From Thalassotalea sp. HSM 43 (GTDB taxonomy: Bacteria > Pseudomonadota > Gammaproteobacteria > Enterobacterales > Alteromonadaceae), in assembly GCF_004752005.1 (NCBI RefSeq), contig NZ_CP038493.1:2070302-2134301 (forward strand): a stretch of DNA of 64,000 nt, given 5' to 3'. A program made the translations under genes and the position numbers. The notes under the pieces were generated by a model. It saw only the letters and a program-made list of their open reading frames with translations. It had not been told where the DNA came from and made no database searches. This document shows, piece after piece, positions 1 through 64,000 of the stretch (position 1 is its first letter; the number at the start of each line of letters is the position of its first letter).

Positions 1-111
1 GGTATTTGTAACATACAACAACGCACCAAAAAACAAACATTGGATCGCGGTCATGATCAGGATTACGTCATGAAAATTGAACAATACAGTCTGGAATTCA
101 AACGGCTTCAT
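1..111 (-). CDS. N-terminus of a membrane protein, cut by the window edge
   Basis: A reading frame of exactly 37 codons runs from an ATG at 111 to the left edge with no stop, beginning MKPFEFQTVLFNFHDVILIM. A strong Shine-Dalgarno (AAGGGAAAAG) sits directly upstream. The visible part is hydrophobic and looks like the first membrane helix of a multi-TM sensor. AraC-family regulators with an N-terminal membrane domain start this way and often flank secreted glycosidases, but that identity is a guess. It is divergent from the GH5 gene and shares its long intergenic region. Confidence 0.55.
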   Translation of the reverse strand, partial: MKPFEFQTVLFNFHDVILIMTAIQCLFFGALLYVTNT

Positions 112-638
112 CTTTTCCCTTGTTCAAGGCAGATTTTATAATTATTAACGTTGAGCATATCATGCTAAATCTTTGTTGCAATGCATTTTATCTAATGTAA
201 ATGGTAGCGCTTTCAATACTTCGTTAAATTGGTCATAAAACGTCGCTGTATTTAGCTGAAAATCTACAATTATGCTGTTTTTAGTAAGGTTATTTCGTTA
301 GTGGATTTTTTTATTTTTATCGACTTGCTAATGCTTATTTTGAATACCTCTTTTACACCTTTTCTACATGCCTTGAAATCCTTACTTCGCTTCAATGATT
401 CGCCAATAGTTTGTATTAATTAGCTTTATTCGAACTTAGAACCTTGGTTAATTTGCTGTTTGAGTAATGCAGGCGGACGACAGTTTCTTATCAACACGGT
501 TAATTAAATAGTTATCAAGGGATAAACGTCTTTTGATTGTCATCTATTGACGGTAACAACAAGGATTTAATTGGTAAGGAATTCAAAAGCGGTAGATGGC
601 TGAAAAATAACTAAAAATAATAATGGGGTTTATGAAAC
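112..638. other. Long intergenic region upstream of the GH5 gene
   Basis: This 527-bp AT-rich stretch has no convincing reading frame. It separates the divergent truncated membrane gene and the secreted glycosidase and must hold both promoters. The only distinct element I see is the LacI-type palindrome at 202-215. The GH5 transcript probably has a long leader, since the operator is about 420 bp from its start codon. Confidence 0.5.
202..215. promoter_or_regulatory. LacI-family-type operator
   Basis: TGGTAGCGCTTTCA is an imperfect palindrome centred on AGCGCT. This is the classic form recognised by LacI-family sugar regulators in gammaproteobacteria. It lies between the divergent truncated gene and the GH5 gene, which fits control by a carbohydrate signal. 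No LacI gene is in view. Confidence 0.5.
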
Positions 639-2963
639 ATGAACAAAAGCTCATCTATAAAAACAACAAATAAAAGGTTAACTATCGCAGCGGCGCTGAC
701 TATGGCCGCTATGATTAGTGGCGACGCCTTTGCCGCCCGTGATCGTGTCCATATCGATACATCACTTGGTTATAATGTCATCCTATCCGATCAAAACACC
801 ACTTTGCGTGGAGTTAGTGTGTCATTAGATGGTGGTGATCCGTACGGTTCAATCGAACCTATTCTGCCGTCGCAAGAATCGTTAAATAAATTAGCCACCG
901 AATACGGTTATAACTTGTTGCACGTTTACCTTGAAGGTGATGCTGCACAAAATCCAGATCCGGTAGGTATAAATGAAGAGTTGGCGGATATTCTCGTCGC
1001 TCGTACCGCTTCCGCTAATCTATACCTGATGATTACTATTGCCAACAATGGTGAAAATGGCGCGATTCATTCAATGCAAAAGACATTAGACTTTTGGAGT
1101 TTATATGGCGCCAAATACGCCAATGAAACTCATGTTTTGTTTGAAGCGCATAACGAACCGGTTGCCGGGCAAAACCATGCTTGGTCTGATGCTGATTGGG
1201 ACAAGCAAGTCGAAATGTACAACCACATTCGTGCTTTAGCACCAGATACCATGATCTTCCTTGGTAGCTTCATGTCGTTTAATGGTGCATCTTCGGCGAT
1301 GTACGGTGCCGATTACATAAAAGCGGGCACTGGCGATGCTAACATCTGGGAAAATGCCGCATTTGCATGGCATGGCTACTGGGATTTACCTGGTATCGAA
1401 TCGACCATTAACCCTATTCAAGATGCTGGTACCGATTACCCAGGTTTATTGTGTACCGAATTTTGGCCTGGTGACACTGAAAACGGCTATAACGCCGCGT
1501 TTGAATCGCACCACATGGGTTGGGCGCAATTCCAATACCTAAATGCACAAGATTTAGATCTGGATAACATCAAGAGTAAAATTGATAACGCTGGTACGGT
1601 TTGGAAACCTGACTCACCACTTGCTAATTGGCCGACTGCCGGTGACCCAGCCATCCCGGCAATGGGCACAAAACTTGGTATTTACAGTCATATTGATGGT
1701 CAATTTATTACTCATGATGGTACTAACTTGCAAGCTAATGCCGCTGCATATGGTGCTGGTGCGAATGACTCGTTCACCATTGTTGATGCTGGTAATGGTC
1801 GCGTTGCTTTGCAAACCGATGCTGGTAACTATTTGAGTGCGACCGGCGATGGCAATCCATTGACTGTGACCGCTGCGACGATTGGCGTTACCGAAATGTG
1901 GGAATGGCTACAACTGTGTCCTGAGCAAGATGTCGATGCCATGACATTACGCCCATGGGGCGGAGATGGTCACTTAATTGGTAAAGTAACACGTGGTAAA
2001 GACGCGGGTAAGTTATCGGCAAATGCCGATGATGCTTCCTATGATGGTATTGCTGAATTAGGTTTTGTCACCTCAGCAACGGCATCAGCACCTGCCGGTT
2101 GTGAAGCGCCTCTACCACCAGCGGCGGGACCATTTTATGGCGCGCCTATGCCAGTACCAACCGACCCATCGCAAGCACACCCATTCAATAGTTCTGCCCC
2201 TGGCAATGTGATTTATGCTTCTGACTTTGACCATGGTGGTGAAGGTGTTGCGTATCATGATATTGATGATGAAAACTGGGGTGGTGCTTACCGTTGGGAC
2301 GTAGGTGTTGATATTGAAGCGTCAAATGGTTTCACTAATGTTGGCTGGATCGATCCAGGTGAATGGTTGAATTACACCATTGATGTGCAAGCCGCAGGTG
2401 ATTATGTTCTAACCATGAGCGTGGCGTCTGCACAAAATGATGGTCAATTCCATATTGAAATGGACGGTGTAGACGTTACCGGTCCTGTGATCACACCTAA
2501 CACAGGTGCTTGGAATAGCTATCAAGACATGCAAGTAACGGTCAGTCTAAATGCTGGTGTGCAAGAATTTAGGATGGTTAGTGCCGGCGGTTTTAACTTG
2601 ATTAGCTTTGATTTACAACCTGGTACGGTAACACCGCCAACTGAAGGTACAGAGTCATCAGTGAACAACATTACCATGACATCGAGCAGCGGTAATGGTG
2701 GTCGAGTGACAGCGTATGCAACGGTAACCGTGGTTGATGATCAAGGCACGCCTCTAGAAGGTATCACCGTATCTGGTGATTGGAGTGGTTTATCTAACTC
2801 TTCAGCGTCGGCGATAACCAATTCGTCTGGTCAAGTAAGCTTTAGCTCAAGCACCGTGCGCAATCCAAGTGGTACGTTTACCTTCACGGTAACCGATATT
2901 ACCGGTGGTTTGCCATACAATGCGGCAAGCAATACTGAAACATCGGATTCACTTAGCTTTTAA
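639..2963 (+). CDS. Secreted glycoside hydrolase family 5 enzyme with fascin-like, CBM6 and Ig-like modules
   Basis: A 774-residue secreted polysaccharidase. A signal peptide covers about 1-33 (AFA then ARD). Residues 40-315 form a GH5-like TIM barrel: the acid/base Glu173 lies in HNEP and the nucleophile Glu274 in CTEFW. Residues 345-470 look like a beta-trefoil (fascin/ricin-like) module. Residues 515-655 are a CBM6-type carbohydrate-binding module with the GWIDPGEWLNY motif. The tail (665-774) is a Ser/Thr-rich Ig-like domain. Start ATG 639 follows TGGGG. The gene stands alone and ends in a strong terminator. The substrate (beta-glucan, mannan or similar) cannot be read from the sequence. 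Confidence 0.85.
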   Translation: MNKSSSIKTTNKRLTIAAALTMAAMISGDAFAARDRVHIDTSLGYNVILSDQNTTLRGVSVSLDGGDPYGSIEPILPSQESLNKLATEYGYNLLHVYLEGDAAQNPDPVGINEELADILVARTASANLYLMITIANNGENGAIHSMQKTLDFWSLYGAKYANETHVLFEAHNEPVAGQNHAWSDADWDKQVEMYNHIRALAPDTMIFLGSFMSFNGASSAMYGADYIKAGTGDANIWENAAFAWHGYWDLPGIESTINPIQDAGTDYPGLLCTEFWPGDTENGYNAAFESHHMGWAQFQYLNAQDLDLDNIKSKIDNAGTVWKPDSPLANWPTAGDPAIPAMGTKLGIYSHIDGQFITHDGTNLQANAAAYGAGANDSFTIVDAGNGRVALQTDAGNYLSATGDGNPLTVTAATIGVTEMWEWLQLCPEQDVDAMTLRPWGGDGHLIGKVTRGKDAGKLSANADDASYDGIAELGFVTSATASAPAGCEAPLPPAAGPFYGAPMPVPTDPSQAHPFNSSAPGNVIYASDFDHGGEGVAYHDIDDENWGGAYRWDVGVDIEASNGFTNVGWIDPGEWLNYTIDVQAAGDYVLTMSVASAQNDGQFHIEMDGVDVTGPVITPNTGAWNSYQDMQVTVSLNAGVQEFRMVSAGGFNLISFDLQPGTVTPPTEGTESSVNNITMTSSSGNGGRVTAYATVTVVDDQGTPLEGITVSGDWSGLSNSSASAITNSSGQVSFSSSTVRNPSGTFTFTVTDITGGLPYNAASNTETSDSLSF

Positions 2964-2985
2964 TGGGTATTATTAGCTAACCTGC

Positions 2986-3022
2986 AAAGGCTGTGTAATG
3001 GGTTCATTGCACAGCCTTTTTA
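2986..3022 (+). terminator. Rho-independent terminator of the GH5 gene
   Basis: Two 15-base arms (2986-3000 and 3005-3019, one G-T pair) with a four-base loop are followed by a T run, 23 bp after the GH5 stop. Confidence 0.85.
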
Positions 3023-3145
3023 TTTTAGGCTAGGCAAGCTGTTAAAAGCATGCATTCGCCGTAACAAAATACCCTACCTCGCAGCAGAACAAGCAGAATT
3101 TGCTATTTTTATTAGAGCAGTAAATTAAACTTAATAATCCAGTTA

Positions 3146-4861
3146 ATGAAATGGAGTTTTTTCGTGCTTGGCAATTCTCGTCGCTTTATTGTTTTCATAT
3201 TTGTTTGCTTACCTTTTTTTGCATTCGCTCAAGAGTCGTTGCCAGCGGATGCTGAGGACACTAAAAGCGCCGCGAAACAACTTAAACAAACTCTGTCAGA
3301 AATAGCCGATTATCGTGAGTTGATTGAACAAATTGAATCGGAACAAAAAGATGCGTTTGGTTTTGAAAAACGCGCACTGGGTAAGCAACGCCTGAATACC
3401 TTGACGCGTTATCGCAATCTATTGCAGCAATATATAGAAGATATCACGGCATTAGAGGAGCAGGCGTTTGTTAAAAAACACCAAGAGAAAGCGATAAATC
3501 TAGTTGAAAAAGCATTGCAGGAAATATACGACGATTTGGCGGTTAGCGATAAAGCCGTCGGTGATTTAGAGCAAAGCATTGCCGATGCTCTCAAGAATAT
3601 ATTCAGTCTCAATGAAGCCCCAGCCAAAGATCGCGTTGCGCAAATGCTATGGAAACTTAATCTCATTCGCCGTTATCAAGAGGATGTGTTTCATGCTTTG
3701 GTGTACCTATCTCGAAGCGCCGAATCGTTGGGGCTAAACGCCGATAAATCGCTGGCTTTAGCGGAACAGCGAGTGCGTAAACAAGCGGATACCTTATCGG
3801 GTTTTATTGGTTTAAATGAAGACAAATTATTACAGCTAGAAAAGAAAAAAGCGGTAGTGCGCACCGAGTCTGATACCGGTAAAGCTCTTATTTCTCAGTC
3901 GGCATTAGTCAATTTAGAAATACAGGAATACGCTAATCGTTTGCAGCATATGGTGACGTTGCTAAACGAGTTGGGTTTATCGACCGCCTTGTACAAGAAA
4001 ACCGTCATTCAGGCCCGTGACAGTTTAAGTAAAGAAGTGCTTGATGGTCAGGTGTTTTCACATTTGGTGACCGAATGGTGGCTTGATTTCAAAAAATGGA
4101 TGCGCCGACAAGCGCCGAGTTTAATTGGCAGCGCGATTACCTTAATTGGTATTTTTGTGGTCGCTTATTTGCTGTCGAAATTGGTACGCCGTATTGTCAG
4201 TATCAGTTTGCATCGCAGTCGCCCGGATATGTCTGAATTGGCGCGTAGCTTTTTAATTGTCAGTTCTGGACGGTTAATTATATTACTCGGTATCATCTAT
4301 GCGCTGGCGCAACTCGGTGTGCAAATAGGGCCACTATTAGCCGGTTTAGGTATTATGGGGTTTGTTATAGGTTTCGCTCTGCAAGAAACCTTAGCCAATT
4401 TCGCGTCGGGTTTGATGATACTTATTTATCGTCCCTATGATGTTGGCGATAAAATTCGCGTTGCCGGTCTTGAAGGGCGGGTGAAAGAAATGACCTTAGT
4501 GACAACGACCATTTTTACTTCCGCAAACCATCATTTAACGGTGCCTAATAACACCATTTGGAAAGATATAATTCAAAACATCACCTCACAACCGCATGTG
4601 CGTATGGACTTGTTTTTTACCGCGCCATTTGCATCGGATTCAAAAGCGATACTTAGCGCCATTGACGATGAATTGAATCAAAATAAGGTGGTTGAACAAG
4701 ACCGCGATAAGCATGCCCGAGTGTATGAGCTTGGCGAGTCTGAAGTTAAATATATCGCGCGTTTTTGGGTAAGTTCGGATGATATTGATGAAGCAAAGTG
4801 GTCTATATCTGAGGCGGTGAAACAACGCTTTGATAATATTGGTATTGGTAAAGACAGCTAG
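3146..4861 (+). CDS. MscS-family mechanosensitive channel with periplasmic coiled-coil domain
   Basis: A 571-residue inner-membrane protein. A signal-like helix (about 10-28, ending AFAQ) precedes a Glu/Lys-rich, probably coiled-coil periplasmic region (30-300). Then come membrane helices (about 325-420) and the MscS pore and beta domain: GLGIMGFVIGFALQETLANF, then YRPYDVGDKI and the VPNN motif typical of MscS. The likely role is release of solutes under hypo-osmotic stress. ATG 3146 has no good ribosome site. GTG 3164, seven bases after TGGAG, is an equally likely start and gives a cleaner signal peptide. It appears monocistronic. Confidence 0.85.
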   Translation: MKWSFFVLGNSRRFIVFIFVCLPFFAFAQESLPADAEDTKSAAKQLKQTLSEIADYRELIEQIESEQKDAFGFEKRALGKQRLNTLTRYRNLLQQYIEDITALEEQAFVKKHQEKAINLVEKALQEIYDDLAVSDKAVGDLEQSIADALKNIFSLNEAPAKDRVAQMLWKLNLIRRYQEDVFHALVYLSRSAESLGLNADKSLALAEQRVRKQADTLSGFIGLNEDKLLQLEKKKAVVRTESDTGKALISQSALVNLEIQEYANRLQHMVTLLNELGLSTALYKKTVIQARDSLSKEVLDGQVFSHLVTEWWLDFKKWMRRQAPSLIGSAITLIGIFVVAYLLSKLVRRIVSISLHRSRPDMSELARSFLIVSSGRLIILLGIIYALAQLGVQIGPLLAGLGIMGFVIGFALQETLANFASGLMILIYRPYDVGDKIRVAGLEGRVKEMTLVTTTIFTSANHHLTVPNNTIWKDIIQNITSQPHVRMDLFFTAPFASDSKAILSAIDDELNQNKVVEQDRDKHARVYELGESEVKYIARFWVSSDDIDEAKWSISEAVKQRFDNIGIGKDS

Positions 4862-5034
4862 TACTCGTGACTCTCAAGCAAATCCGACATGACCGTTGCG
4901 GCTAAATAATTTCTCGAAAGCACTTTAGATACTGGTTTTACAGGCAAGTTAGCCGCTACAATGCAATCGTTAGTAGCCATAAATGCTAACCACTGACGCT
5001 AATAAAAATTCAAAATGTAGTACGAGAAATCAAT

Positions 5035-6600
5035 ATGAACCCATCCATTGTTTGGAGTGTTTCTGGTAGCGATCCTACCGGTGGTGCTGGTATTCAAGCT
5101 GATCTAAAAACCATGCATAACCTCGGTAGTGAGGCATGCACCATCATCACCGCTGTTACGGCGCAAAATTCGCAAGCGGTTGCGAGTATAAATCCGGTTA
5201 GCGATGCTATTTTACTGGCCCAGTTTGCCGCCTTGGCTGCTGATAAAACCGCTCAGGTTATTAAGATAGGTATGCTTGCCAATCCACAACAGGTGGAATT
5301 AGTCGCTAACCAAATCAATCAGTTTAAGCAGACATGGGATAGCGCACCTCGAGTGGTTTACGATCCCATCGCAATCTCAGTTAGCGGTGACGACTTAACC
5401 GAAGATGACATTGTACCAGCGATTAAAAAATGGTTATTGCCATTGGTAGATGTGGTCACACCCAACAACCAAGAGCTGCAAAAACTAACCGGCGTGTATG
5501 TATTCAGCTGGGATTGTATGCGCACTGCCGCCAACAGTTTGCTTGATCTTGGCGTTGGTGCGGTGATCATTAAAGGCGGGCATATTGATATCGATCTTGA
5601 GAAAGCTGTCGATTATTGTACCGACGGGGAACATCATTATTGGTTGGCAAGCGACCGCATCGAAACGTCACGCAGCCATGGCGTTGGTTGTACCTTTGCC
5701 AGTGCTATTGCCACATTGTTAGCACAAGACTACTTGTTGCGAGATGCCTTTACCATAGCAAAAGCCTACGTCAATCAAGGCTTAAAAGCGCAATGCCACG
5801 TTAACAAACAGCACGATAATGGCGGCCCGATATGGCAGGGCACATGGCCAAATAAAGCCACGGATTTCCCGCAAGTTTTGGTATCAGGCTCAGAGCTTGC
5901 TGATGAGCTCGATTGGCATCATGAATTTGCCGACAATAACACACATTACGCCACTGGATTTACCACCTTAAGCAGTGAACAACTTGCATTGTATCCACAT
6001 GTTGACTGCTTAGAATGGTGTGAGCGCTTGCTAAAAATGGGTATAAAGACCATTCGCTATCACGCCAATAATGCCGACGAGCAAGAACGAGAAGATGCGC
6101 TGATTGCGGCGTTAGCGCTGGCGCAACAATATCAAGCTAATATGTTTATAGATGATCACTGGCAACTGGCAATAAAGCATCACGCCTATGGTGTACACCT
6201 TAAGGTCAGCGATTTAGATAACCTTGATCTTGCTGCCATACAAGAGGCTGGCTTATGTTTAGGGCTAAGTGGCAAGGGCTATTATGACCTTCTGCAAGCA
6301 CAGCAATACCAGCCATCTTATTTGCTTTTAGACGAGATGTTTAATAAAGAAATCAATGATATAACTAATATCGATGCAGAGCTGAAAAGATTACGCGAAT
6401 TGGTTACACTCAATAATGATGCGCAGCAAATTACCTTGGTAGCCATGTTACAGGCGCAAGTCGGCGTCAGTGCAAAAAGCACCGCGAATATTACTGAGTT
6501 AGGCGTTAATGCTATCGCGGTTGCAGCGACACTTCGCGAAGCAGATCAGCCTGAGCACGTTATAGAACAATTGCAGCGGATACTAGGTCGTCATATCTAG
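5035..6600 (+). CDS. thiDE: Fused HMP-phosphate kinase / thiamine-phosphate synthase-like protein
   Basis: A 521-residue fusion for thiamine synthesis. Residues 1-255 are ThiD (ribokinase fold): SGSDPTGGAGIQAD binds the pyrimidine, and the GVGCTFASAIA anion-hole/catalytic motif is intact. Residues 300-521 look like a ThiE TIM barrel that would join HMP-PP and thiazole phosphate. The ThiE half is divergent: the expected phosphate-binding and diphosphate-handling motifs are hard to find (for example LGLSGKGYYDL where LGxSTH is usual). ThiE activity is therefore uncertain. thiF follows after 36 bp, so the two are probably cotranscribed. I saw no TPP riboswitch in the 173-bp leader. Confidence 0.8.
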   Translation: MNPSIVWSVSGSDPTGGAGIQADLKTMHNLGSEACTIITAVTAQNSQAVASINPVSDAILLAQFAALAADKTAQVIKIGMLANPQQVELVANQINQFKQTWDSAPRVVYDPIAISVSGDDLTEDDIVPAIKKWLLPLVDVVTPNNQELQKLTGVYVFSWDCMRTAANSLLDLGVGAVIIKGGHIDIDLEKAVDYCTDGEHHYWLASDRIETSRSHGVGCTFASAIATLLAQDYLLRDAFTIAKAYVNQGLKAQCHVNKQHDNGGPIWQGTWPNKATDFPQVLVSGSELADELDWHHEFADNNTHYATGFTTLSSEQLALYPHVDCLEWCERLLKMGIKTIRYHANNADEQEREDALIAALALAQQYQANMFIDDHWQLAIKHHAYGVHLKVSDLDNLDLAAIQEAGLCLGLSGKGYYDLLQAQQYQPSYLLLDEMFNKEINDITNIDAELKRLRELVTLNNDAQQITLVAMLQAQVGVSAKSTANITELGVNAIAVAATLREADQPEHVIEQLQRILGRHI

Positions 6601-6636
6601 CATGGACAGATAGAGTAGATAACAAGTGAGTCCAAA

Positions 6637-7380
6637 ATGAGCTTAACTGATAAAGAGTATATGCGTTATAGCCGTCATATCATGGTGGATGAGATAGGTG
6701 AAGCTGGTCAGCTTGCCTTTAAAAACGCGCATGTACTCATTGTTGGCATGGGCGGCTTGGGTTGTCCTGCCAGTCAATATCTGGCAACCGCAGGTATTGG
6801 TCAATTAACCTTGATTGACCATGACGATATTGAGATCACCAATCTGCAGCGACAGATACTGTACAGTGATTTTGATTTGGGTGAAGCTAAGGTAGAGGTC
6901 GCGCAACAGCAGCTAGAAAGCCTCAATCCACATTGCCAAATCAATACCTTAAAGGAATCAATTTTTGATGTTGATTTAACCACCATTTTGGCTGGCGTTG
7001 ATGTTGTATTGGATTGTACCGATAGCGCGAAAACTCGACAATACATCAACGCTTGTAGCGTTAAAGCTAAGGTTAAATTAGTCAGTGCGGCGGCAATTCG
7101 AGGTTCAGGACAACTCACCAGTTTTGATTTTAGTCTTGCTAAATCGCCTTGCTACCATTGTTTGCATCCTGATCTTGATGAACAACAACTTAACTGCGCT
7201 ACTATGGGGGTCATGGGGCCGCTGTTAGGGGTAATGGGCAGCATGCAAGCGATTGAAACATTACGTTTGTTACTCGGCAAACAAGACAATATTGGTCGAT
7301 TATTGTTATTTGATGCCTTTACCATGCAGTTTCAGCAGTTTAGCTTACCCAAAAAAGATAATTGCCCGGTGTGTGGTTAA
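6637..7380 (+). CDS. thiF: ThiF/MoeB-type adenylyltransferase
   Basis: A 247-residue E1-like enzyme that would adenylate the C-terminal glycine of the sulfur carrier ThiS for thiazole synthesis. The N-terminal RYSRHI motif, the nucleotide-binding GMGGLGCPASQYLA, the DxDxIExxNLxRQ arginine motif and the zinc pairs CYHC and CPVC are present. The length is normal. It follows the thiDE fusion closely, which favours ThiF over MoeB. Oddly, thiC, thiS, thiG and thiH are not in this window. Confidence 0.85.
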   Translation: MSLTDKEYMRYSRHIMVDEIGEAGQLAFKNAHVLIVGMGGLGCPASQYLATAGIGQLTLIDHDDIEITNLQRQILYSDFDLGEAKVEVAQQQLESLNPHCQINTLKESIFDVDLTTILAGVDVVLDCTDSAKTRQYINACSVKAKVKLVSAAAIRGSGQLTSFDFSLAKSPCYHCLHPDLDEQQLNCATMGVMGPLLGVMGSMQAIETLRLLLGKQDNIGRLLLFDAFTMQFQQFSLPKKDNCPVCG

Positions 7381-7481
7381 GGGCTAGGTAATATATCGAC
7401 GTCGAGTGGTGCCAAAACGCTGTGGATTCAAATGCCAAATTCAATACATACTAAATGTTATCGTAGTTAGATGAGAAAGTG

Positions 7482-10037
7482 ATGAAACGCTCGAGTAAGT
7501 TATTAATTAAATTCGCAGTATTTGCCGGGCTATGGTTGGTTTTATGGCTCGCTAGTGACCCTCTCATCAAGCATTTCGCTAATCGCCAATTGGCCGATAT
7601 GAATGCATCTATTGATTATAAATCGGCTCGTATATCACCATTTGATTTGTCACTGACAGTCGAAGAATTACAGCTCGATTATAAAAACCAAATCATGCTA
7701 AGCGTTGAGCAATTGAGTGTTGATTTAAATTCACATGCATTGACCGATAAAGAGCTGCACTTCGATCATCTACATATTGGTTCGTTCTATTTTGATAACC
7801 CGAAATTTCTTGAGTTGCTTGAGCAACGGACCAATGACCAAGACAGCGGTGACAATTCGGAACAATCATCATTACCTTTATTGGTTATTGATGATGTCAG
7901 CGCCTCAGGTAAGCTATTGTTTTCCGATGATAAAAAACCCGTTACTATCAATGATTTTGGCGCCAATGATGTGTCATATGGTGAGCAAGGCTATAAAGCC
8001 AAACTCAGCGCCGTACTAAACTATATGCAGAATAGCTTATCTGTGGCTGGCGCCCTTAACAGTGACAATGATCAGATCAAAATCAATCTGAAAAAGCTTA
8101 AAGGTCAATTAAATGTTGCCGACCTCAATGAGTTTAGTGAAATTAATTTGCCGTTAATTCAAGGCCATATTGATTTTGATGCAACGGCCAATGTGTCATA
8201 TTCGCAACAAGGTTTAAGCATTGCTAGCGGACAAAGTGATTTACGCATTAGCGATGGCTTATTAAAGGCTGCTACAGGCGCTGATAGCAGTGAATTGGAA
8301 ATAAGCTTTGAGCAATTTCAACTTGACCTCAGTAACAGTCAGTTTGAGATGAAAAGTGATGCATTGAGCGCAACCAAAATCGATATTGAGCAAACGGACG
8401 TGGTCATCAAAAATGGTTTGGTTAGTGGAGTGCTGCGTTCAGATAATGCCGATTCGCAAATTAAATTTAGTAAAATCCAGCTAACAGCGACAGAGAGCCA
8501 GGTTAGCCTAGATCAGCAAAACCAGCCATTACAGCTCGATACAACAGTGAATATCGACAGCGAACGTCTCGATTGGCATCAACTTGCGTTAAATAATGAA
8601 CCGAAAGCCTTGGTATTGCATCTTGATGCGGCAACATTGCTTGGCATTGATATAAGTCAGACCGAAAATTCTCAATCGCCGACAGTGGCGATGGATAAAA
8701 TGACCTTACAAACAGGGATTTTCTCACAGGTTTTTGCGATGCCATTGATCGAGCTGAACAAAGACAAGACCATAGAACCCTTACTTGAGTTTAACCAATT
8801 GTCATTAGACAAATTCAGTTTAGCAAATGATGAGCTGGTCATTGGTGGCATAGATATTGATGCCAAACACGTCATTTTTTATAAGAATAAAGACAATGCC
8901 ATCGCCAACTTTGTCGACCTATTTGCCAGTGACGAAGAGCAAGCTGCAGCGGGCGATGTCCCGGATGAAGACGGCCAACAGGCAAATAACGCAGCTAAAC
9001 AAAAACCGACAGCAAACGCAGCACAAGAGCATGACGTATCGATACATGTTGATCGCTTTAACCTTACCGGTGAGCCAGTGATAACCTTGTACGATCATTC
9101 ATTGTCGGAGACATTTGAACAACATGTCACCATTGAGCAATTAAGCCTAAGCAATGTTGACAGAGCCAGCGATGAAAGCGATAGCGAAAAAGCTAAATTT
9201 AGTCTTAAAGGTCGCATTGGTAAACGCGCACGTATCGATATTGACGGTGCCTTGTATCCATTTGCGGATGAGCGTGATTTAGAAGCAAAAGGCCAACTTA
9301 AAGCCATCGATTTGAAGCGATATACGCCTTATGTTGTCGATGCTACGGGGTATGCAATTAAGCAAGGTTTGCTCTATGCAGATTTTCAATTTGCCATTAA
9401 TAACGACGTTATAAAAGGCGATGTCGACACCCGTATTAATGGCATTGAAATCAGTGAATTGCAAAACAACAAACAATCGGGCTCGGTATCGACAATGCCC
9501 ATCAATGTGGTTATTTCGCAATTGAGCGATGAACACGGCAATGTAAATGTTGACGTACCCCTGGCAGGGCGCATTGATGATCCAAACTTTGGTTTGAGTG
9601 GCTTTATTTCATTGGTGACCACGAAAGCGATTAAAGAGGGGGCGAAAACCTATCTTTTGCAAGCGTTAGTGCCCTACGCCAGTGTGGTCAATGTTGCCAT
9701 GCTCGCATCCGGCAGCCTATTTAAAGTATCGGTCAATGACTTGCCCTATGAAACAGGACAGACAGAATTGCGGCCAACACAAAATGAGTTTATCCAGCCT
9801 TTAGCCGAGCTAATGCAAAGTAAAGAAGAGCTGCACCTAACCATTTGTCCTGTTGTGATTGGTAACTCTGAAGACAAAGCGCAAGCGAGAGAATTGCGCA
9901 AAGTAGGCCAACTTCGTGGTGAATTATTTATTGACGCGATGATTGAACAATATCAAATTTCAGATGAGCGATTGATACCGTGTCGTACAAAAATCGTTGA
10001 AAAAGGCGTGGTTGGACTGACGTTTAAGTTTAATTAA
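7482..10037 (+). CDS. DUF748 family protein (AsmA-like, envelope)
   Basis: About 850 residues with one N-terminal membrane helix (about 8-28), then a long periplasmic region rich in beta strands with repeated short hydrophobic/charged alternation. This is the DUF748/AsmA-like pattern. The C-terminus has the conserved LRPTQNEFIQPLAELM segment and a final basic stretch usual in DUF748. These proteins are thought to act in outer-membrane lipid transport or envelope integrity; the function here is not known. A GTG codon directly precedes the chosen ATG at 7482. An acidic low-complexity insert lies near residues 485-510. Confidence 0.75.
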   Translation: MKRSSKLLIKFAVFAGLWLVLWLASDPLIKHFANRQLADMNASIDYKSARISPFDLSLTVEELQLDYKNQIMLSVEQLSVDLNSHALTDKELHFDHLHIGSFYFDNPKFLELLEQRTNDQDSGDNSEQSSLPLLVIDDVSASGKLLFSDDKKPVTINDFGANDVSYGEQGYKAKLSAVLNYMQNSLSVAGALNSDNDQIKINLKKLKGQLNVADLNEFSEINLPLIQGHIDFDATANVSYSQQGLSIASGQSDLRISDGLLKAATGADSSELEISFEQFQLDLSNSQFEMKSDALSATKIDIEQTDVVIKNGLVSGVLRSDNADSQIKFSKIQLTATESQVSLDQQNQPLQLDTTVNIDSERLDWHQLALNNEPKALVLHLDAATLLGIDISQTENSQSPTVAMDKMTLQTGIFSQVFAMPLIELNKDKTIEPLLEFNQLSLDKFSLANDELVIGGIDIDAKHVIFYKNKDNAIANFVDLFASDEEQAAAGDVPDEDGQQANNAAKQKPTANAAQEHDVSIHVDRFNLTGEPVITLYDHSLSETFEQHVTIEQLSLSNVDRASDESDSEKAKFSLKGRIGKRARIDIDGALYPFADERDLEAKGQLKAIDLKRYTPYVVDATGYAIKQGLLYADFQFAINNDVIKGDVDTRINGIEISELQNNKQSGSVSTMPINVVISQLSDEHGNVNVDVPLAGRIDDPNFGLSGFISLVTTKAIKEGAKTYLLQALVPYASVVNVAMLASGSLFKVSVNDLPYETGQTELRPTQNEFIQPLAELMQSKEELHLTICPVVIGNSEDKAQARELRKVGQLRGELFIDAMIEQYQISDERLIPCRTKIVEKGVVGLTFKFN

Positions 10038-10130
10038 CAGGGTACAAATATACTTTAATCAGTATATTAAAATGCGGTGCGAATTGAGATAAACGGTTGC
10101 TTGCAGATTTTAAAGTAGCTATTGTCGCGG

Positions 10131-10787
10131 TTACTTGTGTGAAAACGCCAGGTTTCTTTGATGAATATGGATGTCTGCGGTATAGACCACGGTATTGTAA
10201 AACAATAATGAATAGCCAAGTAATTCTATGCCTTCTTCAAAACTATTTTTGACCTGTCGCACGTAATTATCACCCATTAATTCTTGCCATAAATCTCCCA
10301 TGCCAAATAGCCTAGAAAAAACCAGAATGATCACCAGCGCAGTACAAAAGCTGTAAAAACAATTATGATTTATCAAATTCGTCAGCGCTTTGATATTGTC
10401 TTGCTTTGCTTGCCAAGCATAGGCTATAGACCCTAAGGCAACGAATAGAACGATATAAAACCAGAAACCATGACGAATTAATTGATCAAAATAAGCATCT
10501 AATTCACGAATTAACATGCATGCGAAAAAGCCAGCAAGCAGCACATGAAAATGTCGATGTTGTTGGGTAAATAAGGAGATAGAAAGAAAGCAACAAATCA
10601 CAAGTAACAGCAATGTTTGTTGTGTTATTTCAGTCAATGAGTCTTCATTAATATTCGAACCAAACAGCATAATATCGACACGTATTATCATCGCGACGAT
10701 AAACACCACCATAACCTGTATTAAGGTGTGGAATATGCCGCGCTTGATTATGCTTTGTTTGGAGTCTTTAGAAGATGAGCTCAACAT
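10131..10787 (-). CDS. Polytopic membrane protein, unknown
   Basis: A 218-residue protein with about five predicted membrane helices (near 18-36, 58-76, 82-96, 108-128, 146-162). It has an aromatic and histidine-rich middle (QQHRHFHVLLAGFFACMLIR) and a short His-rich tail. I do not recognise the family. The start at 10787 follows a modest GAACAGGT site. It is isolated, with 93 bp to the DUF748 gene (convergent) and 284 bp to marR. Confidence 0.6.
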   Translation of the reverse strand: MLSSSSKDSKQSIIKRGIFHTLIQVMVVFIVAMIIRVDIMLFGSNINEDSLTEITQQTLLLLVICCFLSISLFTQQHRHFHVLLAGFFACMLIRELDAYFDQLIRHGFWFYIVLFVALGSIAYAWQAKQDNIKALTNLINHNCFYSFCTALVIILVFSRLFGMGDLWQELMGDNYVRQVKNSFEEGIELLGYSLLFYNTVVYTADIHIHQRNLAFSHK

Positions 10788-11071
10788 ACCTGTTCAACTT
10801 ATTTCAGCGAAAATCTCTATGTCAGTTGCAAATAGTTTAGATGGTTTAGCTCAAATCGCGAATAGCGAGGGCTGAAGTCCGCACGCTAGCGATGCTCAAC
10901 GATGGCATTTGTAGCCCTGAGACAGCGGGGTTTTGCTCAGATTACAGCTAACCATTTGTGCTGTTGTAATGACTCAATCTACCGACTTTTAAGTTTAATG
11001 CGTCACTAAGCAGAATATCATGTGTACTCAATAGTTTACGGTGCGTTGCTAGATCAAGCAAAGCAATGGCG

Positions 11072-11521
11072 TTAAGTGGCGTTACTGTGATCCAGTTTAT
11101 CCAACATCTTGGCCAATAATATTTTTTCTTCGGCGCTAAATTCTTGCAGTGCCAATTGCTGATGTTGGTAGGCTAACGGCACCAATTCATCATACAATTG
11201 TTTGCCTTTTTGCGTTAATTGCAAGTAAAACAAACGGTTATCAAGTTCGCTAGATATCTTTTTAACTGTATGTTTTTCAATGAGTTTTTTCACTGTTCTC
11301 GACACTGCAACTTTATCCATGGCAATTGTTTGGGTGATCTCCACCGCACTTGCTTGGCGCTTTTCTCCAAGCACTGCGATTACTCGCCACTCACTAACAC
11401 TAATGCCAAATTGGCTTTGATATTTATTGGCCAAAGACTGGGAAATTCGATTGGCTAAGGTCGCTAATCGATAGGGCAAAAAATCCTGTAAAGATATGGT
11501 GCCATTGTCGGAATCAAACAT
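11072..11521 (-). CDS. MarR-family regulator of the tyrosine-catabolic operon
   Basis: A winged-helix repressor of about 149 residues when started at ATG 11521 (MFDSDNGTISLQDFLPYRLA); a longer upstream frame would run through the operator region and is unlikely. The helix-turn-helix region reads VSEWRVIAVLGEK then IAMDKVAVSRTVKKLIEK, and the wing is ISSELDNRLFYLQLT. It is divergent from hppD, and a perfect 18-bp palindrome lies between them. The simplest reading is a local autoregulated repressor of the hppD operon responding to an aromatic intermediate. Confidence 0.8.
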   Translation of the reverse strand: MFDSDNGTISLQDFLPYRLATLANRISQSLANKYQSQFGISVSEWRVIAVLGEKRQASAVEITQTIAMDKVAVSRTVKKLIEKHTVKKISSELDNRLFYLQLTQKGKQLYDELVPLAYQHQQLALQEFSAEEKILLAKMLDKLDHSNAT

Positions 11522-11562
11522 ATTGTAACTCGGTTTGAGCAAAGCTCTGTTAACGATTAAAA

Positions 11563-11580
11563 TAGTTTCAATTGAAACTA
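11563..11580. promoter_or_regulatory. 18-bp perfect palindrome, probable MarR operator
   Basis: TAGTTTCAATTGAAACTA is perfectly self-complementary and lies between the divergent marR (start 11521) and hppD (start 11655). Size and position are those of a MarR-family operator controlling both genes. Confidence 0.7.
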
Positions 11581-11654
11581 ATAATAGAATAATACGATAT
11601 TGTCGCACTTACCAGAGCGCAGACGATATTCCAAACAAGAGATGGAGAGTTAGC

Positions 11655-12740
11655 ATGGCTGATTTATTTGAAAACCCAATGGGCTTAGATGGTTTTGAAT
11701 TTGTAGAATTCACCGCACCAGAAAAAGGTATTTTAGAACCAGTATTTCACAGCATGGGTTTTACTCACGTAGCTAATCATAAATCAAAAGACGTCCAGTT
11801 ATGGCGTCAAGGCGATATCAACTTTATCGCTAACTACGAAAAGAAAAGTCACGCCGACTATTACGCACAAGAACATGGTCCGTCAGCATGTGGTTTAGCG
11901 TTTCGCGTTAAAAATGCCGCGTTTGCATACGAGAATTGTTTGAAAAAAGGTGCTCAACCCGTTCATGTTGAAACCGGTCCTATGGAATTGCGTTTACCTG
12001 CAATCAAAGGTATCGGCGGAGCAACGTTATATTTAGTTGACCGTTATCAAGGTACCAATACCATTTATGACATCGACTTTGACTGGATTGAAGGTGTTGA
12101 CCGTCATCCTGAAGGTTGTGGTTTCCACACCTTAGATCACCTAACTCATAACGTATACCGTGGCCGCATGGACTACTGGGCGAGCTACTACGAAGACTTA
12201 TTTAACTTCCGTGAAATTCGTTACTTCGATATCAAAGGTGAGTACACCGGTCTTTTATCAAAAGCAATGACAGCACCAGATGGTAAAATTCGTATCCCTC
12301 TAAACGAAGAAGCTGCCGGTGGCGGTGGTCAAATCGAAGAGTTCCTAATGAAGTACAACGGTGAAGGTATCCAGCATATTGCTTTTGCATGTGACGACAT
12401 TATTGCTTGTTGGGATCGTCTAAAAGCACAAGGTATTAAGTTTATGACGGCGCCACCGTCGACTTACTACGCAATGCTTGAAGAACGTTTACCAGGTCAC
12501 GGCGAGCCAGTAGAAGAATTGCAAACTCGTGGTATTTTGCTTGATGGCACAACCAATGGTGAAAAGCCTCGTCTATTACTACAAATCTTCTCTGATACCG
12601 TATTGGGCCCAGTATTCTTCGAATTCATCCAACGTAAAGAAGACGATGGTTTCGGTGAAGGTAACTTTAAAGCGCTATTTGAATCTATCGAACGTGATCA
12701 GTTAGAGCGTGGCGTAATCGGCGACAAAGAAACGGCTTAA
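11655..12740 (+). CDS. hppD: 4-hydroxyphenylpyruvate dioxygenase
   Basis: A 361-residue non-haem Fe(II) enzyme that converts 4-hydroxyphenylpyruvate to homogentisate in tyrosine breakdown. Two VOC domains are present. The iron ligands are visible as His162 (TLDHLTHNV region), His241 ([14 protein letters not shown]) and Glu323 ([11 protein letters not shown]). The C-terminal region [18 protein letters not shown] is typical of bacterial HPPD. ATG 11655 was chosen because [16 protein letters not shown] is the usual start and GGAGAG lies upstream. It opens an operon with the VOC and FAH genes. Confidence 0.95.
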
Positions 12741-12749
12741 GAGGTATTT

Positions 12750-13295
12750 ATGGCTATCAAGCGTATTCATCATGTAGCTTATCGTTGTAACGATGCTAAA
12801 GAAACGGTAGCATTCTACCGCGATTTACTGGGTATGGATTTTCAATTGGCTATCGCTGAGAACGAAGTTCCATCAACCAAAGCACCAGATCCATATATGC
12901 ACGTATTTTTGGATGCTGGCATGGGCAATGTCTTGGCGTTTTTTGAATTACCAAATTCGCCAAAAATGGACCGTGACCAGAATACGCCTGAATGGGTGCA
13001 GCATATTGCCTTTGAAGTAGAATCTATGGATGAGTTGCTAGAGCAAAAAGCCAAGCTTGAACAAGCTGGTTTGGATGTACTAGGACCAGTAAACCATACT
13101 ATTTTTGAATCGATATACTTTTTTGATCCAAACGGTCATCGTATTGAGCTTGCCGCACAAACGGCGAAGCCGGGTATGTTAGCAGAATTAAAGCGTGTAT
13201 CTGTCGATATGCTAGATGAGTGGGCTGAAACTAAGCGCGCACCTCAGCATGCAGCATGGTTGCACAGTGGCGAAGATTTTCCAGGTGAGAAATAA
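12750..13295 (+). CDS. VOC-superfamily metalloprotein, possible ring-cleavage dioxygenase
   Basis: A 181-residue single VOC module with a likely metal triad His8 (RIHHVAY), His85 (WVQHIAFEV) and Glu133 (PNGHRIELA). It sits between hppD and fah, where hmgA (homogentisate 1,2-dioxygenase, a cupin) is normally found, and overlaps fah by one base (TAATG). A glyoxalase/dioxygenase fold at this spot suggests it acts on homogentisate or its ring-cleavage product; a plain lactoylglutathione-lyase role is less likely. No hmgA or maleylacetoacetate isomerase gene is in view. Confidence 0.7.
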   Translation: MAIKRIHHVAYRCNDAKETVAFYRDLLGMDFQLAIAENEVPSTKAPDPYMHVFLDAGMGNVLAFFELPNSPKMDRDQNTPEWVQHIAFEVESMDELLEQKAKLEQAGLDVLGPVNHTIFESIYFFDPNGHRIELAAQTAKPGMLAELKRVSVDMLDEWAETKRAPQHAAWLHSGEDFPGEK

Positions 13296-14302
13296 TGAAA
13301 TTAGCAAGTCTTAAAGCAGGTCGCGATGGCGCCCTAGTCGTGGTAAACACCGCACTTACAAAAATGGTTTCAGCTGAAGCGATTGCACCTACGATGCAAT
13401 TTGCTATCGATAACTGGGCGGATGTTGAAGCTAAACTTGAAGCCTTATTCACACAGCTTGAAAACGGTGACGTTGAAGGCCAAACCTTTGAGCAAAGCGA
13501 CTGTGAATCTCCGCTTCCACGTGCTTATCAATGGGCTGATGGTAGCGCTTATGTAAACCACGTTGAGCTGGTACGTCGCGCTCGTAACGCCGAAATGCCG
13601 GCAAGCTTCTGGACCGACCCACTAATGTATCAAGGTGGTTCAGACAGCTTCTTAGCACCACGTGAAAACATCGTTATGCCAAAAGACGAAGGTTTCGGTA
13701 TCGACTTTGAGGCCGAAATTGCGGTTATCACCAACGATGTACCTATGGGTGTTAGCGCTGATGATGCACTGCAGCACATCAAACTTATCATGATCGTTAA
13801 TGACGTATCACTTCGTGGTTTGATTCCAGGTGAACTTGCCAAAGGTTTTGGTTTCTTCCAGTCTAAACCATCGAGCGCATTCAGCCCGGTATGTGTAACA
13901 CCAGATATGTTGGGTGATGCATGGCAAGCTGGTGTATTACACCTGCCATTGTGTTCTAAGTACAACAACGAGCTATTTGGTAACCCGAATGCGGGCATTG
14001 ACATGACGTTCCATTTTGGTCAATTGATTGCCCATGCGGCTCGTACTCGTCCATTAGAAGCGGGTACCGTGATTGGTTCAGGCACTGTCTCTAACAAGAT
14101 GGAAGGTGGCCCAGGTAAGCCAGTTGCTCAAGGTGGTGTTGGTTATAGCTGTATCGCTGAAATCCGCATGATTGAAACCATTGAGAACGGTGCACCAACG
14201 ACACCATTTATGAGCTTTGGTGATAACATTCAAATTGAAATGTTCAACAACGATGGCCAGTCTATCTTTGGTCAAATCAATCAGAATGTTGTAAAAGCTT
14301 AA
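13295..14302 (+). CDS. fahA: Fumarylacetoacetate hydrolase
   Basis: A 335-residue FAH-family enzyme that would split fumarylacetoacetate (or maleylacetoacetate directly) into acetoacetate and fumarate or maleate. The catalytic core shows FGIDFEAEIAVIT, the metal-binding acidic residues and the GSGTVSNKMEGGPGKPVAQG segment. The length and N-terminal region match the proteobacterial two-domain form. Its start overlaps the VOC gene stop, so translation is coupled. It is the last gene of the hppD operon. Confidence 0.9.
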   Translation: MKLASLKAGRDGALVVVNTALTKMVSAEAIAPTMQFAIDNWADVEAKLEALFTQLENGDVEGQTFEQSDCESPLPRAYQWADGSAYVNHVELVRRARNAEMPASFWTDPLMYQGGSDSFLAPRENIVMPKDEGFGIDFEAEIAVITNDVPMGVSADDALQHIKLIMIVNDVSLRGLIPGELAKGFGFFQSKPSSAFSPVCVTPDMLGDAWQAGVLHLPLCSKYNNELFGNPNAGIDMTFHFGQLIAHAARTRPLEAGTVIGSGTVSNKMEGGPGKPVAQGGVGYSCIAEIRMIETIENGAPTTPFMSFGDNIQIEMFNNDGQSIFGQINQNVVKA

Positions 14303-14404
14303 TTGCTAAAAAATTCGGGGAAGTTAACTGTCTGACGAGTAATAACAGACATCAGCGCTAATATAGAAAAAACATAAAATAAAAATAATAAAGCGTCCCA
14401 TTAA

Positions 14405-14440
14405 AAAACCGCAGCCTACATTGATTAGGCTGCGGTTTTC
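14405..14440. terminator. Bidirectional terminator between fahA and the DUF945 gene
   Basis: Fourteen-base arms (14405-14418 and 14426-14439) with a seven-base loop, an A run on one side and T-rich sequence on the other. It can serve both convergent transcripts. Confidence 0.9.
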
Positions 14441-14466
14441 TTTATTTGGTTTAAGCAAAAATAAGG

Positions 14467-15756
14467 TTAGCCAAGCGGCATTGGCATTCCGTTAATTAGA
14501 GCCTGACCATTATTAAAGCTGAAATCAAACTTCACTTTCTCTTGGTCTTGCACCAACATGTTTTGCATGATCAGCGCCTCAATGTTTTCACCCATACCAA
14601 GTTGTTCAAAAAACTCGATAGGGGCACTGCCATCGGCTTTGGCATCGAGAGCCATAATCAATGACATCGGGTTGTTGGCGTCTACTTTGCTTTCATCAAT
14701 GGTAATATCCATTTTGCTGGCGATATCACCTTGCTCGGTTTTGACGCCAAGATTATTGATTTTTATTTCCGGCGATGACTCGAAAAATTTTGGAATCAAT
14801 GCCTGAACTTCCATCGCAAATCGCGCAGGATCTTCTGTTGAGCTGCCACTGACTAGCAGCTTTTGCAGTTCGGCATAAACGTCCAAATCGACTTTATTAA
14901 TGCTAGCGGTGTAATTAAAGTCGCTTAACTTAACCCCCATCGCATCGATAGTTTTCGCCGTCATTTTGGCATCGGCATACATCATGCCTTCTTTGTCTTG
15001 GCTGTTGGATATAATCTCGATATCAGAAATGTTGACGCTTTGGCCGGTCACCTCATCAATAAAATTCATCTTAGCTAAATTTACTTTGGTATCACCGACC
15101 ATAACCGCGGTATTGGCAAAAATATCGCCGCGAACCACTTGCTGATCACCGACCAGATCCATTTTACCAAGGCGTAATACTTCAACATCTGCGGCGGTAA
15201 CCGTCATACCAAGCCAGTTACCATCAAAGACCAAGGCGCCATCACGGCTAAGGTCAGCTTGCAGTTGCAATGGTAAAATGGCAATGGTTGCGTCTGGCGT
15301 GGTGACGTTAATTTGCTCGGTTTCCATCACCGAATTCATGCCACCGGTAAAGCTTATTTGGGTCGAGTAATGTATTTTGTCTTTGCTAAAATCGTGGGTG
15401 ATGTCGGCATTTTCTGGCATGTTATGCTCAAAATCAAAGCTGTTTGCAATATCAGCCAGACCTAAAGCGATGCTGGATTGTGTTAAGATTGGACCATGTT
15501 GGATATCGTGTTTGGCAACAAATGTCATGGTTAACGGTTGCACCATATCCGGGATATCTTGCTCTATGGTGACCGATACATCAGCAGTCGAAGAAAACCA
15601 GCCTCGTTGATAATTATCAACCTTAATTTGGTATGGCATTGAGGCAGACATTTGCTCATAAATGCTATTGAATTCTTGTTCGACTATTTTGCCTGTAAAA
15701 TATGGGGCAACCAATAAACCTGCTGCTACGGCAACGACAGGGTAGCGCAATTTCAT
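14467..15756 (-). CDS. YdgA/DUF945 family protein
   Basis: A 429-residue protein with an N-terminal membrane anchor (about 5-22) followed by a periplasmic beta-rich region. The opening (KLRYPVVAVAAGLLVAPYFTGKIVEQ, then an NYQRGWFSS motif) is characteristic of DUF945/YdgA proteins. AAGGATGG lies directly before the ATG. Its molecular role is unknown; an envelope function is assumed. Confidence 0.8.
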   Translation of the reverse strand: MKLRYPVVAVAAGLLVAPYFTGKIVEQEFNSIYEQMSASMPYQIKVDNYQRGWFSSTADVSVTIEQDIPDMVQPLTMTFVAKHDIQHGPILTQSSIALGLADIANSFDFEHNMPENADITHDFSKDKIHYSTQISFTGGMNSVMETEQINVTTPDATIAILPLQLQADLSRDGALVFDGNWLGMTVTAADVEVLRLGKMDLVGDQQVVRGDIFANTAVMVGDTKVNLAKMNFIDEVTGQSVNISDIEIISNSQDKEGMMYADAKMTAKTIDAMGVKLSDFNYTASINKVDLDVYAELQKLLVSGSSTEDPARFAMEVQALIPKFFESSPEIKINNLGVKTEQGDIASKMDITIDESKVDANNPMSLIMALDAKADGSAPIEFFEQLGMGENIEALIMQNMLVQDQEKVKFDFSFNNGQALINGMPMPLG

Positions 15757-15893
15757 GAATCCATCCTTATAATAAATGATTTTAAGCTAACACCTTATCA
15801 CGGTGTTTACATTAATTCAGTTACTTTTCGTCACTGATAAACGGCTTTGTTTCCTATTTTCAGTGGCTTGGGATTCGACTAACGCATCCTAGC

Positions 15894-16103
15894 TTATTCG
15901 CAGATGTACTCTTCACTAAGGTAGTCTTGGTATTCTTTAACGCCAAAATAGCGAATCGATTTTTTTTGCGTTACTTTTTTGGCGATCAGTTTTTCATCAC
16001 AGTATATTTTTACGATTTGCTTATCGCCATTTGAGTCGACATCGTAGGCGTGGTTTTCATTTAAACGTAAGTCGTCGAATTCAGTGCGCATTATTAGCTT
16101 CAT
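15894..16103 (-). CDS. Small hypothetical protein
   Basis: A 69-residue soluble, charged protein starting MKLIMRTEFDDLRLNENHAY and ending EYICE. An AGAGG ribosome site lies just ahead of the ATG at 16103, which supports real translation. No domain is recognised. It stands alone between DUF945 (137 bp away) and the LETM1-like gene (213 bp away, where I see nothing else). Confidence 0.5.
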   Translation of the reverse strand: MKLIMRTEFDDLRLNENHAYDVDSNGDKQIVKIYCDEKLIAKKVTQKKSIRYFGVKEYQDYLSEEYICE

Positions 16104-16316
16104 TCAGATACCTCTTGATAATGGAATACCTCAGCTTTGGGCAATTAAACACATTGGTGATTTTAAACGCCACCTCAAGCGATGGAGAGTATTTACGATT
16201 GCTATAACCATATTAATACCCTCTGCGGTAATAAAACAACCAAGTTAGCTAGATAATAAAAGACAATTTAGCAGGTGAATAAAAATGATGGCCAATGACA
16301 TGCCGGATTTTAGTTT

Positions 16317-16709
16317 TTAGCGTTTTGATGTATTCGCTTTTTCAGATGAGTTAGTGATTTTTTTTTGTTCGGCAAACGAACTTGGTAGGATTTCTACGCC
16401 AACCATACGGCTGACTTTGATCATCACAGGGATGGTAATCGGGGCGAACGGTAATACAGCAACGACACCAATACCTAAACCCTTAATCAGGTCGAGAAAC
16501 TGTTGATTGGCCAAATGCATTTCTTCTTTGCTGGCTTGTTTGCGGGTATATTTACCGTAAATCGTGAGCATTTCGCGTGTTTCTTGCTTTTCTTGAGCAA
16601 GAGCAAGCTTCAGGGTAAGCATTTGTCGTTTGAAACGATAAACACTGCGCCTTCGCTTTATTTTAAGCGCCCGTACAGGCGCTTTAAAAATAAATACCCT
16701 GAGTTTCAT
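16317..16709 (-). CDS. Short LETM1-like protein
   Basis: A 130-residue protein with a very basic N-terminus (ALKIKRRRSVYRFKRQ), a helical segment and a hydrophobic stretch (KGLGIGVVAVLPFAPITIPVMIK) followed by PSSF. That core resembles the LETM1 domain known from mitochondrial ion-homeostasis proteins and from short bacterial proteins of unknown function. It starts 11 bp after the cyclophilin gene stop and is probably cotranscribed with it. Confidence 0.65.
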   Translation of the reverse strand: MKLRVFIFKAPVRALKIKRRRSVYRFKRQMLTLKLALAQEKQETREMLTIYGKYTRKQASKEEMHLANQQFLDLIKGLGIGVVAVLPFAPITIPVMIKVSRMVGVEILPSSFAEQKKITNSSEKANTSKR

Positions 16710-16720
16710 CTAGGTTGAGA

Positions 16721-17488
16721 TTACTTATTCCGACGTGCTGTTAATGCTAAACCAGCTAAAGCCAATAACCAGCTTGAACTACCGCCACCAGATGAAGAGT
16801 CGTCATCATCACCCTCTTTTTCACCGGTATTTCGGCTAGGCAATGGCAATTCATCAATCGTGTTTGGTTCAGAATTGATCACGGTTACTGATTCGACCAC
16901 AACCAAGTGATCACCTGTCAGCTCTTCACCTTCAGCAGGTTCATGCTGAATTGGTGTTTCGCTAAATGCTGAAGAGCCTAGGTTATAAATTGGTAAATCA
17001 TTGATGGCATCGATAATTTCCATACCAGGTTCTGTTACCACACCGAATACTGTGAAACCACCGTTTTGGAAATCTAGGTTACTTGCGTTGGCGCCAACGT
17101 TAAAAAACCATTCACTGGTTGCACTGTTAGGTTCACCACCAACTTTTGCCATCGCGATGGTGCCGCGAACATTTGAAAACACAGGTTCGTTAATAACCGT
17201 CGGCAGTGATGTGATTTCACTGACTTCGTGTTCGTCAAAATCGTAGTTGAAGCCACCACTTTGGGCGATAAAACCTCTTATGCTACGGTGAAATAGCACG
17301 TTGTTATAGCTGCCGTTTTCCACGTATGCTAAGAAGTTTTCTACGGTTTTCGGTGTATGTTCGTCCAATAGTTCAACTTCAAAGTCACCCATTGAAGTTT
17401 TAAATAGAACGGTTGTAGCTTGGGCTGCCGAGGTTAATAGGGCCGAGCATAATGCTGCCTTACCTAAAAATGCGATTAAATTTTTCAT
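16721..17488 (-). CDS. Cyclophilin-type peptidyl-prolyl isomerase with GlyGly-CTERM tail
   Basis: A 255-residue exported isomerase. A signal peptide (about 1-24, AQA-TT) is followed by a cyclophilin domain (25-200) with FHRSIRGFIAQSGGF and EWFFNVGANASNLDFQNGGFT. The C-terminus has the GlyGly-CTERM layout: acidic spacer EKEGDDDD, SSSGGGSSS, a hydrophobic helix WLLALAGLALTA and basic RRNK. Such tails are processed by rhombosortase and linked to type II secretion, which predicts a cell-surface rather than periplasmic foldase. Catalytic arginine and FAQxGG-like residues are kept, so activity is likely. Confidence 0.85.
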   Translation of the reverse strand: MKNLIAFLGKAALCSALLTSAAQATTVLFKTSMGDFEVELLDEHTPKTVENFLAYVENGSYNNVLFHRSIRGFIAQSGGFNYDFDEHEVSEITSLPTVINEPVFSNVRGTIAMAKVGGEPNSATSEWFFNVGANASNLDFQNGGFTVFGVVTEPGMEIIDAINDLPIYNLGSSAFSETPIQHEPAEGEELTGDHLVVVESVTVINSEPNTIDELPLPSRNTGEKEGDDDDSSSGGGSSSWLLALAGLALTARRNK

Positions 17489-17624
17489 TATTAGTGCTTA
17501 TGATTTTGAGTTATTGGTATAGTCGCGCAAGCTTAACGAATTGTTGCAACAAATCAAGGTTTGGTTACAAACTGGTTACGCTTTTAGCAGATTAGCCGCC
17601 AATAGCGGTGATAAAACCGATGAT

Positions 17625-19022
17625 TTAGCGATTTCTCCCGAGCCAAGCAAAGATGAATGCCACGACAAACGGTATGATGCGCTCGATATAATCGCCCGGT
17701 GCTGACGGTAAAAAACTTAAGCCGACGGCAATAAAGAAACCGCTGGCGATAGCCATAAAGGCGTATTTGCCATCAACGGATTTGCTCATCACTTTAACAA
17801 TTAATAGTGGACCAAAAGCGGCGCCCAGTGCATTCCAAGCAAATAGTACTCGAGAAAAGATATCTTCTGGGGCATAAAGCGCAATAAACATCGAGATAAG
17901 CGACATCACAACCACGGTAATACGAGAGATCAGTAAGCTATTTTTCTGTGTCTTGTTATTGCCCATGTCGTAGGATACTGCAGACGCCGAAACCAGTAAC
18001 TGGCTGTCAGCTGTCGACATCACCGCCGACAAAATAGCGGCAATAATAATGCCGGCAACAACCGGTGGAAACAGCAAATTTGTGACGTCTAACAGGGCTT
18101 GTTCATTATTGGCTAACGGCTCTAACAACACTTTTGCACACCAACCGACAATTAACATACCGGTGATAACAATAGCCGACCACGCAATGGCAATCATTTT
18201 TGCTTGCTGAACCGATTTTTCATCACGGATCGCCATCATACGATTAACCACATGCGGTTGACCTGGATTACCTAAGCCAATAGCCAATAAGCCAAAGATG
18301 AACGCCAGACCAATCAGACCTTGATGTTGCCCTGTCCAGCTTAGTTGAACGTCGTTAAACGCGCTTTGCATTTGCAGCCATAATTCACTGGGACCTCCGA
18401 CGGCAATTAAACCAGCAATTGGCAACACCAAGCCCGCTGCCGCCATCAGCAGACCTTGCAGGGTATCGGTAACAGATACCGCCCAAAACCCGCCCAGCAA
18501 GGTATATATGACAATGATCGCCGTACCCAAAAACACGCTGTTTTGCATCGACACGTCAAAAGTAGAGGCAAAGGTATTGCCTGCGGCCTGAAATTGCGCA
18601 GCGATATAAAAGGTAAAGGCAAATACGATACATAACGAGCACAGCCACATAATCGGCTTTTGCATGCCTTTGCCATCACTGGCCAATAATTCGGTTAGCG
18701 TCACTGAGCGTTGTTGTTGTGCTTTCTTTTGCAAACGTGGTGCTAACCACATCCAATTAAACATATAACCACAGACAACCGCCGGAACGATCCAAATAGC
18801 CGACAAGCCCATGGCGTAAGCCGCGCCACTCATGCCGAGCAATGTCCAAGCTGAGGAGGCACTGGCGGCTGAGCTTACCGCGGCTACCCATGGACCGAGA
18901 CCACGGCCGCCAATAAAATAGTCTTCAGTGCTATCGGTTTTTTTGTTGGCCCAAAAGCCAATGCCTATCAGCACAAGCTTATATATGATGAGGGTCGCAA
19001 GGACGGTAGAGGTGTAATCCAT
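17625..19022 (-). CDS. Sodium:solute symporter (PutP-like)
   Basis: A 465-residue SSS-family transporter with about 12-13 membrane helices. The early motif DYFIGGRGLGPWVAAVSSAASASSAW and the later GNPGQPHVVNRMMAIR match proline/sodium symporters. I use ATG 19022 (MDYTSTVLATLIIYK) because the longer frame upstream is Asn-rich and lacks a ribosome site. It is divergent from hpt. Proline uptake is the best guess; a related solute is possible. Confidence 0.8.
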   Translation of the reverse strand: MDYTSTVLATLIIYKLVLIGIGFWANKKTDSTEDYFIGGRGLGPWVAAVSSAASASSAWTLLGMSGAAYAMGLSAIWIVPAVVCGYMFNWMWLAPRLQKKAQQQRSVTLTELLASDGKGMQKPIMWLCSLCIVFAFTFYIAAQFQAAGNTFASTFDVSMQNSVFLGTAIIVIYTLLGGFWAVSVTDTLQGLLMAAAGLVLPIAGLIAVGGPSELWLQMQSAFNDVQLSWTGQHQGLIGLAFIFGLLAIGLGNPGQPHVVNRMMAIRDEKSVQQAKMIAIAWSAIVITGMLIVGWCAKVLLEPLANNEQALLDVTNLLFPPVVAGIIIAAILSAVMSTADSQLLVSASAVSYDMGNNKTQKNSLLISRITVVVMSLISMFIALYAPEDIFSRVLFAWNALGAAFGPLLIVKVMSKSVDGKYAFMAIASGFFIAVGLSFLPSAPGDYIERIIPFVVAFIFAWLGRNR

Positions 19023-19168
19023 GTGGTTATTATTGTTGTTATTTATAGGAGCAGAATAACAAGTATATTGTTTAAATGCACTGACAATAGGCAAGTCTAA
19101 GTGACACAGCAAATCTCACCATCTTGGCTATAGTTATTGGTTAATATGGCGCGAAATAGAGATAATTT

Positions 19169-19699
19169 ATGAAGCACAAAATCGATATCATGATATCTGA
19201 ACAAGACGTTGCTGATCGAGTTAGCCGTTTAGGCAAAGAAATCAGTGAGCATTACCAGGGCAGTGAGCATTTGGTTATGGTTGGTCTATTGCGTGGATCG
19301 TTTGTGTTTATGGCCGACTTAGCCCGCAAAATTAGCGTTAATCACGAAGTCGACTTTATGACCGCATCAAGTTATGGCAACAGCATGGAAAGCTCCCGTG
19401 ATGTGCATATCTTAAAAGATCTCGATGGCGATATTGCTGGTAAAGATGTACTGCTTATTGAAGATATTATCGATACCGGTAATACCTTAAGCAAGGTGGT
19501 ACAAATTCTCAATTTACGCGACCCTAAATCGATAAACATTTGTACTTTGCTTGATAAACCATCGCGCCGTGAAGTGGCTGTTGATGTGAAGTGGGTAGGG
19601 TTTGATATTCCCGACGAATTTGTCGTTGGCGTAGGCATAGACTACGCGCAAAAATATCGTCACCTACCATACATCGGTAAAGTGGTGCCGTTAGAGTAG
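19169..19699 (+). CDS. hpt: Hypoxanthine phosphoribosyltransferase
   Basis: A 176-residue purine salvage enzyme that joins hypoxanthine or guanine to PRPP. The PRPP loop [13 protein letters not shown] and the [15 protein letters not shown] segment are diagnostic, and the purine-binding [17 protein letters not shown] region is complete. Length is normal. It is monocistronic, convergent with the lipoprotein gene at 19723. Confidence 0.93.
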
Positions 19700-19722
19700 G
19701 TTTCCTTACGGCACATTAGGCG

Positions 19723-20541
19723 TTACCAATCCTGCCAATGGTAAAGTGTTTCAAATTGAAAAGACAGTTTGTCGAAGTTATCCACCTTAGGCTCAAGTTC
19801 TTCCGTGTGTTTAAGGTCAACAATAAAATTGGTGTTATCGCTTCCACCAGAGCATCCGCTTGAAAAATCCCCAGGCTCAATAATTATCTCAGTGTAGTTT
19901 TCTGGTATATTCTGTTTGAAATCGGCCTTGCAGCTTCCATCGCTATAGGTCAGGCCTCTCTCGCCTTCAATTAATGTCGGTTGCCCTTGATTCCATTGCA
20001 GGTGGACATTATCGGTAAAGATATTAAATTCTTCATCGTCTTTTGAGTGATTGTATACCTCCAGAGGAGCTGGCACATCAAAGGTTGCCGAACGATTACC
20101 GTTATGACTTAGTTTAATATTGACTGATGAAATCACTTCTGGATCATTAACAAAAAACTCATAGTAACCAGGGCTAGCAAACAAAGCATCGTTGCCTTCT
20201 TGAAAGTAATCGGCCAAATCATAAACCTTATCATTAAGGGTTATAGTGAAAACGTCTGACTCAGTAACTTCGATAATTGCATTGTTTATATCAAGCAACT
20301 CAATATAAACATGTAAGCTTTTTTCGGTAATCAATTCCTTACCGACGATCTCGCCATCTGTTAGTAAATCATTATAGATGTCATTGATCGCATGGTTCAT
20401 GGATACTTTTAGTTCTAGCTTTGCATCGGAACTTATATTGGAGATATCTTTGTCTGGCTCACTTTCCTCTACACATGCCATAAGTAATAAAGAGGTCGCA
20501 ATAAATGTAAGGTAACGAAGTGTTTTATCTGTTTTTTTCAT
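19723..20541 (-). CDS. Lipoprotein, paralog of the one at 22098
   Basis: A 272-residue protein with a lipoprotein signal (LLLMAC, Cys about residue 23) and no family I can name. It shares a layout with the lipoprotein at 22098-22937: a segment ending in YNHSKDDEEFN, then LQWNQGQP, then a CxADF motif and an IEPxxFSxGC motif near the C-terminus. Its start lies 14 bp after the beta-barrel gene stop, so the two form one unit. A carbohydrate- or surface-binding role is possible but unsupported. Confidence 0.65.
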   Translation of the reverse strand: MKKTDKTLRYLTFIATSLLLMACVEESEPDKDISNISSDAKLELKVSMNHAINDIYNDLLTDGEIVGKELITEKSLHVYIELLDINNAIIEVTESDVFTITLNDKVYDLADYFQEGNDALFASPGYYEFFVNDPEVISSVNIKLSHNGNRSATFDVPAPLEVYNHSKDDEEFNIFTDNVHLQWNQGQPTLIEGERGLTYSDGSCKADFKQNIPENYTEIIIEPGDFSSGCSGGSDNTNFIVDLKHTEELEPKVDNFDKLSFQFETLYHWQDW

Positions 20542-20555
20542 CAGTATATTGTTTT

Positions 20556-21353
20556 CTAAAAGCGCCAGTTAATCGCAAGATTCAATAGCAAATCATCTGC
20601 ATCTGGCTCAATATAATTTGTCAGTCCCGTATATAATGAGAATGAATCCGTAATGCGCCAGGTATAGTCGGTTTTAACGCCATAGAAATCATCACCATCA
20701 CGCAAAGTATAAAAGCCACCGATACTCCAGCGCTTATTCAAAAACCACTCAGCATTAAAGCGCCACCAGTCATCGTCAAAGCTGAAGTCGCCAAGCCCAC
20801 TTTCTCTGTTTGACACCTCTAGCTCGCTATATTCGTAACTGGCAGAGAGATAGACGCCGGCACTGTTAGCAACAGGTAAAAGAGTTCGAATTCCAATACT
20901 TAAATTGTCTTGTTCGCTGTCGCTAAAATCATCTTCGCCTTCTCGATAGGAATAACTGGCGTAGGCTTCGGTGTAAGCATTAATAAAATAGCCGCCGCTA
21001 ATGGTGTAAGTGTCGCCTAGGAAGTCATTATCAGGTAAAAAGATACCGCCGCCAATATACCACTGATCATCGATAACCCAGCGACCGGACAAACCGTGGT
21101 TGTCACCATCGATGGTACGGGCGCTAAGTTCGCTTGATTGTGCCAAAAAGCCATTCAAACGATAAGGGCCATTTTGCTCTACAGCATCGAAATAGTAGGT
21201 ATAGTTACCATAGAAAAAGCCGCCAGAAATATCGTCGGTGGTAGAGATGTTGCCCAGCTCGATTTCATGGTGGTATGGATTATCTTGAGCTGAGTGTGCT
21301 TGATTCGCGAAAATCGTCAAGCATGCTGCTAAATAGGCGTACTTAGTGTTCAT
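20556..21353 (-). CDS. Outer-membrane beta-barrel (porin-like) protein
   Basis: About 265 residues from ATG 21353, where AAAAAGGAATTT gives a strong ribosome site (a longer frame to 21383 lacks one). After a signal peptide (NQAHSA), alternating amphipathic strands with many Tyr/Trp/Asp turns end in LNLAINWRF, a typical terminal aromatic of outer-membrane barrels. It would form a barrel of roughly 12-14 strands. It precedes the lipoprotein gene at 19723. Confidence 0.7.
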   Translation of the reverse strand: MNTKYAYLAACLTIFANQAHSAQDNPYHHEIELGNISTTDDISGGFFYGNYTYYFDAVEQNGPYRLNGFLAQSSELSARTIDGDNHGLSGRWVIDDQWYIGGGIFLPDNDFLGDTYTISGGYFINAYTEAYASYSYREGEDDFSDSEQDNLSIGIRTLLPVANSAGVYLSASYEYSELEVSNRESGLGDFSFDDDWWRFNAEWFLNKRWSIGGFYTLRDGDDFYGVKTDYTWRITDSFSLYTGLTNYIEPDADDLLLNLAINWRF

Positions 21354-21737
21354 AAATTCCTTTTTATCTTTATTAGAATCCAATTCGAATACTGGTTATA
21401 CCAGATAAACAATATATATTTCAATGATATATGGGTGTTTTCTTAATTACTTTTGTAGCAGTTTTGTAGCAGTCATAATCAATTTAACGATTTTTGACAT
21501 ATTTTTCTTACCAGCTCCTTACAATAGAAACTGATTTAACACTGAGTATTAACCAATTGCTAACGACACTTTCAGTAGAGTCGGTTAAATCATTTAAACT
21601 TCACATGTTTACGGCAAGGGAGTAGGCATTGCTTGCCTCCATCGGCAAATCACTGGGGATTGATTTGCCGAGCCGGTTTCCTTAATAAAAAACGCAAGCG
21701 GTCGCTTGCGTTTATTTGTCTATAAAATGTCAATTGA
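21354..21737. other. Intergenic region with strong hairpins, possible small RNA
   Basis: No frame is evident in these 384 bp. A perfect 10-bp hairpin (CGGCAAATCA at 21643, TGATTTGCCG at 21661) and then the terminator hairpin at 21690 lie downstream of TTGACA (21494) and TACAAT (21520), but their 20-bp spacing is poor for a promoter. A small RNA of about 180 nt on the + strand is possible, not shown. Confidence 0.25.
21690..21718. terminator. Terminator hairpin
   Basis: AAACGCAAGC and GCTTGCGTTT with a GGTC loop. A and T runs flank it, so it can stop the minus-strand lipoprotein transcript (21738-22022) and any plus-strand transcript entering from 21.5 kb. Confidence 0.8.
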
Positions 21738-22022
21738 TTATTGTTTGGTATGCTTATCTAAGCTTTCCTGTAGTTGTTTTTTATTGTCTTCTTTTTGTTG
21801 CTTTAGCTTTTCGCAATAGCTTGAATTTTCCAGACCCTTGCAACTCCCCATAGCAATAACATAGTCGTCGTTTTCTCTGTCTGGGTGGTAGTTATCTTCG
21901 TCGAGATTATTATCTAATTCAGGCGTGACATTCGCCTCGTATTTTTTCTGGATAGAAATACAAGCACTACAAAGTACGATTAGAGTGATCAGCGAAATAC
22001 TGCGCAATAAACCTTTAGTCAT
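21738..22022 (-). CDS. Small lipoprotein
   Basis: A 94-residue protein with a lipobox (IVLCSAC) followed by a short, highly charged, probably helical region (EKLKQQKEDNKKQLQESLDK). Two further cysteines (SCKGLENSSYC) could form a disulfide. No family is recognised. A terminator lies 20 bp downstream and the paralogous lipoprotein gene 75 bp upstream. Confidence 0.6.
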   Translation of the reverse strand: MTKGLLRSISLITLIVLCSACISIQKKYEANVTPELDNNLDEDNYHPDRENDDYVIAMGSCKGLENSSYCEKLKQQKEDNKKQLQESLDKHTKQ

Positions 22023-22097
22023 AGTATTTACTTAATTATGGACAGTAATCCTCAGTATATGTGCTAATTGCGAGATAACCCAAAGAACTTTAAATCG

Positions 22098-22937
22098 TTA
22101 CTCGATAGCCACGTGGGTTGTCTCTATATCCCAGGTGTAGAGGCTTTGATATGTGAATTCAAGATCTGAAAAGTTTTCTTCGACCGCTTTAAGTTGCTCC
22201 TTTTGAGCTAAATTCGCTACGGTTCTGATGATTCTTGTTTCGCCAGGAGTTGGACTACGACAATCACCACTAAATAACCGTGGCTCTATGGTATAACTGG
22301 AATAGTTATCCGTAATAGTATCGGCAAAATCAGCCGAGCAGTATTGGCCATTTTCGTATGATATCTGACGGCCAGCGCTGATCTCATTAGGCTTTCCTTG
22401 CGACCATTGATAAGAAATATCATTTACAAAAGGATTAAACTCAACGATATCTGTGGCGTGGTTGTAGACATCTAATTGAGCAGGAAGCTGATATTCGGCA
22501 CTGCGTTCAACACCATTATAAATAAAACTGATTTTTGCCGATGAAACATTATCTATGTCGGCTATCTCAAGTTCATAGAATCCTGGGGACGAACCAAAGA
22601 CTATGCTTGAATCCTCAACGTAATATCCCCGCAAATTATAGTCTGTATCATTTAGGGTCAAGTTCAATTCATCGGCAGGGCCGACGCGAATTCGAGTGTT
22701 GGTTTCATCTTCCATAAACAAGTTAATTTGTAATGACGTAGCCGTTTTCTGCTCAGTTGCTGCATCCAATTCAGTTTGTATAAACTTAAATTCAACCTCA
22801 AGAGTGACTTTAGAAGATAGATTGAGCTCTTGTGAATTTTTGTTAGCGCGGTCACCGCCGCAGGCGACCATTGTGCAGCAGACTAGTGCGGCCAGCAAAT
22901 GTGAATAGCTTAGGGGAAATTTGGGCTTACGAGGCAT
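22098..22937 (-). CDS. Lipoprotein, paralog of the one at 19723
   Basis: A 279-residue lipoprotein from ATG 22937 (MPRKPKFPLSYSH); the lipobox is MVAC followed by GGDR. The frame can be extended to 22988 but the added residues do not fit a signal peptide. It matches the 19723 protein along its length (YNHATDIVEFN, YQWSQGKP, CSADF, IEPRLFSGDC). Only the small lipoprotein and the barrel gene separate the pair, so they probably arose by local duplication. Confidence 0.65.
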   Translation of the reverse strand: MPRKPKFPLSYSHLLAALVCCTMVACGGDRANKNSQELNLSSKVTLEVEFKFIQTELDAATEQKTATSLQINLFMEDETNTRIRVGPADELNLTLNDTDYNLRGYYVEDSSIVFGSSPGFYELEIADIDNVSSAKISFIYNGVERSAEYQLPAQLDVYNHATDIVEFNPFVNDISYQWSQGKPNEISAGRQISYENGQYCSADFADTITDNYSSYTIEPRLFSGDCRSPTPGETRIIRTVANLAQKEQLKAVEENFSDLEFTYQSLYTWDIETTHVAIE

Positions 22938-23034
22938 TATCAACATCCATTGTAAAAGATTAAAGTTGTTTATTTCTTTAAATATCAACTATATAGAATT
23001 TATATTGAGCTGTTAAGTAGATTTGTTATAAATA

Positions 23035-23062
23035 AAAAACGCAGGGCTTGGCCTGCGTTTTT
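23035..23062 (-). terminator. Terminator of gcdH
   Basis: Eleven-base arms (AAAAACGCAGG and CCTGCGTTTTT) with a six-base loop lie 25 bp past the gcdH stop on the minus strand. Confidence 0.85.
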
Positions 23063-23086
23063 GCATATCAGAGGATCGCTTTACCG

Positions 23087-24268
23087 TTAGAAAAATGCCT
23101 GTAAACCGGTTTGATCACGACCTAAGATTAGCGCGTGAATATCATGCGTACCTTCGTAAGTATTAACGGTTTCCAAATTAATCATATGACGAATAACGTG
23201 GAATTCATCGGCAATACCATTACCACCGTGCATGTCTCGGGCAATGCGAGCAATGTCTAAGGCTTTGCCACAGTTGTTGCGTTTAACCAGAGAAATCATT
23301 GCAGGTTTAAAGCGCTTCTCATCAATCAAACGACCAACCCGTAATGACGCTTGCAAGCCTAAGGTGATTTCAGTTTGCATATCGGCAAGTTTCTTTTGAA
23401 ATAATTGCGTTTGCGCTAACGGCTTGCCAAATTGTTGGCGATCTAAGCCGTACTGGCGAGCACGATGCCAACAGTCTTCAGCGGCACCCATAGCACCCCA
23501 TGAAATACCGTAACGGGCCATGTTCAAACAACTGAATGGACCTTTTAAGCCGCGCACTTCAGGAAACATGTTTTCTTCAGGAACAAATACATTGTCCATC
23601 ACAATCTCACCGGTAATCGACGCTTTAAGCGACATTTTGCCTTCAATTTTTGGTGCGCTTAAACCAGGCATGCCTTTCTCAAGAACAAAACCACAAATTT
23701 GATTATCGTGGGCTGCAGATTTCGCCCAAACCACAAACACATCGGCGATAGGTGAATTGGTGATCCACATTTTGCTGCCGGTCAGGCTATAACCACCATC
23801 AACTTTTTTAGCACGGGTTTTCATGCCGGCGGGATCAGAACCGGCATCAGGTTCTGTTAGGCCGAAACAGCCAATCCACTCACCGGTGGCAAGTTTTGGT
23901 AAATACTTTTCTTTTTGTGCCTCGCTACCCCAGGTATAAATAGGGTGCATAACAAGAGACGACTGCACACTCATGGCACTGCGGTAACCTGAGTCGACAC
24001 GTTCAACTTCACGTGCCACCAAACCGTAAGAAACATAGGATACGCCAGGACAGCCATAACCGTCGATGGTGGCACCCAATAAACCAAGTTCGCCAAATTG
24101 ACGCATGATCTTAGGGTCGAATTCCTCGTTGCGGTTGGCCATTAAAATGCCAGGCTGTAGTTCGTTTTGACAGAAATCACGAGCCATGTCTCGTATCATG
24201 CGCTCGTCTTCTGTTAATTGGTCATCTAGTAATAAAATGTCTTCCCAATTAGATTGTATTTCGCTCAC
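23087..24268 (-). CDS. gcdH: Glutaryl-CoA dehydrogenase
   Basis: A 393-residue FAD enzyme that oxidises and decarboxylates glutaryl-CoA to crotonyl-CoA (lysine/tryptophan catabolism). The C-terminal signature [20 protein letters not shown] carries the catalytic Glu and is typical of this enzyme rather than other acyl-CoA dehydrogenases. FAD motifs [12 protein letters not shown] and WITNS are intact. The start is GTG 24268 after GGAGAG. It is divergent from the maleamate-amidase-like gene and borders the catabolic island, but may be independent of it. Confidence 0.92.
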
Positions 24269-24388
24269 GTTTTCTCTCCTGCTAGCGGCCTATTGTTATG
24301 GAAATTGACAAATGTCTAAATTCAAAATACCGCTGTTTGTGTTGTAACTGCGACTCATCAATAATGATTGCAAGCTTAACAAGGCAAA

Positions 24389-24406
24389 TGTTATAAGAAT
24401 ATGTCA
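24389..24406. promoter_or_regulatory. Island operator, copy 1
   Basis: TGTTATA-AGAA-TATGTCA. It keeps the left half-site of the island consensus TGTTATA-N4-TATAACA, and the right half has two differences. It lies 37 bp before the start of the imidase/amidase operon. Its right half is identical to that of the site at 37013. Confidence 0.55.
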
Positions 24407-24443
24407 AATATCAAATTTGCCGATATTCATGGTGGTACTATAA

Positions 24444-25115
24444 ATGGAAACGACGACAAAAACAGCAAAAGAAATCTATTTGGAAATAAAAGCCAACCCT
24501 GCTCGTAAGAAGTTTGGTTTTGGTAATAAAGCCGTACTTGTTAACATCGATCCGCAAAAGGCGTATACCTGTGTTGATGAGTTTAAAACCGCATATGAAA
24601 CCGACCCAAATCAGTTGCATTATGTTAATAAACTGGCGGAAGAATTTCGTCGTCTAGGTTGGCCCGTGGTCTGGACGCATGTTGCTTATATGGACTCTGG
24701 TGAAGATGCAGGTATTTGGGGCACTCGCACCAACACTGAGGATTCGCTGCAAAACATAAAGTTTGATTCTCGTCGCAGTGAGTTTGATGATCGCTTGAAT
24801 ATTGATAAAGACAAAGATGTCATCTATTTGAAGAAGATGCCATCGGCATTTTTCGAAACGCAACTGCAGTCTTTATTGGTTTGGCATCAGGTTGATACCG
24901 TGATTCTAACGGGCGGTTCAACGTCTGGTTGTATCCGTGCCACAGCTGTTGATAGCCTATCTCGAGGTTACCGAACTATCGTGCCGGAGCAATGTGTTGC
25001 TGACAAACACGAAAGCTTCCATTACGCTAACCTAACTGACTTATTACTTAAATATGCTGATGTTGAAGAGGTTGATGACGTATTAACCTGGTTGGCATCT
25101 CAACAGCAAGGCTAG
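24444..25115 (+). CDS. Cysteine hydrolase of the isochorismatase family, maleamate-amidase-like
   Basis: A 223-residue amidohydrolase. The catalytic triad is visible as Asp36 (VNIDPQKAY), Lys130/131 (YLKKMPSAFF) and Cys163 (GGSTSGCIRATAVDSL). Relatives include N-carbamoylsarcosine amidase and the maleamate amidohydrolase NicF, which release ammonia from an amide. An operon with two cyclic-imidase-like genes fits amide cleavage after imide ring opening, giving a substituted maleate. A second, separate copy of the family is at 44665. Confidence 0.8.
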   Translation: METTTKTAKEIYLEIKANPARKKFGFGNKAVLVNIDPQKAYTCVDEFKTAYETDPNQLHYVNKLAEEFRRLGWPVVWTHVAYMDSGEDAGIWGTRTNTEDSLQNIKFDSRRSEFDDRLNIDKDKDVIYLKKMPSAFFETQLQSLLVWHQVDTVILTGGSTSGCIRATAVDSLSRGYRTIVPEQCVADKHESFHYANLTDLLLKYADVEEVDDVLTWLASQQQG

Positions 25116-25123
25116 GAGCAGCG

Positions 25124-26095
25124 ATGAAGCCGAACCCAGGATATTATGATTATTGGCCTTATGAAGGTAGGCCAAAAATTACGTGGCCTAATGGTGCTAA
25201 GATTGCCTTTTGGGTGGCACCTAATATTGAGTTTTATGAGTTAAATCCGCCAATCAACCCCCATCGCGCTGCATGGCCGCAACCTAACCCTGCGGTTGCT
25301 GGTTACTCTATTCGTGATTACGGTAACCGTGTTGGCCATGTGCGACAAATGAAGCTATTGGAAAAATACGGCATCCGCGGTTCGATTTCGTTATCAACTG
25401 CGTTGTGTGACCATCACCCCGAAATCATTGAGATGTGTAAAGAACGTGATTGGGAATTTTTCTCGCACGGTATTTACAACACCCGCTACACCTATGGCAT
25501 GAGCGAACAACAAGAACGCGACATGATCAAAGACTCGATGGAAACCATACACAAGCATACCGGTCAACAATGTGCCGGTTATTTGGCACCAGCGCTGTCT
25601 CATTCTGATAACACCATCGACTTATTTGCTGAAGTTGGTACCGAGCTGTTTGGTGATGAGGGCGGTATATACACCTGTGATTTATTTCACGATGATCAAC
25701 CAACGCCGATTCATACCCGCAGTGGTAAGCGTTTTGTCTCTGTCCCGTATTCATTAGAAATGAACGACACCATTGCCTTTGTCGTCAACAAGATTGAACC
25801 ACGCCGTTATGGGCAGATGCTTAAAGATAATTTTGACCGCTTATACGCAGAAGGTGCGGAATCAGGCACCGTGATGTGTATCCCAACCCACAACTACCAA
25901 ATCAGTTGCCCGCATCGGATAAAGGCGTTTGAAGAGGCGCTTGAATACATTACTTCACATGATGATGTTTGGTTGGCAACAGGCAGAGAAATTGCCGAGT
26001 ATTATCGCGAGCATTATTTTGAGTTGGCCAAGCAAGATATCGATGCTCGTATTGCTGGCCTTAGGCACTCTGTGAAATCTGCGGGAGAGCGATAA
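25124..26095 (+). CDS. Polysaccharide-deacetylase-fold hydrolase, PuuE/cyclic-imidase type (1)
   Basis: A 323-residue cytoplasmic protein without signal peptide. It has the NodB fold as found in allantoinase PuuE and in bacterial cyclic imide hydrolase: YSIRDYGNRVGHVRQMKLLEKYGIRGS, WEFFSHGIYN (a metal His region), GYLAPALSHSDNT and THNYQISCPHRIKAFE. A cyclic imide such as an alkylmaleimide is a likely substrate, with the neighbouring amidase taking the product. It starts 8 bp after the amidase gene and overlaps the next gene by one base. Confidence 0.75.
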   Translation: MKPNPGYYDYWPYEGRPKITWPNGAKIAFWVAPNIEFYELNPPINPHRAAWPQPNPAVAGYSIRDYGNRVGHVRQMKLLEKYGIRGSISLSTALCDHHPEIIEMCKERDWEFFSHGIYNTRYTYGMSEQQERDMIKDSMETIHKHTGQQCAGYLAPALSHSDNTIDLFAEVGTELFGDEGGIYTCDLFHDDQPTPIHTRSGKRFVSVPYSLEMNDTIAFVVNKIEPRRYGQMLKDNFDRLYAEGAESGTVMCIPTHNYQISCPHRIKAFEEALEYITSHDDVWLATGREIAEYYREHYFELAKQDIDARIAGLRHSVKSAGER

Positions 26096-27018
26096 TGGCA
26101 TTAGATAAAGACTATTTACAATACCCTCAACGCAGCTACGGTATGGACCATGATCGTTATGACTGGAGTATGCTCAGTGAACGCAAAGCGATTGAATGGC
26201 CACAAGGTAAAAATTTAGCGGTTTGGGTCAATGTTGGCCTGCAGCATTTTCCATTAGACCAAAAGGGTGTCCCGTTTAAAGTACCAGGTGGCATGACCAT
26301 GCCCTATCCTGATTTACGTCATTACAGCTTACGTGATTACGGTAACCGCGTTGGTATTTATCGTTTGCTCAAAGCGTTTGATGCGTACAACATTAAACCG
26401 ACGTTTGCGATGAACGCTGAATTGGCGCAAAACAATCCCTATTTGTTAGAAACCATCTGTGAACATGGTGATGAAATCATTTGTCATGGTTGGAATATGG
26501 ACAGCTTGCATTATGGTGGTCAAGATAAGAGCGCTGAAGCTGAATTGGTGGAAAAGTCGCTTAGCACGTTGCGTGAACTGAGTGGTCAAGCGATACGAGG
26601 TTGGTTATCACCGGCGAAAAATCAAAGTGAGAATACCCCTGAATTGCTGCACGCAAACGGTGTTGAATATCATTGTGATTGGGTTAACGATGATATGCCG
26701 TATCGATTTAAAACCGCCAACGGCGATTTATGGTCAATGCCATTATCAACGGAGCTTAGTGACCAATTTATCTTGGTCAATAATCTTCACTCGGAAGATT
26801 CATGGTTAGAACAAATCATCGACTCCACCAATATGCTGACCCGAGAGGCTAACCAGCAAGGTGGTCGTATTTTATCGATTCAAATCCATCCATGGTTAAT
26901 GGGCCAACCACATCGTATCGCTAAATTAGAGGCGTTATTGCAAAAGCTTACCCGTCGAGAAGATGTATGGTTTGCTCATGCCGGCGATATTCTTAATCAG
27001 TATATCGAACAGCAATAA
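26095..27018 (+). CDS. Polysaccharide-deacetylase-fold hydrolase, PuuE/cyclic-imidase type (2)
   Basis: A 307-residue paralog of the preceding gene: YSLRDYGNRVGIYRLLKAFD, DEIICHGWNMD, GWLSPAKNQSENTPEL and IQIHPWLMGQPHRIAKLE align with it. Two diverged copies side by side suggest either a heteromer or enzymes for two different imides, as would arise from the non-identical rings of a tetrapyrrole. Translation is coupled through TAATG. The operon ends in a 48-bp palindrome. Confidence 0.75.
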   Translation: MALDKDYLQYPQRSYGMDHDRYDWSMLSERKAIEWPQGKNLAVWVNVGLQHFPLDQKGVPFKVPGGMTMPYPDLRHYSLRDYGNRVGIYRLLKAFDAYNIKPTFAMNAELAQNNPYLLETICEHGDEIICHGWNMDSLHYGGQDKSAEAELVEKSLSTLRELSGQAIRGWLSPAKNQSENTPELLHANGVEYHCDWVNDDMPYRFKTANGDLWSMPLSTELSDQFILVNNLHSEDSWLEQIIDSTNMLTREANQQGGRILSIQIHPWLMGQPHRIAKLEALLQKLTRREDVWFAHAGDILNQYIEQQ

Positions 27019-27025
27019 CAAAAAC

Positions 27026-27073
27026 TTCAAGGGGTCAGAACAGTTGAAATTTCAACTGTTCTGACCCCTTGAA
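27026..27073. terminator. 48-bp perfect palindrome, terminator and dispersed-repeat type
   Basis: The sequence is perfectly self-complementary about the 27049/27050 axis. Its outer part is AAGGGGTCAGAACAG and its mirror. It separates convergent genes and can fold into a very stable hairpin. The GGGGTCAG...CTGACCCC ends recur in the hairpin at 62902, so it also looks like a dispersed intergenic repeat. Confidence 0.8.
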
Positions 27074-27077
27074 ACGG

Positions 27078-27515
27078 TTAAATTTCGACGATGTTAACCA
27101 CTTGCTTAGCGCCTGTGGCGTCGACTTTAAACTTGGCATCCTTGTAGCTCGGTGGTCCCATAGAGCCTTTGGCATTATTAGAGGTCGCGACCGGTTCTTT
27201 CGGGATACCTATCCAATTTGAATCCATTTCTTTGTTGTCGTCCCAATCTTGATAAATGTGCAGGGCATATTCACCTTCAGGAATATCAATCTCGGTGGCT
27301 AGTACGCCGTCTTTTAGCGCACCTTTTAGCGGCACAATATGCTGTTTGAAAATATCTTGCTGATCTTCTTCCATCCAGGTTTTTTTATTGTCATAGACAT
27401 TGATAACCAAACTGCCTTTTTCTGACTGCACACCGTGGACTTCAATGTCGAGGGTTGCAGCGCTTGCAGGTATGGCAAAAAGACCTGCCAAAAGGAGTGT
27501 TGTAATCTTTTTCAT
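27078..27515 (-). CDS. DUF2141 family secreted protein
   Basis: A 145-residue protein with a signal peptide (PASA-ATL) and a DUF2141 core: LVINVYDNKKTWM, IPEGEYALHIYQDWDDNKEMDSNWIGIPKEP and GPPSYKDAKF. These small periplasmic or secreted proteins have no known activity. An 11-bp A/T-rich palindrome TTGTTATAACAA at 27554 lies upstream; it resembles overlapped half-sites of the island operator. Confidence 0.8.
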   Translation of the reverse strand: MKKITTLLLAGLFAIPASAATLDIEVHGVQSEKGSLVINVYDNKKTWMEEDQQDIFKQHIVPLKGALKDGVLATEIDIPEGEYALHIYQDWDDNKEMDSNWIGIPKEPVATSNNAKGSMGPPSYKDAKFKVDATGAKQVVNIVEI

Positions 27516-27623
27516 CTGCGGGCTCCATAGCGTATTTTGATATTTTTACGTTGTTGTTATAACAATAGATCATTAAGGTGCTAATTTCTTGATCTTATTA
27601 ACGATAACCTCAAATTTTATCGC

Positions 27624-27655
27624 AAAAAAAAGGCTTACCTAAGACAGTAAGCCAA
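27624..27655 (-). terminator. Terminator of the flavin reductase unit
   Basis: On the minus strand GGCTTAC and its complement enclose an eight-base loop, followed by eight T. It lies just past the stop at 27683. Confidence 0.8.
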
Positions 27656-27682
27656 TTATTGTGAACATTTATATTGGCTTGC

Positions 27683-28180
27683 TTAAACCAGTTCTGCTTT
27701 AACCAGTTGCGCATATCGGCCCGAATGAAAGACCAATGGATCTTTGTCTTCGTCAACATCAAAGTCTAATACTCTACCGACAATAATGATGTGATCACCA
27801 CCGTCGTATTGATGTTCAACTTCACATTGAAAACGAGCGCAGTACTCGGTTAAAAGTGGTACGTCAGCAATACCTGTTTCAATGCTGGCGGCAGCAAATT
27901 TGTCGGCGCCTTGGCGTGCAAATAAGTTGGATAATTCTTGCTGGTCATCAGCCAATACATGGACGGCAAAGTTTTTGCTGTCGGTAAAAGCGGGCAACGA
28001 ACGTGCACTCTTGTCGATGCTCCATAATATCAGCGGCGGGTTAAGCGATACTGAATTGAAGCTGCTGATGGTCATGCCAATTTGTTCATCACCGTGTTTG
28101 CTAGTGATGATGGTCACGCCGGTTGGAAACTTACCCAAGGCGTTGCGGAATAACTTAGGATCTATGCCGGGTTCAGTCAT
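27683..28180 (-). CDS. Flavin reductase (RutF/HpaC-like)
   Basis: A 165-residue FMN-binding split-barrel protein that would supply reduced flavin to a partner monooxygenase. The signature FPTGVTIITS, then MTISSFNSVSLNPPLILWSI, and HIIIVGRVLDFDV near the end are typical. AAGGAGCAGCC lies right before the ATG. It follows the beta-barrel protein gene by 16 bp. The acyl-CoA-dehydrogenase-like protein at 39672 is a plausible flavin-using partner in the island. Confidence 0.88.
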   Translation of the reverse strand: MTEPGIDPKLFRNALGKFPTGVTIITSKHGDEQIGMTISSFNSVSLNPPLILWSIDKSARSLPAFTDSKNFAVHVLADDQQELSNLFARQGADKFAAASIETGIADVPLLTEYCARFQCEVEHQYDGGDHIIIVGRVLDFDVDEDKDPLVFHSGRYAQLVKAELV

Positions 28181-28196
28181 GGCTGCTCCTTAGCGG

Positions 28197-29177
28197 TTAG
28201 CTATTTTCCTGAATGTAACGGGCGCCAAGTACGTTGTCGCCTTGTTGCCATTGCAATACACCAAATGTTGTGTATTTTTCCTTATTGGACTTATAGAACT
28301 GCCATACACTGCATAGAGTATAGTTCTCATCTATAAGGGTGTCGCGACTCTTCAATTTGAACGCTTCACCATAAAAATGCTGGGTACTCCATAAGTAACG
28401 ACCATAAGCACGGGCGTTACCAAACACATCCGGACCTTCGAACGTGTGCACGCTGTCTACTCGAGAACGTTTGTAGCTAAATGTGCGCTCGATTGCACCG
28501 GTCATGGTGACCGTCACATTAGCTTCGCGTAACGAGGTCGGGGTATAGTCGATAACCACATCGGTGGTGCCGACTTGATTTTGTTGATCGTCATAAACTT
28601 CCAACGACCCTGTCCATTGACCGGCATGTTTCACCGGCAAGATAAACGGCTTTTTCGCGTTTTTCTTCTCTTGCTCTAAGAAGTCTTCAACAAATTTCTG
28701 AGTGTCCGGGTTAGTGTCGTGATCTTGGGTCACCACATACAAACCATTAAAAACCGCGACCAAGGTATCCGCTTCAAATAATTGTGATGAATACACTTGC
28801 AGGCCATGCTCTGGCAAGATCAGGTTAACGGTGCGTAAATCTGTGTTCCAACCTGGAGAGTAATAGTTTGAATCCACCAACAAGCCGTAAGGTCGACCAG
28901 AGCCCATAAAGTCAGGGCCACAATAAACACGGTCTTGATCGCTGTCGACAACGCCAAATTCAAATCGAGCACCAGCGGTATCAAAACGATTGCGCAGCGG
29001 GCCAACGTTTTGAAAGTCGGTTTCCATCCAATAGGTTGTGCGATCGCCTTCAAATACTGAAGCGCGATTTACTTTGTTAAAGCCAGTGTGACTGCCGTCA
29101 ACATCAAATACTGATGGGAGACCGTGCCATTCACCGGTAATGGCTTGTTGAAATTTACTTGGTTTATTATCTGCCAT
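28197..29177 (-). CDS. Beta-barrel cytosolic protein, possibly calycin-like
   Basis: A 326-residue soluble protein without signal peptide and with few predicted helices; strand-rich segments repeat throughout. The opening (ITGEWHGLPSVFDVDGSHTGF) and WTGSLEVYDDQQNQVG recall calycin/lipocalin-like barrels, possibly two in tandem, such as the bilin-binding CpcT/CpeS families. I cannot assign it firmly. Its neighbours and an operator at 29213 put it in the island regulon, where a pigment or intermediate carrier would make sense. Confidence 0.5.
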   Translation of the reverse strand: MADNKPSKFQQAITGEWHGLPSVFDVDGSHTGFNKVNRASVFEGDRTTYWMETDFQNVGPLRNRFDTAGARFEFGVVDSDQDRVYCGPDFMGSGRPYGLLVDSNYYSPGWNTDLRTVNLILPEHGLQVYSSQLFEADTLVAVFNGLYVVTQDHDTNPDTQKFVEDFLEQEKKNAKKPFILPVKHAGQWTGSLEVYDDQQNQVGTTDVVIDYTPTSLREANVTVTMTGAIERTFSYKRSRVDSVHTFEGPDVFGNARAYGRYLWSTQHFYGEAFKLKSRDTLIDENYTLCSVWQFYKSNKEKYTTFGVLQWQQGDNVLGARYIQENS

Positions 29178-29212
29178 GAAAGTAACTCTTTTTAAAACCG
29201 ATTTTTATCATT

Positions 29213-29230
29213 TGTATTATGTTTATATCA
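29213..29230. promoter_or_regulatory. Island operator, copy 2
   Basis: TGTATTA-TGTT-TATATCA, a degenerate copy of TGTTATA-N4-TATAACA. Its left half is identical to that of the site at 33875. It lies 35 bp before the start of the 28197-29177 gene. Confidence 0.45.
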
Positions 29231-29261
29231 TTTGCTCGCGAAGTGATAAATGCGAAAAAGC

Positions 29262-29287
29262 AAAAGGCCACCAATTTGCTGGCCTCT
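29262..29287 (-). terminator. Terminator of the rubredoxin reductase gene
   Basis: AGGCCA and TGGCCT with a nine-base loop, followed by a T run on the minus strand, 13 bp after the stop. Confidence 0.75.
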
Positions 29288-29297
29288 GTATCTGATA

Positions 29298-30941
29298 TTA
29301 ACTAAGTAATGCTGGGCATTGTGTTTCCAGTTCTGCACGCTGACTGACTTGATCGCCGGTTAAGGCAAAACCGAGTAGCTGACCTTGAGCATCGACAAAG
29401 TGTGACTGCACACCTGTGTTGCTATTGATTTTGTCATGCCATTGACCATCGGCACCGGCTTGCGGTGGGTTGACCACCACAGGAAATAGCGTGGTTTTAA
29501 TCGCCACCGGCATGGCAGGATAGTGCACTTTAGTTGGTGTGCCAGTTAATGTCGCCGCTAAGGCTTTAACTTGTGCCATCAGCGGTGCAATGTAAAACAA
29601 CACATGGCCTTCAACTTCTGCACAGTCGCCTACGGCGTATATATCCGCAACTGACGTTTGCATATGGCGGTCGGTTTTGATGCCACGATTGACCTCTAAA
29701 CCGGTTGTTGTTGCTAGGCCTAAATTTGGACGCACACCGATGGCGCTTAAGACAATATCTGCGGCTATGCTATTGCCATTGCTCAGCGTGGCGAGCACAC
29801 CATTGTCTTGTTTGCTGATGGTTTCAACGACGGTGTCAAAATGGAATGCTGCGCCTGCGTCGGTCATGGCGTTAACCAGCGATTGTGACGCCTGCTCGGG
29901 TAACAAGTTAGCCAACGCGGTTGGCATAGCATCGACAACGTTTACCTCAAAGCCACTTTGCAGCAAATCATTGGCATACTCACAGCCTATTAATCCGGCG
30001 CCAATAATAAGCACCTTGCGTTTCGATTTGGCTAAGGTACGAAAACGATTGTAATCGAGTAAGTCATTTACCGAATACACATGGCTTAAGCCGTTACCGC
30101 TAACAGGTGCCTGAATGCAGCGCGCGCCTGTGGCAAACACCAGCTTGCCATAGTTATAGGCTTTGTCATCGTCACAGGTGATGGTTTTATTGTCACTGTC
30201 GATGGCACTGATGCGAGTATAAATATGAACATCTAAGTCGTATTGCTCGGCCATTTGCTCGGCACTGTGACTGGCTAAATCAGCGGCGGTTTTATTTTTG
30301 GCAAAACCAGTTGATAACATAGGCTTTGAATAAAATGCCCCGTCGTCGGCAGTAAAAACACTGATTGGCACTTGCTTGTCTGATTTGCGAATCTCTTTCG
30401 CTAAGTTATAACCAGCCAAACCTGAGCCAATAATAACCACCGGCTGACGACTGCTATCTACGCGCACAGGTGCACTTGGTTTTTCTGCTTTATATTCAGC
30501 CGGTTCTGAACTTTGCACCTTTGTTGCAACCTGTACTCGTTTGACTTCAACCATCTCAAAGTCAGCTTTGCCAACACCACATTCTGGACATAACCAATCG
30601 CTTGGTATGTCTTGCCATTTAGTTCCTGGGGCAATGCCGTCTTCAGGCCAGCCTTTAGATTCGTCATAAATCCAGGCACACACTTGGCATTCCCAGATAC
30701 TGTATTCTTTGCTTTCATTGGCATCGGCAGGTGGCGCTACCCTTGGTTCTGTTTCAACGGTTGATTGGCTGATAGCCACCATATCGAAATCATCTTTGCC
30801 AACGCCACACTCTGGGCATAACCAATCATTGGGAATGTCTTCCCAACGTGTGCCTGGTGCGATACCATCTTCTGGCCAACCTTTGGCTTCATCGTAAATC
30901 CAGGCGCATACCTGACATTCCCATACTTTATACTGCGTCAT
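29298..30941 (-). CDS. Double rubredoxin fused to FAD-dependent rubredoxin reductase
   Basis: A 547-residue electron-transfer protein carrying two rubredoxins and their reductase. Domain 1 has iron ligands Cys9, 12, 42, 45 and domain 2 Cys85, 88, 118, 121, each with WECQVCAWIYDE and DWLCPECGVGK. From about residue 167 follow GSGLAGYNLAKEI (FAD) and LIIGAGLIGCEYANDL (NADH). Rubredoxin reductases usually serve AlkB-type enzymes or oxygen/ROS reduction. Here the gene is divergent from the Rieske oxygenase with an operator at each promoter, so it is a likely electron donor to that oxygenase. The two rubredoxins are nearly identical, a recent duplication. Confidence 0.9.
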   Translation of the reverse strand: MTQYKVWECQVCAWIYDEAKGWPEDGIAPGTRWEDIPNDWLCPECGVGKDDFDMVAISQSTVETEPRVAPPADANESKEYSIWECQVCAWIYDESKGWPEDGIAPGTKWQDIPSDWLCPECGVGKADFEMVEVKRVQVATKVQSSEPAEYKAEKPSAPVRVDSSRQPVVIIGSGLAGYNLAKEIRKSDKQVPISVFTADDGAFYSKPMLSTGFAKNKTAADLASHSAEQMAEQYDLDVHIYTRISAIDSDNKTITCDDDKAYNYGKLVFATGARCIQAPVSGNGLSHVYSVNDLLDYNRFRTLAKSKRKVLIIGAGLIGCEYANDLLQSGFEVNVVDAMPTALANLLPEQASQSLVNAMTDAGAAFHFDTVVETISKQDNGVLATLSNGNSIAADIVLSAIGVRPNLGLATTTGLEVNRGIKTDRHMQTSVADIYAVGDCAEVEGHVLFYIAPLMAQVKALAATLTGTPTKVHYPAMPVAIKTTLFPVVVNPPQAGADGQWHDKINSNTGVQSHFVDAQGQLLGFALTGDQVSQRAELETQCPALLS

Positions 30942-30982
30942 GAAAATATCCTTTTATCTTTAAATGATTGTGAAGTTACAAA

Positions 30983-31000
30983 TGTTATATTGATATAACA
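30983..31000. promoter_or_regulatory. Island operator, copy 3 (best match)
   Basis: TGTTATATTGATATAACA has perfect eight-base arms. It lies 41 bp before the rubredoxin reductase start. Confidence 0.65.
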
Positions 31001-31140
31001 TAATACTTAATGCTATGGTTTGACAATAACATATTGCTAAATAGTACGAAAGACAAGCGATACAAGAGTTTGAAGGAATTGATATATATCGATTTTTGTA
31101 AAAAATTAACTTTTTTTCATAATACATTAATCTTATTCTT

Positions 31141-31158
31141 TGCTATATCGGTATAACA
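31141..31158. promoter_or_regulatory. Island operator, copy 4
   Basis: TGCTATA-TCGG-TATAACA, with one mismatch in the left half. It lies 60 bp before the Rieske oxygenase start, so each of the two divergent genes has its own site. Confidence 0.6.
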
Positions 31159-31218
31159 AATAGAACAAATAAGAAGCGAGCCGGTATGACCGGTGTTCGG
31201 GACTAGGAGAATCGGGAA

Positions 31219-32439
31219 ATGATAACTAATTTGTGGTACGTCGCTGAGTGGTCAGAGACAGTTTTGGATAAACCTGTAAAGGCCAAGGTACTAGGGCAAA
31301 ATCTGGTACTATTCAGAGACTTAGAAGGCAAAGTCAAATGTCTTGCCGATGTGTGCTTGCACCGTGGTGGTTCGTTATCCGGCGGTTGGGTTAACAAGAA
31401 ACGTGATTGTGTCGTTTGTCCTTATCATGGCTGGGAATACAACGGTAAAGGTAAGTGTGAGAAGATTCCATCAGAGGGTGATGACTTCAAAGTACCGCCT
31501 CGCTTTAAGGTCGATGCCTATCCTGTTGAAGAAAAATACGGCATGATTTGGGTGTTTATGGGCGATTTAGAAGAAGAGAAGCGCTACCCAATCCCACCAC
31601 TTCCTGAGTACGACAATCCTGAATGGCGCGGTCTTAAAACCGAATTTACTTGGAAAGCCGAAGCATCTCGCGTTGTTGAAAATGGCATTGATATCGCTCA
31701 TGCGTCATTTGTACATCCGGTGTTTGGTTATCCATCAACCGCTGAAGATAACTACATTGATCAAGTGGAGAAACACGAATGGTGGGCTCGTTCTACTAAC
31801 GTGATGTTCCCACCGCAATTAAAAGGTGGCTTTTTAGGCTGGCGCAATTTTATTCGTAAAGACAAACAAGAAACCCGTGTTCACCCCGAGTGGCACTTAC
31901 CGGGCATGATAGTGCGTATTAAAATTGATTTACGGGAAGGTTGGCACATTGTTATGTTCGATGCCAACACCCCGGTTGACGAACATACTACTCGCACATT
32001 TGCTTGGCAGTTTAGAACCTTCTTTAAGCAAAAGATGTTCGATAAAGGGTCAATGAAACGTTTGAAGACCATCTTGGATGAAGATGCGACTATCGTTGAA
32101 GATTCTAACCCGTATTACTTACCTGAAACCTTAGCTAATGAAGTATCGGTTAAGTCGGACAAGTTTATGAGTACCTTCAGAATGGCTCGACGTAAGCTTA
32201 TTGAAGAGAAAGGTTGGCAAATCGATATGGATGAACGCGATAAGCACAAAGGCAAAAAAGTGCTCACCATCGCCTCACCAGTGCGACGCGAGGCCGAGCA
32301 AGAAGGGCAAGGCTGGGTATTTGAAAAAATGCCAACGGTGGCGCCGATAAAAGGTGAGGGGGCGAAAAACGAATTTGAAAAAGACGTTGAACAGCTGACC
32401 ACCGATTCCGCAAACTCCAAAGACAGTTTTGTGGTGTAA
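31219..32439 (+). CDS. Rieske non-haem iron oxygenase (VanA/PaO type)
   Basis: A 406-residue oxygenase alpha subunit. The Rieske cluster ligands are Cys46 and His48 (CLHRGGSLSGG) and Cys67 and His70 (CPYHGW). The mononuclear iron motif is N155-x2-D158-x2-H161-x4-H166 (ENGIDIAHASFVH). Length and layout match single-component-type oxygenases such as vanillate demethylase, and the plant pheophorbide a oxygenase PaO has the same domain order. Given the NOL-like and RCCR-like genes nearby, a macrocyclic tetrapyrrole is my preferred substrate; an ordinary aromatic ring is the alternative. GGAG lies upstream of ATG 31219. Confidence 0.85.
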   Translation: MITNLWYVAEWSETVLDKPVKAKVLGQNLVLFRDLEGKVKCLADVCLHRGGSLSGGWVNKKRDCVVCPYHGWEYNGKGKCEKIPSEGDDFKVPPRFKVDAYPVEEKYGMIWVFMGDLEEEKRYPIPPLPEYDNPEWRGLKTEFTWKAEASRVVENGIDIAHASFVHPVFGYPSTAEDNYIDQVEKHEWWARSTNVMFPPQLKGGFLGWRNFIRKDKQETRVHPEWHLPGMIVRIKIDLREGWHIVMFDANTPVDEHTTRTFAWQFRTFFKQKMFDKGSMKRLKTILDEDATIVEDSNPYYLPETLANEVSVKSDKFMSTFRMARRKLIEEKGWQIDMDERDKHKGKKVLTIASPVRREAEQEGQGWVFEKMPTVAPIKGEGAKNEFEKDVEQLTTDSANSKDSFVV

Positions 32440-32448
32440 TCAAACCAT

Positions 32449-32478
32449 AAAAAAACACCGATTTATCGGTGTTTTTTT
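32449..32478 (+). terminator. Terminator of the Rieske oxygenase gene
   Basis: CACCGAT and ATCGGTG with a two-base centre, flanked by A and T runs, 10 bp after the stop. Confidence 0.88.
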
Positions 32479-32501
32479 CACCCCAATCAGTATGAGTCGA
32501 T

Positions 32502-33203
32502 ATGAACAACATTTATAACGCCAAGCGCGCTTGGCTTATCGCGTTTTCGGTGTTTGCCTGTTTTTGGCTACTGGCATGGCTCACTGGTGTTATCGATGTG
32601 CTACTGCGCCAAGCAATAGCATCGCCTCAACAGTTAGCCGACCCGGTCTGGTGGCTGACAGCGTTATTAATAACCGGCTTTGTTCTGTTTGCCTATGGCA
32701 AGCTTTGGTCAGGCAAAACCTTGTGCTTTCAACGCCAACGTCAACCATTGTCGCAAATCTTGTTTGGCTTAATTTGGGGCGTATCGTTTAGCTTGTACTT
32801 TCTGACCTTATGGCACTTTGCGCAATGGTTATTAACACTGGTTTTTATCGATAGCAGTATCTGGGCGGTGTGGTGTCTAGCGTATCTGTTCATCAGCCTT
32901 TGGCAAGCGTTATTTATGGATATGTTTTGGGATCTCTATGTCTCGCCTGAGCATGATACGGCAGCATCTAAGCAACAAAAGGTGATGTTAACTCATATTC
33001 CTAATCTCACCATGTCTCTGATATTCTTAGCGGTTTATCAAAACTATTGGTTATTTATTGGATGGCAAACAACAGCCTTGGTGATTTGCAGCGTGGCGAT
33101 GCGTATGCCATCGCCGTGGAGTGAGGTGCAAACGCTGGCAGCGAGAGCCAAACCGTCTATTTTGTTTGGCTTACCGCGTGCTGCAGGCTATCAGTCTGAA
33201 TAG
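32502..33203 (+). CDS. Polytopic membrane protein, unknown
   Basis: A 233-residue protein, very rich in Trp and Phe, with about six predicted helices (near 10-28, 48-66, 85-105, 110-130, 165-185, 185-200). I do not recognise the family. It is one of several unfamiliar membrane proteins in the island (also 36239, 49635, 50755, 52093, 58874). It follows the Rieske gene across a terminator. Confidence 0.6.
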   Translation: MNNIYNAKRAWLIAFSVFACFWLLAWLTGVIDVLLRQAIASPQQLADPVWWLTALLITGFVLFAYGKLWSGKTLCFQRQRQPLSQILFGLIWGVSFSLYFLTLWHFAQWLLTLVFIDSSIWAVWCLAYLFISLWQALFMDMFWDLYVSPEHDTAASKQQKVMLTHIPNLTMSLIFLAVYQNYWLFIGWQTTALVICSVAMRMPSPWSEVQTLAARAKPSILFGLPRAAGYQSE

Positions 33204-33245
33204 CCTAACAATGCTGTTAATGATTCACATTGAATAGCTAAAACC

Positions 33246-33842
33246 TTACTCTGTTAAGTGCTGCCAGATATTGGCTTTGAAAGGCTGTTCATGCACAGGA
33301 CCATCCACACCTCGCGGGTCGAGAGCGTGACGTTGCTCGCAACTTGGTGATAAACGCTGGCCATGCGCGGTTAACGTGCGGGTGGCTTGTCCATCACGAT
33401 ATAACACGGTATGGCGCACACGCTGACCTGTTCCGGTAAGAATGATAAAGTCAGGTTCCATATAGACATCGGTGGCTGCATTCAGTTGTCGCGCATTAAA
33501 AGTAATAATGCCAGGCCCACCGCTCATGCCAATGTTTTCATAGGCACCTTCGCCCAATGAGTCAAACACCAACACACCCTCTATTAACTTGGCGGTAAAG
33601 GTTTTTGCCGCCATTGGTCGACCGCGAAAATGCACGTTGGTAAGGGTTAAATGCTCACCATCAAAGTCAATGTAAACCAGATTATCAAATGGCGAAGAGC
33701 CCGGTGTGCCGCTGCCGGCGTGCGTATCGTCATCCAGTGGTGAGCCGTCAAGCTCAAAGCACTCGATAGAGTCATGCCAGATACCACGCATCTGCATGAG
33801 TGTGTGGCCGACGCTTCCTGGAACAAATTTAATTTCAGACAT
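33246..33842 (-). CDS. Beta-rich cytosolic protein, possibly calycin-like
   Basis: A 198-residue soluble protein with no signal peptide or helix-rich region. Features include LMQMRGIWHDSIECFELDG near the start, a central strand-rich part with FNARQL and DFIILTGTGQRVRHTVLYRDG, and a conserved-looking tail LTAHGQRLSPSCEQRHALDPRG. The N-terminal WxGxxxxxxxDG-like pattern resembles the 28197 protein, and both may be calycin barrels. It is divergent from the NOL-like reductase with a shared operator. Confidence 0.5.
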   Translation of the reverse strand: MSEIKFVPGSVGHTLMQMRGIWHDSIECFELDGSPLDDDTHAGSGTPGSSPFDNLVYIDFDGEHLTLTNVHFRGRPMAAKTFTAKLIEGVLVFDSLGEGAYENIGMSGGPGIITFNARQLNAATDVYMEPDFIILTGTGQRVRHTVLYRDGQATRTLTAHGQRLSPSCEQRHALDPRGVDGPVHEQPFKANIWQHLTE

Positions 33843-33874
33843 CTTGATTCAATTACCAGTAATGTTATTCTGTT

Positions 33875-33892
33875 TGTATTAAAGATATAACA
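33875..33892. promoter_or_regulatory. Island operator, copy 5
   Basis: TGTATTA-AAGA-TATAACA. The right half is exact. It lies 32 bp before the 33246-33842 gene start and 80 bp before the SDR start. Confidence 0.55.
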
Positions 33893-33972
33893 ATATACAT
33901 AAAGGCGGTCGGACTCAACCTAAACAATTGAGATTTGTCGATTAACGCGTTGCACACAAGTAAGGGGATGTA

Positions 33973-34776
33973 ATGAAATCAGTAGTAGTGACCGGCAGTA
34001 CCCGTGGCATAGGTCGAGGCCTTGCAGAAAATTTTCTTAAAAGAGACTGTAAGGTTGTGATCAGTGGTCGTAATCAGGCGCAAGTTGATGAGGTTGTCGC
34101 TGACTTGGCACAAAGCTATGGTGGTGACAAGGTGACCGGTTTGGCCTGTGATGTCACCAATGCCGAGCAATTACAAGCTCTGTGGCAACATGGCAAATCA
34201 CAATTTGGTCAAGTCGATGTATGGATCAATAATGCCGGTATGAGCATTCAACGTAAGCCTTTGGCAGAGCAATCAGCACAGGAGTTAACGGCTATTGTTA
34301 ATACCAATTTGGCTGGCGTGGTGCTAGCAAGTTCCGTCGCTTTAAAAGGTATGCAAGCACAAGGATCAGGTCAACTGTGGAATATGGAAGGTTTTGGCTC
34401 AAATGATGCAACACAGCCGGGTATGGCAGCTTATGGTGCGACCAAACGTGCGGTTACCTACCTAAATAAATCGCTGCAAAAAGAAGTGAAAGGCAGCAAT
34501 ATTCAAGTTAATACCTTAAGTCCAGGCATCGTCGTTACGGATTTACTGATAGGCGACTACGATACCAGCTCTCAAGCGTGGCAAAAGGCCAAGAAAATCT
34601 TCAATATCCTTGGTGACAAAGTCGAAACAGTAACTCCTTGGTTGGTCGATGGCGTATTAAAAGCCAACAAAACTGGCAGCAAAGTGGCTTGGTTGACCGG
34701 TGGCAAAGCCTTTAAACGCTTTCTAACCGCAGGTTTTAACAAGCGCGATCTATTTGCTGATATCGAAGGTGCATAA
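33973..34776 (+). CDS. Short-chain dehydrogenase resembling chlorophyll b reductase (NYC1/NOL)
   Basis: A 267-residue SDR with the NAD(P) motif TGSTRGIG (7-14), WINNAG (84-89) and YGATK (Tyr154, Lys158). Several non-generic features match the plant chlorophyll b reductases NYC1/NOL as I recall them: CDV before the acidic loop, IVNTNLAG, the LWNMEGFGS segment (NMDGxGS in plants) with Ser143 eleven residues before Tyr154, SPGIVVTDLL, and a C-terminal stretch IFNILGDKVETVTPWLVDGV then VAWLTGGKAFKRFL. A function in reducing the C7-formyl of a chlorophyll(ide) b-type pigment is therefore plausible. AAGGGGATGTA precedes the ATG. Confidence 0.75.
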   Translation: MKSVVVTGSTRGIGRGLAENFLKRDCKVVISGRNQAQVDEVVADLAQSYGGDKVTGLACDVTNAEQLQALWQHGKSQFGQVDVWINNAGMSIQRKPLAEQSAQELTAIVNTNLAGVVLASSVALKGMQAQGSGQLWNMEGFGSNDATQPGMAAYGATKRAVTYLNKSLQKEVKGSNIQVNTLSPGIVVTDLLIGDYDTSSQAWQKAKKIFNILGDKVETVTPWLVDGVLKANKTGSKVAWLTGGKAFKRFLTAGFNKRDLFADIEGA

Positions 34777-34833
34777 AGAGCAGGTTACGGTGTTAGCATT
34801 GGTGTCTAGCAGTAGGCAATAATCTTATGTTGA

Positions 34834-34867
34834 TAAAAAAACTCGAGCCTAAGCTCGAGTTTTTTTA
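34834..34867. terminator. Bidirectional terminator between the SDR and MFS genes
   Basis: ACTCGAGC and GCTCGAGT with a CTAA loop, six to seven A on one side and T on the other. Confidence 0.9.
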
Positions 34868-34891
34868 TCGGTGACGTAACGCTATTAACGA

Positions 34892-36229
34892 TTAGGCGCC
34901 GGCATCAGCGGGTGTGGTTAGCGCTTCTTTATGGTCATTGAGTTGTTTGCTTACTTTACCTCTAACCATTAAGCCCCAAATGAATACTGCGAGTGCACAT
35001 AAGCCAATAAACACGAATGGACCGGATTGATCCCAGTGGTCAAATAGGTAACCACCAATAACACTCGATACTAAAATACCAATCGCACCACTGAGGTTAA
35101 AGATACCAATTACCGCACCGCGATTTTTCTCGGTGGTTTGCTGGGCGATCAAGACACCCGAGGTAATGATACCGCCAATTTCACTGAGACCGATAATAAC
35201 CACGACAACGATCATCGCACCACCAAATGGATCGGTGATGAAATAAGTCGAGGTATATCCCACAAAAGAGATAAACAGGGCGATGAGTAGCGCAGTCACT
35301 CGGTTTATTTTGTCCGTTAAGATGCCAAAAAATGGTGCGCCTAATAACGCACAACCTTGTGCTAACGCGACAATCATACCTGCTTTTTTCAAAGCTTCAG
35401 AAGCGTTCATGCCTGCTTCCGCTGTACCATAGTTTGATAACCATAAGGTCATAAAAGCACCAACAATGGTTAAGTTAGCACGTGACACAAACGAGGCGGC
35501 ATAAGCTAGGGCAATCCCTTGATTTTTGGCCGCACGAATACCCTGCATTGCTTTGGCAAAGGTGCTGTCAGTATGAGCCATTTCATTTTTAACGTGTGAC
35601 TTCAAGCCGATCCAGCTGACGATAGCAATAATAAACGACAACGCCGCGGTGATATTGTAGGTGGTAATGCCCGCATCAACCGGTGACATACCATCAGCTT
35701 GGAACATATCTGGCAAACGTAAAATAACGAAAAGCGCGGTCACCGCACCAAGGCCATTACACATACCTTGCAGACCTGCTGCTTTACCGCGACTTTCGTC
35801 TTTGGCGTAATCAGCCACTAGGGTGACAATCATACACGTCGCACCGGCAATACCGACGCCATAGATACAACGATACAAGACTAGCTGACCCACTGAGTCA
35901 GCGTGCGGATATAGGTACAAGGCGATAGCGATTAGCGTAAAGCCGATCGACATAATTAATTTACGACCGATCTTATCCGACAAGGCGCCCCATAATCCGA
36001 CGGTGGCAATGATCGCTATTTCACCCCAAAAATTTAACGTACCGGTTACCGCGCCGTGTTCCGATCTATCAATGTTCATGATCTCGGTATACAAGTACGG
36101 TTGAAAGGCGTTAATAAAGGTGCCTAGCAAAATGGTGGCAACACAGGTGACATAAAACGTCGTCATGTTCCAACCGCTTACTCCTTCATGGGTGGTAATG
36201 CCCAAGTATTTCTTTGCTTTTGTTGTCAT
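34892..36229 (-). CDS. Major facilitator superfamily transporter
   Basis: A 445-residue transporter with about 12 helices and the MFS loop motif GALSDKIGRKLIM after helix 2, repeated as GILTDKINR after helix 8. The substrate cannot be read. It is cotranscribed with the membrane protein at 36239 (9 bp gap) and shares the operator-bearing region at 37013, so uptake or export of an island substrate or product is likely. Confidence 0.82.
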   Translation of the reverse strand: MTTKAKKYLGITTHEGVSGWNMTTFYVTCVATILLGTFINAFQPYLYTEIMNIDRSEHGAVTGTLNFWGEIAIIATVGLWGALSDKIGRKLIMSIGFTLIAIALYLYPHADSVGQLVLYRCIYGVGIAGATCMIVTLVADYAKDESRGKAAGLQGMCNGLGAVTALFVILRLPDMFQADGMSPVDAGITTYNITAALSFIIAIVSWIGLKSHVKNEMAHTDSTFAKAMQGIRAAKNQGIALAYAASFVSRANLTIVGAFMTLWLSNYGTAEAGMNASEALKKAGMIVALAQGCALLGAPFFGILTDKINRVTALLIALFISFVGYTSTYFITDPFGGAMIVVVVIIGLSEIGGIITSGVLIAQQTTEKNRGAVIGIFNLSGAIGILVSSVIGGYLFDHWDQSGPFVFIGLCALAVFIWGLMVRGKVSKQLNDHKEALTTPADAGA

Positions 36230-36238
36230 GATACGTCC

Positions 36239-36940
36239 TTAACTGTTTGCGCTTGCGGCGAGTGATTCGGTTGGGCTGTTTTCGCTTGCCTGCCATAACA
36301 GATAGCCAGCCAGGGCAAGAGCCCCTTGTGTTGCTGCATTAACCATTTCTTCAATCCACTGCATGGCTTCACTTTGATCACCCGTTTGTGCCAATCCTGA
36401 CATAACAAAAATGCCAACAATATTGAGCAAGAATAACAGGGCGGCAAATGCGCTGCCGGTTTTCATACTGTGACGGATGGCGTGGAAACTAAATACACAG
36501 TTAGCCAAGGTCAGTGGCAGCAATAACACTAAAAACCACAGGCGTTTTTCTGGAAATGCAAACGCCAGATACACGGAAATTATGGCAAATAGCATAATGA
36601 TACTGGCTGGGCAGCGCCAGGCGGTTTGTTTGACGGGGTTGTTGGCGAATTGGCGGCGAAATGCCCATAAGCAAAACGTTAATAAAATAAAACCCGGTGT
36701 CATTAACACAAACAGGGCATTATTTAACAAGGCGATATCGACACCACTGGTGGCGATGATCAGTTTCCAGCTTGCTTTAGATAAGCCTGAAGCAACGATC
36801 AAACACGCTGAAATAGCGGTCAATTTACTGTATTTAAATGAGTCGCTAGCAATGGTTTTAACCACGAAATATAAGCCGGTAGCCGACAATATAACGGGAA
36901 TGTAGTCAAACAAAGCCAGGGAAACGCTGTACTTATACAT
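36239..36940 (-). CDS. Seven-helix-like membrane protein, unknown
   Basis: A 233-residue protein with about seven predicted helices and few charged loops. The start at 36940 follows TGGAGTAATT. It resembles in size and helix pattern the protein at 58874, though I cannot align them convincingly. It is the first gene of a two-gene unit with the MFS transporter, which suggests a joint membrane role. Confidence 0.6.
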   Translation of the reverse strand: MYKYSVSLALFDYIPVILSATGLYFVVKTIASDSFKYSKLTAISACLIVASGLSKASWKLIIATSGVDIALLNNALFVLMTPGFILLTFCLWAFRRQFANNPVKQTAWRCPASIIMLFAIISVYLAFAFPEKRLWFLVLLLPLTLANCVFSFHAIRHSMKTGSAFAALLFLLNIVGIFVMSGLAQTGDQSEAMQWIEEMVNAATQGALALAGYLLWQASENSPTESLAASANS

Positions 36941-37012
36941 AATTACTCCAACGCGATTTAGATTATTATTTTTATCAGCTTACGTAGTTACCATAACACT
37001 CGGATCAGCAAA

Positions 37013-37030
37013 TGTTATGAACATATGTCA
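37013..37030. promoter_or_regulatory. Island operator, copy 6
   Basis: TGTTATG-AACA-TATGTCA, close to the site at 24389 including the flanking GCAAA. It lies 72 bp before the 36940 start and 159 bp before the 37190 start. A weaker repeat of the pattern is at 37051-37068. Confidence 0.5.
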
Positions 37031-37189
37031 TTTTGTCAGGCATTTGCCATTGACTAAAAGATATAATGTTAATACTTTAAGTCAATAGAGTTTATTTTTA
37101 CACCCCCAATTACACGAATTGGTCGGGGTTTAAACATTAATAGCATCAAACCATAATAAATAAGCTATTGATTTTTATATGAGGTTTCC

Positions 37190-38851
37190 ATGATTAGAGT
37201 TGCTGCTGCACAATACGCCGTTACAAACGATGTCGCTGCAAATCTTGCCAATAGTGTTCGTATGATCCATGAAGCAGGCAAGTGTTCACCGGATTTAATC
37301 GTTTTGCCTGAGTTTGCAAACCACAATTCTTGGTACGACAATCAAGATCATTGCTATCAGGTATCTGTCGATATTGATGGTGAGTTTAGCCAAGCAATTG
37401 CTCAAGCTGCAAAACAGGTTGGCGCTTATGTTGTCATTAATTGCACCGTACGCAGACAGGGTAACCGTGCAACCGGTACGAGTTTGTTATTTACCCCTGA
37501 TGGCGAGTTAGTGGCAGAGAATAACAAGCAGGTTCTAATCGGCCACGAAAATGACTTTCTCGATATCGCCGAGCAACAAGGCCCTATAGTGGATACCGAT
37601 ATTGGTCGTCTGGCGATGTACTCTTGTATGGATGGCGTAATTAATGAAACGCCACGCTGTTTAGCACTGCGAGGTGCACAAATCCTTTGTAATTCTCTCA
37701 ATTCATTTGCCATCGATGAAGGCACGCTGCACATTCCGGTGCGCGCTGCAGAAAATAAAGTATTCGTTGTCGCCGCAAACAAAGTCGGTCCGCTAATTCC
37801 TGAAGAAATGCTAGAGCCGGTCTCACAAGGCATTAATATCCCGGTAGAGTTTTTGTCTGGCGCCGGAGATTCACAAATTGTCGCCCCAGATGGCACCGTT
37901 TTAGCACTCGCGGGTAAAGGCGAAGAGGTTATTTGGGCAGACATCGAGCCAAGCCAGGCGGATGATAAAAGTCGCCCAGATGGCAGCGATATTTTTGCCA
38001 ATCGTCGCAACGAGCTTTACGCAATATTAGGCAATGACCCACAAACGCAGACGTTACCAGAGTTTGGCGGCGCCATTGATGTTGATGCTGCTATCGTTGC
38101 CAGCGACTCAATCGCTGAAGTGATTCAGCAAACCCAGCAACTAATCAACAACGGTAATAAATTGATTGCCTTGCCTGAACTGTTTTGGTGTGAGAGTGGT
38201 AGCCAGCCTGATATGTTGGCCCAAGAAAGTGAGCAGTTGCTGCTTGCTTTGCAACAGATATGTCCTGCGGATGTTTATATTGGTTTAAGTATTGTCGCAA
38301 AACACGGCAATGGTTATCAGCACCAAGGGGTGATCGTCAGTCAACAAGGTGTGGTGCACCGCCAAGGGCAAGTGCATGCCAGCAAGCGCCACGATTGGTC
38401 GATACCTGCGGATGAATTTAAGGTTTTTCATAGCCCATACGGTAGCCTTGCGGTGATCGTAGAGGACGATGCAATATACCCAGAAACCTTCCGTTTGGTT
38501 GCGATGCAAGGCGTGCAATTGGTGTTTGCGTCATTGCAGCAACAAGAGGCATGGCAAGGTGTGACCGGCATCATTGAACGCGCATCGGAAAATCGCGTCA
38601 ATGTATTAGCAGCAAGCACGGCCTGTGAAGACAGTTTGATTTGCTCATTGCAAAAAGATTTTACCATCATGACACCGTGGCAAGAGCGTCAATTTGACGG
38701 TTTACTTAGCCAATGTCAGGTGGTTCGTGGAAACCAGTCGCCAATTTGTGCGCAAGTTCATCCACAGGCGGCAGCAAACAAAGTGGTATCTCATCGTACG
38801 CATTTAATCGACAACCGCCCATGGCGGTTAATGTCCGCAATGCTCGATTAA
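37190..38851 (+). CDS. Tandem-domain carbon-nitrogen hydrolase (nitrilase superfamily)
   Basis: A 553-residue protein made of two nitrilase-fold domains. Domain 1 (1-275) has a full triad: Glu41 (LPEFANH), Lys113 (NNKQVLIGHE) and Cys146 (YSCMDGV). Domain 2 (about 295-545) keeps Glu330 (LPELFW) and Lys399 (HASKRHDW) but has Glu425 (VIVEDDAIYPE) where the nucleophilic Cys is expected, so it is probably inactive or structural. The enzyme should cleave a non-peptide amide, nitrile or carbamoyl group. It opens an eight-gene operon reaching 46504; GAGGTTTCC precedes the ATG. Confidence 0.82.
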   Translation: MIRVAAAQYAVTNDVAANLANSVRMIHEAGKCSPDLIVLPEFANHNSWYDNQDHCYQVSVDIDGEFSQAIAQAAKQVGAYVVINCTVRRQGNRATGTSLLFTPDGELVAENNKQVLIGHENDFLDIAEQQGPIVDTDIGRLAMYSCMDGVINETPRCLALRGAQILCNSLNSFAIDEGTLHIPVRAAENKVFVVAANKVGPLIPEEMLEPVSQGINIPVEFLSGAGDSQIVAPDGTVLALAGKGEEVIWADIEPSQADDKSRPDGSDIFANRRNELYAILGNDPQTQTLPEFGGAIDVDAAIVASDSIAEVIQQTQQLINNGNKLIALPELFWCESGSQPDMLAQESEQLLLALQQICPADVYIGLSIVAKHGNGYQHQGVIVSQQGVVHRQGQVHASKRHDWSIPADEFKVFHSPYGSLAVIVEDDAIYPETFRLVAMQGVQLVFASLQQQEAWQGVTGIIERASENRVNVLAASTACEDSLICSLQKDFTIMTPWQERQFDGLLSQCQVVRGNQSPICAQVHPQAAANKVVSHRTHLIDNRPWRLMSAMLD

Positions 38852-38901
38852 TATCGAATGATGAATCGCGACAACCAAGACAAGAATTTTTAGGAACAAT
38901 T

Positions 38902-39636
38902 ATGACATTATCATTACCTGCACAATTATCGAACGATACCGTAGACAAGATAGTTAGCCATTTTGGCATGAGTGAAGTTCATGGTGCCGATGGTGGCCCT
39001 TATATGACCTTAACGTCGCATGCGCCTATGGCTCAAGGTGAGGTTGGCCATGTACGAGTGTTTACCGGTGGTGGCTTAGAAAAGCTGGTTACCTGTTCTA
39101 TCGTTGTACCGCAAATCATGCTCGATTCGCATATGCTATATGGTTTTTCCGCTAAAGATAACGCCATTCCGCACTTCACTTTAGATTCGGTTAAAGCCGG
39201 CGATCACTTTGCCTTTCACTTGGATTTAACGCCACGCTTAGATTTAGGCGCCAATATTGATTATATGAACCAAGTGTTTTTGCCATTAACGGCAACATTT
39301 GATGAAGCGGAAGCCATGGAAGGTATCACCAAGGCACACATTTCACCACGTCAACGCGCCATTATGTCACCTTGGATGTTAGTGCATCGCGCGGATGAAA
39401 AGGGCTTTTCGCAATTGACGCCGTTTTTAGACAGCTACCTCAATCATTGGTACAGCCTGCATGAGTCAGGTGTTGAAGTGACTCAATCTGTGGCTGAATT
39501 ACAACAACGAGATATGGCCAATAGAGCCGCCATCTTTGATCCTGCAATTGACCCTGTGTGGGACCGTATTGAAGGTTTAATTGGTGGTGATGCGGTAAGC
39601 AAATTACGCGGTTTGTTGAAGGGTGCTGATGCCTAA
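38902..39636 (+). CDS. Red chlorophyll catabolite reductase (RCCR)-family protein
   Basis: A 244-residue soluble protein. From memory it aligns with plant RCCR (ACD2): IPHFTLDSV (89-97) with APNFVVELIQ; FHLDLTPRLDLGANIDY (105-121) with LILDLPHRKDLVLNPDY; ISPRQRAIMSPWML (147-160) with the SPSLFVRSAFSP region; and the C-terminal RDMANRAAIFDPAIDPVWDR. RCCR belongs to the ferredoxin-dependent bilin reductase family and reduces an open-chain tetrapyrrole. ATG 38902 follows TAGGAACAATT; a longer frame overlapping the nitrilase is unlikely. Asp95 stands where plant RCCR has a catalytic Glu. Confidence 0.7.
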   Translation: MTLSLPAQLSNDTVDKIVSHFGMSEVHGADGGPYMTLTSHAPMAQGEVGHVRVFTGGGLEKLVTCSIVVPQIMLDSHMLYGFSAKDNAIPHFTLDSVKAGDHFAFHLDLTPRLDLGANIDYMNQVFLPLTATFDEAEAMEGITKAHISPRQRAIMSPWMLVHRADEKGFSQLTPFLDSYLNHWYSLHESGVEVTQSVAELQQRDMANRAAIFDPAIDPVWDRIEGLIGGDAVSKLRGLLKGADA

Positions 39637-39671
39637 GGGCAGCAGACAACTGGATAAATAAGGAATTTAGC

Positions 39672-40943
39672 ATGAAGTATACAGGCGAATATTTTGTCGA
39701 AGACATGACCGCGGCTGAACGTGATCGAGCGGCTAAAGTTGAGTCGGTTTTAACGGCTATCAAAGCGGCCTCGGCGGATGTCGACCGTGACGGTCAATTT
39801 TGCACTGACCATATTAAAACATTATCTGAAGCTGGGTTGTTAGGGCTAATCATTCCTAAACAATACGGTGGTCTTGGTGGTGGATTACGCGATTTGGCAG
39901 CGGCAACGTTTGCCATCGGCAGCGTTTGTCCATCAACGGCATTGACCTATTTCTTCCACTGCTCATCGGCATCTCGCGGTTTATTGGCTTTAGAGGCCAT
40001 TGATAACGGTTTATTTAACGATGATGAAGCACCGGTGGTCAAAGCCTTTGCCGAAAAAGTACTGCATACCATGGGCCGTGATGGTAAATGGTTAGCGAAT
40101 TTCGCGAGTGAGTCGGTGAAGTCAGAAAAAGCCGCGATTACCATTTCCACAAAAGCGACTAAGGTTGATGGCGGTTACCGATTAAATGGCGTGAAGTCAT
40201 TTGGTTGTGCGACGGGCGTAGCCGACCGTTACTTAGTGACGGTTGGCATTGATGGTGTTGATGATGCCAGTGGCTTATCGACCTTCTTTGTTGATCGTGA
40301 TGCCAAAGGTGTTAGTGAACGGCAGAAATGGGATGCCATCGGCATGCGCGGTACGGCGACCCATGGCCTTATTTTAGAGGACGTTTTTGTTGCCGATGAC
40401 GACGCATTAACAGTGCCATCGGCGTTTGTGCGCTGTATGCAAATGAGTCGTGGCAGTTTTGTTGGTAATCAACTTGCTGGCATCGCCGTCTATTTAGGGC
40501 AGGCTTTTGCGATATACAACACCACGTTGGCGACATTGACCAAAGCCAAGTTTGGCGATAGCGACAAATGCATTGCCTCGTCTCCTATGCATCAACAGTT
40601 GATTGGCGAAATGATGTGCGATCTAGAAACGGCGGTGCTGTGGTTGCGACGTCAATTGCAATTAGAAAGCGCAGAGCAAGAAATCCTGCCAAAAGCCGAA
40701 GTCGTCAAACGCTGGCGGTTATGTAAGGGCCAGGTCTCAGAATACGGATTTAAGGTAGCGGTAAATGCCCTTAAATGTACTGGTACAACAGGTACCGGCT
40801 TCTCTAATCCAAGTGCGCGCGGTCTGCGTGATATGGCGATGGCCTTGGTACAAGCATTTCCAGCAGAACGTGGTCGTTTAATGGCGGCACAAATGGAAGT
40901 GGACGGTGCCGAGCAGAATCAGTTTGGCGTCAATAAAGGTTAA
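39672..40943 (+). CDS. Acyl-CoA-dehydrogenase-fold flavoprotein, possible monooxygenase
   Basis: A 423-residue protein with the acyl-CoA dehydrogenase fold: LGLIIPKQYGGLGGGLRDLA, LNGVKSFGCATGVADRYLVT and IGMRGTATHGLILEDVFV. The C-terminal catalytic YEGT-type Glu segment of true dehydrogenases is absent; instead GTTGTGFSNPSARGLRDMAMAL is present. That pattern occurs in two-component flavin monooxygenases (HpaB/HsaA/DszC group). With the flavin reductase at 27683 in the same regulon, an oxygenase role is possible, but dehydrogenation of a CoA ester cannot be excluded. Confidence 0.72.
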   Translation: MKYTGEYFVEDMTAAERDRAAKVESVLTAIKAASADVDRDGQFCTDHIKTLSEAGLLGLIIPKQYGGLGGGLRDLAAATFAIGSVCPSTALTYFFHCSSASRGLLALEAIDNGLFNDDEAPVVKAFAEKVLHTMGRDGKWLANFASESVKSEKAAITISTKATKVDGGYRLNGVKSFGCATGVADRYLVTVGIDGVDDASGLSTFFVDRDAKGVSERQKWDAIGMRGTATHGLILEDVFVADDDALTVPSAFVRCMQMSRGSFVGNQLAGIAVYLGQAFAIYNTTLATLTKAKFGDSDKCIASSPMHQQLIGEMMCDLETAVLWLRRQLQLESAEQEILPKAEVVKRWRLCKGQVSEYGFKVAVNALKCTGTTGTGFSNPSARGLRDMAMALVQAFPAERGRLMAAQMEVDGAEQNQFGVNKG

Positions 40944-40966
40944 AAAGCCTGATGTATGGTTTCTAA

Positions 40967-42433
40967 ATGAGTATATCGGTTGTAAAAAGGAATGCTGTTT
41001 TGAGTTTTCAATTACCTAAACAACAACATTACATTGCTGATCATTGGGTTGATGCCAGTGACACCTTAGCGTTTGACCTGCATCACGCCAGTACTGGAGA
41101 ATACTTAGCTAAGCAATATGCTGCCACAGACAGGCAAGTTGAACAGGCAATGGCGGTTGCCAGTGATAATTTCAAACAAGGTCTTTGGTCGCAATTAAGT
41201 TACCAACAGCGTGCTGACTATTTGCAAGCTATCGCCGATAACATGACGGCAAAAACCACTGCCATAGCGCAGGCCGACGCGATACAAACGGGTGTGGTTT
41301 TGGCGCTTACCGAACAGTTTGCCAAAGTCTGCTCGTTAGCGTTCAGCCATGCCGCTTTGATGTTGCGAACGCTAGACAGTGAACAATATGTTAGTGGCGC
41401 GTCAGGGGATATTTTAGTTGAACGATTACCGCTTGGTGTTGCGGCGATTATTGCGCCATGGAATGCGCCATCAGGCATCGCTTGTCATAAATTGGCTAGT
41501 GCGCTGGCTGCCGGCTGCCCGGTTATATTCAAGCCGTCAGAGTGGGCTGCGGCCTCGGCACAATTTATCGCCGAGGCAATCGCACAAGCCAAGCTACCTG
41601 ATGGTACGTTTCAAATGCTATTAGGTGGCAGTCATGTCGGTGGCAAAGTCGTAACCGATACACGTACCGCCGCTGTCTCGTTCACCGGAGGCGCGCAAGG
41701 CGGTGCTGGTGTTGGTCGAGTGTGCGGCGAGCAAATCAAGCCTGCACAACTTGAGCTTGGTGGTAATAACGCGTTAGTGGTGTTGGCTAGTGCTGATCTT
41801 GATATCGCCGCCGACAATATAGTCACCGGCTTAACCACAATGAATGCACAATGGTGTCGTGCCCTTGGTCGCTTAGTCGTCGATAACCGAGTAAAAGCGT
41901 CATTGTTAGCGAAAGTACAACAACGCTTTGCCAACATCAAAATGGGTAATGCCTTAGATAGTGAAACGCAAATGGGGCCATTGGTGCACAAAGGTCATTT
42001 GCAACACGTGAGCCAGCGCGTTGCCGATTACCAAGCATTAGGTGGCACCTTAATTCAAGCTACCCAATTGCCAGTATTAGCTGGTTGGTATTATCCGCCG
42101 ACGCTGATAGATGGTTTACGCGGTGAGCAAACCCTAGAAGAGATTTTTGGTCCCGTGGCAACGGTACATGGGTTTGACTCAGACGCTGAAGCCATTGAGT
42201 TGGCCAATCAAACCGACTATGGCCTGGCGGCCTATGTGTTTGGCGAGCAACAGCAAGCCTGGGCGGTGGCGCGTAAATTGGTTGCCGGAGTCGTTAAAAT
42301 CAATAAGGTGAGCTTATTTTCACTGCACCCAGATTTACCCCGTGCTGCATGGGGCAAATCTGGGGTTGGTGATGAAGGCACTAAAGAAACATTTGAGTTC
42401 TTTCGTGGTACTCGAGTGATTGGAGTGGCGTAA
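40967..42433 (+). CDS. Aldehyde dehydrogenase (1)
   Basis: A 488-residue NAD(P)-dependent dehydrogenase. Visible motifs are PWNAPSGIACHKLASALAAG, the catalytic Glu region QLELGGNNALVVL and the catalytic Cys in NAQWCRALGR. The ATG at 40967 has a poor ribosome site; TTG 41000, nine bases after AAAAAGG, may be the true start. It overlaps the next gene by one base. Two unlike aldehyde dehydrogenases in one operon suggest two different aldehyde intermediates. Confidence 0.85.
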   Translation: MSISVVKRNAVLSFQLPKQQHYIADHWVDASDTLAFDLHHASTGEYLAKQYAATDRQVEQAMAVASDNFKQGLWSQLSYQQRADYLQAIADNMTAKTTAIAQADAIQTGVVLALTEQFAKVCSLAFSHAALMLRTLDSEQYVSGASGDILVERLPLGVAAIIAPWNAPSGIACHKLASALAAGCPVIFKPSEWAAASAQFIAEAIAQAKLPDGTFQMLLGGSHVGGKVVTDTRTAAVSFTGGAQGGAGVGRVCGEQIKPAQLELGGNNALVVLASADLDIAADNIVTGLTTMNAQWCRALGRLVVDNRVKASLLAKVQQRFANIKMGNALDSETQMGPLVHKGHLQHVSQRVADYQALGGTLIQATQLPVLAGWYYPPTLIDGLRGEQTLEEIFGPVATVHGFDSDAEAIELANQTDYGLAAYVFGEQQQAWAVARKLVAGVVKINKVSLFSLHPDLPRAAWGKSGVGDEGTKETFEFFRGTRVIGVA

Positions 42434-43869
42434 TGCAAACTGAATTATTTATTAGCGGTAACGACATTGCCCCGGATAACGGCGAATATTTTGAGGTGCT
42501 TAACCCGGCGACAGAGCAGGTGTTTGCAAAAGTCGCTCGCGCCAGTGCCAGTGATGTCGAAAAAGCCGTAGCAGAGGCAAAACAAGGTTATCAAATATGG
42601 TCATCTCTAGCACCTAAAGAGCGTGAGGCTGCGCTGTTACGAGCCGCCGACATTGTCGCCGAACAGGGCATGCAACGCTTACTTGATATTGTCATCGATG
42701 AGAGTGGCAGTGCAATCAGTAAAGCCCGTAATGAAATTCTGTATACCGTTGATTTACTGCGCACCGCCGCAGGCGAAGCGCGTCGCTTGTATGGCGACAC
42801 CTTTCCTAACGATAATCCTGAGCGAATATCCATGGTCATGCGCCACCCATTGGGCGTTGTGGCTGTGGTCTCACCTTATAACGCGCCATTGGCGTTATTA
42901 ACTAAAATGGCGGCGTTTCCACTGGCCGCTGGCAATGCTGTGGTGATCAAACCTTCAGAAGAAACGCCGGTGATTGCCATAGAGTTTGCAAAAATACTGC
43001 TCGAAGCGGGCATTCCCCGACAAGCGGTGCATGTCGTTACTGGGTTTGGTGCAGAATGCGGTGCGCCGTTGGTAGAGCATCAAGATGTAAATTGTATTGC
43101 CTTAACCGGTTCGACGGGCACCGGACAGCACATCGGTGCGGTGGCGATGAAGCGCATGGTTAAAGCGCAGTTAGAGCTTGGCGGCAAAAGTGCCGCATTA
43201 GTGCTTGCTGATGTTGATCCCGTTAAGGCTGCCAATATTGTTGCCCAGGGTATTTTTACCCATGCTGGACAAATTTGCATGGCCAATTCTCGGGTCGTAG
43301 TACATCAAGATATTTACCAGCCGTTTATTGATGCATTAAAGCACGCCGCGGAGCAACTTAAGGTTGGTGATTTACGTGACGAGAGCACGGTTTACGGGCC
43401 ATTGATTAACCGCAAAGCGGTAGAAAAAATTCAACAGCACGTAGATGAGGCGTTAAGCCAAGGCGCAAGTTTATTGACCGGTGGCTATATTATTGACGGC
43501 TTAGTCTATGCGCCAACGGTATTACTTGATACCGCCAGCACCTCATCGGCATGGTGTGATGAGTCATTTGGGCCATTGACCAATGTGGTTAAGGCCGACA
43601 GTTTGCAACACGCGATTGCCCTTGCCAACGATTCTCAATTTGGATTATCCGCCTGCGTGTTAACGAAAAATATAAGCTGGGCGATGCAAGCGGTGCGCGG
43701 TATTGACGCAGGTTCAGTGCACGTTGGTATGCACTCATTTCAAAGTAACGCTTTGGCGCCAATTGGTGGCAGTAAATTAAGCGGTGTTGGCCGCAGTGGT
43801 GGCGCGTATTCAACGCAAGAATTTACCGATGTGAAATGGGTCAGCATTGAAGTAAACGAGACGTTATAG
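42433..43869 (+). CDS. Aldehyde dehydrogenase (2)
   Basis: A 478-residue aldehyde dehydrogenase: PYNAPLALLTKMAAFPLAAG, FTGSTGTG-like ALTGSTGTGQHIG, LELGGKSAALVL (Glu) and HAGQICMANSRVVV (Cys). It resembles salicylaldehyde/benzaldehyde- or succinate-semialdehyde-type enzymes, but the substrate is not readable. The gene is joined to its neighbours with no gap on either side, so it is firmly part of the operon. Confidence 0.88.
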   Translation: MQTELFISGNDIAPDNGEYFEVLNPATEQVFAKVARASASDVEKAVAEAKQGYQIWSSLAPKEREAALLRAADIVAEQGMQRLLDIVIDESGSAISKARNEILYTVDLLRTAAGEARRLYGDTFPNDNPERISMVMRHPLGVVAVVSPYNAPLALLTKMAAFPLAAGNAVVIKPSEETPVIAIEFAKILLEAGIPRQAVHVVTGFGAECGAPLVEHQDVNCIALTGSTGTGQHIGAVAMKRMVKAQLELGGKSAALVLADVDPVKAANIVAQGIFTHAGQICMANSRVVVHQDIYQPFIDALKHAAEQLKVGDLRDESTVYGPLINRKAVEKIQQHVDEALSQGASLLTGGYIIDGLVYAPTVLLDTASTSSAWCDESFGPLTNVVKADSLQHAIALANDSQFGLSACVLTKNISWAMQAVRGIDAGSVHVGMHSFQSNALAPIGGSKLSGVGRSGGAYSTQEFTDVKWVSIEVNETL

Positions 43870-44661
43870 ATGATTCGCCGTGGTTTTGCTGACAGTGCCT
43901 TAGGTCAAATTCACTATCGTATATGTGGCTCATTAGATAACCGCAAACCACGCTTGCTGATGCTGCATCAAGCGCCGAGTAGCGGTGCGATGTATGAAGC
44001 GATTATGCCGCATTTAAGCGAAAATTTTACCGTTATCGCGCCAGATTTTCCGGGCTTTGGTGACAGTGCTTCGATGGCGTTAGAGCAGCATAGTATTGGC
44101 AATTACGCAGATGCTGTTATGGCGGTCATTAACAGTCTATCGGTCGATGAGTTTTATCTTTTTGGCCATCATACTGGCGCTACCGTGGCCACTGAAATAG
44201 CGGCTACACAGCAGTGCAGAGTTAAAAAACTGATATTGAGTGGGCCGACGGTATTGCCCGATGCCATGCGCAACAAATTACCTGACCTTGTGGCCTTGCC
44301 GAAAGTCGACAGCGAAGGTGACTTTGCCAAACAAATATGGCAGAAAATTCGCGCTAAAGCCGACGGTTTAGATATCAACATTAGCCAGCGTGAATACCGC
44401 TTAGCACTGGCGTTAGGTGAATGCTATCGGGCAGCGTATCAAGCGGTAGCCGATTATGATTGTGCTAATAAAACCAAGTTAATCACCTGCCCAAGCCTAG
44501 TGTTTGCCGGAAAGCATGATGTGTTAAGGCCGTATTTAGCTGAGGCGTTGGCGTTACTGGCGCAAGGACAACGTATCGATATCGGCGATACCAACACCTA
44601 TGTTTGTGAAACCCACCCTGACAAGGTGGCAAATATTATCAAAAAATTTATTGGACACTAG
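43870..44661 (+). CDS. Alpha/beta hydrolase-fold protein with atypical nucleophile elbow
   Basis: A 263-residue protein with the alpha/beta hydrolase order: PRLLMLHQAPSSGAMY (oxyanion loop), DFPGFGDSA, elbow GHHTG (99-103), GKHDVL (acid) and ETHPDKV (His). The usual Ser/Cys/Asp nucleophile of GxSxG is His101 here. Either the activity is non-classical (for example cofactor-independent C-C or C-N chemistry) or the nucleophile lies elsewhere. N-formylmaleamate deformylase NicD and similar amide-bond enzymes are the nearest pathway analogues, next to an amidase as here. Confidence 0.75.
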   Translation: MIRRGFADSALGQIHYRICGSLDNRKPRLLMLHQAPSSGAMYEAIMPHLSENFTVIAPDFPGFGDSASMALEQHSIGNYADAVMAVINSLSVDEFYLFGHHTGATVATEIAATQQCRVKKLILSGPTVLPDAMRNKLPDLVALPKVDSEGDFAKQIWQKIRAKADGLDINISQREYRLALALGECYRAAYQAVADYDCANKTKLITCPSLVFAGKHDVLRPYLAEALALLAQGQRIDIGDTNTYVCETHPDKVANIIKKFIGH

Positions 44662-44664
44662 AGC

Positions 44665-45255
44665 ATGGATTTACATAAAAACAGCTTAGGTTTAGGCGAC
44701 AGACCCGCGTTGATATTGGTCGATATGATTAACGGCTTTACCGACCCTGAATGCCCCTTGGGCAGTCATTGCCCGGATGTTGTCGCCGCGAATCAACAGT
44801 TATTAGCGGCATTTCGAGCCGCAAATCTGCCGGTGTTTTTTACCACCGTGGTTTTTCACAATGAATCTCAAGCTCGGGTGTTTCGTGACAAGATAAACGA
44901 TCTTGATTTGCTCACTCCAGAGTCAAAATGGGTACAGGTCGACCAGCGTTTGACGCCGACTGCTGACGAAGCCGTCATTGAAAAACGTTGGGCCAGTGGC
45001 TTTTTTCAAACCGATTTAGCGCAACAGTTATTGGCCGTGGCTGCGGACTCAATTGTGGTGACCGGATTAACCACCAGTGGCTGTGTTCGCGCAACCGTGG
45101 TTGATGGTTTGCAACACAATTATAAGGTGACAGTGGCACGTGAAGCGGTCGGTGATCGTAATTCAGACGCACACCAGGCCAATCTTTTTGATATGAACGC
45201 CAAATATGCTGATGTGGTTAGTGTTGAACACATCATCAATAAAATTAGTAATTAG
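44665..45255 (+). CDS. Isochorismatase-family amidase, maleamate-amidase-like (2)
   Basis: A 196-residue cysteine hydrolase with Asp20 (LVDMINGF), Lys107 (VIEKRWASGFF) and Cys140 (TGLTTSGCVRATVVD). The pattern is that of N-carbamoylsarcosine amidase and maleamate amidase NicF. It starts 3 bp after the alpha/beta hydrolase gene. It is a second, distinct member of the family besides 24444, consistent with two substituted maleamates being processed. Confidence 0.82.
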   Translation: MDLHKNSLGLGDRPALILVDMINGFTDPECPLGSHCPDVVAANQQLLAAFRAANLPVFFTTVVFHNESQARVFRDKINDLDLLTPESKWVQVDQRLTPTADEAVIEKRWASGFFQTDLAQQLLAVAADSIVVTGLTTSGCVRATVVDGLQHNYKVTVAREAVGDRNSDAHQANLFDMNAKYADVVSVEHIINKISN

Positions 45256-45286
45256 ATTAATATATTAGATAAACAGGAGCAGTAGT

Positions 45287-46504
45287 ATGGCTCAAGCAAA
45301 TAGTTCCATTCAGCCAGTCATTATTGCCGGCGCAGGCCCGGCAGGTTCGGTATTGGCGTTAGCCTTGGCGAAAAAAAACATTCCGGTGATCATGTTAGAA
45401 AAACATCACAGTTTACCAATAGATTTACGTGCCTCAACCTTTCATCCGCCGTCGTTAGAAATGCTGGATGAGTTAGGTGTTGCGCAAGAGATGATTGATA
45501 TGGGGTTGATCGTAGACCGCTATCAATATCGAGACCGTAAAACCAATGAAGTCGCTGAATTTGACATGAGTCTTATTAGCGATGAAACCAAGTTCCCATT
45601 TCGCTTGCAGCTTGAGCAATACGAATTGACGCATATTATTGGTCGTCATTTGCAGCAATATGCCCATGTTGAGGTGCTATTTGAGCACGAAGTCGTCGAC
45701 TTTGAGCAAGATGACGATGGCGTCACTGCCATTGTTAACACACCGACTGGGGAGGTGACTGTACATGGTAGTTTCTTACTCGGCTGTGATGGTGCATCCA
45801 GTAATGTGCGTAAAGCCGCAAAGATTAATTATGGTGGCTTTACTTATGATGAAAAGTTTCTTGTTGCCAGTACCAGTTTTCCGTTTGAAGAGGTGTTCGA
45901 CAACCTATCTTATGTAAATTATGTCTCTGACCCCGACGAATGGTGCGTTATTTTGCGTACCGAGAAAATTTGGCGGGTATTGTGGCCAACCGATCCACAA
46001 GAGACCGATACCGATAAATATCTGACGGATGAATATATCCAACAGCGTTTGCATCACTTATACGACAAAGAAGGCGATTTCGACATTGGTCATCGCACTT
46101 TGTACAACGTCCATCAGCGGGTTGCAGAAACCTATTATCGTGGCCGAGTGGTGCTGGTAGGTGATGCTTGCCATATAAATAATCCATTAGGCGGCATGGG
46201 CATGAACGGTGGTTTACATGACGCCTTTAATTTGGCGAGCAAGTTAATAGATATCATTGAAAATAACAGTGATCATCTACAGCATTTCGCCCATTATGAC
46301 CGCCAACGCAAAGATTTAGCGGTTGAGTTTGTGCAAAACCATACCATCGCCAATAAGAAAATGATGGAGTCAACTGACCCAGATGAGCAGGCGAAAAGGC
46401 AAAAGATGTTTATGGAAACCGCAGCCGATCCAGATAAAGCCAAAGCCTTTATTATGGAACGAGCAATGATAAATTGTGTGCGAGAGTCCTTACTGGTCGA
46501 GTAA
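45287..46504 (+). CDS. FAD-dependent monooxygenase (PHBH family)
   Basis: A 405-residue class A flavin monooxygenase: GAGPAGSVLALALAKKNIPVIMLEK binds ADP, GCDGASSNVRK is the DG motif and GRVVLVGDACHINNPLGGMGMNGG the FAD ribityl motif. Such enzymes hydroxylate aromatic or N-heterocyclic rings with NAD(P)H. It is the last gene of the operon begun at 37190 and is followed by a terminator. In the proposed pathway it could oxidise a pyrrolic or phenolic fragment. Confidence 0.87.
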   Translation: MAQANSSIQPVIIAGAGPAGSVLALALAKKNIPVIMLEKHHSLPIDLRASTFHPPSLEMLDELGVAQEMIDMGLIVDRYQYRDRKTNEVAEFDMSLISDETKFPFRLQLEQYELTHIIGRHLQQYAHVEVLFEHEVVDFEQDDDGVTAIVNTPTGEVTVHGSFLLGCDGASSNVRKAAKINYGGFTYDEKFLVASTSFPFEEVFDNLSYVNYVSDPDEWCVILRTEKIWRVLWPTDPQETDTDKYLTDEYIQQRLHHLYDKEGDFDIGHRTLYNVHQRVAETYYRGRVVLVGDACHINNPLGGMGMNGGLHDAFNLASKLIDIIENNSDHLQHFAHYDRQRKDLAVEFVQNHTIANKKMMESTDPDEQAKRQKMFMETAADPDKAKAFIMERAMINCVRESLLVE

Positions 46505-46542
46505 ACATCACCGTATTTCGTCACTGTAAATGTAACAAATTA

Positions 46543-46567
46543 CGCCGGGCTTATAACCTGGCGTTTT
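46543..46567 (+). terminator. Terminator of the 37190-46504 operon
   Basis: CGCCGGG and CCTGGCG (one G-T pair) enclose CTTATAA-type loop bases, followed by TTTT, 39 bp after the stop. Confidence 0.75.
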
Positions 46568-46632
46568 GTCGTATCTATTTGATATTCCTTTCTTATTCTT
46601 TATCTAATGTGTCGTTCGATTTTTAACCCATT

Positions 46633-46657
46633 AAAAGTGACAAATGTCACTTTTTTT
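46633..46657 (+). terminator. Perfect palindrome with T run, second terminator or operator
   Basis: AAAAGTGACA and TGTCACTTTT mirror each other around AA, followed by more T. It can act as a back-up terminator. TGACAAATGTC also occurs near 24306, in front of gcdH, so a protein-binding site is possible. Confidence 0.5.
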
Positions 46658-46905
46658 ATGTCGTTTCTCTTCCCTTTGCAACATTGACTTAACATTATAA
46701 CAATTATGTACAGAATTTATTGCAATCTAGTTAATTTCTGGGTAATTTGGAATTGCATCAGCGTACAAAAACAACAATAGCTGAGCGATTTAACAACAAT
46801 AAAATTCAGGCATCATAAGAATGTTTGTTAGCGCATGCGAAAGGTAGACAGTCGTCGCAAGCAGGCAAAATATAACAACGATAAGAGCCGTTTCTGGGGT
46901 TGAAT

Positions 46906-49551
46906 ATGAACAAGAAAACTAAGTTGTCTTTGTTGATTTCTTCGATACTTCTGGCGCAAGGAAGTTATGCAGCAGATGCTGAAACTGATGCGACAGTAGA
47001 TGAAGCTGATATTGAGCGTATTACTGTAACAACGCGTCAGCTTGAAGAAACCATTGAAAAGATTCCACTATCCATCTCGGTATTAAATGCTGAAGAAATT
47101 AGCAAAAAAGGCATTTCCAATACTGAAGATGTATCGAAGTATATTTCTAGTGTTAGTTTTGACATTGGTGCCGCACCAAACGATACCCGTCCTGCAATTC
47201 GCGGTTTGACAACCGAACGTGGTCGTCCAAATGTTGCAATCTTGGTCGATGGAATTGACGTTTCCTCCGAGTCGATGACACTAGCTGGTGGTGGTATGAC
47301 CGCCAACATGCGCTTACTTGATTTACAACAGGTTGAAGTCGTTAAAGGACCACAATCGGTGAACTACGGTCGTAGTGCATTCGCTGGTGCCATTAACTAT
47401 GTAACCAAAAAACCATCATTTGAGTTTGGTACCAAAATTGATGTCAACTGGGATGAGAACGAAACCTATGAAGGGTCGATTCGCATTGAAGGTGGTTTGA
47501 CAGAAAACTTTGCTGCATCACTTAAAGTATCAAGCTGGACCACCGACGGTTACTATGAAAACCCGAATACCGGCGGCGAGCTTGGCGACGGTGAATCTGC
47601 CGGCGCTGCGCTTGGCTTGTATTATGTCGGTAACGATTGGTCAGCGTATTTTCGTGGTGAATACTCAGATGAAGAATACGGTCCACGTGCCGTTGGTGTA
47701 AAACACACGCTTCTTCCAGGTGGCTTCCAAGACCTAGCGACTAATTTTATGGGAACGGGTGTTTTGGCTGAAGGTGCCGAAATGTTGCCATATATTCCAG
47801 GAACCGATTGTTCTATGGCGATGCCATACTGGGATAGCTTTGCTGGTTTCTTAAGCCAAATGGGTATTCCTGAAGGCATGTACGCCGCATGTCGTCCATT
47901 TTACGTTGGTAAAGTTGAAGGTAACGAGAGTGATATTGATCAATCACCTGATCCTCGAACCGGTAAAGACTTTGCGGGTACCGATGTCGAAAATACCCGT
48001 GCATCTTTGATTGTTGATTGGGACATCAGTGATGACATCACTTTTATCTCAAGCACAGGTTTTACCAATAACGACACCTCTGTTGTCGAAGATTTCGATT
48101 TAACGAACTTCTCACTCATTTCAGATCCTGTTGGTATGCCACCGTTTTCGCCACCGTTTACTCAATACGGTATGCAGGCAGATTCTTGGACTGAATATGA
48201 AGTTGATCAGCTAAGTCAGGAATTCAAACTGATTGGTGGTGATGACTCCCTATCTTGGGTAGTGTCAGCACTTTATTGGGATGAGTCGATGGACACCGCG
48301 TTCAACTCACAATGGTGGATGCGAGAAGGTGTTCATGTGCCAACGCTATTGGCTATGTTCCAACAAAATCCATTTACCTCATTCATTACCGCTGCTAATA
48401 CAGGGCCACATGACGATCCGCGTACCACGCCTATGACTCGTGACACTGAGCATTGGTCGGTAGCCGCGTTGATTAAGTATGCTATTACAGAAGATATTCA
48501 TCTTACTGTTGAAGGTCGTTATATTGATGAGACCATTGATTACACTGGTCAATCGGACGATCGTGGTTTCTTAACGGCGCACGAAATTGATTTTTCAATG
48601 ATTTACGATCCAACTATACCGCCGTTTGGTGCCATGGTTGAAAATCCAAACTACAACCATAAAAACAGTGTAAGCGATGATGAATTTGTTCCGCGCTTTT
48701 CACTTGATTGGCAAGTAAATGACACCGTATTTACCTACGCATCAGCAGCCAAAGGCTTCAAGCCTGGTGGTATCTCTACCACAGATGGTAATGGTGATGT
48801 CTCAACAGGTGAATACAAGCCAGAAACAATGTGGGCTTACGAGATTGGTACTAAAGCATTTTCTGTAGAGAATAATGCCATGGTATCACTTGCCGCGTTC
48901 TACTGGGATTACACCGATCAGCAGGTACCATTTACCATTACCGATCCGATGACGGGTATGGCAGGTAACTCAATATTGAATGCTGGTGAAACATCGGTAA
49001 CAGGTGTTGAGCTAGAGTCTACTTGGATCATCAATGACAACTGGACATGGTCACTTGGTTACCTATATTCAGATGCTAAATACGATGATTTCAATGTCGC
49101 AGAAGTAATCGCGGCCAGTGATACTGGCGCCCGCTTATCGACTGTCGATATGGCATTGGCTGGCAACATCGAAGGTGATTATTCTGACAATCGCCTACCA
49201 CTATCTGCTGAACATTCAGCAACCACCAGTATTAAATACAATACTGAAATTGGTGAGTTGAACCTGTTTGGTGAAGTGTTTGGTCAATATCGTTCTAAGC
49301 GTTATGTTGATGCGGGTAACCACGCGTACCTGCCTGAATATGATGAGTGGGATGTTAACATTGGCCTGGAAGGCGATAACTGGTCAGTGATCGCTTATGT
49401 TGAAAATGTCTTTGATGATGACAAGATCAAATCGGCACTGAGAAACGTTAACTACGGTTTCTTCCCGGATGGTCAAAGCGTTCCTTCAATGATTTCATTC
49501 AACCTTCCGCAACCTAGAACTGCTGGTGTTCGCGCTAGTATTAGTTTTTAA
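46906..49551 (+). CDS. TonB-dependent outer-membrane receptor
   Basis: An 881-residue receptor. A signal peptide (YAADA) is followed by a TonB-box-like ERITVTTR (about 38-45), the plug domain (SISVLNAEEI, RGLTTERGRPNVAILVDGI, VEVVKGPQSVNYGRSAFAGAINYVTKKP) and a 22-strand barrel ending RASISF. ATG 46906 follows GGGG. The family uses the proton motive force to import large or scarce ligands such as haem, porphyrins and cobalamin. It is the only receptor of the island, so it is the likely port of entry for its substrate. Confidence 0.92.
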   Translation: MNKKTKLSLLISSILLAQGSYAADAETDATVDEADIERITVTTRQLEETIEKIPLSISVLNAEEISKKGISNTEDVSKYISSVSFDIGAAPNDTRPAIRGLTTERGRPNVAILVDGIDVSSESMTLAGGGMTANMRLLDLQQVEVVKGPQSVNYGRSAFAGAINYVTKKPSFEFGTKIDVNWDENETYEGSIRIEGGLTENFAASLKVSSWTTDGYYENPNTGGELGDGESAGAALGLYYVGNDWSAYFRGEYSDEEYGPRAVGVKHTLLPGGFQDLATNFMGTGVLAEGAEMLPYIPGTDCSMAMPYWDSFAGFLSQMGIPEGMYAACRPFYVGKVEGNESDIDQSPDPRTGKDFAGTDVENTRASLIVDWDISDDITFISSTGFTNNDTSVVEDFDLTNFSLISDPVGMPPFSPPFTQYGMQADSWTEYEVDQLSQEFKLIGGDDSLSWVVSALYWDESMDTAFNSQWWMREGVHVPTLLAMFQQNPFTSFITAANTGPHDDPRTTPMTRDTEHWSVAALIKYAITEDIHLTVEGRYIDETIDYTGQSDDRGFLTAHEIDFSMIYDPTIPPFGAMVENPNYNHKNSVSDDEFVPRFSLDWQVNDTVFTYASAAKGFKPGGISTTDGNGDVSTGEYKPETMWAYEIGTKAFSVENNAMVSLAAFYWDYTDQQVPFTITDPMTGMAGNSILNAGETSVTGVELESTWIINDNWTWSLGYLYSDAKYDDFNVAEVIAASDTGARLSTVDMALAGNIEGDYSDNRLPLSAEHSATTSIKYNTEIGELNLFGEVFGQYRSKRYVDAGNHAYLPEYDEWDVNIGLEGDNWSVIAYVENVFDDDKIKSALRNVNYGFFPDGQSVPSMISFNLPQPRTAGVRASISF

Positions 49552-49573
49552 TAGGTTGACTATAACGAACTGT

Positions 49574-49605
49574 AAGGGATAACCGTTAGGCTATCCCTTT
49601 TCTTT
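49574..49605 (+). terminator. Terminator of the TonB receptor gene
   Basis: AAGGGATA and TATCCCTT with a ten-base loop, then TTTTCTTT. Confidence 0.85.
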
Positions 49606-49634
49606 CCAACCCATTTAAGTATTAGGGAGTGAGT

Positions 49635-50561
49635 ATGTCGACAGAGGCTATCTCAAATCCAGCGACTTCTAAAAGTAGCATTCGCGCTAACACGGTTTTT
49701 ATGGCGCTGCTGGTATATTTTTTCGTTACCTTGCAAAAACCGATTTCTCATATGTATGTTGTCTCGATGATTTACGCGATTCCAAATTCTGAAACCTGGA
49801 AGTATGGCATGACCTTCGCGATTGGCTGCATAGGTATTGCATTAATTTTCTGGGGACTTCGCAAAGACGAAGTAAAAGGCTCGTTAATGGGCTTTCTCGG
49901 TGCCATGTTAGTATGGGACTCGTGGGTAGAAATGGGGCTGGATTTCTTTGAACACGCCAACTCTATTCCTATGGTTAAAGATGCCGAAGGCACACCTGTC
50001 TTGCTCGGCTCACATAATATTTTAGAGATATCATCGATATTTTTAGTGTTTATGCTGATGATGACGATGTTCCAAAAAGACATGCGATGTCGCATGTTAA
50101 TGTGGATACGCAAGCAATGTGGCATGCGCGAAGGGCTAGGTAAGCCGACACCTGGGTTAAAGCCGCAAACCTCACGGATTGCTGCCACCGAATATGTCTT
50201 TGTTAACTGGTTTATGTATGTATTGATGATCGGAATTTTAGACCCGCGCATCGCTGGTACATATCATCCAGCAACCTATGCTTTATCGGCGGCGATTTTT
50301 ATTTGGTCGGTGTATTTGTTGTATAAGCAAAGTAAGCAAAATGAAGTTGGCCTGATGATTCGTTATGCCATCGGTGCCGCTGGTGTCGCTTGGTATAACT
50401 GGGAAATCACCACATACTGGGGCTGGTACAAAGAATTTTGGATTGACCCGAACCAAATGGGTAAGTGGGCAATTGTCTTGGCGTTGTTTATCGGTATTTT
50501 TATTTTCCTTTGGAAAACACCGGTTAACCCAGACACCGGTAAATCGGCAAAATTGCAGTAA
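49635..50561 (+). CDS. Polytopic membrane protein, unknown
   Basis: A 308-residue protein from ATG 49635 (GGGAG six bases ahead). It has about eight or nine helices, many Trp residues and acidic/His residues near helix ends (DSWVEMGLDFFEHANSI, LLGSHNILEISS). I do not recognise the family. It directly follows the receptor gene and may be an inner-membrane partner in uptake or oxidation of the imported ligand. Confidence 0.6.
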   Translation: MSTEAISNPATSKSSIRANTVFMALLVYFFVTLQKPISHMYVVSMIYAIPNSETWKYGMTFAIGCIGIALIFWGLRKDEVKGSLMGFLGAMLVWDSWVEMGLDFFEHANSIPMVKDAEGTPVLLGSHNILEISSIFLVFMLMMTMFQKDMRCRMLMWIRKQCGMREGLGKPTPGLKPQTSRIAATEYVFVNWFMYVLMIGILDPRIAGTYHPATYALSAAIFIWSVYLLYKQSKQNEVGLMIRYAIGAAGVAWYNWEITTYWGWYKEFWIDPNQMGKWAIVLALFIGIFIFLWKTPVNPDTGKSAKLQ

Positions 50562-50578
50562 CTAATTCAATGAACATC

Positions 50579-50604
50579 AAGGGTTGGAATTCCAACCCTT
50601 TTTT
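50579..50604 (+). terminator. Terminator after the 49635 gene
   Basis: AAGGGTTGGAA and its complement form a perfect palindrome followed by TTTTTT, 18 bp after the stop. Confidence 0.88.
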
Positions 50605-50635
50605 GTACCTATAAGGTCTTATCGATATCCACGAG

Positions 50636-50656
50636 ATCCCGCTTCAAGTGCGGGAT
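50636..50656. repeat. Palindromic intergenic repeat
   Basis: ATCCCGC-TTCAAGT-GCGGGAT inside GAGATCCCGC...GCGGGATGACGG. Sequences with this GTCATCCCG...CGGGATCTC layout are common dispersed hairpins in many bacterial genomes. Only one copy is in view. Confidence 0.45.
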
Positions 50657-50754
50657 GACGGCAAGCAGGTTGCAAAGGCGGTAAATATAAGTGCTATATG
50701 TCATTGCTGATAGGCGATGCTCAATACACAATAAAAAGTAAAAAAGGGGATACC

Positions 50755-51153
50755 ATGAAACTCGCAACCGCTTATGTGATGCATGCATTAATTTATGTAC
50801 TGATTGGTGTGGCATTTGGTCTGTATATGGCCGCCAACCAAAACCACAGTCAGCATGTTACCCACGCACACTTATTGATGCTGGGTTTTGTAATGTCATT
50901 CTTTTACGCCTGTATCCACAAATTGTGGCTCGATGGCAGCAGCTCAAAGTTGGCTGTCAGTCAGTTTGTTTTGCATCAACTCGGCACAATTTTGATGGTT
51001 GTTGGTATGGGCAGTATGTACGGCATGTTAATGCACCCAGCTATCGCAGGTATCACTATGGGCGTAGCGGCACTGTTAATCATGGCATCCATTGTGATGA
51101 TGATCATCATGCTGAAAAAGCAGCCACAGCTTGCGATAACCGCCGCGAATTAA
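50755..51153 (+). CDS. Small His-rich four-helix membrane protein
   Basis: A 132-residue protein with four predicted helices, starting at ATG 50755 after AAAAAGGGG. The motif NHSQHVTHAHLLMLGFVMSFFYACIHKLWL places five histidines near two helix starts. This recalls short proteins related to haem-copper oxidase subunit I, so haem binding is possible. A longer frame from 50698 runs through the intergenic region and is unlikely. The isomerase-like gene starts 9 bp later. Confidence 0.6.
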   Translation: MKLATAYVMHALIYVLIGVAFGLYMAANQNHSQHVTHAHLLMLGFVMSFFYACIHKLWLDGSSSKLAVSQFVLHQLGTILMVVGMGSMYGMLMHPAIAGITMGVAALLIMASIVMMIIMLKKQPQLAITAAN

Positions 51154-51162
51154 GGAAATACA

Positions 51163-51939
51163 ATGGATAATTATCAAATTGCTCGTCGCGCCCAAATTGG
51201 CGTCATCATTCCGTCTACCAATACCGGCGTTGAGTATGATTTACAAAAATTTTGTCTTGATGGTGTTACGTGGCATCCATCACGCTTTTATATTGAATTA
51301 AGAAATTGGGCGGATGAAGTCAGCAAAACCGGTGAAAATGAAAATCAGGTATTTGAACGCTTTTTAGAAATTATGCGTGGAGAAATACCGAGTTCGATTC
51401 GCAATGTACTCAGTGCCCAAGTCAATCATATTATGCTGGGTATGTCGGCAGAAACGTTTTGGGGTGGCCTTGAGGGCAACATCGAATTTGAAAATGAAAT
51501 TAAAGATCAGATTGGTGATCTAGGCTTGACCACAGGTGCTGGTGCAACCAAAGATGCCCTAGAGCTATTTGGTGCCAAGAAGATCTCTGTTATCACCCCG
51601 TATCCAGAAGTTGGCGATGAAAATGTGATTCGGTTTTTCTCCGATATCGGATTTGAGGTTCATAAAGTCAAAGGCTTAAATCGTCCGTCGGCAACCGCCA
51701 TTGCCGAAACTAAAATCCAAGACGTGGTTAATGCCATTCATGAAGTTGATCACGATAGTGTCGATGCCATTGTGCAATGCGGCACCAATTTGTCGACCGT
51801 TGATTTATTTCCGACCTACGAGCATATCTTAGGTAAGCCGTTATTGCCGATAAATGTAGCAACGGTTTGGCATGCACTTCGTGCCTGTGGTGTGAATGAT
51901 AAAATAACCGGTAAAGGCCGTCTTTTGGAAGAGTTTTAA
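51163..51939 (+). CDS. Asp/Glu-racemase-fold protein, maleate isomerase/arylmalonate decarboxylase type (1)
   Basis: A 258-residue protein with IGVIIPSTNTGVEYDL at the N-terminus and VITPYPEVGDENVIRFF in the middle, as in maleate cis-trans isomerases. Those enzymes use two cysteines. Here the first site is occupied by MLGMSAETF (91-98, no Cys) while Cys206 (VQCGTNLS) remains, the arrangement of arylmalonate decarboxylase. It may isomerise or decarboxylate a substituted maleate or malonate. It pairs with the paralog at 61160. Confidence 0.75.
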   Translation: MDNYQIARRAQIGVIIPSTNTGVEYDLQKFCLDGVTWHPSRFYIELRNWADEVSKTGENENQVFERFLEIMRGEIPSSIRNVLSAQVNHIMLGMSAETFWGGLEGNIEFENEIKDQIGDLGLTTGAGATKDALELFGAKKISVITPYPEVGDENVIRFFSDIGFEVHKVKGLNRPSATAIAETKIQDVVNAIHEVDHDSVDAIVQCGTNLSTVDLFPTYEHILGKPLLPINVATVWHALRACGVNDKITGKGRLLEEF

Positions 51940-52026
51940 CGGGCTATCAGCAAACTATCGGATCGATATCAAAAGTACTAATTATTTCAGTATATTAGGC
52001 TGCTAATTGATTGGTATTTTTTCGCC

Positions 52027-52077
52027 AAAAGGTTAATCTGGATAGTGTGTAAAAGCGTATACCCAATTAACCTTTTT
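52027..52077 (+). promoter_or_regulatory. Leader hairpin before the 52093 gene
   Basis: AAAAGGTTAAT and ATTAACCTTTT (11 bp) enclose a 28-base loop and end 16 bp before the next start codon. It can be a terminator of the 51163 gene or a leader structure affecting translation downstream. Confidence 0.4.
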
Positions 52078-52092
52078 ATGGAATGAAACAGT

Positions 52093-53088
52093 ATGCCACG
52101 CACTATCAATGTATTAATTATTTTATCCGCGCTGATCATGGCCTTTATTTGGCTTATGGGACCGTATAGTGCGCACATTGATTTTATTCCCGACCAAGGC
52201 CCAACTTGGTATTTCTGGAAACTACCTGATGCTGATTTTATAACTCGCTTATCTGCTTGGGGTAGTTTTGTTGCTCATCAAGTGTTTTTCTGGTGGTTGA
52301 TTTGGGATGGCAAGTGTAAAAAACAACGTGGTGAAATTCAATATTCTAACGGTCTACAACGCCACAACTACATAGCCTTATTTGGTAACTTGTTTTTCAT
52401 CATTTGGCACGTTGTACAAACCAAACTATTTTACGATGGATTGGCGCAAGATACCCATGTGTTCTCAGGTCAGTTCGCGGTGATTATTCTACTGTCTTTA
52501 GTCTTGGTATTAGAGAATCAACGCCGAGGCTTAATTTTTGGCAAATCGATAGGCTGGATTAATCACGTTAGGTATCTGGTTAAAGAATATCATGGCTACT
52601 ATTTTTCTTGGGCTATCGTTTACACCTTTTGGTTCCACCCTATAGAGATTAACGCCGGTCATATGTTGGGCACCTTTTATGCCATTATGATTATGGTGCA
52701 GGGCTGTTTAATTTATACCCGATATCATCAAAACCGCAATTGGACTGTATTGCTGGAAACCTTTGTCTTGATCCACGGTGCTATCGTCGCTTGGTTGTCG
52801 GTGTACCATAATATTTGGCCGATGTTTGCCTTTGGTTTTGCTACCATGTTTATGGTGACCGGAATTTACGGACTAGGCTTACAACGTTCAACCATTCGCT
52901 TGCTAACGCTATTGTATATTGCCATCGTTATTTTCTTTTATCGACACGACTTAACCGCGATACAAGAAGTTGTGCGCATACCGTTTATTCTCATTTTGGT
53001 TGCCATCGTACTCGCTGCAATGATCTATCCATTTGCCCGCAAACCGACAAAGCCTGCGCCTGAAGCCAAACAAAAAACGTCCGCGTAA
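52093..53088 (+). CDS. Polytopic membrane protein with conserved-looking histidines, unknown
   Basis: A 331-residue protein with eight to nine predicted helices. Histidines fall in or near helices (VAHQVFFWW, FFIIWHVVQT, KEYHGYYFSW, FHPIEINAGHMLG, LIHGAIVAWLSVYHN), a pattern seen in haem-binding or reductase membrane proteins. I cannot name the family. A Lys/Pro/Ala-rich tail follows. It lies between the isomerase and the CoA-transferase operon. Confidence 0.6.
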   Translation: MPRTINVLIILSALIMAFIWLMGPYSAHIDFIPDQGPTWYFWKLPDADFITRLSAWGSFVAHQVFFWWLIWDGKCKKQRGEIQYSNGLQRHNYIALFGNLFFIIWHVVQTKLFYDGLAQDTHVFSGQFAVIILLSLVLVLENQRRGLIFGKSIGWINHVRYLVKEYHGYYFSWAIVYTFWFHPIEINAGHMLGTFYAIMIMVQGCLIYTRYHQNRNWTVLLETFVLIHGAIVAWLSVYHNIWPMFAFGFATMFMVTGIYGLGLQRSTIRLLTLLYIAIVIFFYRHDLTAIQEVVRIPFILILVAIVLAAMIYPFARKPTKPAPEAKQKTSA

Positions 53089-53189
53089 GTGAGCCAATTA
53101 CACTGAGTCCCTTTGCTCTTTTGATAGTTGCTTTTTGCCTATTGCCAGCGGTGTTTTGCTTGCATTCATCCTATAATATTGGCACTATT

Positions 53190-53207
53190 TGTTATAATGA
53201 TATAACA
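53190..53207. promoter_or_regulatory. Island operator, copy 7
   Basis: TGTTATA-ATGA-TATAACA, exact in both halves. It lies 72 bp before the CoA-transferase start. Confidence 0.65.
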
Positions 53208-53279
53208 AAGTGACTAACAGTATTGGCAAAGCCAACTTCAGCGGCAGCCAATTGCGGTGGCAAAGGAGTAAACGTCATC

Positions 53280-54479
53280 ATGAATAAACCACTTGCTGGC
53301 TTAAAAATTATCGATTTAACCCATATGTTATCGGGCCCTTATGGTTCGATGATTTTGTCTGATATGGGTGCAGATACCATTAAAGTAGAACCTTTGCAGG
53401 GTGAAGGTACGCGCAAGCTTCTGGCCTCGGATCCAAACAACTCGGTTGATGGCTTCGGTGCTTATTTTATTACTTTAAATCGTAATAAGCGCTCGGTCGC
53501 CATCGATTTAAAAAGCGATGAAGGTAAGCAGCTATTTTATAAATTAGTTGCTGAAGTTGATGTGGTTATCAATAACTTTGGCCCCGGAGTACCTGAGCGA
53601 CTCGGCATTGATTACGATACTCTAAGCCAACATAACCCGAGCATTATTACCTGCGCGGTAACCGGGTTTGGCTCTGATGGTCCAGGCCATAAGCGTCCGG
53701 CATTTGATCAGGTGGCACAAGCGTTTGGTGGCGGTATGTCGATTACCGGAACCGATCCAAAAACACCGATACGAGCCGGTATTCCTATTGGTGATTTGGG
53801 TGGTGGCATGTTTGCCGTTATGGGCATTTTAGGCGCTGTTGTAGAGCGTTATAAGTCAGGCAAAGGCCAGCATGTCGATATCTCTATGCTGGATTGTCAG
53901 GTGTCGATGCTGAACTATATGGCAACGATGCACATGATTTCTGGAGACGACCCATTCCCAATTGGCAATGGCCACTTTGTTCATGTGCCTTACAATTCTT
54001 ATCCGACCCAAGATGGTCACATAATTTTGGCGGTGATCACCGATAATTTTTGGCAAAACCTTAAGCCGGTGGTCAATGTCGCGCAATTTGATGATGCCAA
54101 ATACGACGGCCAACCAGGTCGCTTTGCCGATAAACAGTTTATCGACGCGACGTTAGCAGAAATCTTTGCGACCAACACCAACCGATATTGGTTAGACAAA
54201 TTGGAAGCGGCGCGCATCCCATGCGCACCGGTAAATAAATTCTCCGATGTGCTCAATGACTCCCAAGTGCGGCATCGTAAAATGGTGGTAGATATTTTTC
54301 ATCCCGATGGCAAAGCCACAAAGGCGCCGGGTAATCCGATCAAGATGTCGCGTACTAACGAAGACAGCTTCAGCGCTGCGCCGCATATTGGTCAACATAC
54401 CGATCAGGTACTTGGTGATTTATTGAATTTGTCAGCAGAAGAGATTGATAAACTGCGTGATCAAGGAATCGTTAAATAA
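53280..54479 (+). CDS. CaiB/BaiF family (class III) CoA-transferase
   Basis: A 399-residue CoA-transferase. The catalytic Asp172 lies in AGIPIGDLGGGMFA, and LSGPYGSMILSDMGADTIKVEP at the N-terminus is typical. ATG 53280 follows AAAGGAG; a TTG frame from 53223 is unlikely. It opens an operon with an HMG-CoA-lyase-like gene, leuCD-like genes and an MFS transporter. A class III transferase feeding a lyase is the design of citramalate/itaconate pathways: CoA activation of a (substituted) malate, then C-C cleavage. Confidence 0.88.
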   Translation: MNKPLAGLKIIDLTHMLSGPYGSMILSDMGADTIKVEPLQGEGTRKLLASDPNNSVDGFGAYFITLNRNKRSVAIDLKSDEGKQLFYKLVAEVDVVINNFGPGVPERLGIDYDTLSQHNPSIITCAVTGFGSDGPGHKRPAFDQVAQAFGGGMSITGTDPKTPIRAGIPIGDLGGGMFAVMGILGAVVERYKSGKGQHVDISMLDCQVSMLNYMATMHMISGDDPFPIGNGHFVHVPYNSYPTQDGHIILAVITDNFWQNLKPVVNVAQFDDAKYDGQPGRFADKQFIDATLAEIFATNTNRYWLDKLEAARIPCAPVNKFSDVLNDSQVRHRKMVVDIFHPDGKATKAPGNPIKMSRTNEDSFSAAPHIGQHTDQVLGDLLNLSAEEIDKLRDQGIVK

Positions 54480-55396
54480 TGGCGTCGAGGTTTGTACGTA
54501 TTACTGATGTGGGCCCCCGTGATGGCTTGCAAAATCAAGCGCAAATTTTAACGCCAGAACAGCGTAGCGAGATTATTGCCGATTTAGTTAATGCTGGCCT
54601 TCCGAGTATTGAGGTGGGCAGTTTTGTTTCGCCTAAAGCGGTACCGGCAATGGCTGGTATCAACGACATTTATCAACAACTGCCCGCTGGCAATTGTCAT
54701 TATCAGGCGCTTATTCCTAATGCCAAAGGTTATCAACTCGCAAAAGCGGCGGGGGCTAAAGCGGTGATGATGGTGGTATGTGCTACGGAAACCATGAACC
54801 AGAAAAACGTGCGCATGAGTGTCATGCAAGGCATGCAACAAGCGATGAGCATTATTGCCCAAGGTAAAGACGATAACATTGATGTTATTTGTTGCGTTGC
54901 GGTGTCTTGGCATTGCCCATTTGAAGGGAAAACCGAGCCGCAGCGTGTTATCGACATTGCCCGTGCTCTAGATGAAGCCGGCGCTAAAGAAATTATTCTC
55001 GCTGATACCATAGGGGCAGCGAATCCAGAGCAAGTTGCGACGCTTATCAAGCAAGTAAGCCAAGTGGTAGATATCGATAAGTTAGCGTGTCATTTTCATG
55101 ATACACGGGCGATGGGGATTGCCAATGTCTATGCGGCTCTGCAAGTGGGGGTGCGTAAATTTGATGCCTCACTAGGCGGCCTTGGAGGATGTCCGTTTGC
55201 GCCAGGCGCGACGGGTAATGTTGCCACTGAAGATGTGGTGATGATGCTCGAGCAAATGGGTTATCAAACAAATATTGATCTGCAGAAACTGATGGCGCTG
55301 AGCGATAAAGTTGGCCTTTGGGTTGAACAACAAATCGGTGGCCGAGCCGATGCTTGGCGCAAGTTGCAGTTAGCAAAAGGCAACGCGCTTATTTAA
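54479..55396 (+). CDS. HMG-CoA-lyase-family aldol lyase
   Basis: A 305-residue TIM-barrel lyase with TDVGPRDGLQNQ (metal Asp and catalytic Arg), the metal site CHFHDT and the loop Cys in GLGGCPFAPGATGNVATEDV, all as in 3-hydroxy-3-methylglutaryl-CoA lyase. It overlaps the CoA-transferase gene by one base. Beside a malate-type hydratase it may cleave an alkylmalyl- or citramalyl-CoA to an acyl-CoA and a 2-oxoacid instead of HMG-CoA; leucine breakdown partners (liu genes) are absent. Confidence 0.85.
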   Translation: MASRFVRITDVGPRDGLQNQAQILTPEQRSEIIADLVNAGLPSIEVGSFVSPKAVPAMAGINDIYQQLPAGNCHYQALIPNAKGYQLAKAAGAKAVMMVVCATETMNQKNVRMSVMQGMQQAMSIIAQGKDDNIDVICCVAVSWHCPFEGKTEPQRVIDIARALDEAGAKEIILADTIGAANPEQVATLIKQVSQVVDIDKLACHFHDTRAMGIANVYAALQVGVRKFDASLGGLGGCPFAPGATGNVATEDVVMMLEQMGYQTNIDLQKLMALSDKVGLWVEQQIGGRADAWRKLQLAKGNALI

Positions 55397-55417
55397 CAAT
55401 AATTACAGGGTTTCGTT

Positions 55418-56878
55418 GTGACAGGTAAAACGCTTTACGATAAATTGTGGGAAATGCATTTGGTCGATATTGATGACGATGGCAACGGCCTGATTTATAT
55501 CGATCGTCATATCATTCATGAAATCACCTCGCCACAGGCATTCGACGGCTTGCGCCAATATCAACGCGATGTATGGCGAGTGGATAGTATTTTAGCGACA
55601 CCGGATCACCAAGTGCCTACCCAAGACAGACACTTGGGGCTAAACGGCTTTAGCGATGCCATTGCCAAGCAACAAGTTCAAACCCTCGACAGTAACTGTA
55701 AAAGCCATGGCATAAATCAATTTGCATTAGCAGATAAGCGTCAAGGTATCGTCCACGTGGTAGGCCCAGAGCAAGGCGCTACGCTGCCAGGAATGACCGT
55801 GGTATGCGGTGATTCACATTCGTCTACTCATGGTGCGTTTGCTGCCCTTGCCCAAGGCGTTGGTACATCTGAGGTTGAGCATGTGCTGGCAACGCAAACG
55901 CTGATGCAGAAAAAATGCAAAAATATGCGTGTCAATGTCAACGGTAAGTTAGCGTTTGGGGTGACCGCAAAAGACATGATTTTGTATATTATCGGCCAGC
56001 TTGGCAGTGCCGGTGGCAGCGGCTATGCGATTGAATACGCAGGCAGTGCGGTACAGGACTTATCGATGGAAGGGCGCTTAACTTTATGTAATATGACCAT
56101 CGAAGCCGGTGCCCGCTCAGGCATGGTGGCGTTTGATGACGTTACCGCTAACTATCTGAAAGACAAACCTTTTGCGCCGCAAGGTGAGCAATGGCAGCAA
56201 GCATTGCGATTTTGGCAAACCTTACAATCTGATGACAATGCCAAATTTGACCAAGAACTCGATATTGATGCGAGCGATATTGTGCCGCAAGTCACTTGGG
56301 GTACCAAGCCGGATCAGGTGATTGCGGTCAATGCACCAATACCAGACGCTGGCGAAGGCAAAGATGCAGTACAGCAACATGAATGGCAAACAGCACAACA
56401 CTATATGGGCGTGACGTCAGGGCAGTCACTAGAACAGTTGGCAATTGATCAAGTGTTTATTGGCAGTTGCACCAATGGCCGAATTGAAGATATACGACAA
56501 GTCGCCAAGGTATTAAAAGGTCGCAAGATTGCAAGCTCAATAACTCGTGCCATGGTGGTGCCAGGTTCAGGCTTAGTTAAAGAGCAAGCCGAACGAGAAG
56601 GCCTTGATCAAATCATTATTGCATCTGGATTTGAATGGCGTTTCGCCGGTTGCTCTATGTGCAATGCCATGAACCCAGATAAGCTTGAACCAGGCGAGCG
56701 CTGCGCCTCTACCTCGAATCGAAATTTTGAAGGTCGACAAGGTCAAGGAGGGCGCACACATTTGGTGTCACCGGCTATGGCTGCCGCTGCTGCAATTTAC
56801 GGTCACTTTGTTGATGTGCGCAATATCTCACTTGCCGATCAACAAAATTCCACTACCAAGCAAGAGGTTATCGCCTGA
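55418..56878 (+). CDS. Aconitase-family large subunit, LeuC-like hydratase
   Basis: A 486-residue 4Fe-4S hydro-lyase subunit. [43 protein letters not shown] and [29 protein letters not shown] give the cluster cysteines and substrate loop of isopropylmalate isomerase. It is about 20 residues longer than E. coli LeuC and starts at GTG 55418. No leuA or leuB is near. In this catabolic operon a citraconate- or dialkylmaleate-hydratase role is favoured, as in DmdA of dimethylmaleate hydratase, but a biosynthetic leuC cannot be excluded. Confidence 0.85.
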
Positions 56879-57516
56879 TGCAAGCTTTTAAAACGCATAC
56901 CGGTATTGTCGCCGCTATCGACCGAGCCAACGTTGATACCGATGCAATAATGCCTAAACAATACCTAAAATGCATCAGCAAAACTGGTTATGGAGATTGG
57001 GCGTTTGATGATTGGCGTTATCTTGATCACGGCGATGTAGATATAGATGTATCAACGCGGCGCTTAAACCCTGATTTTGAATTAAACCAGAGTAAGTTTT
57101 TAGCGGCCAGTATTTTACTTGGCGGTGAAAACTTTGGCTGCGGCAGTTCTCGCGAACATGCGGTTTGGGGCATCCGTGATATGGGCTTTAAAGTGATCAT
57201 TGCGCAATCATTTGCCGATATATTCTTTAATAACTGTTTTAACAATGGTGTGTTAGCCATTACCTTAGAAAAGCCAGTCATGGATAGATTATTTGCGTTA
57301 ACCAAACAAGCTAAAAGCGTGTTGATGGAAGTCGACTTAGAGCATAAGCAATTACGTTTTAATCACAAGCTGATTCATTTTTGTATAGAACCTAGTAGAC
57401 GCTTTAAGTTGTTGAATGGCCTTGATAATATTGCATTGACCTTACAGCAGGCTGACAACATAAAGGCGTTTGAACAACGCCATAAGCAGCGTCACCCTTA
57501 CTTTTTTAATCGTTAG
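56878..57516 (+). CDS. Aconitase-family small subunit, LeuD-like
   Basis: A 212-residue swivel subunit: DAIMPKQYLKCISKTGYGDWAFDDWRYLD, NFGCGSSREHAVWGIRDMGFKVIIAQSFADIFFNN. It overlaps the large-subunit gene by one base (TGATG), as expected for a stoichiometric complex. The residues KCISKTGYGDW in the substrate loop differ from E. coli LeuD (QKVTRTGFGAH), which may reflect a different substrate. It should act with the preceding protein. Confidence 0.85.
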   Translation: MQAFKTHTGIVAAIDRANVDTDAIMPKQYLKCISKTGYGDWAFDDWRYLDHGDVDIDVSTRRLNPDFELNQSKFLAASILLGGENFGCGSSREHAVWGIRDMGFKVIIAQSFADIFFNNCFNNGVLAITLEKPVMDRLFALTKQAKSVLMEVDLEHKQLRFNHKLIHFCIEPSRRFKLLNGLDNIALTLQQADNIKAFEQRHKQRHPYFFNR

Positions 57517-57539
57517 TCTAAAAGGACGAAACCAATACC

Positions 57540-58742
57540 ATGCCGATTCTATTTCTGACAGTATTCATTGACTTGATTGGCTTTGGTATCGTTATCCCTA
57601 TCTTACCTTTTTTGGCTCCTAAGCTTGGTGCCAGCAATTTTGATATTGCCATGATCATCGCTATCTATTCGGTTTTTGCCGGCTTGGTTGGCACCTTATG
57701 GGGTAAATTAAGCGACAAAATTGGTCGCAAGCCAGTGATCATGTTTTGTTTATTGGTTACCGCAGCTTCTTACGTATTGTTGGCCAATGCGGAAACCCTG
57801 ACCATGGTCTATATCGCTCGTATCCTGGCGGGTTGTGTTGCTGGAATCTATGGTGTCGCGGGTGCTATGGTTGCCGATTTGTCGACACCAGAAAATCGCG
57901 CTAAGTCTATGGGCTTGGTCGGCGCCGCGTTTGGCTTGGGCATGGTTGTTGGTCCATTTTTAGGTGGTGTTCTAGCCGGAGATGAGATTAACTTTCTTCT
58001 GCCTTGCATGGTTGCCGGCGGCATGTCGCTGATGGCGGCGATATTTGCGGCGATATTTTTGACTGAATCTTTGGATAAAAAACAACGCCAAGAGCATAAA
58101 GAAATTCGCGATGCGATTGGCAAAACGTCAAGCTATAACATCCTCAAACAAAGCGGCAATCGTTGGTTAGTCTTGCAATTTTTACTGCATTCAATGGTAA
58201 TCACTACGGTCAGTTACTTATTCCCACTATGGACCGGCGAGCTATTAAACTGGGGTCCTAAACAAATTGGCATCGTGTTTGGTATCCAAGGCTTGGTGAT
58301 GGCGGCGTTACAAGCGAAGCTAATCGCAGTGCTTGCCAAAAAGTTTGGTGAAATCCCGGTGTTGACGTTTGGTGTCGCGTTACTAACCCTAGGTTTTTGT
58401 ATGGCCAGTTTCTCGACCACGCAATTTTTTATGGTGGCAAGTTTCTTTACCACAATATCTGGTGCCAGCATGTGTATGCCACTTATGAACTCGCTTATTT
58501 CGCAACGTACCGAAGTTCAGTATCGAGGCCGAATTATGGGCGCGGCAGGTGCTATGGGCGCATGGGGACGTGTCGTTGGTCCATTGCTAGCCGGTTCTTT
58601 ATTGAGCCTGTCAGGTTTTACGTTCGCTTGGGTTGCCGGCATTGCCATCGGCATTTGCTATCTGGCTTGGCCATTGAAAGAGCTGATGCACGGTGAGAAA
58701 CAACCGCAAGCCCACAAGCCAGCGGAGTCCGCGGTTGACTAA
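57540..58742 (+). CDS. MFS transporter, TetA-like
   Basis: A 400-residue transporter with 12 helices and motif A GKLSDKIGRKPVIMF; GVAGAMVADLSTPENRAKSMGLVGAAFGLGMVVGPFLGG is typical of DHA1 drug:H+ antiporters. It starts 23 bp after the leuD-like gene and is likely cotranscribed. In this setting export or import of a pathway acid is as likely as drug efflux. Confidence 0.82.
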   Translation: MPILFLTVFIDLIGFGIVIPILPFLAPKLGASNFDIAMIIAIYSVFAGLVGTLWGKLSDKIGRKPVIMFCLLVTAASYVLLANAETLTMVYIARILAGCVAGIYGVAGAMVADLSTPENRAKSMGLVGAAFGLGMVVGPFLGGVLAGDEINFLLPCMVAGGMSLMAAIFAAIFLTESLDKKQRQEHKEIRDAIGKTSSYNILKQSGNRWLVLQFLLHSMVITTVSYLFPLWTGELLNWGPKQIGIVFGIQGLVMAALQAKLIAVLAKKFGEIPVLTFGVALLTLGFCMASFSTTQFFMVASFFTTISGASMCMPLMNSLISQRTEVQYRGRIMGAAGAMGAWGRVVGPLLAGSLLSLSGFTFAWVAGIAIGICYLAWPLKELMHGEKQPQAHKPAESAVD

Positions 58743-58873
58743 CGAGCAGGGCGTCGTACACCAACAAAAAACGCTAAACAGCAAATTAGCACATCCTGCT
58801 TGGCTTAAGAGATAATGGTTTAAGCCAGAACGCTTAAACGTTACGGCATATAGATAACAAAAGAGAGAAGATT

Positions 58874-59557
58874 ATGCTGACTGCAATTTTTATATTTTTT
58901 ATTGTTTGTCATTTGGCTTTGCTGATACTAAGCAGCAAAATTCATAGTAATGGTTTTAGTATTTGGTGGTTGCGATTGCTGCTATGTGGCGTGCTATACG
59001 ACAATTCTATGGTGATGCTATCGAGTATCTATGGCGCCGATGAAAGCCTACAATTTGCCAACCAAATGCGTTGGTATGCACACTCGCTTATTCTGCCGTT
59101 TCTATCACTATTTACTTATAAAATGCTGCAGCATGCCGGCTATAAAGGAGCCGACAAACTGTGGTGTAAGGCGCTTTTTATTATCGTCACGGTTTGCGCT
59201 CTAAGCTACGGCATTTTACATGAGATTTTACAGCTTGAACTGACCAGTAAGCTACTAACATCACCTGTCGGTGAGATGGAACGCTTTGTCTCTGTATCAA
59301 AAATTCCGCCGCTGGCAACCATAGGCACGAATTTATTTGCCATCATTTGGGCTGCGGTGGTTTGGAAAAAAGCCAACTGGCCATGGATGTTCGCTGGAGC
59401 GCTGTGCATTTTTGTTATTAATGCTGCATCAGCTACTTCACAATATGGTTTTGTGTTGGGCAATCTAGCCGAAGTGATTTTTATTGCTTCATTACTGGCG
59501 ACAGTGAATTACTTTGCTAAAGACCAAGTCGCAGCCAATATGGTGCACGCCAATTAG
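58874..59557 (+). CDS. Membrane protein, unknown
   Basis: A 227-residue protein with about seven predicted helices, starting after AGAGAGAAG. Residues RWYAHSLILPFLSLFTYKMLQHAGYKG and FLVINAASATSQYGFVLGN-like segments suggest a compact seven-helix bundle. Not recognised. It sits alone between the MFS gene and a small anchored protein. Confidence 0.6.
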   Translation: MLTAIFIFFIVCHLALLILSSKIHSNGFSIWWLRLLLCGVLYDNSMVMLSSIYGADESLQFANQMRWYAHSLILPFLSLFTYKMLQHAGYKGADKLWCKALFIIVTVCALSYGILHEILQLELTSKLLTSPVGEMERFVSVSKIPPLATIGTNLFAIIWAAVVWKKANWPWMFAGALCIFVINAASATSQYGFVLGNLAEVIFIASLLATVNYFAKDQVAANMVHAN

Positions 59558-59719
59558 GCTTTTTATGGTAGTGAAATGGCGATAGTTGATCGCATAAGGT
59601 GCGGGCACAAGTTGAGGCTTTTCCAAGAGCTTTCAGAGCAAATGATTTGAAATTGTCTGCTGATTAATTGTACAGTTTAACTTAACGATATGATTAACGT
59701 CGCTGCGCAGGATAATAAA

Positions 59720-60235
59720 ATGGAAAACAGTTCTTGGTATCAAAAACCTGAAATGATTATTGCCTTATCGGCACTTATGATCAGCTTGATCACCGCTGTC
59801 GTGGCTATTTATTCAGCCTATATTGACCGCTCTTATGCCCGAGCTTCTATGTGGCCGAGAGTGGAAATTTTTCGCAGCTATGGTGGCAATAATTTCAGTT
59901 ACGGTGTCACTAACAGTGGTAATGGTCCGGCATTAATTAATTACGCTGTGGTCAAACATAACGGTGAAATTATTAAGCACTGGCATGATATTAGCGACTT
60001 CAGTCATTTTACTCAGTCACATTTCGGCAATAAAATTCTATCGCCGCAGCAAATTATTAATCCGGTAAAATACAACGGAGATAACGCCAAGTTATTTTTA
60101 AAAGCGGATAAAACCGTCGAAATCGAACTGTGTTATTGTTCTATCTATGATGAGTGTTGGCTGACTTCACGTATTAATCAGCCACAGGAAGTAGCGAATT
60201 GTTCGATTGAAGAAAGTCATCGTTTCGCGCAATAG
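59720..60235 (+). CDS. Single-pass membrane-anchored protein, unknown
   Basis: A 171-residue protein from ATG 59720 (MENSSWYQKPEMIIALSALM). One helix (about 14-36) is followed by a soluble strand-rich domain (VEIFRSYGGNNFSYGVTNSGNGPALINY). Such anchors with a beta domain occur widely without known function. ATG 59690 is possible but has no ribosome site. Confidence 0.6.
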   Translation: MENSSWYQKPEMIIALSALMISLITAVVAIYSAYIDRSYARASMWPRVEIFRSYGGNNFSYGVTNSGNGPALINYAVVKHNGEIIKHWHDISDFSHFTQSHFGNKILSPQQIINPVKYNGDNAKLFLKADKTVEIELCYCSIYDECWLTSRINQPQEVANCSIEESHRFAQ

Positions 60236-60245
60236 ATATAACGAA

Positions 60246-60270
60246 AAAGGTCAGCAAGTGCTGACCTTTA
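60246..60270. terminator. Bidirectional terminator
   Basis: AAAGGTCAGCA and TGCTGACCTTT around AG, with A and T runs. It sits between convergent genes 59720 and 60293. Confidence 0.85.
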
Positions 60271-60292
60271 TCTTGTAAATTCAGTTAACCAG

Positions 60293-61150
60293 TTATTTGT
60301 ACTTTTCTGCTTGCGCCAACATATCGCCAGCCCCCAGTAAATCGTTTATCTGCTGCAGATCCCATAGTGGTTGTTGATAACTTTGAGTATCACCGGTTTG
60401 TTGAATGTGGCTCAGCACATGTTCGGCTTTAGGAATAAAACCATTAAGCAGAGCAATAGGGTACAAGGCGATTTTATAATTTAGCGATTGCATCATATCC
60501 GCGTTATCGATTGGGCTGTTGCCACCTTCGACTAAGTTATGCACTAATGGCACTTTATCACCGAACTCTTGACCGATTATCTGCATTTGTTCATAACTTT
60601 GCGGCGCTTCAACAAACAAAATATCAGCACCTGCGTCAATGTACTGCGCCGCTCTGTGCATGGCATCATCAAAACCATTAACGGCAAGCGCATCGGTTCT
60701 GGCAACAAGTAATGTGTCATCACTGGCTCTGGCATCAACAAAGGCTTTTATTTTGCCCACCATTTCGCTCGTTGCCACCACGTCTTTGCCTTGCATATGG
60801 CCACAACGTTTTGGCATCACCTGATCTTCCATTTGCATCGCATTGGCACCGGCTGTTTCTAACATCTTTACCGTACGTTGCGTATTGATGGCGTTGCCAA
60901 AACCCGTATCGATGTCGACTATCAAAGGTAAGTCATTATATTCTCTGATCGCACTGATGGTATCGGTCACTTCCTTGATGGTGACCAAGCCGATATCGGC
61001 AACACCAAAGCGTGAAAATGCAATACCAGCGCCAGAGACAAAACCAACATCAAAGCCTGCATTTTTAACCAGTCGACATGAAAGACCATCAAATACACCG
61101 GGCGCTTTAATAACACCCGGTTGTTGTAACCGTTGTTTTAAGGTTGCCAT
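60293..61150 (-). CDS. Isocitrate lyase/PEP mutase-superfamily lyase, dialkylmalate-lyase-like
   Basis: A 285-residue lyase: IVDIDTGFGN (Mg site, Asp79/81), MQMEDQVMPKRCGHMQGK with the catalytic Cys116 in the KRCGH signature of C-C lyases (2-methylisocitrate lyase, 2,3-dimethylmalate lyase), and LLVARTDALAV. KRCGH separates these lyases from phosphonopyruvate enzymes. It is not next to prpC/prpD, so 2-methylisocitrate is less likely. With a LeuCD-type hydratase and maleate isomerases it fits cleavage of 2,3-dialkylmalate to a 2-oxoacid and a carboxylic acid. It follows the 61160 gene by 9 bp. Confidence 0.8.
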   Translation of the reverse strand: MATLKQRLQQPGVIKAPGVFDGLSCRLVKNAGFDVGFVSGAGIAFSRFGVADIGLVTIKEVTDTISAIREYNDLPLIVDIDTGFGNAINTQRTVKMLETAGANAMQMEDQVMPKRCGHMQGKDVVATSEMVGKIKAFVDARASDDTLLVARTDALAVNGFDDAMHRAAQYIDAGADILFVEAPQSYEQMQIIGQEFGDKVPLVHNLVEGGNSPIDNADMMQSLNYKIALYPIALLNGFIPKAEHVLSHIQQTGDTQSYQQPLWDLQQINDLLGAGDMLAQAEKYK

Positions 61151-61159
61151 AATGGTTAT

Positions 61160-61936
61160 CTATTGTGGGATTGAGGTGTGCTCTTCGAGCAATGAGCCGA
61201 AGCCATAGATTTTATCCGGAATACCATTTGAGCGCAGTGCATGCCAAAACGTTAGCGCGTTAATGGCCAATACTGGCTTGCCTAATTCTTTTTCAAGTTG
61301 TGCTGCCAGCTCGACGAAATATAAATTGGTACCGGCTTGTAAGATCAAATCAACATCATCTCCATCAACGTCTTTTACCAGTTGACGGGTTTTGCCAAAG
61401 CTTTCATGGGCAATTTCTACCGGACCTGGCGAACTATGACCAGCAATACGCACCACATCATAGCCAATGTCACCTAAAAATTTGACAACCATGTTATCGC
61501 CTACCGGCATATAGGGCGTTACCACACCAATGCGTTTAACCCCGGGATAGCACTTTAGCGCGTCCATGATCGCCTGTGCACCAAAGGTAATTTGACAATG
61601 TCCTTCTTGTTTGGCGATATCATTATATTTGGCAAATTCACGATCCGAACGTTCTTTGCCGTCCCAAAAGGTCTCGGCAGAATAGCCAAAAATGACGTGA
61701 TCAGGACGACAGGTTAGGGCATCACGTAAGCCCTGTGCGGTGGCATCGCCTATTGCTTTAACCATGCCAACAAACTCGTCTTCATTGGTTACCTTGAATG
61801 CAGGAATAACACAGCCACGTGTTGCTAATACCACGCCTTCCGGTTTCATTTTGTTGTATTCCACCTCGACTGCGGTATTCGTGCTTGGCACCAACAGAGC
61901 AAATTTTTTGCGATAACCATAATAATCTAAAGACAT
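61160..61936 (-). CDS. Asp/Glu-racemase-fold protein, maleate isomerase-like, no catalytic Cys (2)
   Basis: A 258-residue paralog of the 51163 protein: LLVPSTNTAVEVEY, GYSAETFWDG, GVVTPYMPVGDNMVVKFLGDIGYDV and TNLYFVEL align. Neither catalytic cysteine is present: Ser86 stands at the first site and Ala201 (LQAGTNL) at the second. Racemisation or isomerisation by the usual thiol mechanism is therefore excluded. It may carry out another reaction or be a partner of the 51163 protein. It is first in a two-gene unit with the lyase. Confidence 0.75.
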   Translation of the reverse strand: MSLDYYGYRKKFALLVPSTNTAVEVEYNKMKPEGVVLATRGCVIPAFKVTNEDEFVGMVKAIGDATAQGLRDALTCRPDHVIFGYSAETFWDGKERSDREFAKYNDIAKQEGHCQITFGAQAIMDALKCYPGVKRIGVVTPYMPVGDNMVVKFLGDIGYDVVRIAGHSSPGPVEIAHESFGKTRQLVKDVDGDDVDLILQAGTNLYFVELAAQLEKELGKPVLAINALTFWHALRSNGIPDKIYGFGSLLEEHTSIPQ

Positions 61937-61986
61937 GATATTTTTCCTTTTTCAGCCAAGTCTGATTGCAACTCTTGGATTATATT

Positions 61987-62004
61987 TGTTATAAAGATAT
62001 AACA
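61987..62004. promoter_or_regulatory. Island operator, copy 8
   Basis: TGTTATA-AAGA-TATAACA, exact in both halves. It lies 50 bp before the 61936 start and upstream of the divergent SDR. Confidence 0.65.
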
Positions 62005-62127
62005 TTAATGTAATATATTCAGTCGATAAAATAAAGGCTATTGCGGTTAGGCGAACTGGCAAATGGCAACCAAGCATCAAAAGCGGCTGAGCAAGTGAAA
62101 ATTCAACAACGGGATAGTGGCGTGGCT

Positions 62128-62162
62128 AGTGAAATAGGTAGTGAAATAGATAGTGAAATAGA
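62128..62162 (+). repeat. Three tandem copies of a GTGAAATAG unit
   Basis: TAGTGAAATAG occurs three times with 12-bp spacing, just before the SDR start. In the longer reading frame it encodes SEIGSEIDSEIE. Confidence 0.6.
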
Positions 62163-62169
62163 AAATGGC

Positions 62170-62877
62170 ATGGAAAGTAAAATCGCCTTAGTAACAGGCG
62201 CTAATCGCGGTATTGGTTTAGCGATTGCAAGCAAGTTAGCAGCGCTTGGTATGACGGTGGTGATGACCGGCCGTGATCAACAAAAACTGCAGCAAGAAAC
62301 ACGAAAATTGCAGGCGCAAGGATTGACGGTTGTCGCTAAAGTGCTTGATGTCACCGATGCTAAACAGTGTTCTGATTTGATCAGCGCTATTGCTGAGCAA
62401 TATGGTCGCTTGGACGTGCTGATTAATAATGCCGGTATTGCCATTGATCAGTGGGTGCCCGGTTGTGAGGTGGCGATGGAGTTGGTAGAACAAACTATTG
62501 CGACCAATGTCTATGGGCCATTGGCATTAACCCAGGCGGCGCTGACGGTGATGAAACGCCAACAACATGGTCGTATTGTTAATATATCCAGTCAATTGGC
62601 CAGCTTTTCAGCCATGACCATGGGCATGACATTGGCCTATCGCATGTCAAAAACAGCATTAAATTCAATGACTAAGATTCTATCGATGGAATTGGGGGAA
62701 TACCCGGACATAAAAATTAATGCCGTTGCCATGGCGTGGGTCAAAACCGATTTGGGCGGACCTGAGGCACCATTGTTGCCAAAGCAAGCTGCCGAAACAC
62801 CGGTGTGGTTGGCCACCTTAGAACACGATGGCCCAACAGGGGAATTGTTTCAAGACAGCAAGCCTTTCGCTTGGTAA
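62170..62877 (+). CDS. Short-chain dehydrogenase, carbonyl-reductase-like
   Basis: A 235-residue SDR from ATG 62170: TGANRGIG cofactor loop, LINNAG, ISS (Ser) and YRMSK (Tyr, Lys), and a proline-rich specificity loop GGPEAPLLPKQAAE. The frame stays open to TTG 62041, which would add 43 residues including a repeat-coded acidic stretch; no ribosome site clearly decides. Divergent from the lyase unit with an operator between them, so probably part of the island. The substrate is unknown. Confidence 0.8.
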   Translation: MESKIALVTGANRGIGLAIASKLAALGMTVVMTGRDQQKLQQETRKLQAQGLTVVAKVLDVTDAKQCSDLISAIAEQYGRLDVLINNAGIAIDQWVPGCEVAMELVEQTIATNVYGPLALTQAALTVMKRQQHGRIVNISSQLASFSAMTMGMTLAYRMSKTALNSMTKILSMELGEYPDIKINAVAMAWVKTDLGGPEAPLLPKQAAETPVWLATLEHDGPTGELFQDSKPFAW

Positions 62878-62901
62878 TCATCAATAGATGAGCGTAAAAA
62901 A

Positions 62902-62927
62902 GGGTCAGATGTTTGACAACCTGACCC
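62902..62927. repeat. GGGTCAG/CTGACCC hairpin
   Basis: GGGTCAG and CTGACCC enclose an inner GTT/AAC pair, 24 bp after the SDR stop. The arms match the ends of the 48-bp palindrome at 27026. It is a terminator candidate and a copy of the same dispersed element. Confidence 0.6.
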
Positions 62928-62955
62928 CAGTTAACGTGTTTGCGATAAGTGATAT

Positions 62956-63702
62956 TTAGAGCATAAATTGCAGGCTCAGTTCGACCACTTTTTGCTGTTG
63001 TTGCTGTCGAGTTAGCAAGCCTTGTTGTTCCGTCATCGCATCTTGATAATGAGCAAAATGCCAATGGTTGCCATTGCTGATTTCTTCATAAATGGCGCTG
63101 TTTGGCATCTTAGCTTTGTTCAGCGCAATCTTTTCGGGTGTGGTCTGCAAATCCTTTTCAGCACTGATACTAATAACCGGTAATTGCAAGCCGCTAATAT
63201 CACTTCCAGGATATGAAGCCCACAAGATCAAACCGGCAATACTTTGCTCCGCTGATTTGGCGTACTCTGCTGCAGCAACCCCACCTAATGAATGCCCGGC
63301 GACATACCAAGTTGAAATATCTGACCGCTGCTCGATAGCGATATTTGCTTTATCGATACCCAAAAACGCAGTGTTTAAAGGCATGGGCATTATTGCGACA
63401 TAAATTCCATGAGAAGCAAATTGTTGTGCAAGTGGTGCAAACGTTTCAGCTGTGGTTTTGCCGCCGGGGTAAACAATTAGACCTTTTGAGGCACCCTGTT
63501 TAGGGACAAACTCAATAAAGTCATGTTGATTAACTTCGACCTGATCGTTAGAAACCAGGGCGTCGGTTGTTTGTTGTTGTTGATAAGGAAATGGGATGCT
63601 CATCCAGGCGGCGGTTGAACCAACCACCACAACGAGCAACACCACCGTCCATTTAAGTATTTTTTTAATCACGGTTATACGGTTTACCGTTTCGTTCTTC
63701 AC
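62956..63702 (-). CDS. Membrane-anchored alpha/beta hydrolase
   Basis: About 248 residues with an N-terminal helix (ILKWTVVLLVVVVGSTAAW) and a hydrolase domain: IVYPGGKTTAETFAPLAQQ, nucleophile elbow GHSLGG, ISAEKDLQTTPEK (acid) and NGNHWHF (His). It probably acts on esters at the periplasmic face. The start is uncertain: GTG 63702, or GTG 63672, which overlaps the stop of the upstream gene by eight bases and would couple translation. Function unknown; the fold is shared with chlorophyllase but I have no specific link. Confidence 0.75.
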   Translation of the reverse strand: MKNETVNRITVIKKILKWTVVLLVVVVGSTAAWMSIPFPYQQQQTTDALVSNDQVEVNQHDFIEFVPKQGASKGLIVYPGGKTTAETFAPLAQQFASHGIYVAIMPMPLNTAFLGIDKANIAIEQRSDISTWYVAGHSLGGVAAAEYAKSAEQSIAGLILWASYPGSDISGLQLPVISISAEKDLQTTPEKIALNKAKMPNSAIYEEISNGNHWHFAHYQDAMTEQQGLLTRQQQQQKVVELSLQFML

Positions 63703-64000
63703 CGGCGAGAATGCGAATCAGTCGATCCGCTGCCTGTTTACCGACCAAACGCTCTGCGATCGGATTGGCAGGGTCAAGGTAGACAATTGAACGACGCTGA
63801 TCGTAATCTCGTTGGCGACGTTTTTGACATTGCATTTGATCATCATCTTGCTGCGCATTTTTAACTAATTCAAGCCAATGTTTCACTACCGCCCAAATTT
63901 TCTGTTTCGCGTTATTTTCAAAAAATGACAGAGGACCAACACCGGCAACGGCGCACGGACTTAGGCTGGCACGAATAAATGGCATCGCCGCATTGAATGG
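63665..64000 (-). CDS. Hypothetical protein, probably cut by the window edge
   Basis: The frame runs from the right edge without a stop; an ATG lies at 63985, so the true start may be there or outside. The visible part (106 residues from the ATG) has MQCQKRRQRDYDQRRSIVYLD and ends LVGKQAADRLIRILAGEERN. It is not recognised. It overlaps the hydrolase gene start, so they form an operon. Confidence 0.45.
   Translation of the reverse strand, partial: PFNAAMPFIRASLSPCAVAGVGPLSFFENNAKQKIWAVVKHWLELVKNAQQDDDQMQCQKRRQRDYDQRRSIVYLDPANPIAERLVGKQAADRLIRILAGEERNGKPYNRD

What the first reader, a model, noticed from the sequence alone, without database searches (positions are those of the whole stretch)
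24389..62877. Candidate bacterial chlorophyll/bilin (tetrapyrrole) catabolic island mirroring the plant PaO/phyllobilin route
Seen: an SDR with NYC1/NOL-type features (33973), a VanA/PaO-type Rieske oxygenase (31219) with a dedicated double-rubredoxin reductase (29298), an RCCR-family protein (38902), two beta-barrel possibly calycin proteins (28197, 33246) and one TonB receptor (46906). Known: in plants chlorophyll b reductase, PaO and RCCR act in this order to open and reduce the macrocycle. Inference: their co-location with operators and with a maleimide-degrading gene set points to complete use of a tetrapyrrole as nutrient by a heterotroph. I know of no described bacterial operon of this kind.
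Basis: partly seen in the sequence, partly recalled or inferred. Interest (0 to 1): 0.95.

Follow-up and report, generated by a model that had tools for sequence, protein, structure and literature searches.

The report
Bacterial gene island for eating tetrapyrroles
A marine bacterium and scattered relatives carry a shared 51-kilobase set of genes that looks like a route for taking apart chlorophyll- or bile-pigment-like molecules and feeding on the pieces, which would explain how some bacteria consume some of the commonest pigments on Earth.

Summary
The genes named are present at the stated coordinates. The central claim survives: the 38902 protein has the RCCR/bilin-reductase fold (AlphaFold pLDDT 90.9; its first 41 solved-structure matches are all RCCR or bilin reductases). 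Two RCCR-family genes (PF06405, above Pfam cut-off) lie at and just past the window's end. The island recurs, rearranged, in seven other gammaproteobacteria of at least six genera. All six relative genomes that could be searched whole have one close Rieske copy and a close 38902 homologue. An 18-bp palindromic operator joins the second reductase module, the Rieske gene and the imide/dicarboxylate genes. Two labels fail or stay untested: the Rieske protein has no PaO domain, and the SDR is generic by family models. Best reading: an aerobic catabolic island in which tetrapyrroles are oxidised, reduced, cut to maleimide-type rings, hydrolysed and cleaved into central metabolism. That the substrate is chlorophyll, and that the Rieske enzyme opens the macrocycle, is inferred, not shown.

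The parts
24389..24406 (.). operator copy (TGTTATA-N4-TATAACA, 2 mismatches) before the imide-hydrolysis genes
24444..25115 (+). isochorismatase-family hydrolase (candidate half-amidase)
   Evidence: PF00857 3e-29; 83-89% identical in Paraglaciecola, Rheinheimera, Thalassomonas
25124..26095 (+). PuuE-like polysaccharide-deacetylase-fold hydrolase (candidate cyclic imidase)
   Evidence: PF01522; allantoinase PuuE model 5e-35, below its cut-off; solved PuuE 4e-25
26095..27018 (+). second polysaccharide-deacetylase-fold hydrolase
   Evidence: PF01522
27078..27515 (-). DUF2141 protein, function unknown, behind the 27555 operator copy
   Evidence: 37-66% identical homologues in relatives
27555..27572 (.). 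operator copy, 2 mismatches, upstream of the DUF2141 gene
27683..28180 (-). flavin reductase (candidate partner of the 39672 flavin enzyme)
   Evidence: PF01613
28197..29177 (-). conserved protein with no family match, possibly beta-barrel (GxW motif)
29298..30941 (-). rubredoxin reductase with two rubredoxin domains
   Evidence: PF00301 x2, PF07992, PF18113
30983..31000 (.). operator copy, perfect, between the divergent reductase and Rieske genes
31141..31158 (.). operator copy, 1 mismatch, same promoter region
31219..32439 (+). Rieske oxygenase, VanA_C type, both metal-site motifs present; candidate ring-opening enzyme
   Evidence: one match at E<=1e-60 in each of 6 of 6 relatives
33246..33842 (-). 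conserved protein with no family match; structure attempt failed
33875..33892 (.). operator copy, 2 mismatches
33973..34776 (+). SDR_A, generic short-chain dehydrogenase; 41% identical to SDR_B of the second module
34892..36229 (-). MFS transporter A, paralogue (33%) of MFS_B past the window
37190..38851 (+). two-domain CN-hydrolase (amidase/nitrilase), 41% identical to the one past the window
38902..39636 (+). RCCR/FDBR-fold reductase
39672..40943 (+). acyl-CoA-dehydrogenase-fold flavin enzyme (FadE16/DszC-like models, all below cut-off), candidate monooxygenase
40967..43869 (+). two aldehyde dehydrogenases (40967-42433, 42433-43869)
43870..44661 (+). alpha/beta hydrolase
44665..45255 (+). 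second isochorismatase-family hydrolase
   Evidence: PF00857 1e-37
45287..46504 (+). FAD aromatic-hydroxylase-type monooxygenase
   Evidence: PF01494
46900..49551 (+). TonB-dependent receptor
51163..51939 (+). Amd1, maleate isomerase / arylmalonate decarboxylase superfamily; of two motif sites only the QCGTNL cysteine is present
53190..53207 (.). operator copy, perfect
53223..55396 (+). family III CoA-transferase (53223-54479) and HMG-CoA-lyase-like enzyme (54479-55396)
55418..57516 (+). LeuC/LeuD-type hydro-lyase, large and small subunits (candidate alkylmaleate hydratase)
60293..61150 (-). methylisocitrate lyase / 2,3-dimethylmalate lyase family lyase
61160..61936 (-). Amd2, same superfamily as Amd1, alanine at the QCGTNL cysteine position; 79-86% identical in the seven relatives
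61987..62004 (.). operator copy, perfect
62041..62877 (+). SDR_C
62956..63702 (-). alpha/beta hydrolase with N-terminal hydrophobic segment
63665..64000 (-). RCCR1 (part inside the window), PF06405 RCC reductase above cut-off; the gene runs on to 507 bases past the window's end. Further parts lie past the window: MFS_B, RCCR2 (L003:2157-2978), SDR_B (L003:2988-3785), epimerase-type SDR, CN-hydrolase B, two operator copies and the GntR/UTRA regulator (L003:9319-10086)

Best explanation
This is a patchily distributed, probably horizontally shared island of about 51 kb, tied together by one operator, for aerobic breakdown of tetrapyrroles to central metabolites. Proposed working: a TonB receptor and MFS carriers bring in a tetrapyrrole or its ring-opened product. 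A VanA_C-type Rieske oxygenase, probably fed by the neighbouring double-rubredoxin reductase, oxidises it (most likely opening the macrocycle or oxidising the opened chain). Three RCCR/bilin-reductase-fold enzymes reduce the linear tetrapyrrole at different bonds. SDRs adjust side groups. Flavin monooxygenases, aldehyde dehydrogenases and two-domain amidases cut the chain to single rings of maleimide type. PuuE-like imidases and isochorismatase-type amidases hydrolyse these to alkylmaleates and ammonia. A LeuCD-type hydratase, a dimethylmalate-lyase-type enzyme and a CoA-transferase/HMG-lyase pair cleave those to central metabolites. Shown: the families, the RCCR/FDBR fold, conservation, linkage, shared operator sequence. 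Inferred: every reaction, the order, the substrate, and that the operator is bound. My estimates: bilin-type tetrapyrrole catabolism about 0.8; Rieske opens the macrocycle about 0.45; chlorophyll-derived substrate about 0.45.
For: Two PF06405 genes over cut-off, E 6e-14 and 2e-13 over most of the model; a profile of the two hits Arabidopsis RCCR structures at 6e-16 and plastid bilin reductases at 4e-4 and 0.002. 38902: the first 41 fold hits are RCCR or FDBR; of the 45 with E<=0.001 the other two are chains of a Chlamydomonas FtsHi motor complex, and 43 are RCCR/FDBR; profile-profile E 3.9e-14 with the RCCRs. An aspartate aligned with that of plant RCCR, GtPebB and tomato phytochromobilin synthase is kept in 16 of 16 RCCR rows and 9 of 9 38902-type rows. 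Linkage: Rieske relative at E<=1e-80 in 3 of 369 class genomes, all three among the 4 of 369 with PF06405 (two of the three are one genus); in 6 of 6 relatives one Rieske match (81-87%) and a best 38902 match at 59-69%. In three relatives an RCCR gene lies directly beside the Rieske gene. Synteny 15-43 of 54 against 0-1 of 25 controls. Operator: all three perfect genome copies and 9 of 26 with <=2 mismatches lie in 1.27% of the genome; 33 copies in the relatives' fetched stretches against a mean of 3.5 and maximum of 15 for 104 permuted patterns. No canonical heme oxygenase (PF01126) match in the genome; the control search rang in 3 of 14 genomes.
Against: No activity is known for any member. 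The Rieske protein has no PaO domain. No Mg-dechelatase was found, though that search lacked a positive control. At two motif sites Amd1 has M and C, Amd2 Y and A, where, from memory, maleate isomerase has two cysteines, so their step is unclear. The hydratase scores over the cut-off as LeuC. RCCR2 homologues also occur outside such an island, in G659. The operator word was found in the island itself, so its enrichment in the own genome is partly circular; over the whole genome <=2-mismatch copies (26) are fewer than for the reversed control pattern (40), and two of the ten relative stretches have none. The imidase and dicarboxylate steps rest on family resemblance only. Base composition gives no sign of recent transfer.
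Confidence: 0.75

Rival explanations
1. The island takes up and degrades ready-made linear bilins (phycobilins, bile pigments, phyllobilins) and never opens a macrocycle; the Rieske enzyme hydroxylates a side group, as plant TIC55 does on phyllobilins (recalled).
For: Known RCCR/FDBR enzymes act on linear tetrapyrroles; the 38902 protein also resembles phytobilin reductases; no PaO domain, no Mg-dechelatase match (uncontrolled) and no canonical heme oxygenase in the genome; Rieske is VanA_C type.
Against: The Rieske gene is as tightly linked as the reductases and sits beside an RCCR gene in three relatives, as expected of a PaO/RCCR-like pair; three different reductases and two paralogous modules exceed what one bilin would seem to need.
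Confidence: 0.4
2. The RCCR/FDBR-fold enzymes here have been recruited to a non-tetrapyrrole N-heterocycle (for example a pyrrolic natural product or an imide-containing metabolite), and the island degrades that.
For: Sequence distance from plant enzymes is large (RCCR1 and RCCR2 hit the RCCR profile at 52 and 51 bits); generic SDRs, oxygenases and amidases fit many N-heterocycles.
Against: Several separate groups of the fold serve the islands (38902 type and RCCR2 as fully supported clades, RCCR1 and RCCR3 with weaker support), best matched in fold and sequence by enzymes of linear tetrapyrroles, with the shared aspartate kept in all rows.
Confidence: 0.15
3. The island makes or modifies a bilin pigment (biosynthesis) rather than consuming one.
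For: FDBRs of some heterotrophic bacteria are active bilin-making enzymes found beside bilin-binding globins (PMC10151467, passages read).
Against: No canonical heme oxygenase match in the genome, with positive controls; the same operator word stands before imidase, CoA-transferase and lyase-block genes; a TonB receptor and two aldehyde dehydrogenases are catabolic in character.
Confidence: 0.05

Closest known systems
Plant PaO/phyllobilin route of chlorophyll breakdown (recalled; RCCR structures 2zxk, 3agb)
   Same: An oxygenase of Rieske type linked to RCCR-family reductases; RCCR family met by Pfam cut-off.
   Different: Rieske enzyme is VanA_C, not PaO; a rubredoxin reductase instead of plant ferredoxin supply; three reductases; followed by a ring-to-dicarboxylate gene set that I do not know from plants; one shared bacterial operator word.
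Bilin reductases of heterotrophic bacteria (pre-PcyA; PMC10151467, passages read)
   Same: Same superfamily, non-photosynthetic hosts.
   Different: Of those, pre-1 and pre-3 lie in clusters that typically hold heme oxygenase, an Fe-S protein, V4R and globin genes, pre-2 in a three-gene cluster with a globin; here no canonical heme oxygenase in the genome, and degradative neighbours.
Nicotinate fermentation via dimethylmaleate (recalled)
   Same: Aconitase-family hydratase plus dimethylmalate-lyase-family lyase on an alkylated maleate.
   Different: Hydratase here is LeuCD-like; setting is aerobic and, by inference, fed by imides.
Cyclic imide degradation: imidase plus half-amidase (recalled)
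   Same: PuuE-like hydrolase beside an isochorismatase-type amidase.
   Different: Substrate here inferred to be alkylmaleimides.
Riboflavin/lumichrome catabolic cluster (PMC12746152, passages read)
   Same: Catabolic cluster using a Rieske enzyme and hydrolases on an N-heterocycle pigment.
   Different: Uses P450, xanthine oxidase and catechol dioxygenase; RCCR/FDBR enzymes are not mentioned in the passages shown.

Membership tests
RCCR family (PF06405), genes RCCR1 and RCCR2 | match over Pfam's curated cut-off across the domain | tested here: met
   52.2 and 50.9 bits against 24.9
RCCR/FDBR superfamily, protein 38902 | alpha/beta fold shared by RCCR and FDBR | tested here: met
   pLDDT 90.9; first 41 PDB fold hits all RCCR or FDBR, E 6.5e-12 to 1.3e-6
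RCCR family proper (PF06405), protein 38902 | match over Pfam cut-off | tested here: not met
   the window protein matches only PF05996, 19.3 bits against a cut-off of 31; of 9 orthologues 4 match PF06405 and 5 PF05996 at E up to 0.01, best E 7e-4 and 1e-4
RCCR/FDBR enzymes | reduces a linear tetrapyrrole | not testable with these tools
   needs assay
PaO/CAO/TIC55 Rieske oxygenases | PF08417 C-terminal domain | tested here: not met
   not among the families; 0 matches in own genome, control rings in 2 of 14 genomes, over the cut-off in 1
Rieske oxygenases, VanA_C type | Rieske domain, VanA_C domain, CxH..CxxH and DxxHx4H motifs | tested here: met
NYC1/NOL chlorophyll b reductases | groups with NYC1/NOL in a tree | not tested
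   no plant sequences at hand; Pfam and NCBIfam give generic SDRs only, all NCBIfam matches shown below cut-off
Calycin (28197, 33246) | calycin barrel in structure | tested here: inconclusive
   33246 model failed, pLDDT 34.1; 28197 not modelled
Maleate isomerase (Amd1, Amd2) | two catalytic cysteines (recalled) | tested here: not met
   Amd1 has M and C, Amd2 Y and A at the two motif sites; residue roles and site matching are from memory
Isopropylmalate dehydratase LeuC | NCBIfam cut-off | tested here: met
   762.6 bits against 510; substrate may still differ

The most novel reading that the evidence does not exclude
Heterotrophic gammaproteobacteria carry a transferable, operator-controlled pathway that mineralises chlorophyll: a non-PaO Rieske oxygenase driven by rubredoxins opens the chlorin macrocycle, RCCR-family enzymes reduce the product, and the rings end as alkylmaleimides that are hydrolysed and cleaved to central metabolites and ammonia.
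Probability: 0.4. Interest if true: 0.95.

Novelty: new variant of a known kind. Interest (0 to 1): 0.85.

Why it matters
Very large amounts of chlorophyll and bilins are made and destroyed each year (recalled). In nine searches of open-access full texts (between 1 and 30 top rows listed in each) I saw no bacterial catabolic gene cluster for them; subscription papers and preprints were not covered. The island gives marker genes (the 31219-type Rieske enzyme, RCCR1/RCCR2, the 38902 type) that can be counted in genomes and metagenomes, and natural carriers in which growth on pigments can be tested directly. It would also show RCCR-family enzymes at work outside photosynthetic organisms and a possible rubredoxin route of electrons into Rieske or bilin-reductase chemistry.

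Tried and rejected
Riboflavin/lumichrome catabolism was considered after PMC12746152 came up; its passages show a different enzyme set, so it was dropped.

Simple perfect-palindrome counting found no operator; a mismatch-tolerant word search against shuffled regions did (16 of the 27 intergenic stretches). A scan of the joined 83.7 kb with up to 3 mismatches gave 16 places, 15 in the island region and 1 left of it; several of the 3-mismatch ones need not be real, and one lies inside a gene.

The calycin test of 33246 failed (pLDDT 34.1), and profile comparison of 33246 with 28197 gave only a short GxW stretch (probability 1.4%); no claim is made. A plasmid search for RCCR2 found nothing. No tRNA lies in the window, and GC of the island (0.453) is close to its flanks (0.425, 0.445, 0.443), so composition gives no sign of recent transfer; the argument for transfer is the patchy distribution and the rearranged blocks. 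The Mg-dechelatase search was uninformative for want of a positive control. Only the PF01126 kind of heme oxygenase was sought. No phylogeny against plant NYC1/NOL, PaO or RCCR sequences was made; the tree holds island and related bacterial proteins only, the program warns of long branches, RCCR1 (93/61) and RCCR3 (88/62) are weakly supported, and the two g305 RCCR1-type proteins do not join the other RCCR1 rows firmly. The alternation of RCCR1 and RCCR3 was read from fetched stretches, not from whole-genome searches.

Rows and genomes left out: L014's genome was not held and so not searched. The seven relatives were found through RCCR2, so they are biased towards islands with RCCR2, and the pattern scan missed the G537, G632 and G659 kinds. 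Alignment A6 leaves out Thalassomonas RCCR2 (L035), the RCCR1 pieces split at locus ends (L034/L035), the cut L041 RCCR2, a second copy of the Alkalimonas RCCR3 (L041) and L012's orphan homologue, while L013's was kept. One search had 20.8 kb only for Thalassotalea, about 10 kb each for G537 and G632, and for Thalassomonas, XY-R5 and Paraferrimonas missed stretches fetched later, so its counts for these are lower bounds; on the other side some of its hits are to paralogues. The motif control did not include L052 or L059-L063. SDR_B of the Alkalimonas MAG appears in two pieces, unexplained.

Full report
What is there. The window is bases 2070302-2134301 of a 4.01-Mb single-contig genome. Every ORF named in the finding is present. 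Pfam gives: 31219 Rieske + VanA_C; 29298 two rubredoxins, FAD/NAD reductase and rubredoxin-binding domain; 33973 short-chain dehydrogenase; 38902 a weak bilin-reductase match (E 0.0017 for the 38713 ORF); 46900 TonB receptor; isochorismatases at 24444 and 44665; polysaccharide-deacetylase-fold hydrolases at 25124 and 26095; a two-domain CN-hydrolase at 37190; two aldehyde dehydrogenases; an acyl-CoA-dehydrogenase-fold and an aromatic-hydroxylase-type flavin enzyme; two Amdase-family proteins; a CoA-transferase, an HMGL-like lyase, an aconitase-type pair and a PEP-mutase/ICL-type lyase.

The island runs past the window. A search of the genome with PF06405 found two RCC reductase genes over Pfam's cut-off, at and just past the window's end (52.2 and 50.9 bits against 24.9). 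RCCR1 spans 63665-64507 in window numbering; RCCR2 is L003:2157-2978. Past the end lies a second module with paralogues of the first: SDR_B 41% to 33973, CN-hydrolase 41% to 37190, MFS 33% to 34892; each module also holds RCCR/FDBR-fold genes. A GntR/UTRA regulator follows (L003:9319-10086). Conservation in the relatives stops after L003:11680, giving about 51 kb.

Is 38902 an RCCR/FDBR protein? By sequence alone it is borderline: of 9 orthologues, 5 match PF05996 and 4 match PF06405 at E up to 0.01, best E 1e-4 and 7e-4. Profile against profile, it joins the RCCR set with E 3.9e-14 and probability 98.2. Its AlphaFold model (pLDDT 90.9) finds RCCR first (2zxk, E 6.5e-12), and the first 41 hits are RCCR, phytochromobilin synthase, PebA, PebB, PcyA or PebS; of the 45 hits with E<=0.001 only two, chains of a Chlamydomonas FtsHi motor complex, are something else. 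The finding's own test is thus passed for the fold. In a tree of island and related bacterial proteins it is a fully supported clade apart from the RCCRs; RCCR2 is one too, while RCCR1 and a third group, RCCR3, are weakly supported.

Relatives. Within the order PF06405 was found in 1 of 295 genomes, this one, and the 38902 protein (E<=1e-5) likewise in 1 of 295; within the class PF06405 in 4 of 369; in a phylum sample in 1 of 398, this one. A scan of genome contigs with the two RCCRs returned seven loci: Thalassotalea mangrovi, Paraglaciecola hydrolytica, Thalassomonas sp. M1454, Rheinheimera sp., an Alkalimonas MAG, Alteromonadaceae XY-R5 and Paraferrimonas sedimenticola, at 71-87% identity. 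Around RCCR2 seven of seven have the epimerase-type SDR, the alpha/beta hydrolase, Amd2, the lyase, a glyoxalase-type (VOC) protein and the p235 protein, the last at 24-29% only in three; six of seven have MFS_B and six of seven SDR_B (in two pieces in Alkalimonas); four of seven have RCCR1. With longer stretches, 15 to 43 of 54 island-region proteins were found per relative against 0 or 1 of 25 flanking proteins (20.8 kb only for Thalassotalea; 7 of 54 on each of two 10-kb contigs of another family, G537 and G632; some hits are to paralogues). The order of blocks differs between genomes, so blocks have moved while staying together.

The Rieske enzyme belongs to the set. In 369 class genomes a Rieske relative at E<=1e-80 occurs in three, the own one, G537 and G632, all of them among the four with PF06405; two of the three are one genus, and the fourth PF06405 genome, G659, has RCCR2 homologues without the Rieske gene. 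In the six relatives held, each has exactly one match at E<=1e-60, 81-87% identical, and each has a 38902 homologue at 59-69% (two of the six have a further weak match there). In Alkalimonas, XY-R5 and Paraferrimonas a third RCCR gene lies directly beside the Rieske gene, divergent from it and in front of the rubredoxin reductase gene; in Alkalimonas it matches PF06405 at 72.7 bits. In the stretches fetched, those three have RCCR3 (69-70% alike) and no RCCR1, whereas Paraglaciecola, Thalassomonas, Rheinheimera, Thalassotalea and the two g305 contigs have RCCR1 and no RCCR3 (its two 33-35% RCCR3 rows in Paraglaciecola and Thalassomonas I take to be the RCCR2 gene seen again); this looks like one reductase standing in for the other. 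The gene pair recalls PaO and RCCR of plants, but the protein is not PaO: no PF08417 match or in the genome. Its nearest solved relatives by sequence are NdmB, SxtDIOX, SxtT and NdmA.

One regulon. A mismatch-tolerant word search in 16 island intergenic stretches found one shared 18-bp palindrome, TGTTATA-N4-TATAACA, above shuffled sets. Copies with up to 2 mismatches lie before the imide hydrolases (24389), the DUF2141 gene (27555), between the rubredoxin reductase and Rieske genes (30983, 31141), between 33246 and 33973 (33875), before the CoA-transferase (53190), between Amd2 and SDR_C (61987) and twice in the second module (68432, 68463 in window numbering). The 38902 operon has only a 3-mismatch copy upstream of 37190 (37013), and the TonB gene a 3-mismatch copy (46685). 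In the whole genome there are 26 places with up to 2 mismatches, 9 of them in the island, and all three perfect ones; binomial P 2e-11, partly circular because the word was found there. Independent of that, the relatives' stretches hold 33 copies against a mean of 3.5 and maximum of 15 for 104 permuted patterns, though L047 (XY-R5) and L011 (G632) hold none and Paraferrimonas' two are matched by 6 of 104 permutations. Several lie at corresponding promoters, including that of the GntR gene in Paraglaciecola, Thalassomonas and Rheinheimera. The GntR protein is my candidate reader of the site; binding is not shown.

Lower pathway. The 25124 protein is PuuE-like; with the isochorismatase-type amidase beside it this resembles imide hydrolysis followed by half-amide hydrolysis (recalled). 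The LeuCD-type pair acts, in LeuCD itself, on an alkylmaleate (recalled); the 60293 lyase matches methylisocitrate lyase (4e-50) and 2,3-dimethylmalate lyase (2e-44). Substituted maleimides are oxidation products of bilins and chlorophyll (recalled; the abstract start of PMC5997574 names methylvinylmaleimide from bilirubin oxidation, and the listing there shows 'maleimide' 10 and 'hematinic acid' 20 times in PMC12860425, a paper on chlorophyll-derived pigments). This is the link between the reductases and the dicarboxylate genes, and it is inference. Amd1 and Amd2 do not fit: the two motif sites read GMSAET/QCGTNL and GYSAET/QAGTNL, unlike the two-cysteine isomerase I recall.

Substrate. No PF01126 heme oxygenase match in the genome, with the control search ringing in 3 of 14 genomes, so the cell does not obviously make biliverdin by that route. 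A chlorin or porphyrin opened by the Rieske enzyme, or bilins taken up ready-made, both fit. Weak hints toward chlorophyll: an alpha/beta hydrolase with a sub-threshold chlorophyllase match (E 0.0062) next to RCCR1 in G632, and in Paraferrimonas a fusion of an alpha/beta hydrolase with a stretch that matches the 38902 protein at 25%. I hold chlorophyll at about 0.45.

Literature. Nine searches of open-access full texts listed, among the 1 to 30 rows shown in each, no bacterial tetrapyrrole catabolic cluster; I saw search listings and starts of abstracts, and passages of PMC10151467 and PMC12746152. Subscription papers and preprints are not covered.

Verdict.

Noticed in passing
L048:9505-11313 (Paraferrimonas, minus): 602-aa fusion of an alpha/beta hydrolase with a C-terminal stretch related (25%) to the 38902 reductase, away from the island.
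   Followed up: partly
L012:8782-9570 and L013:9678-10484 (G659): Two orphan RCCR2 homologues (53% and 48%) in a gammaproteobacterium with no other island gene nearby except a weak SDR match, so the family also has a life outside the island.
   Followed up: partly
L011:1292-2305 (G632): Alpha/beta hydrolase directly before RCCR1 with a sub-threshold chlorophyllase match (PF07224 E 0.0062).
   Followed up: partly
window 61160-61936: Amd2 is among the most conserved island proteins (79-86%) yet has alanine at the QCGTNL cysteine position kept in Amd1; its reaction is unexplained.
   Followed up: partly
L018:3349-4164, L060:13132-13899, L062:14968-15768: A third RCCR group (RCCR3) beside the Rieske gene in genomes whose fetched stretches lack RCCR1.
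   Followed up: partly
window 27078-27515: DUF2141 gene behind its own operator copy; its homologue lies next to the GntR gene in several relatives. Function unknown.
   Followed up: no
L003:13083-19938: Past the island: second TonB receptor, TPR/sulfotransferase-like protein, another CN-hydrolase and a GntR-aminotransferase-like gene, not conserved with the island.
   Followed up: no
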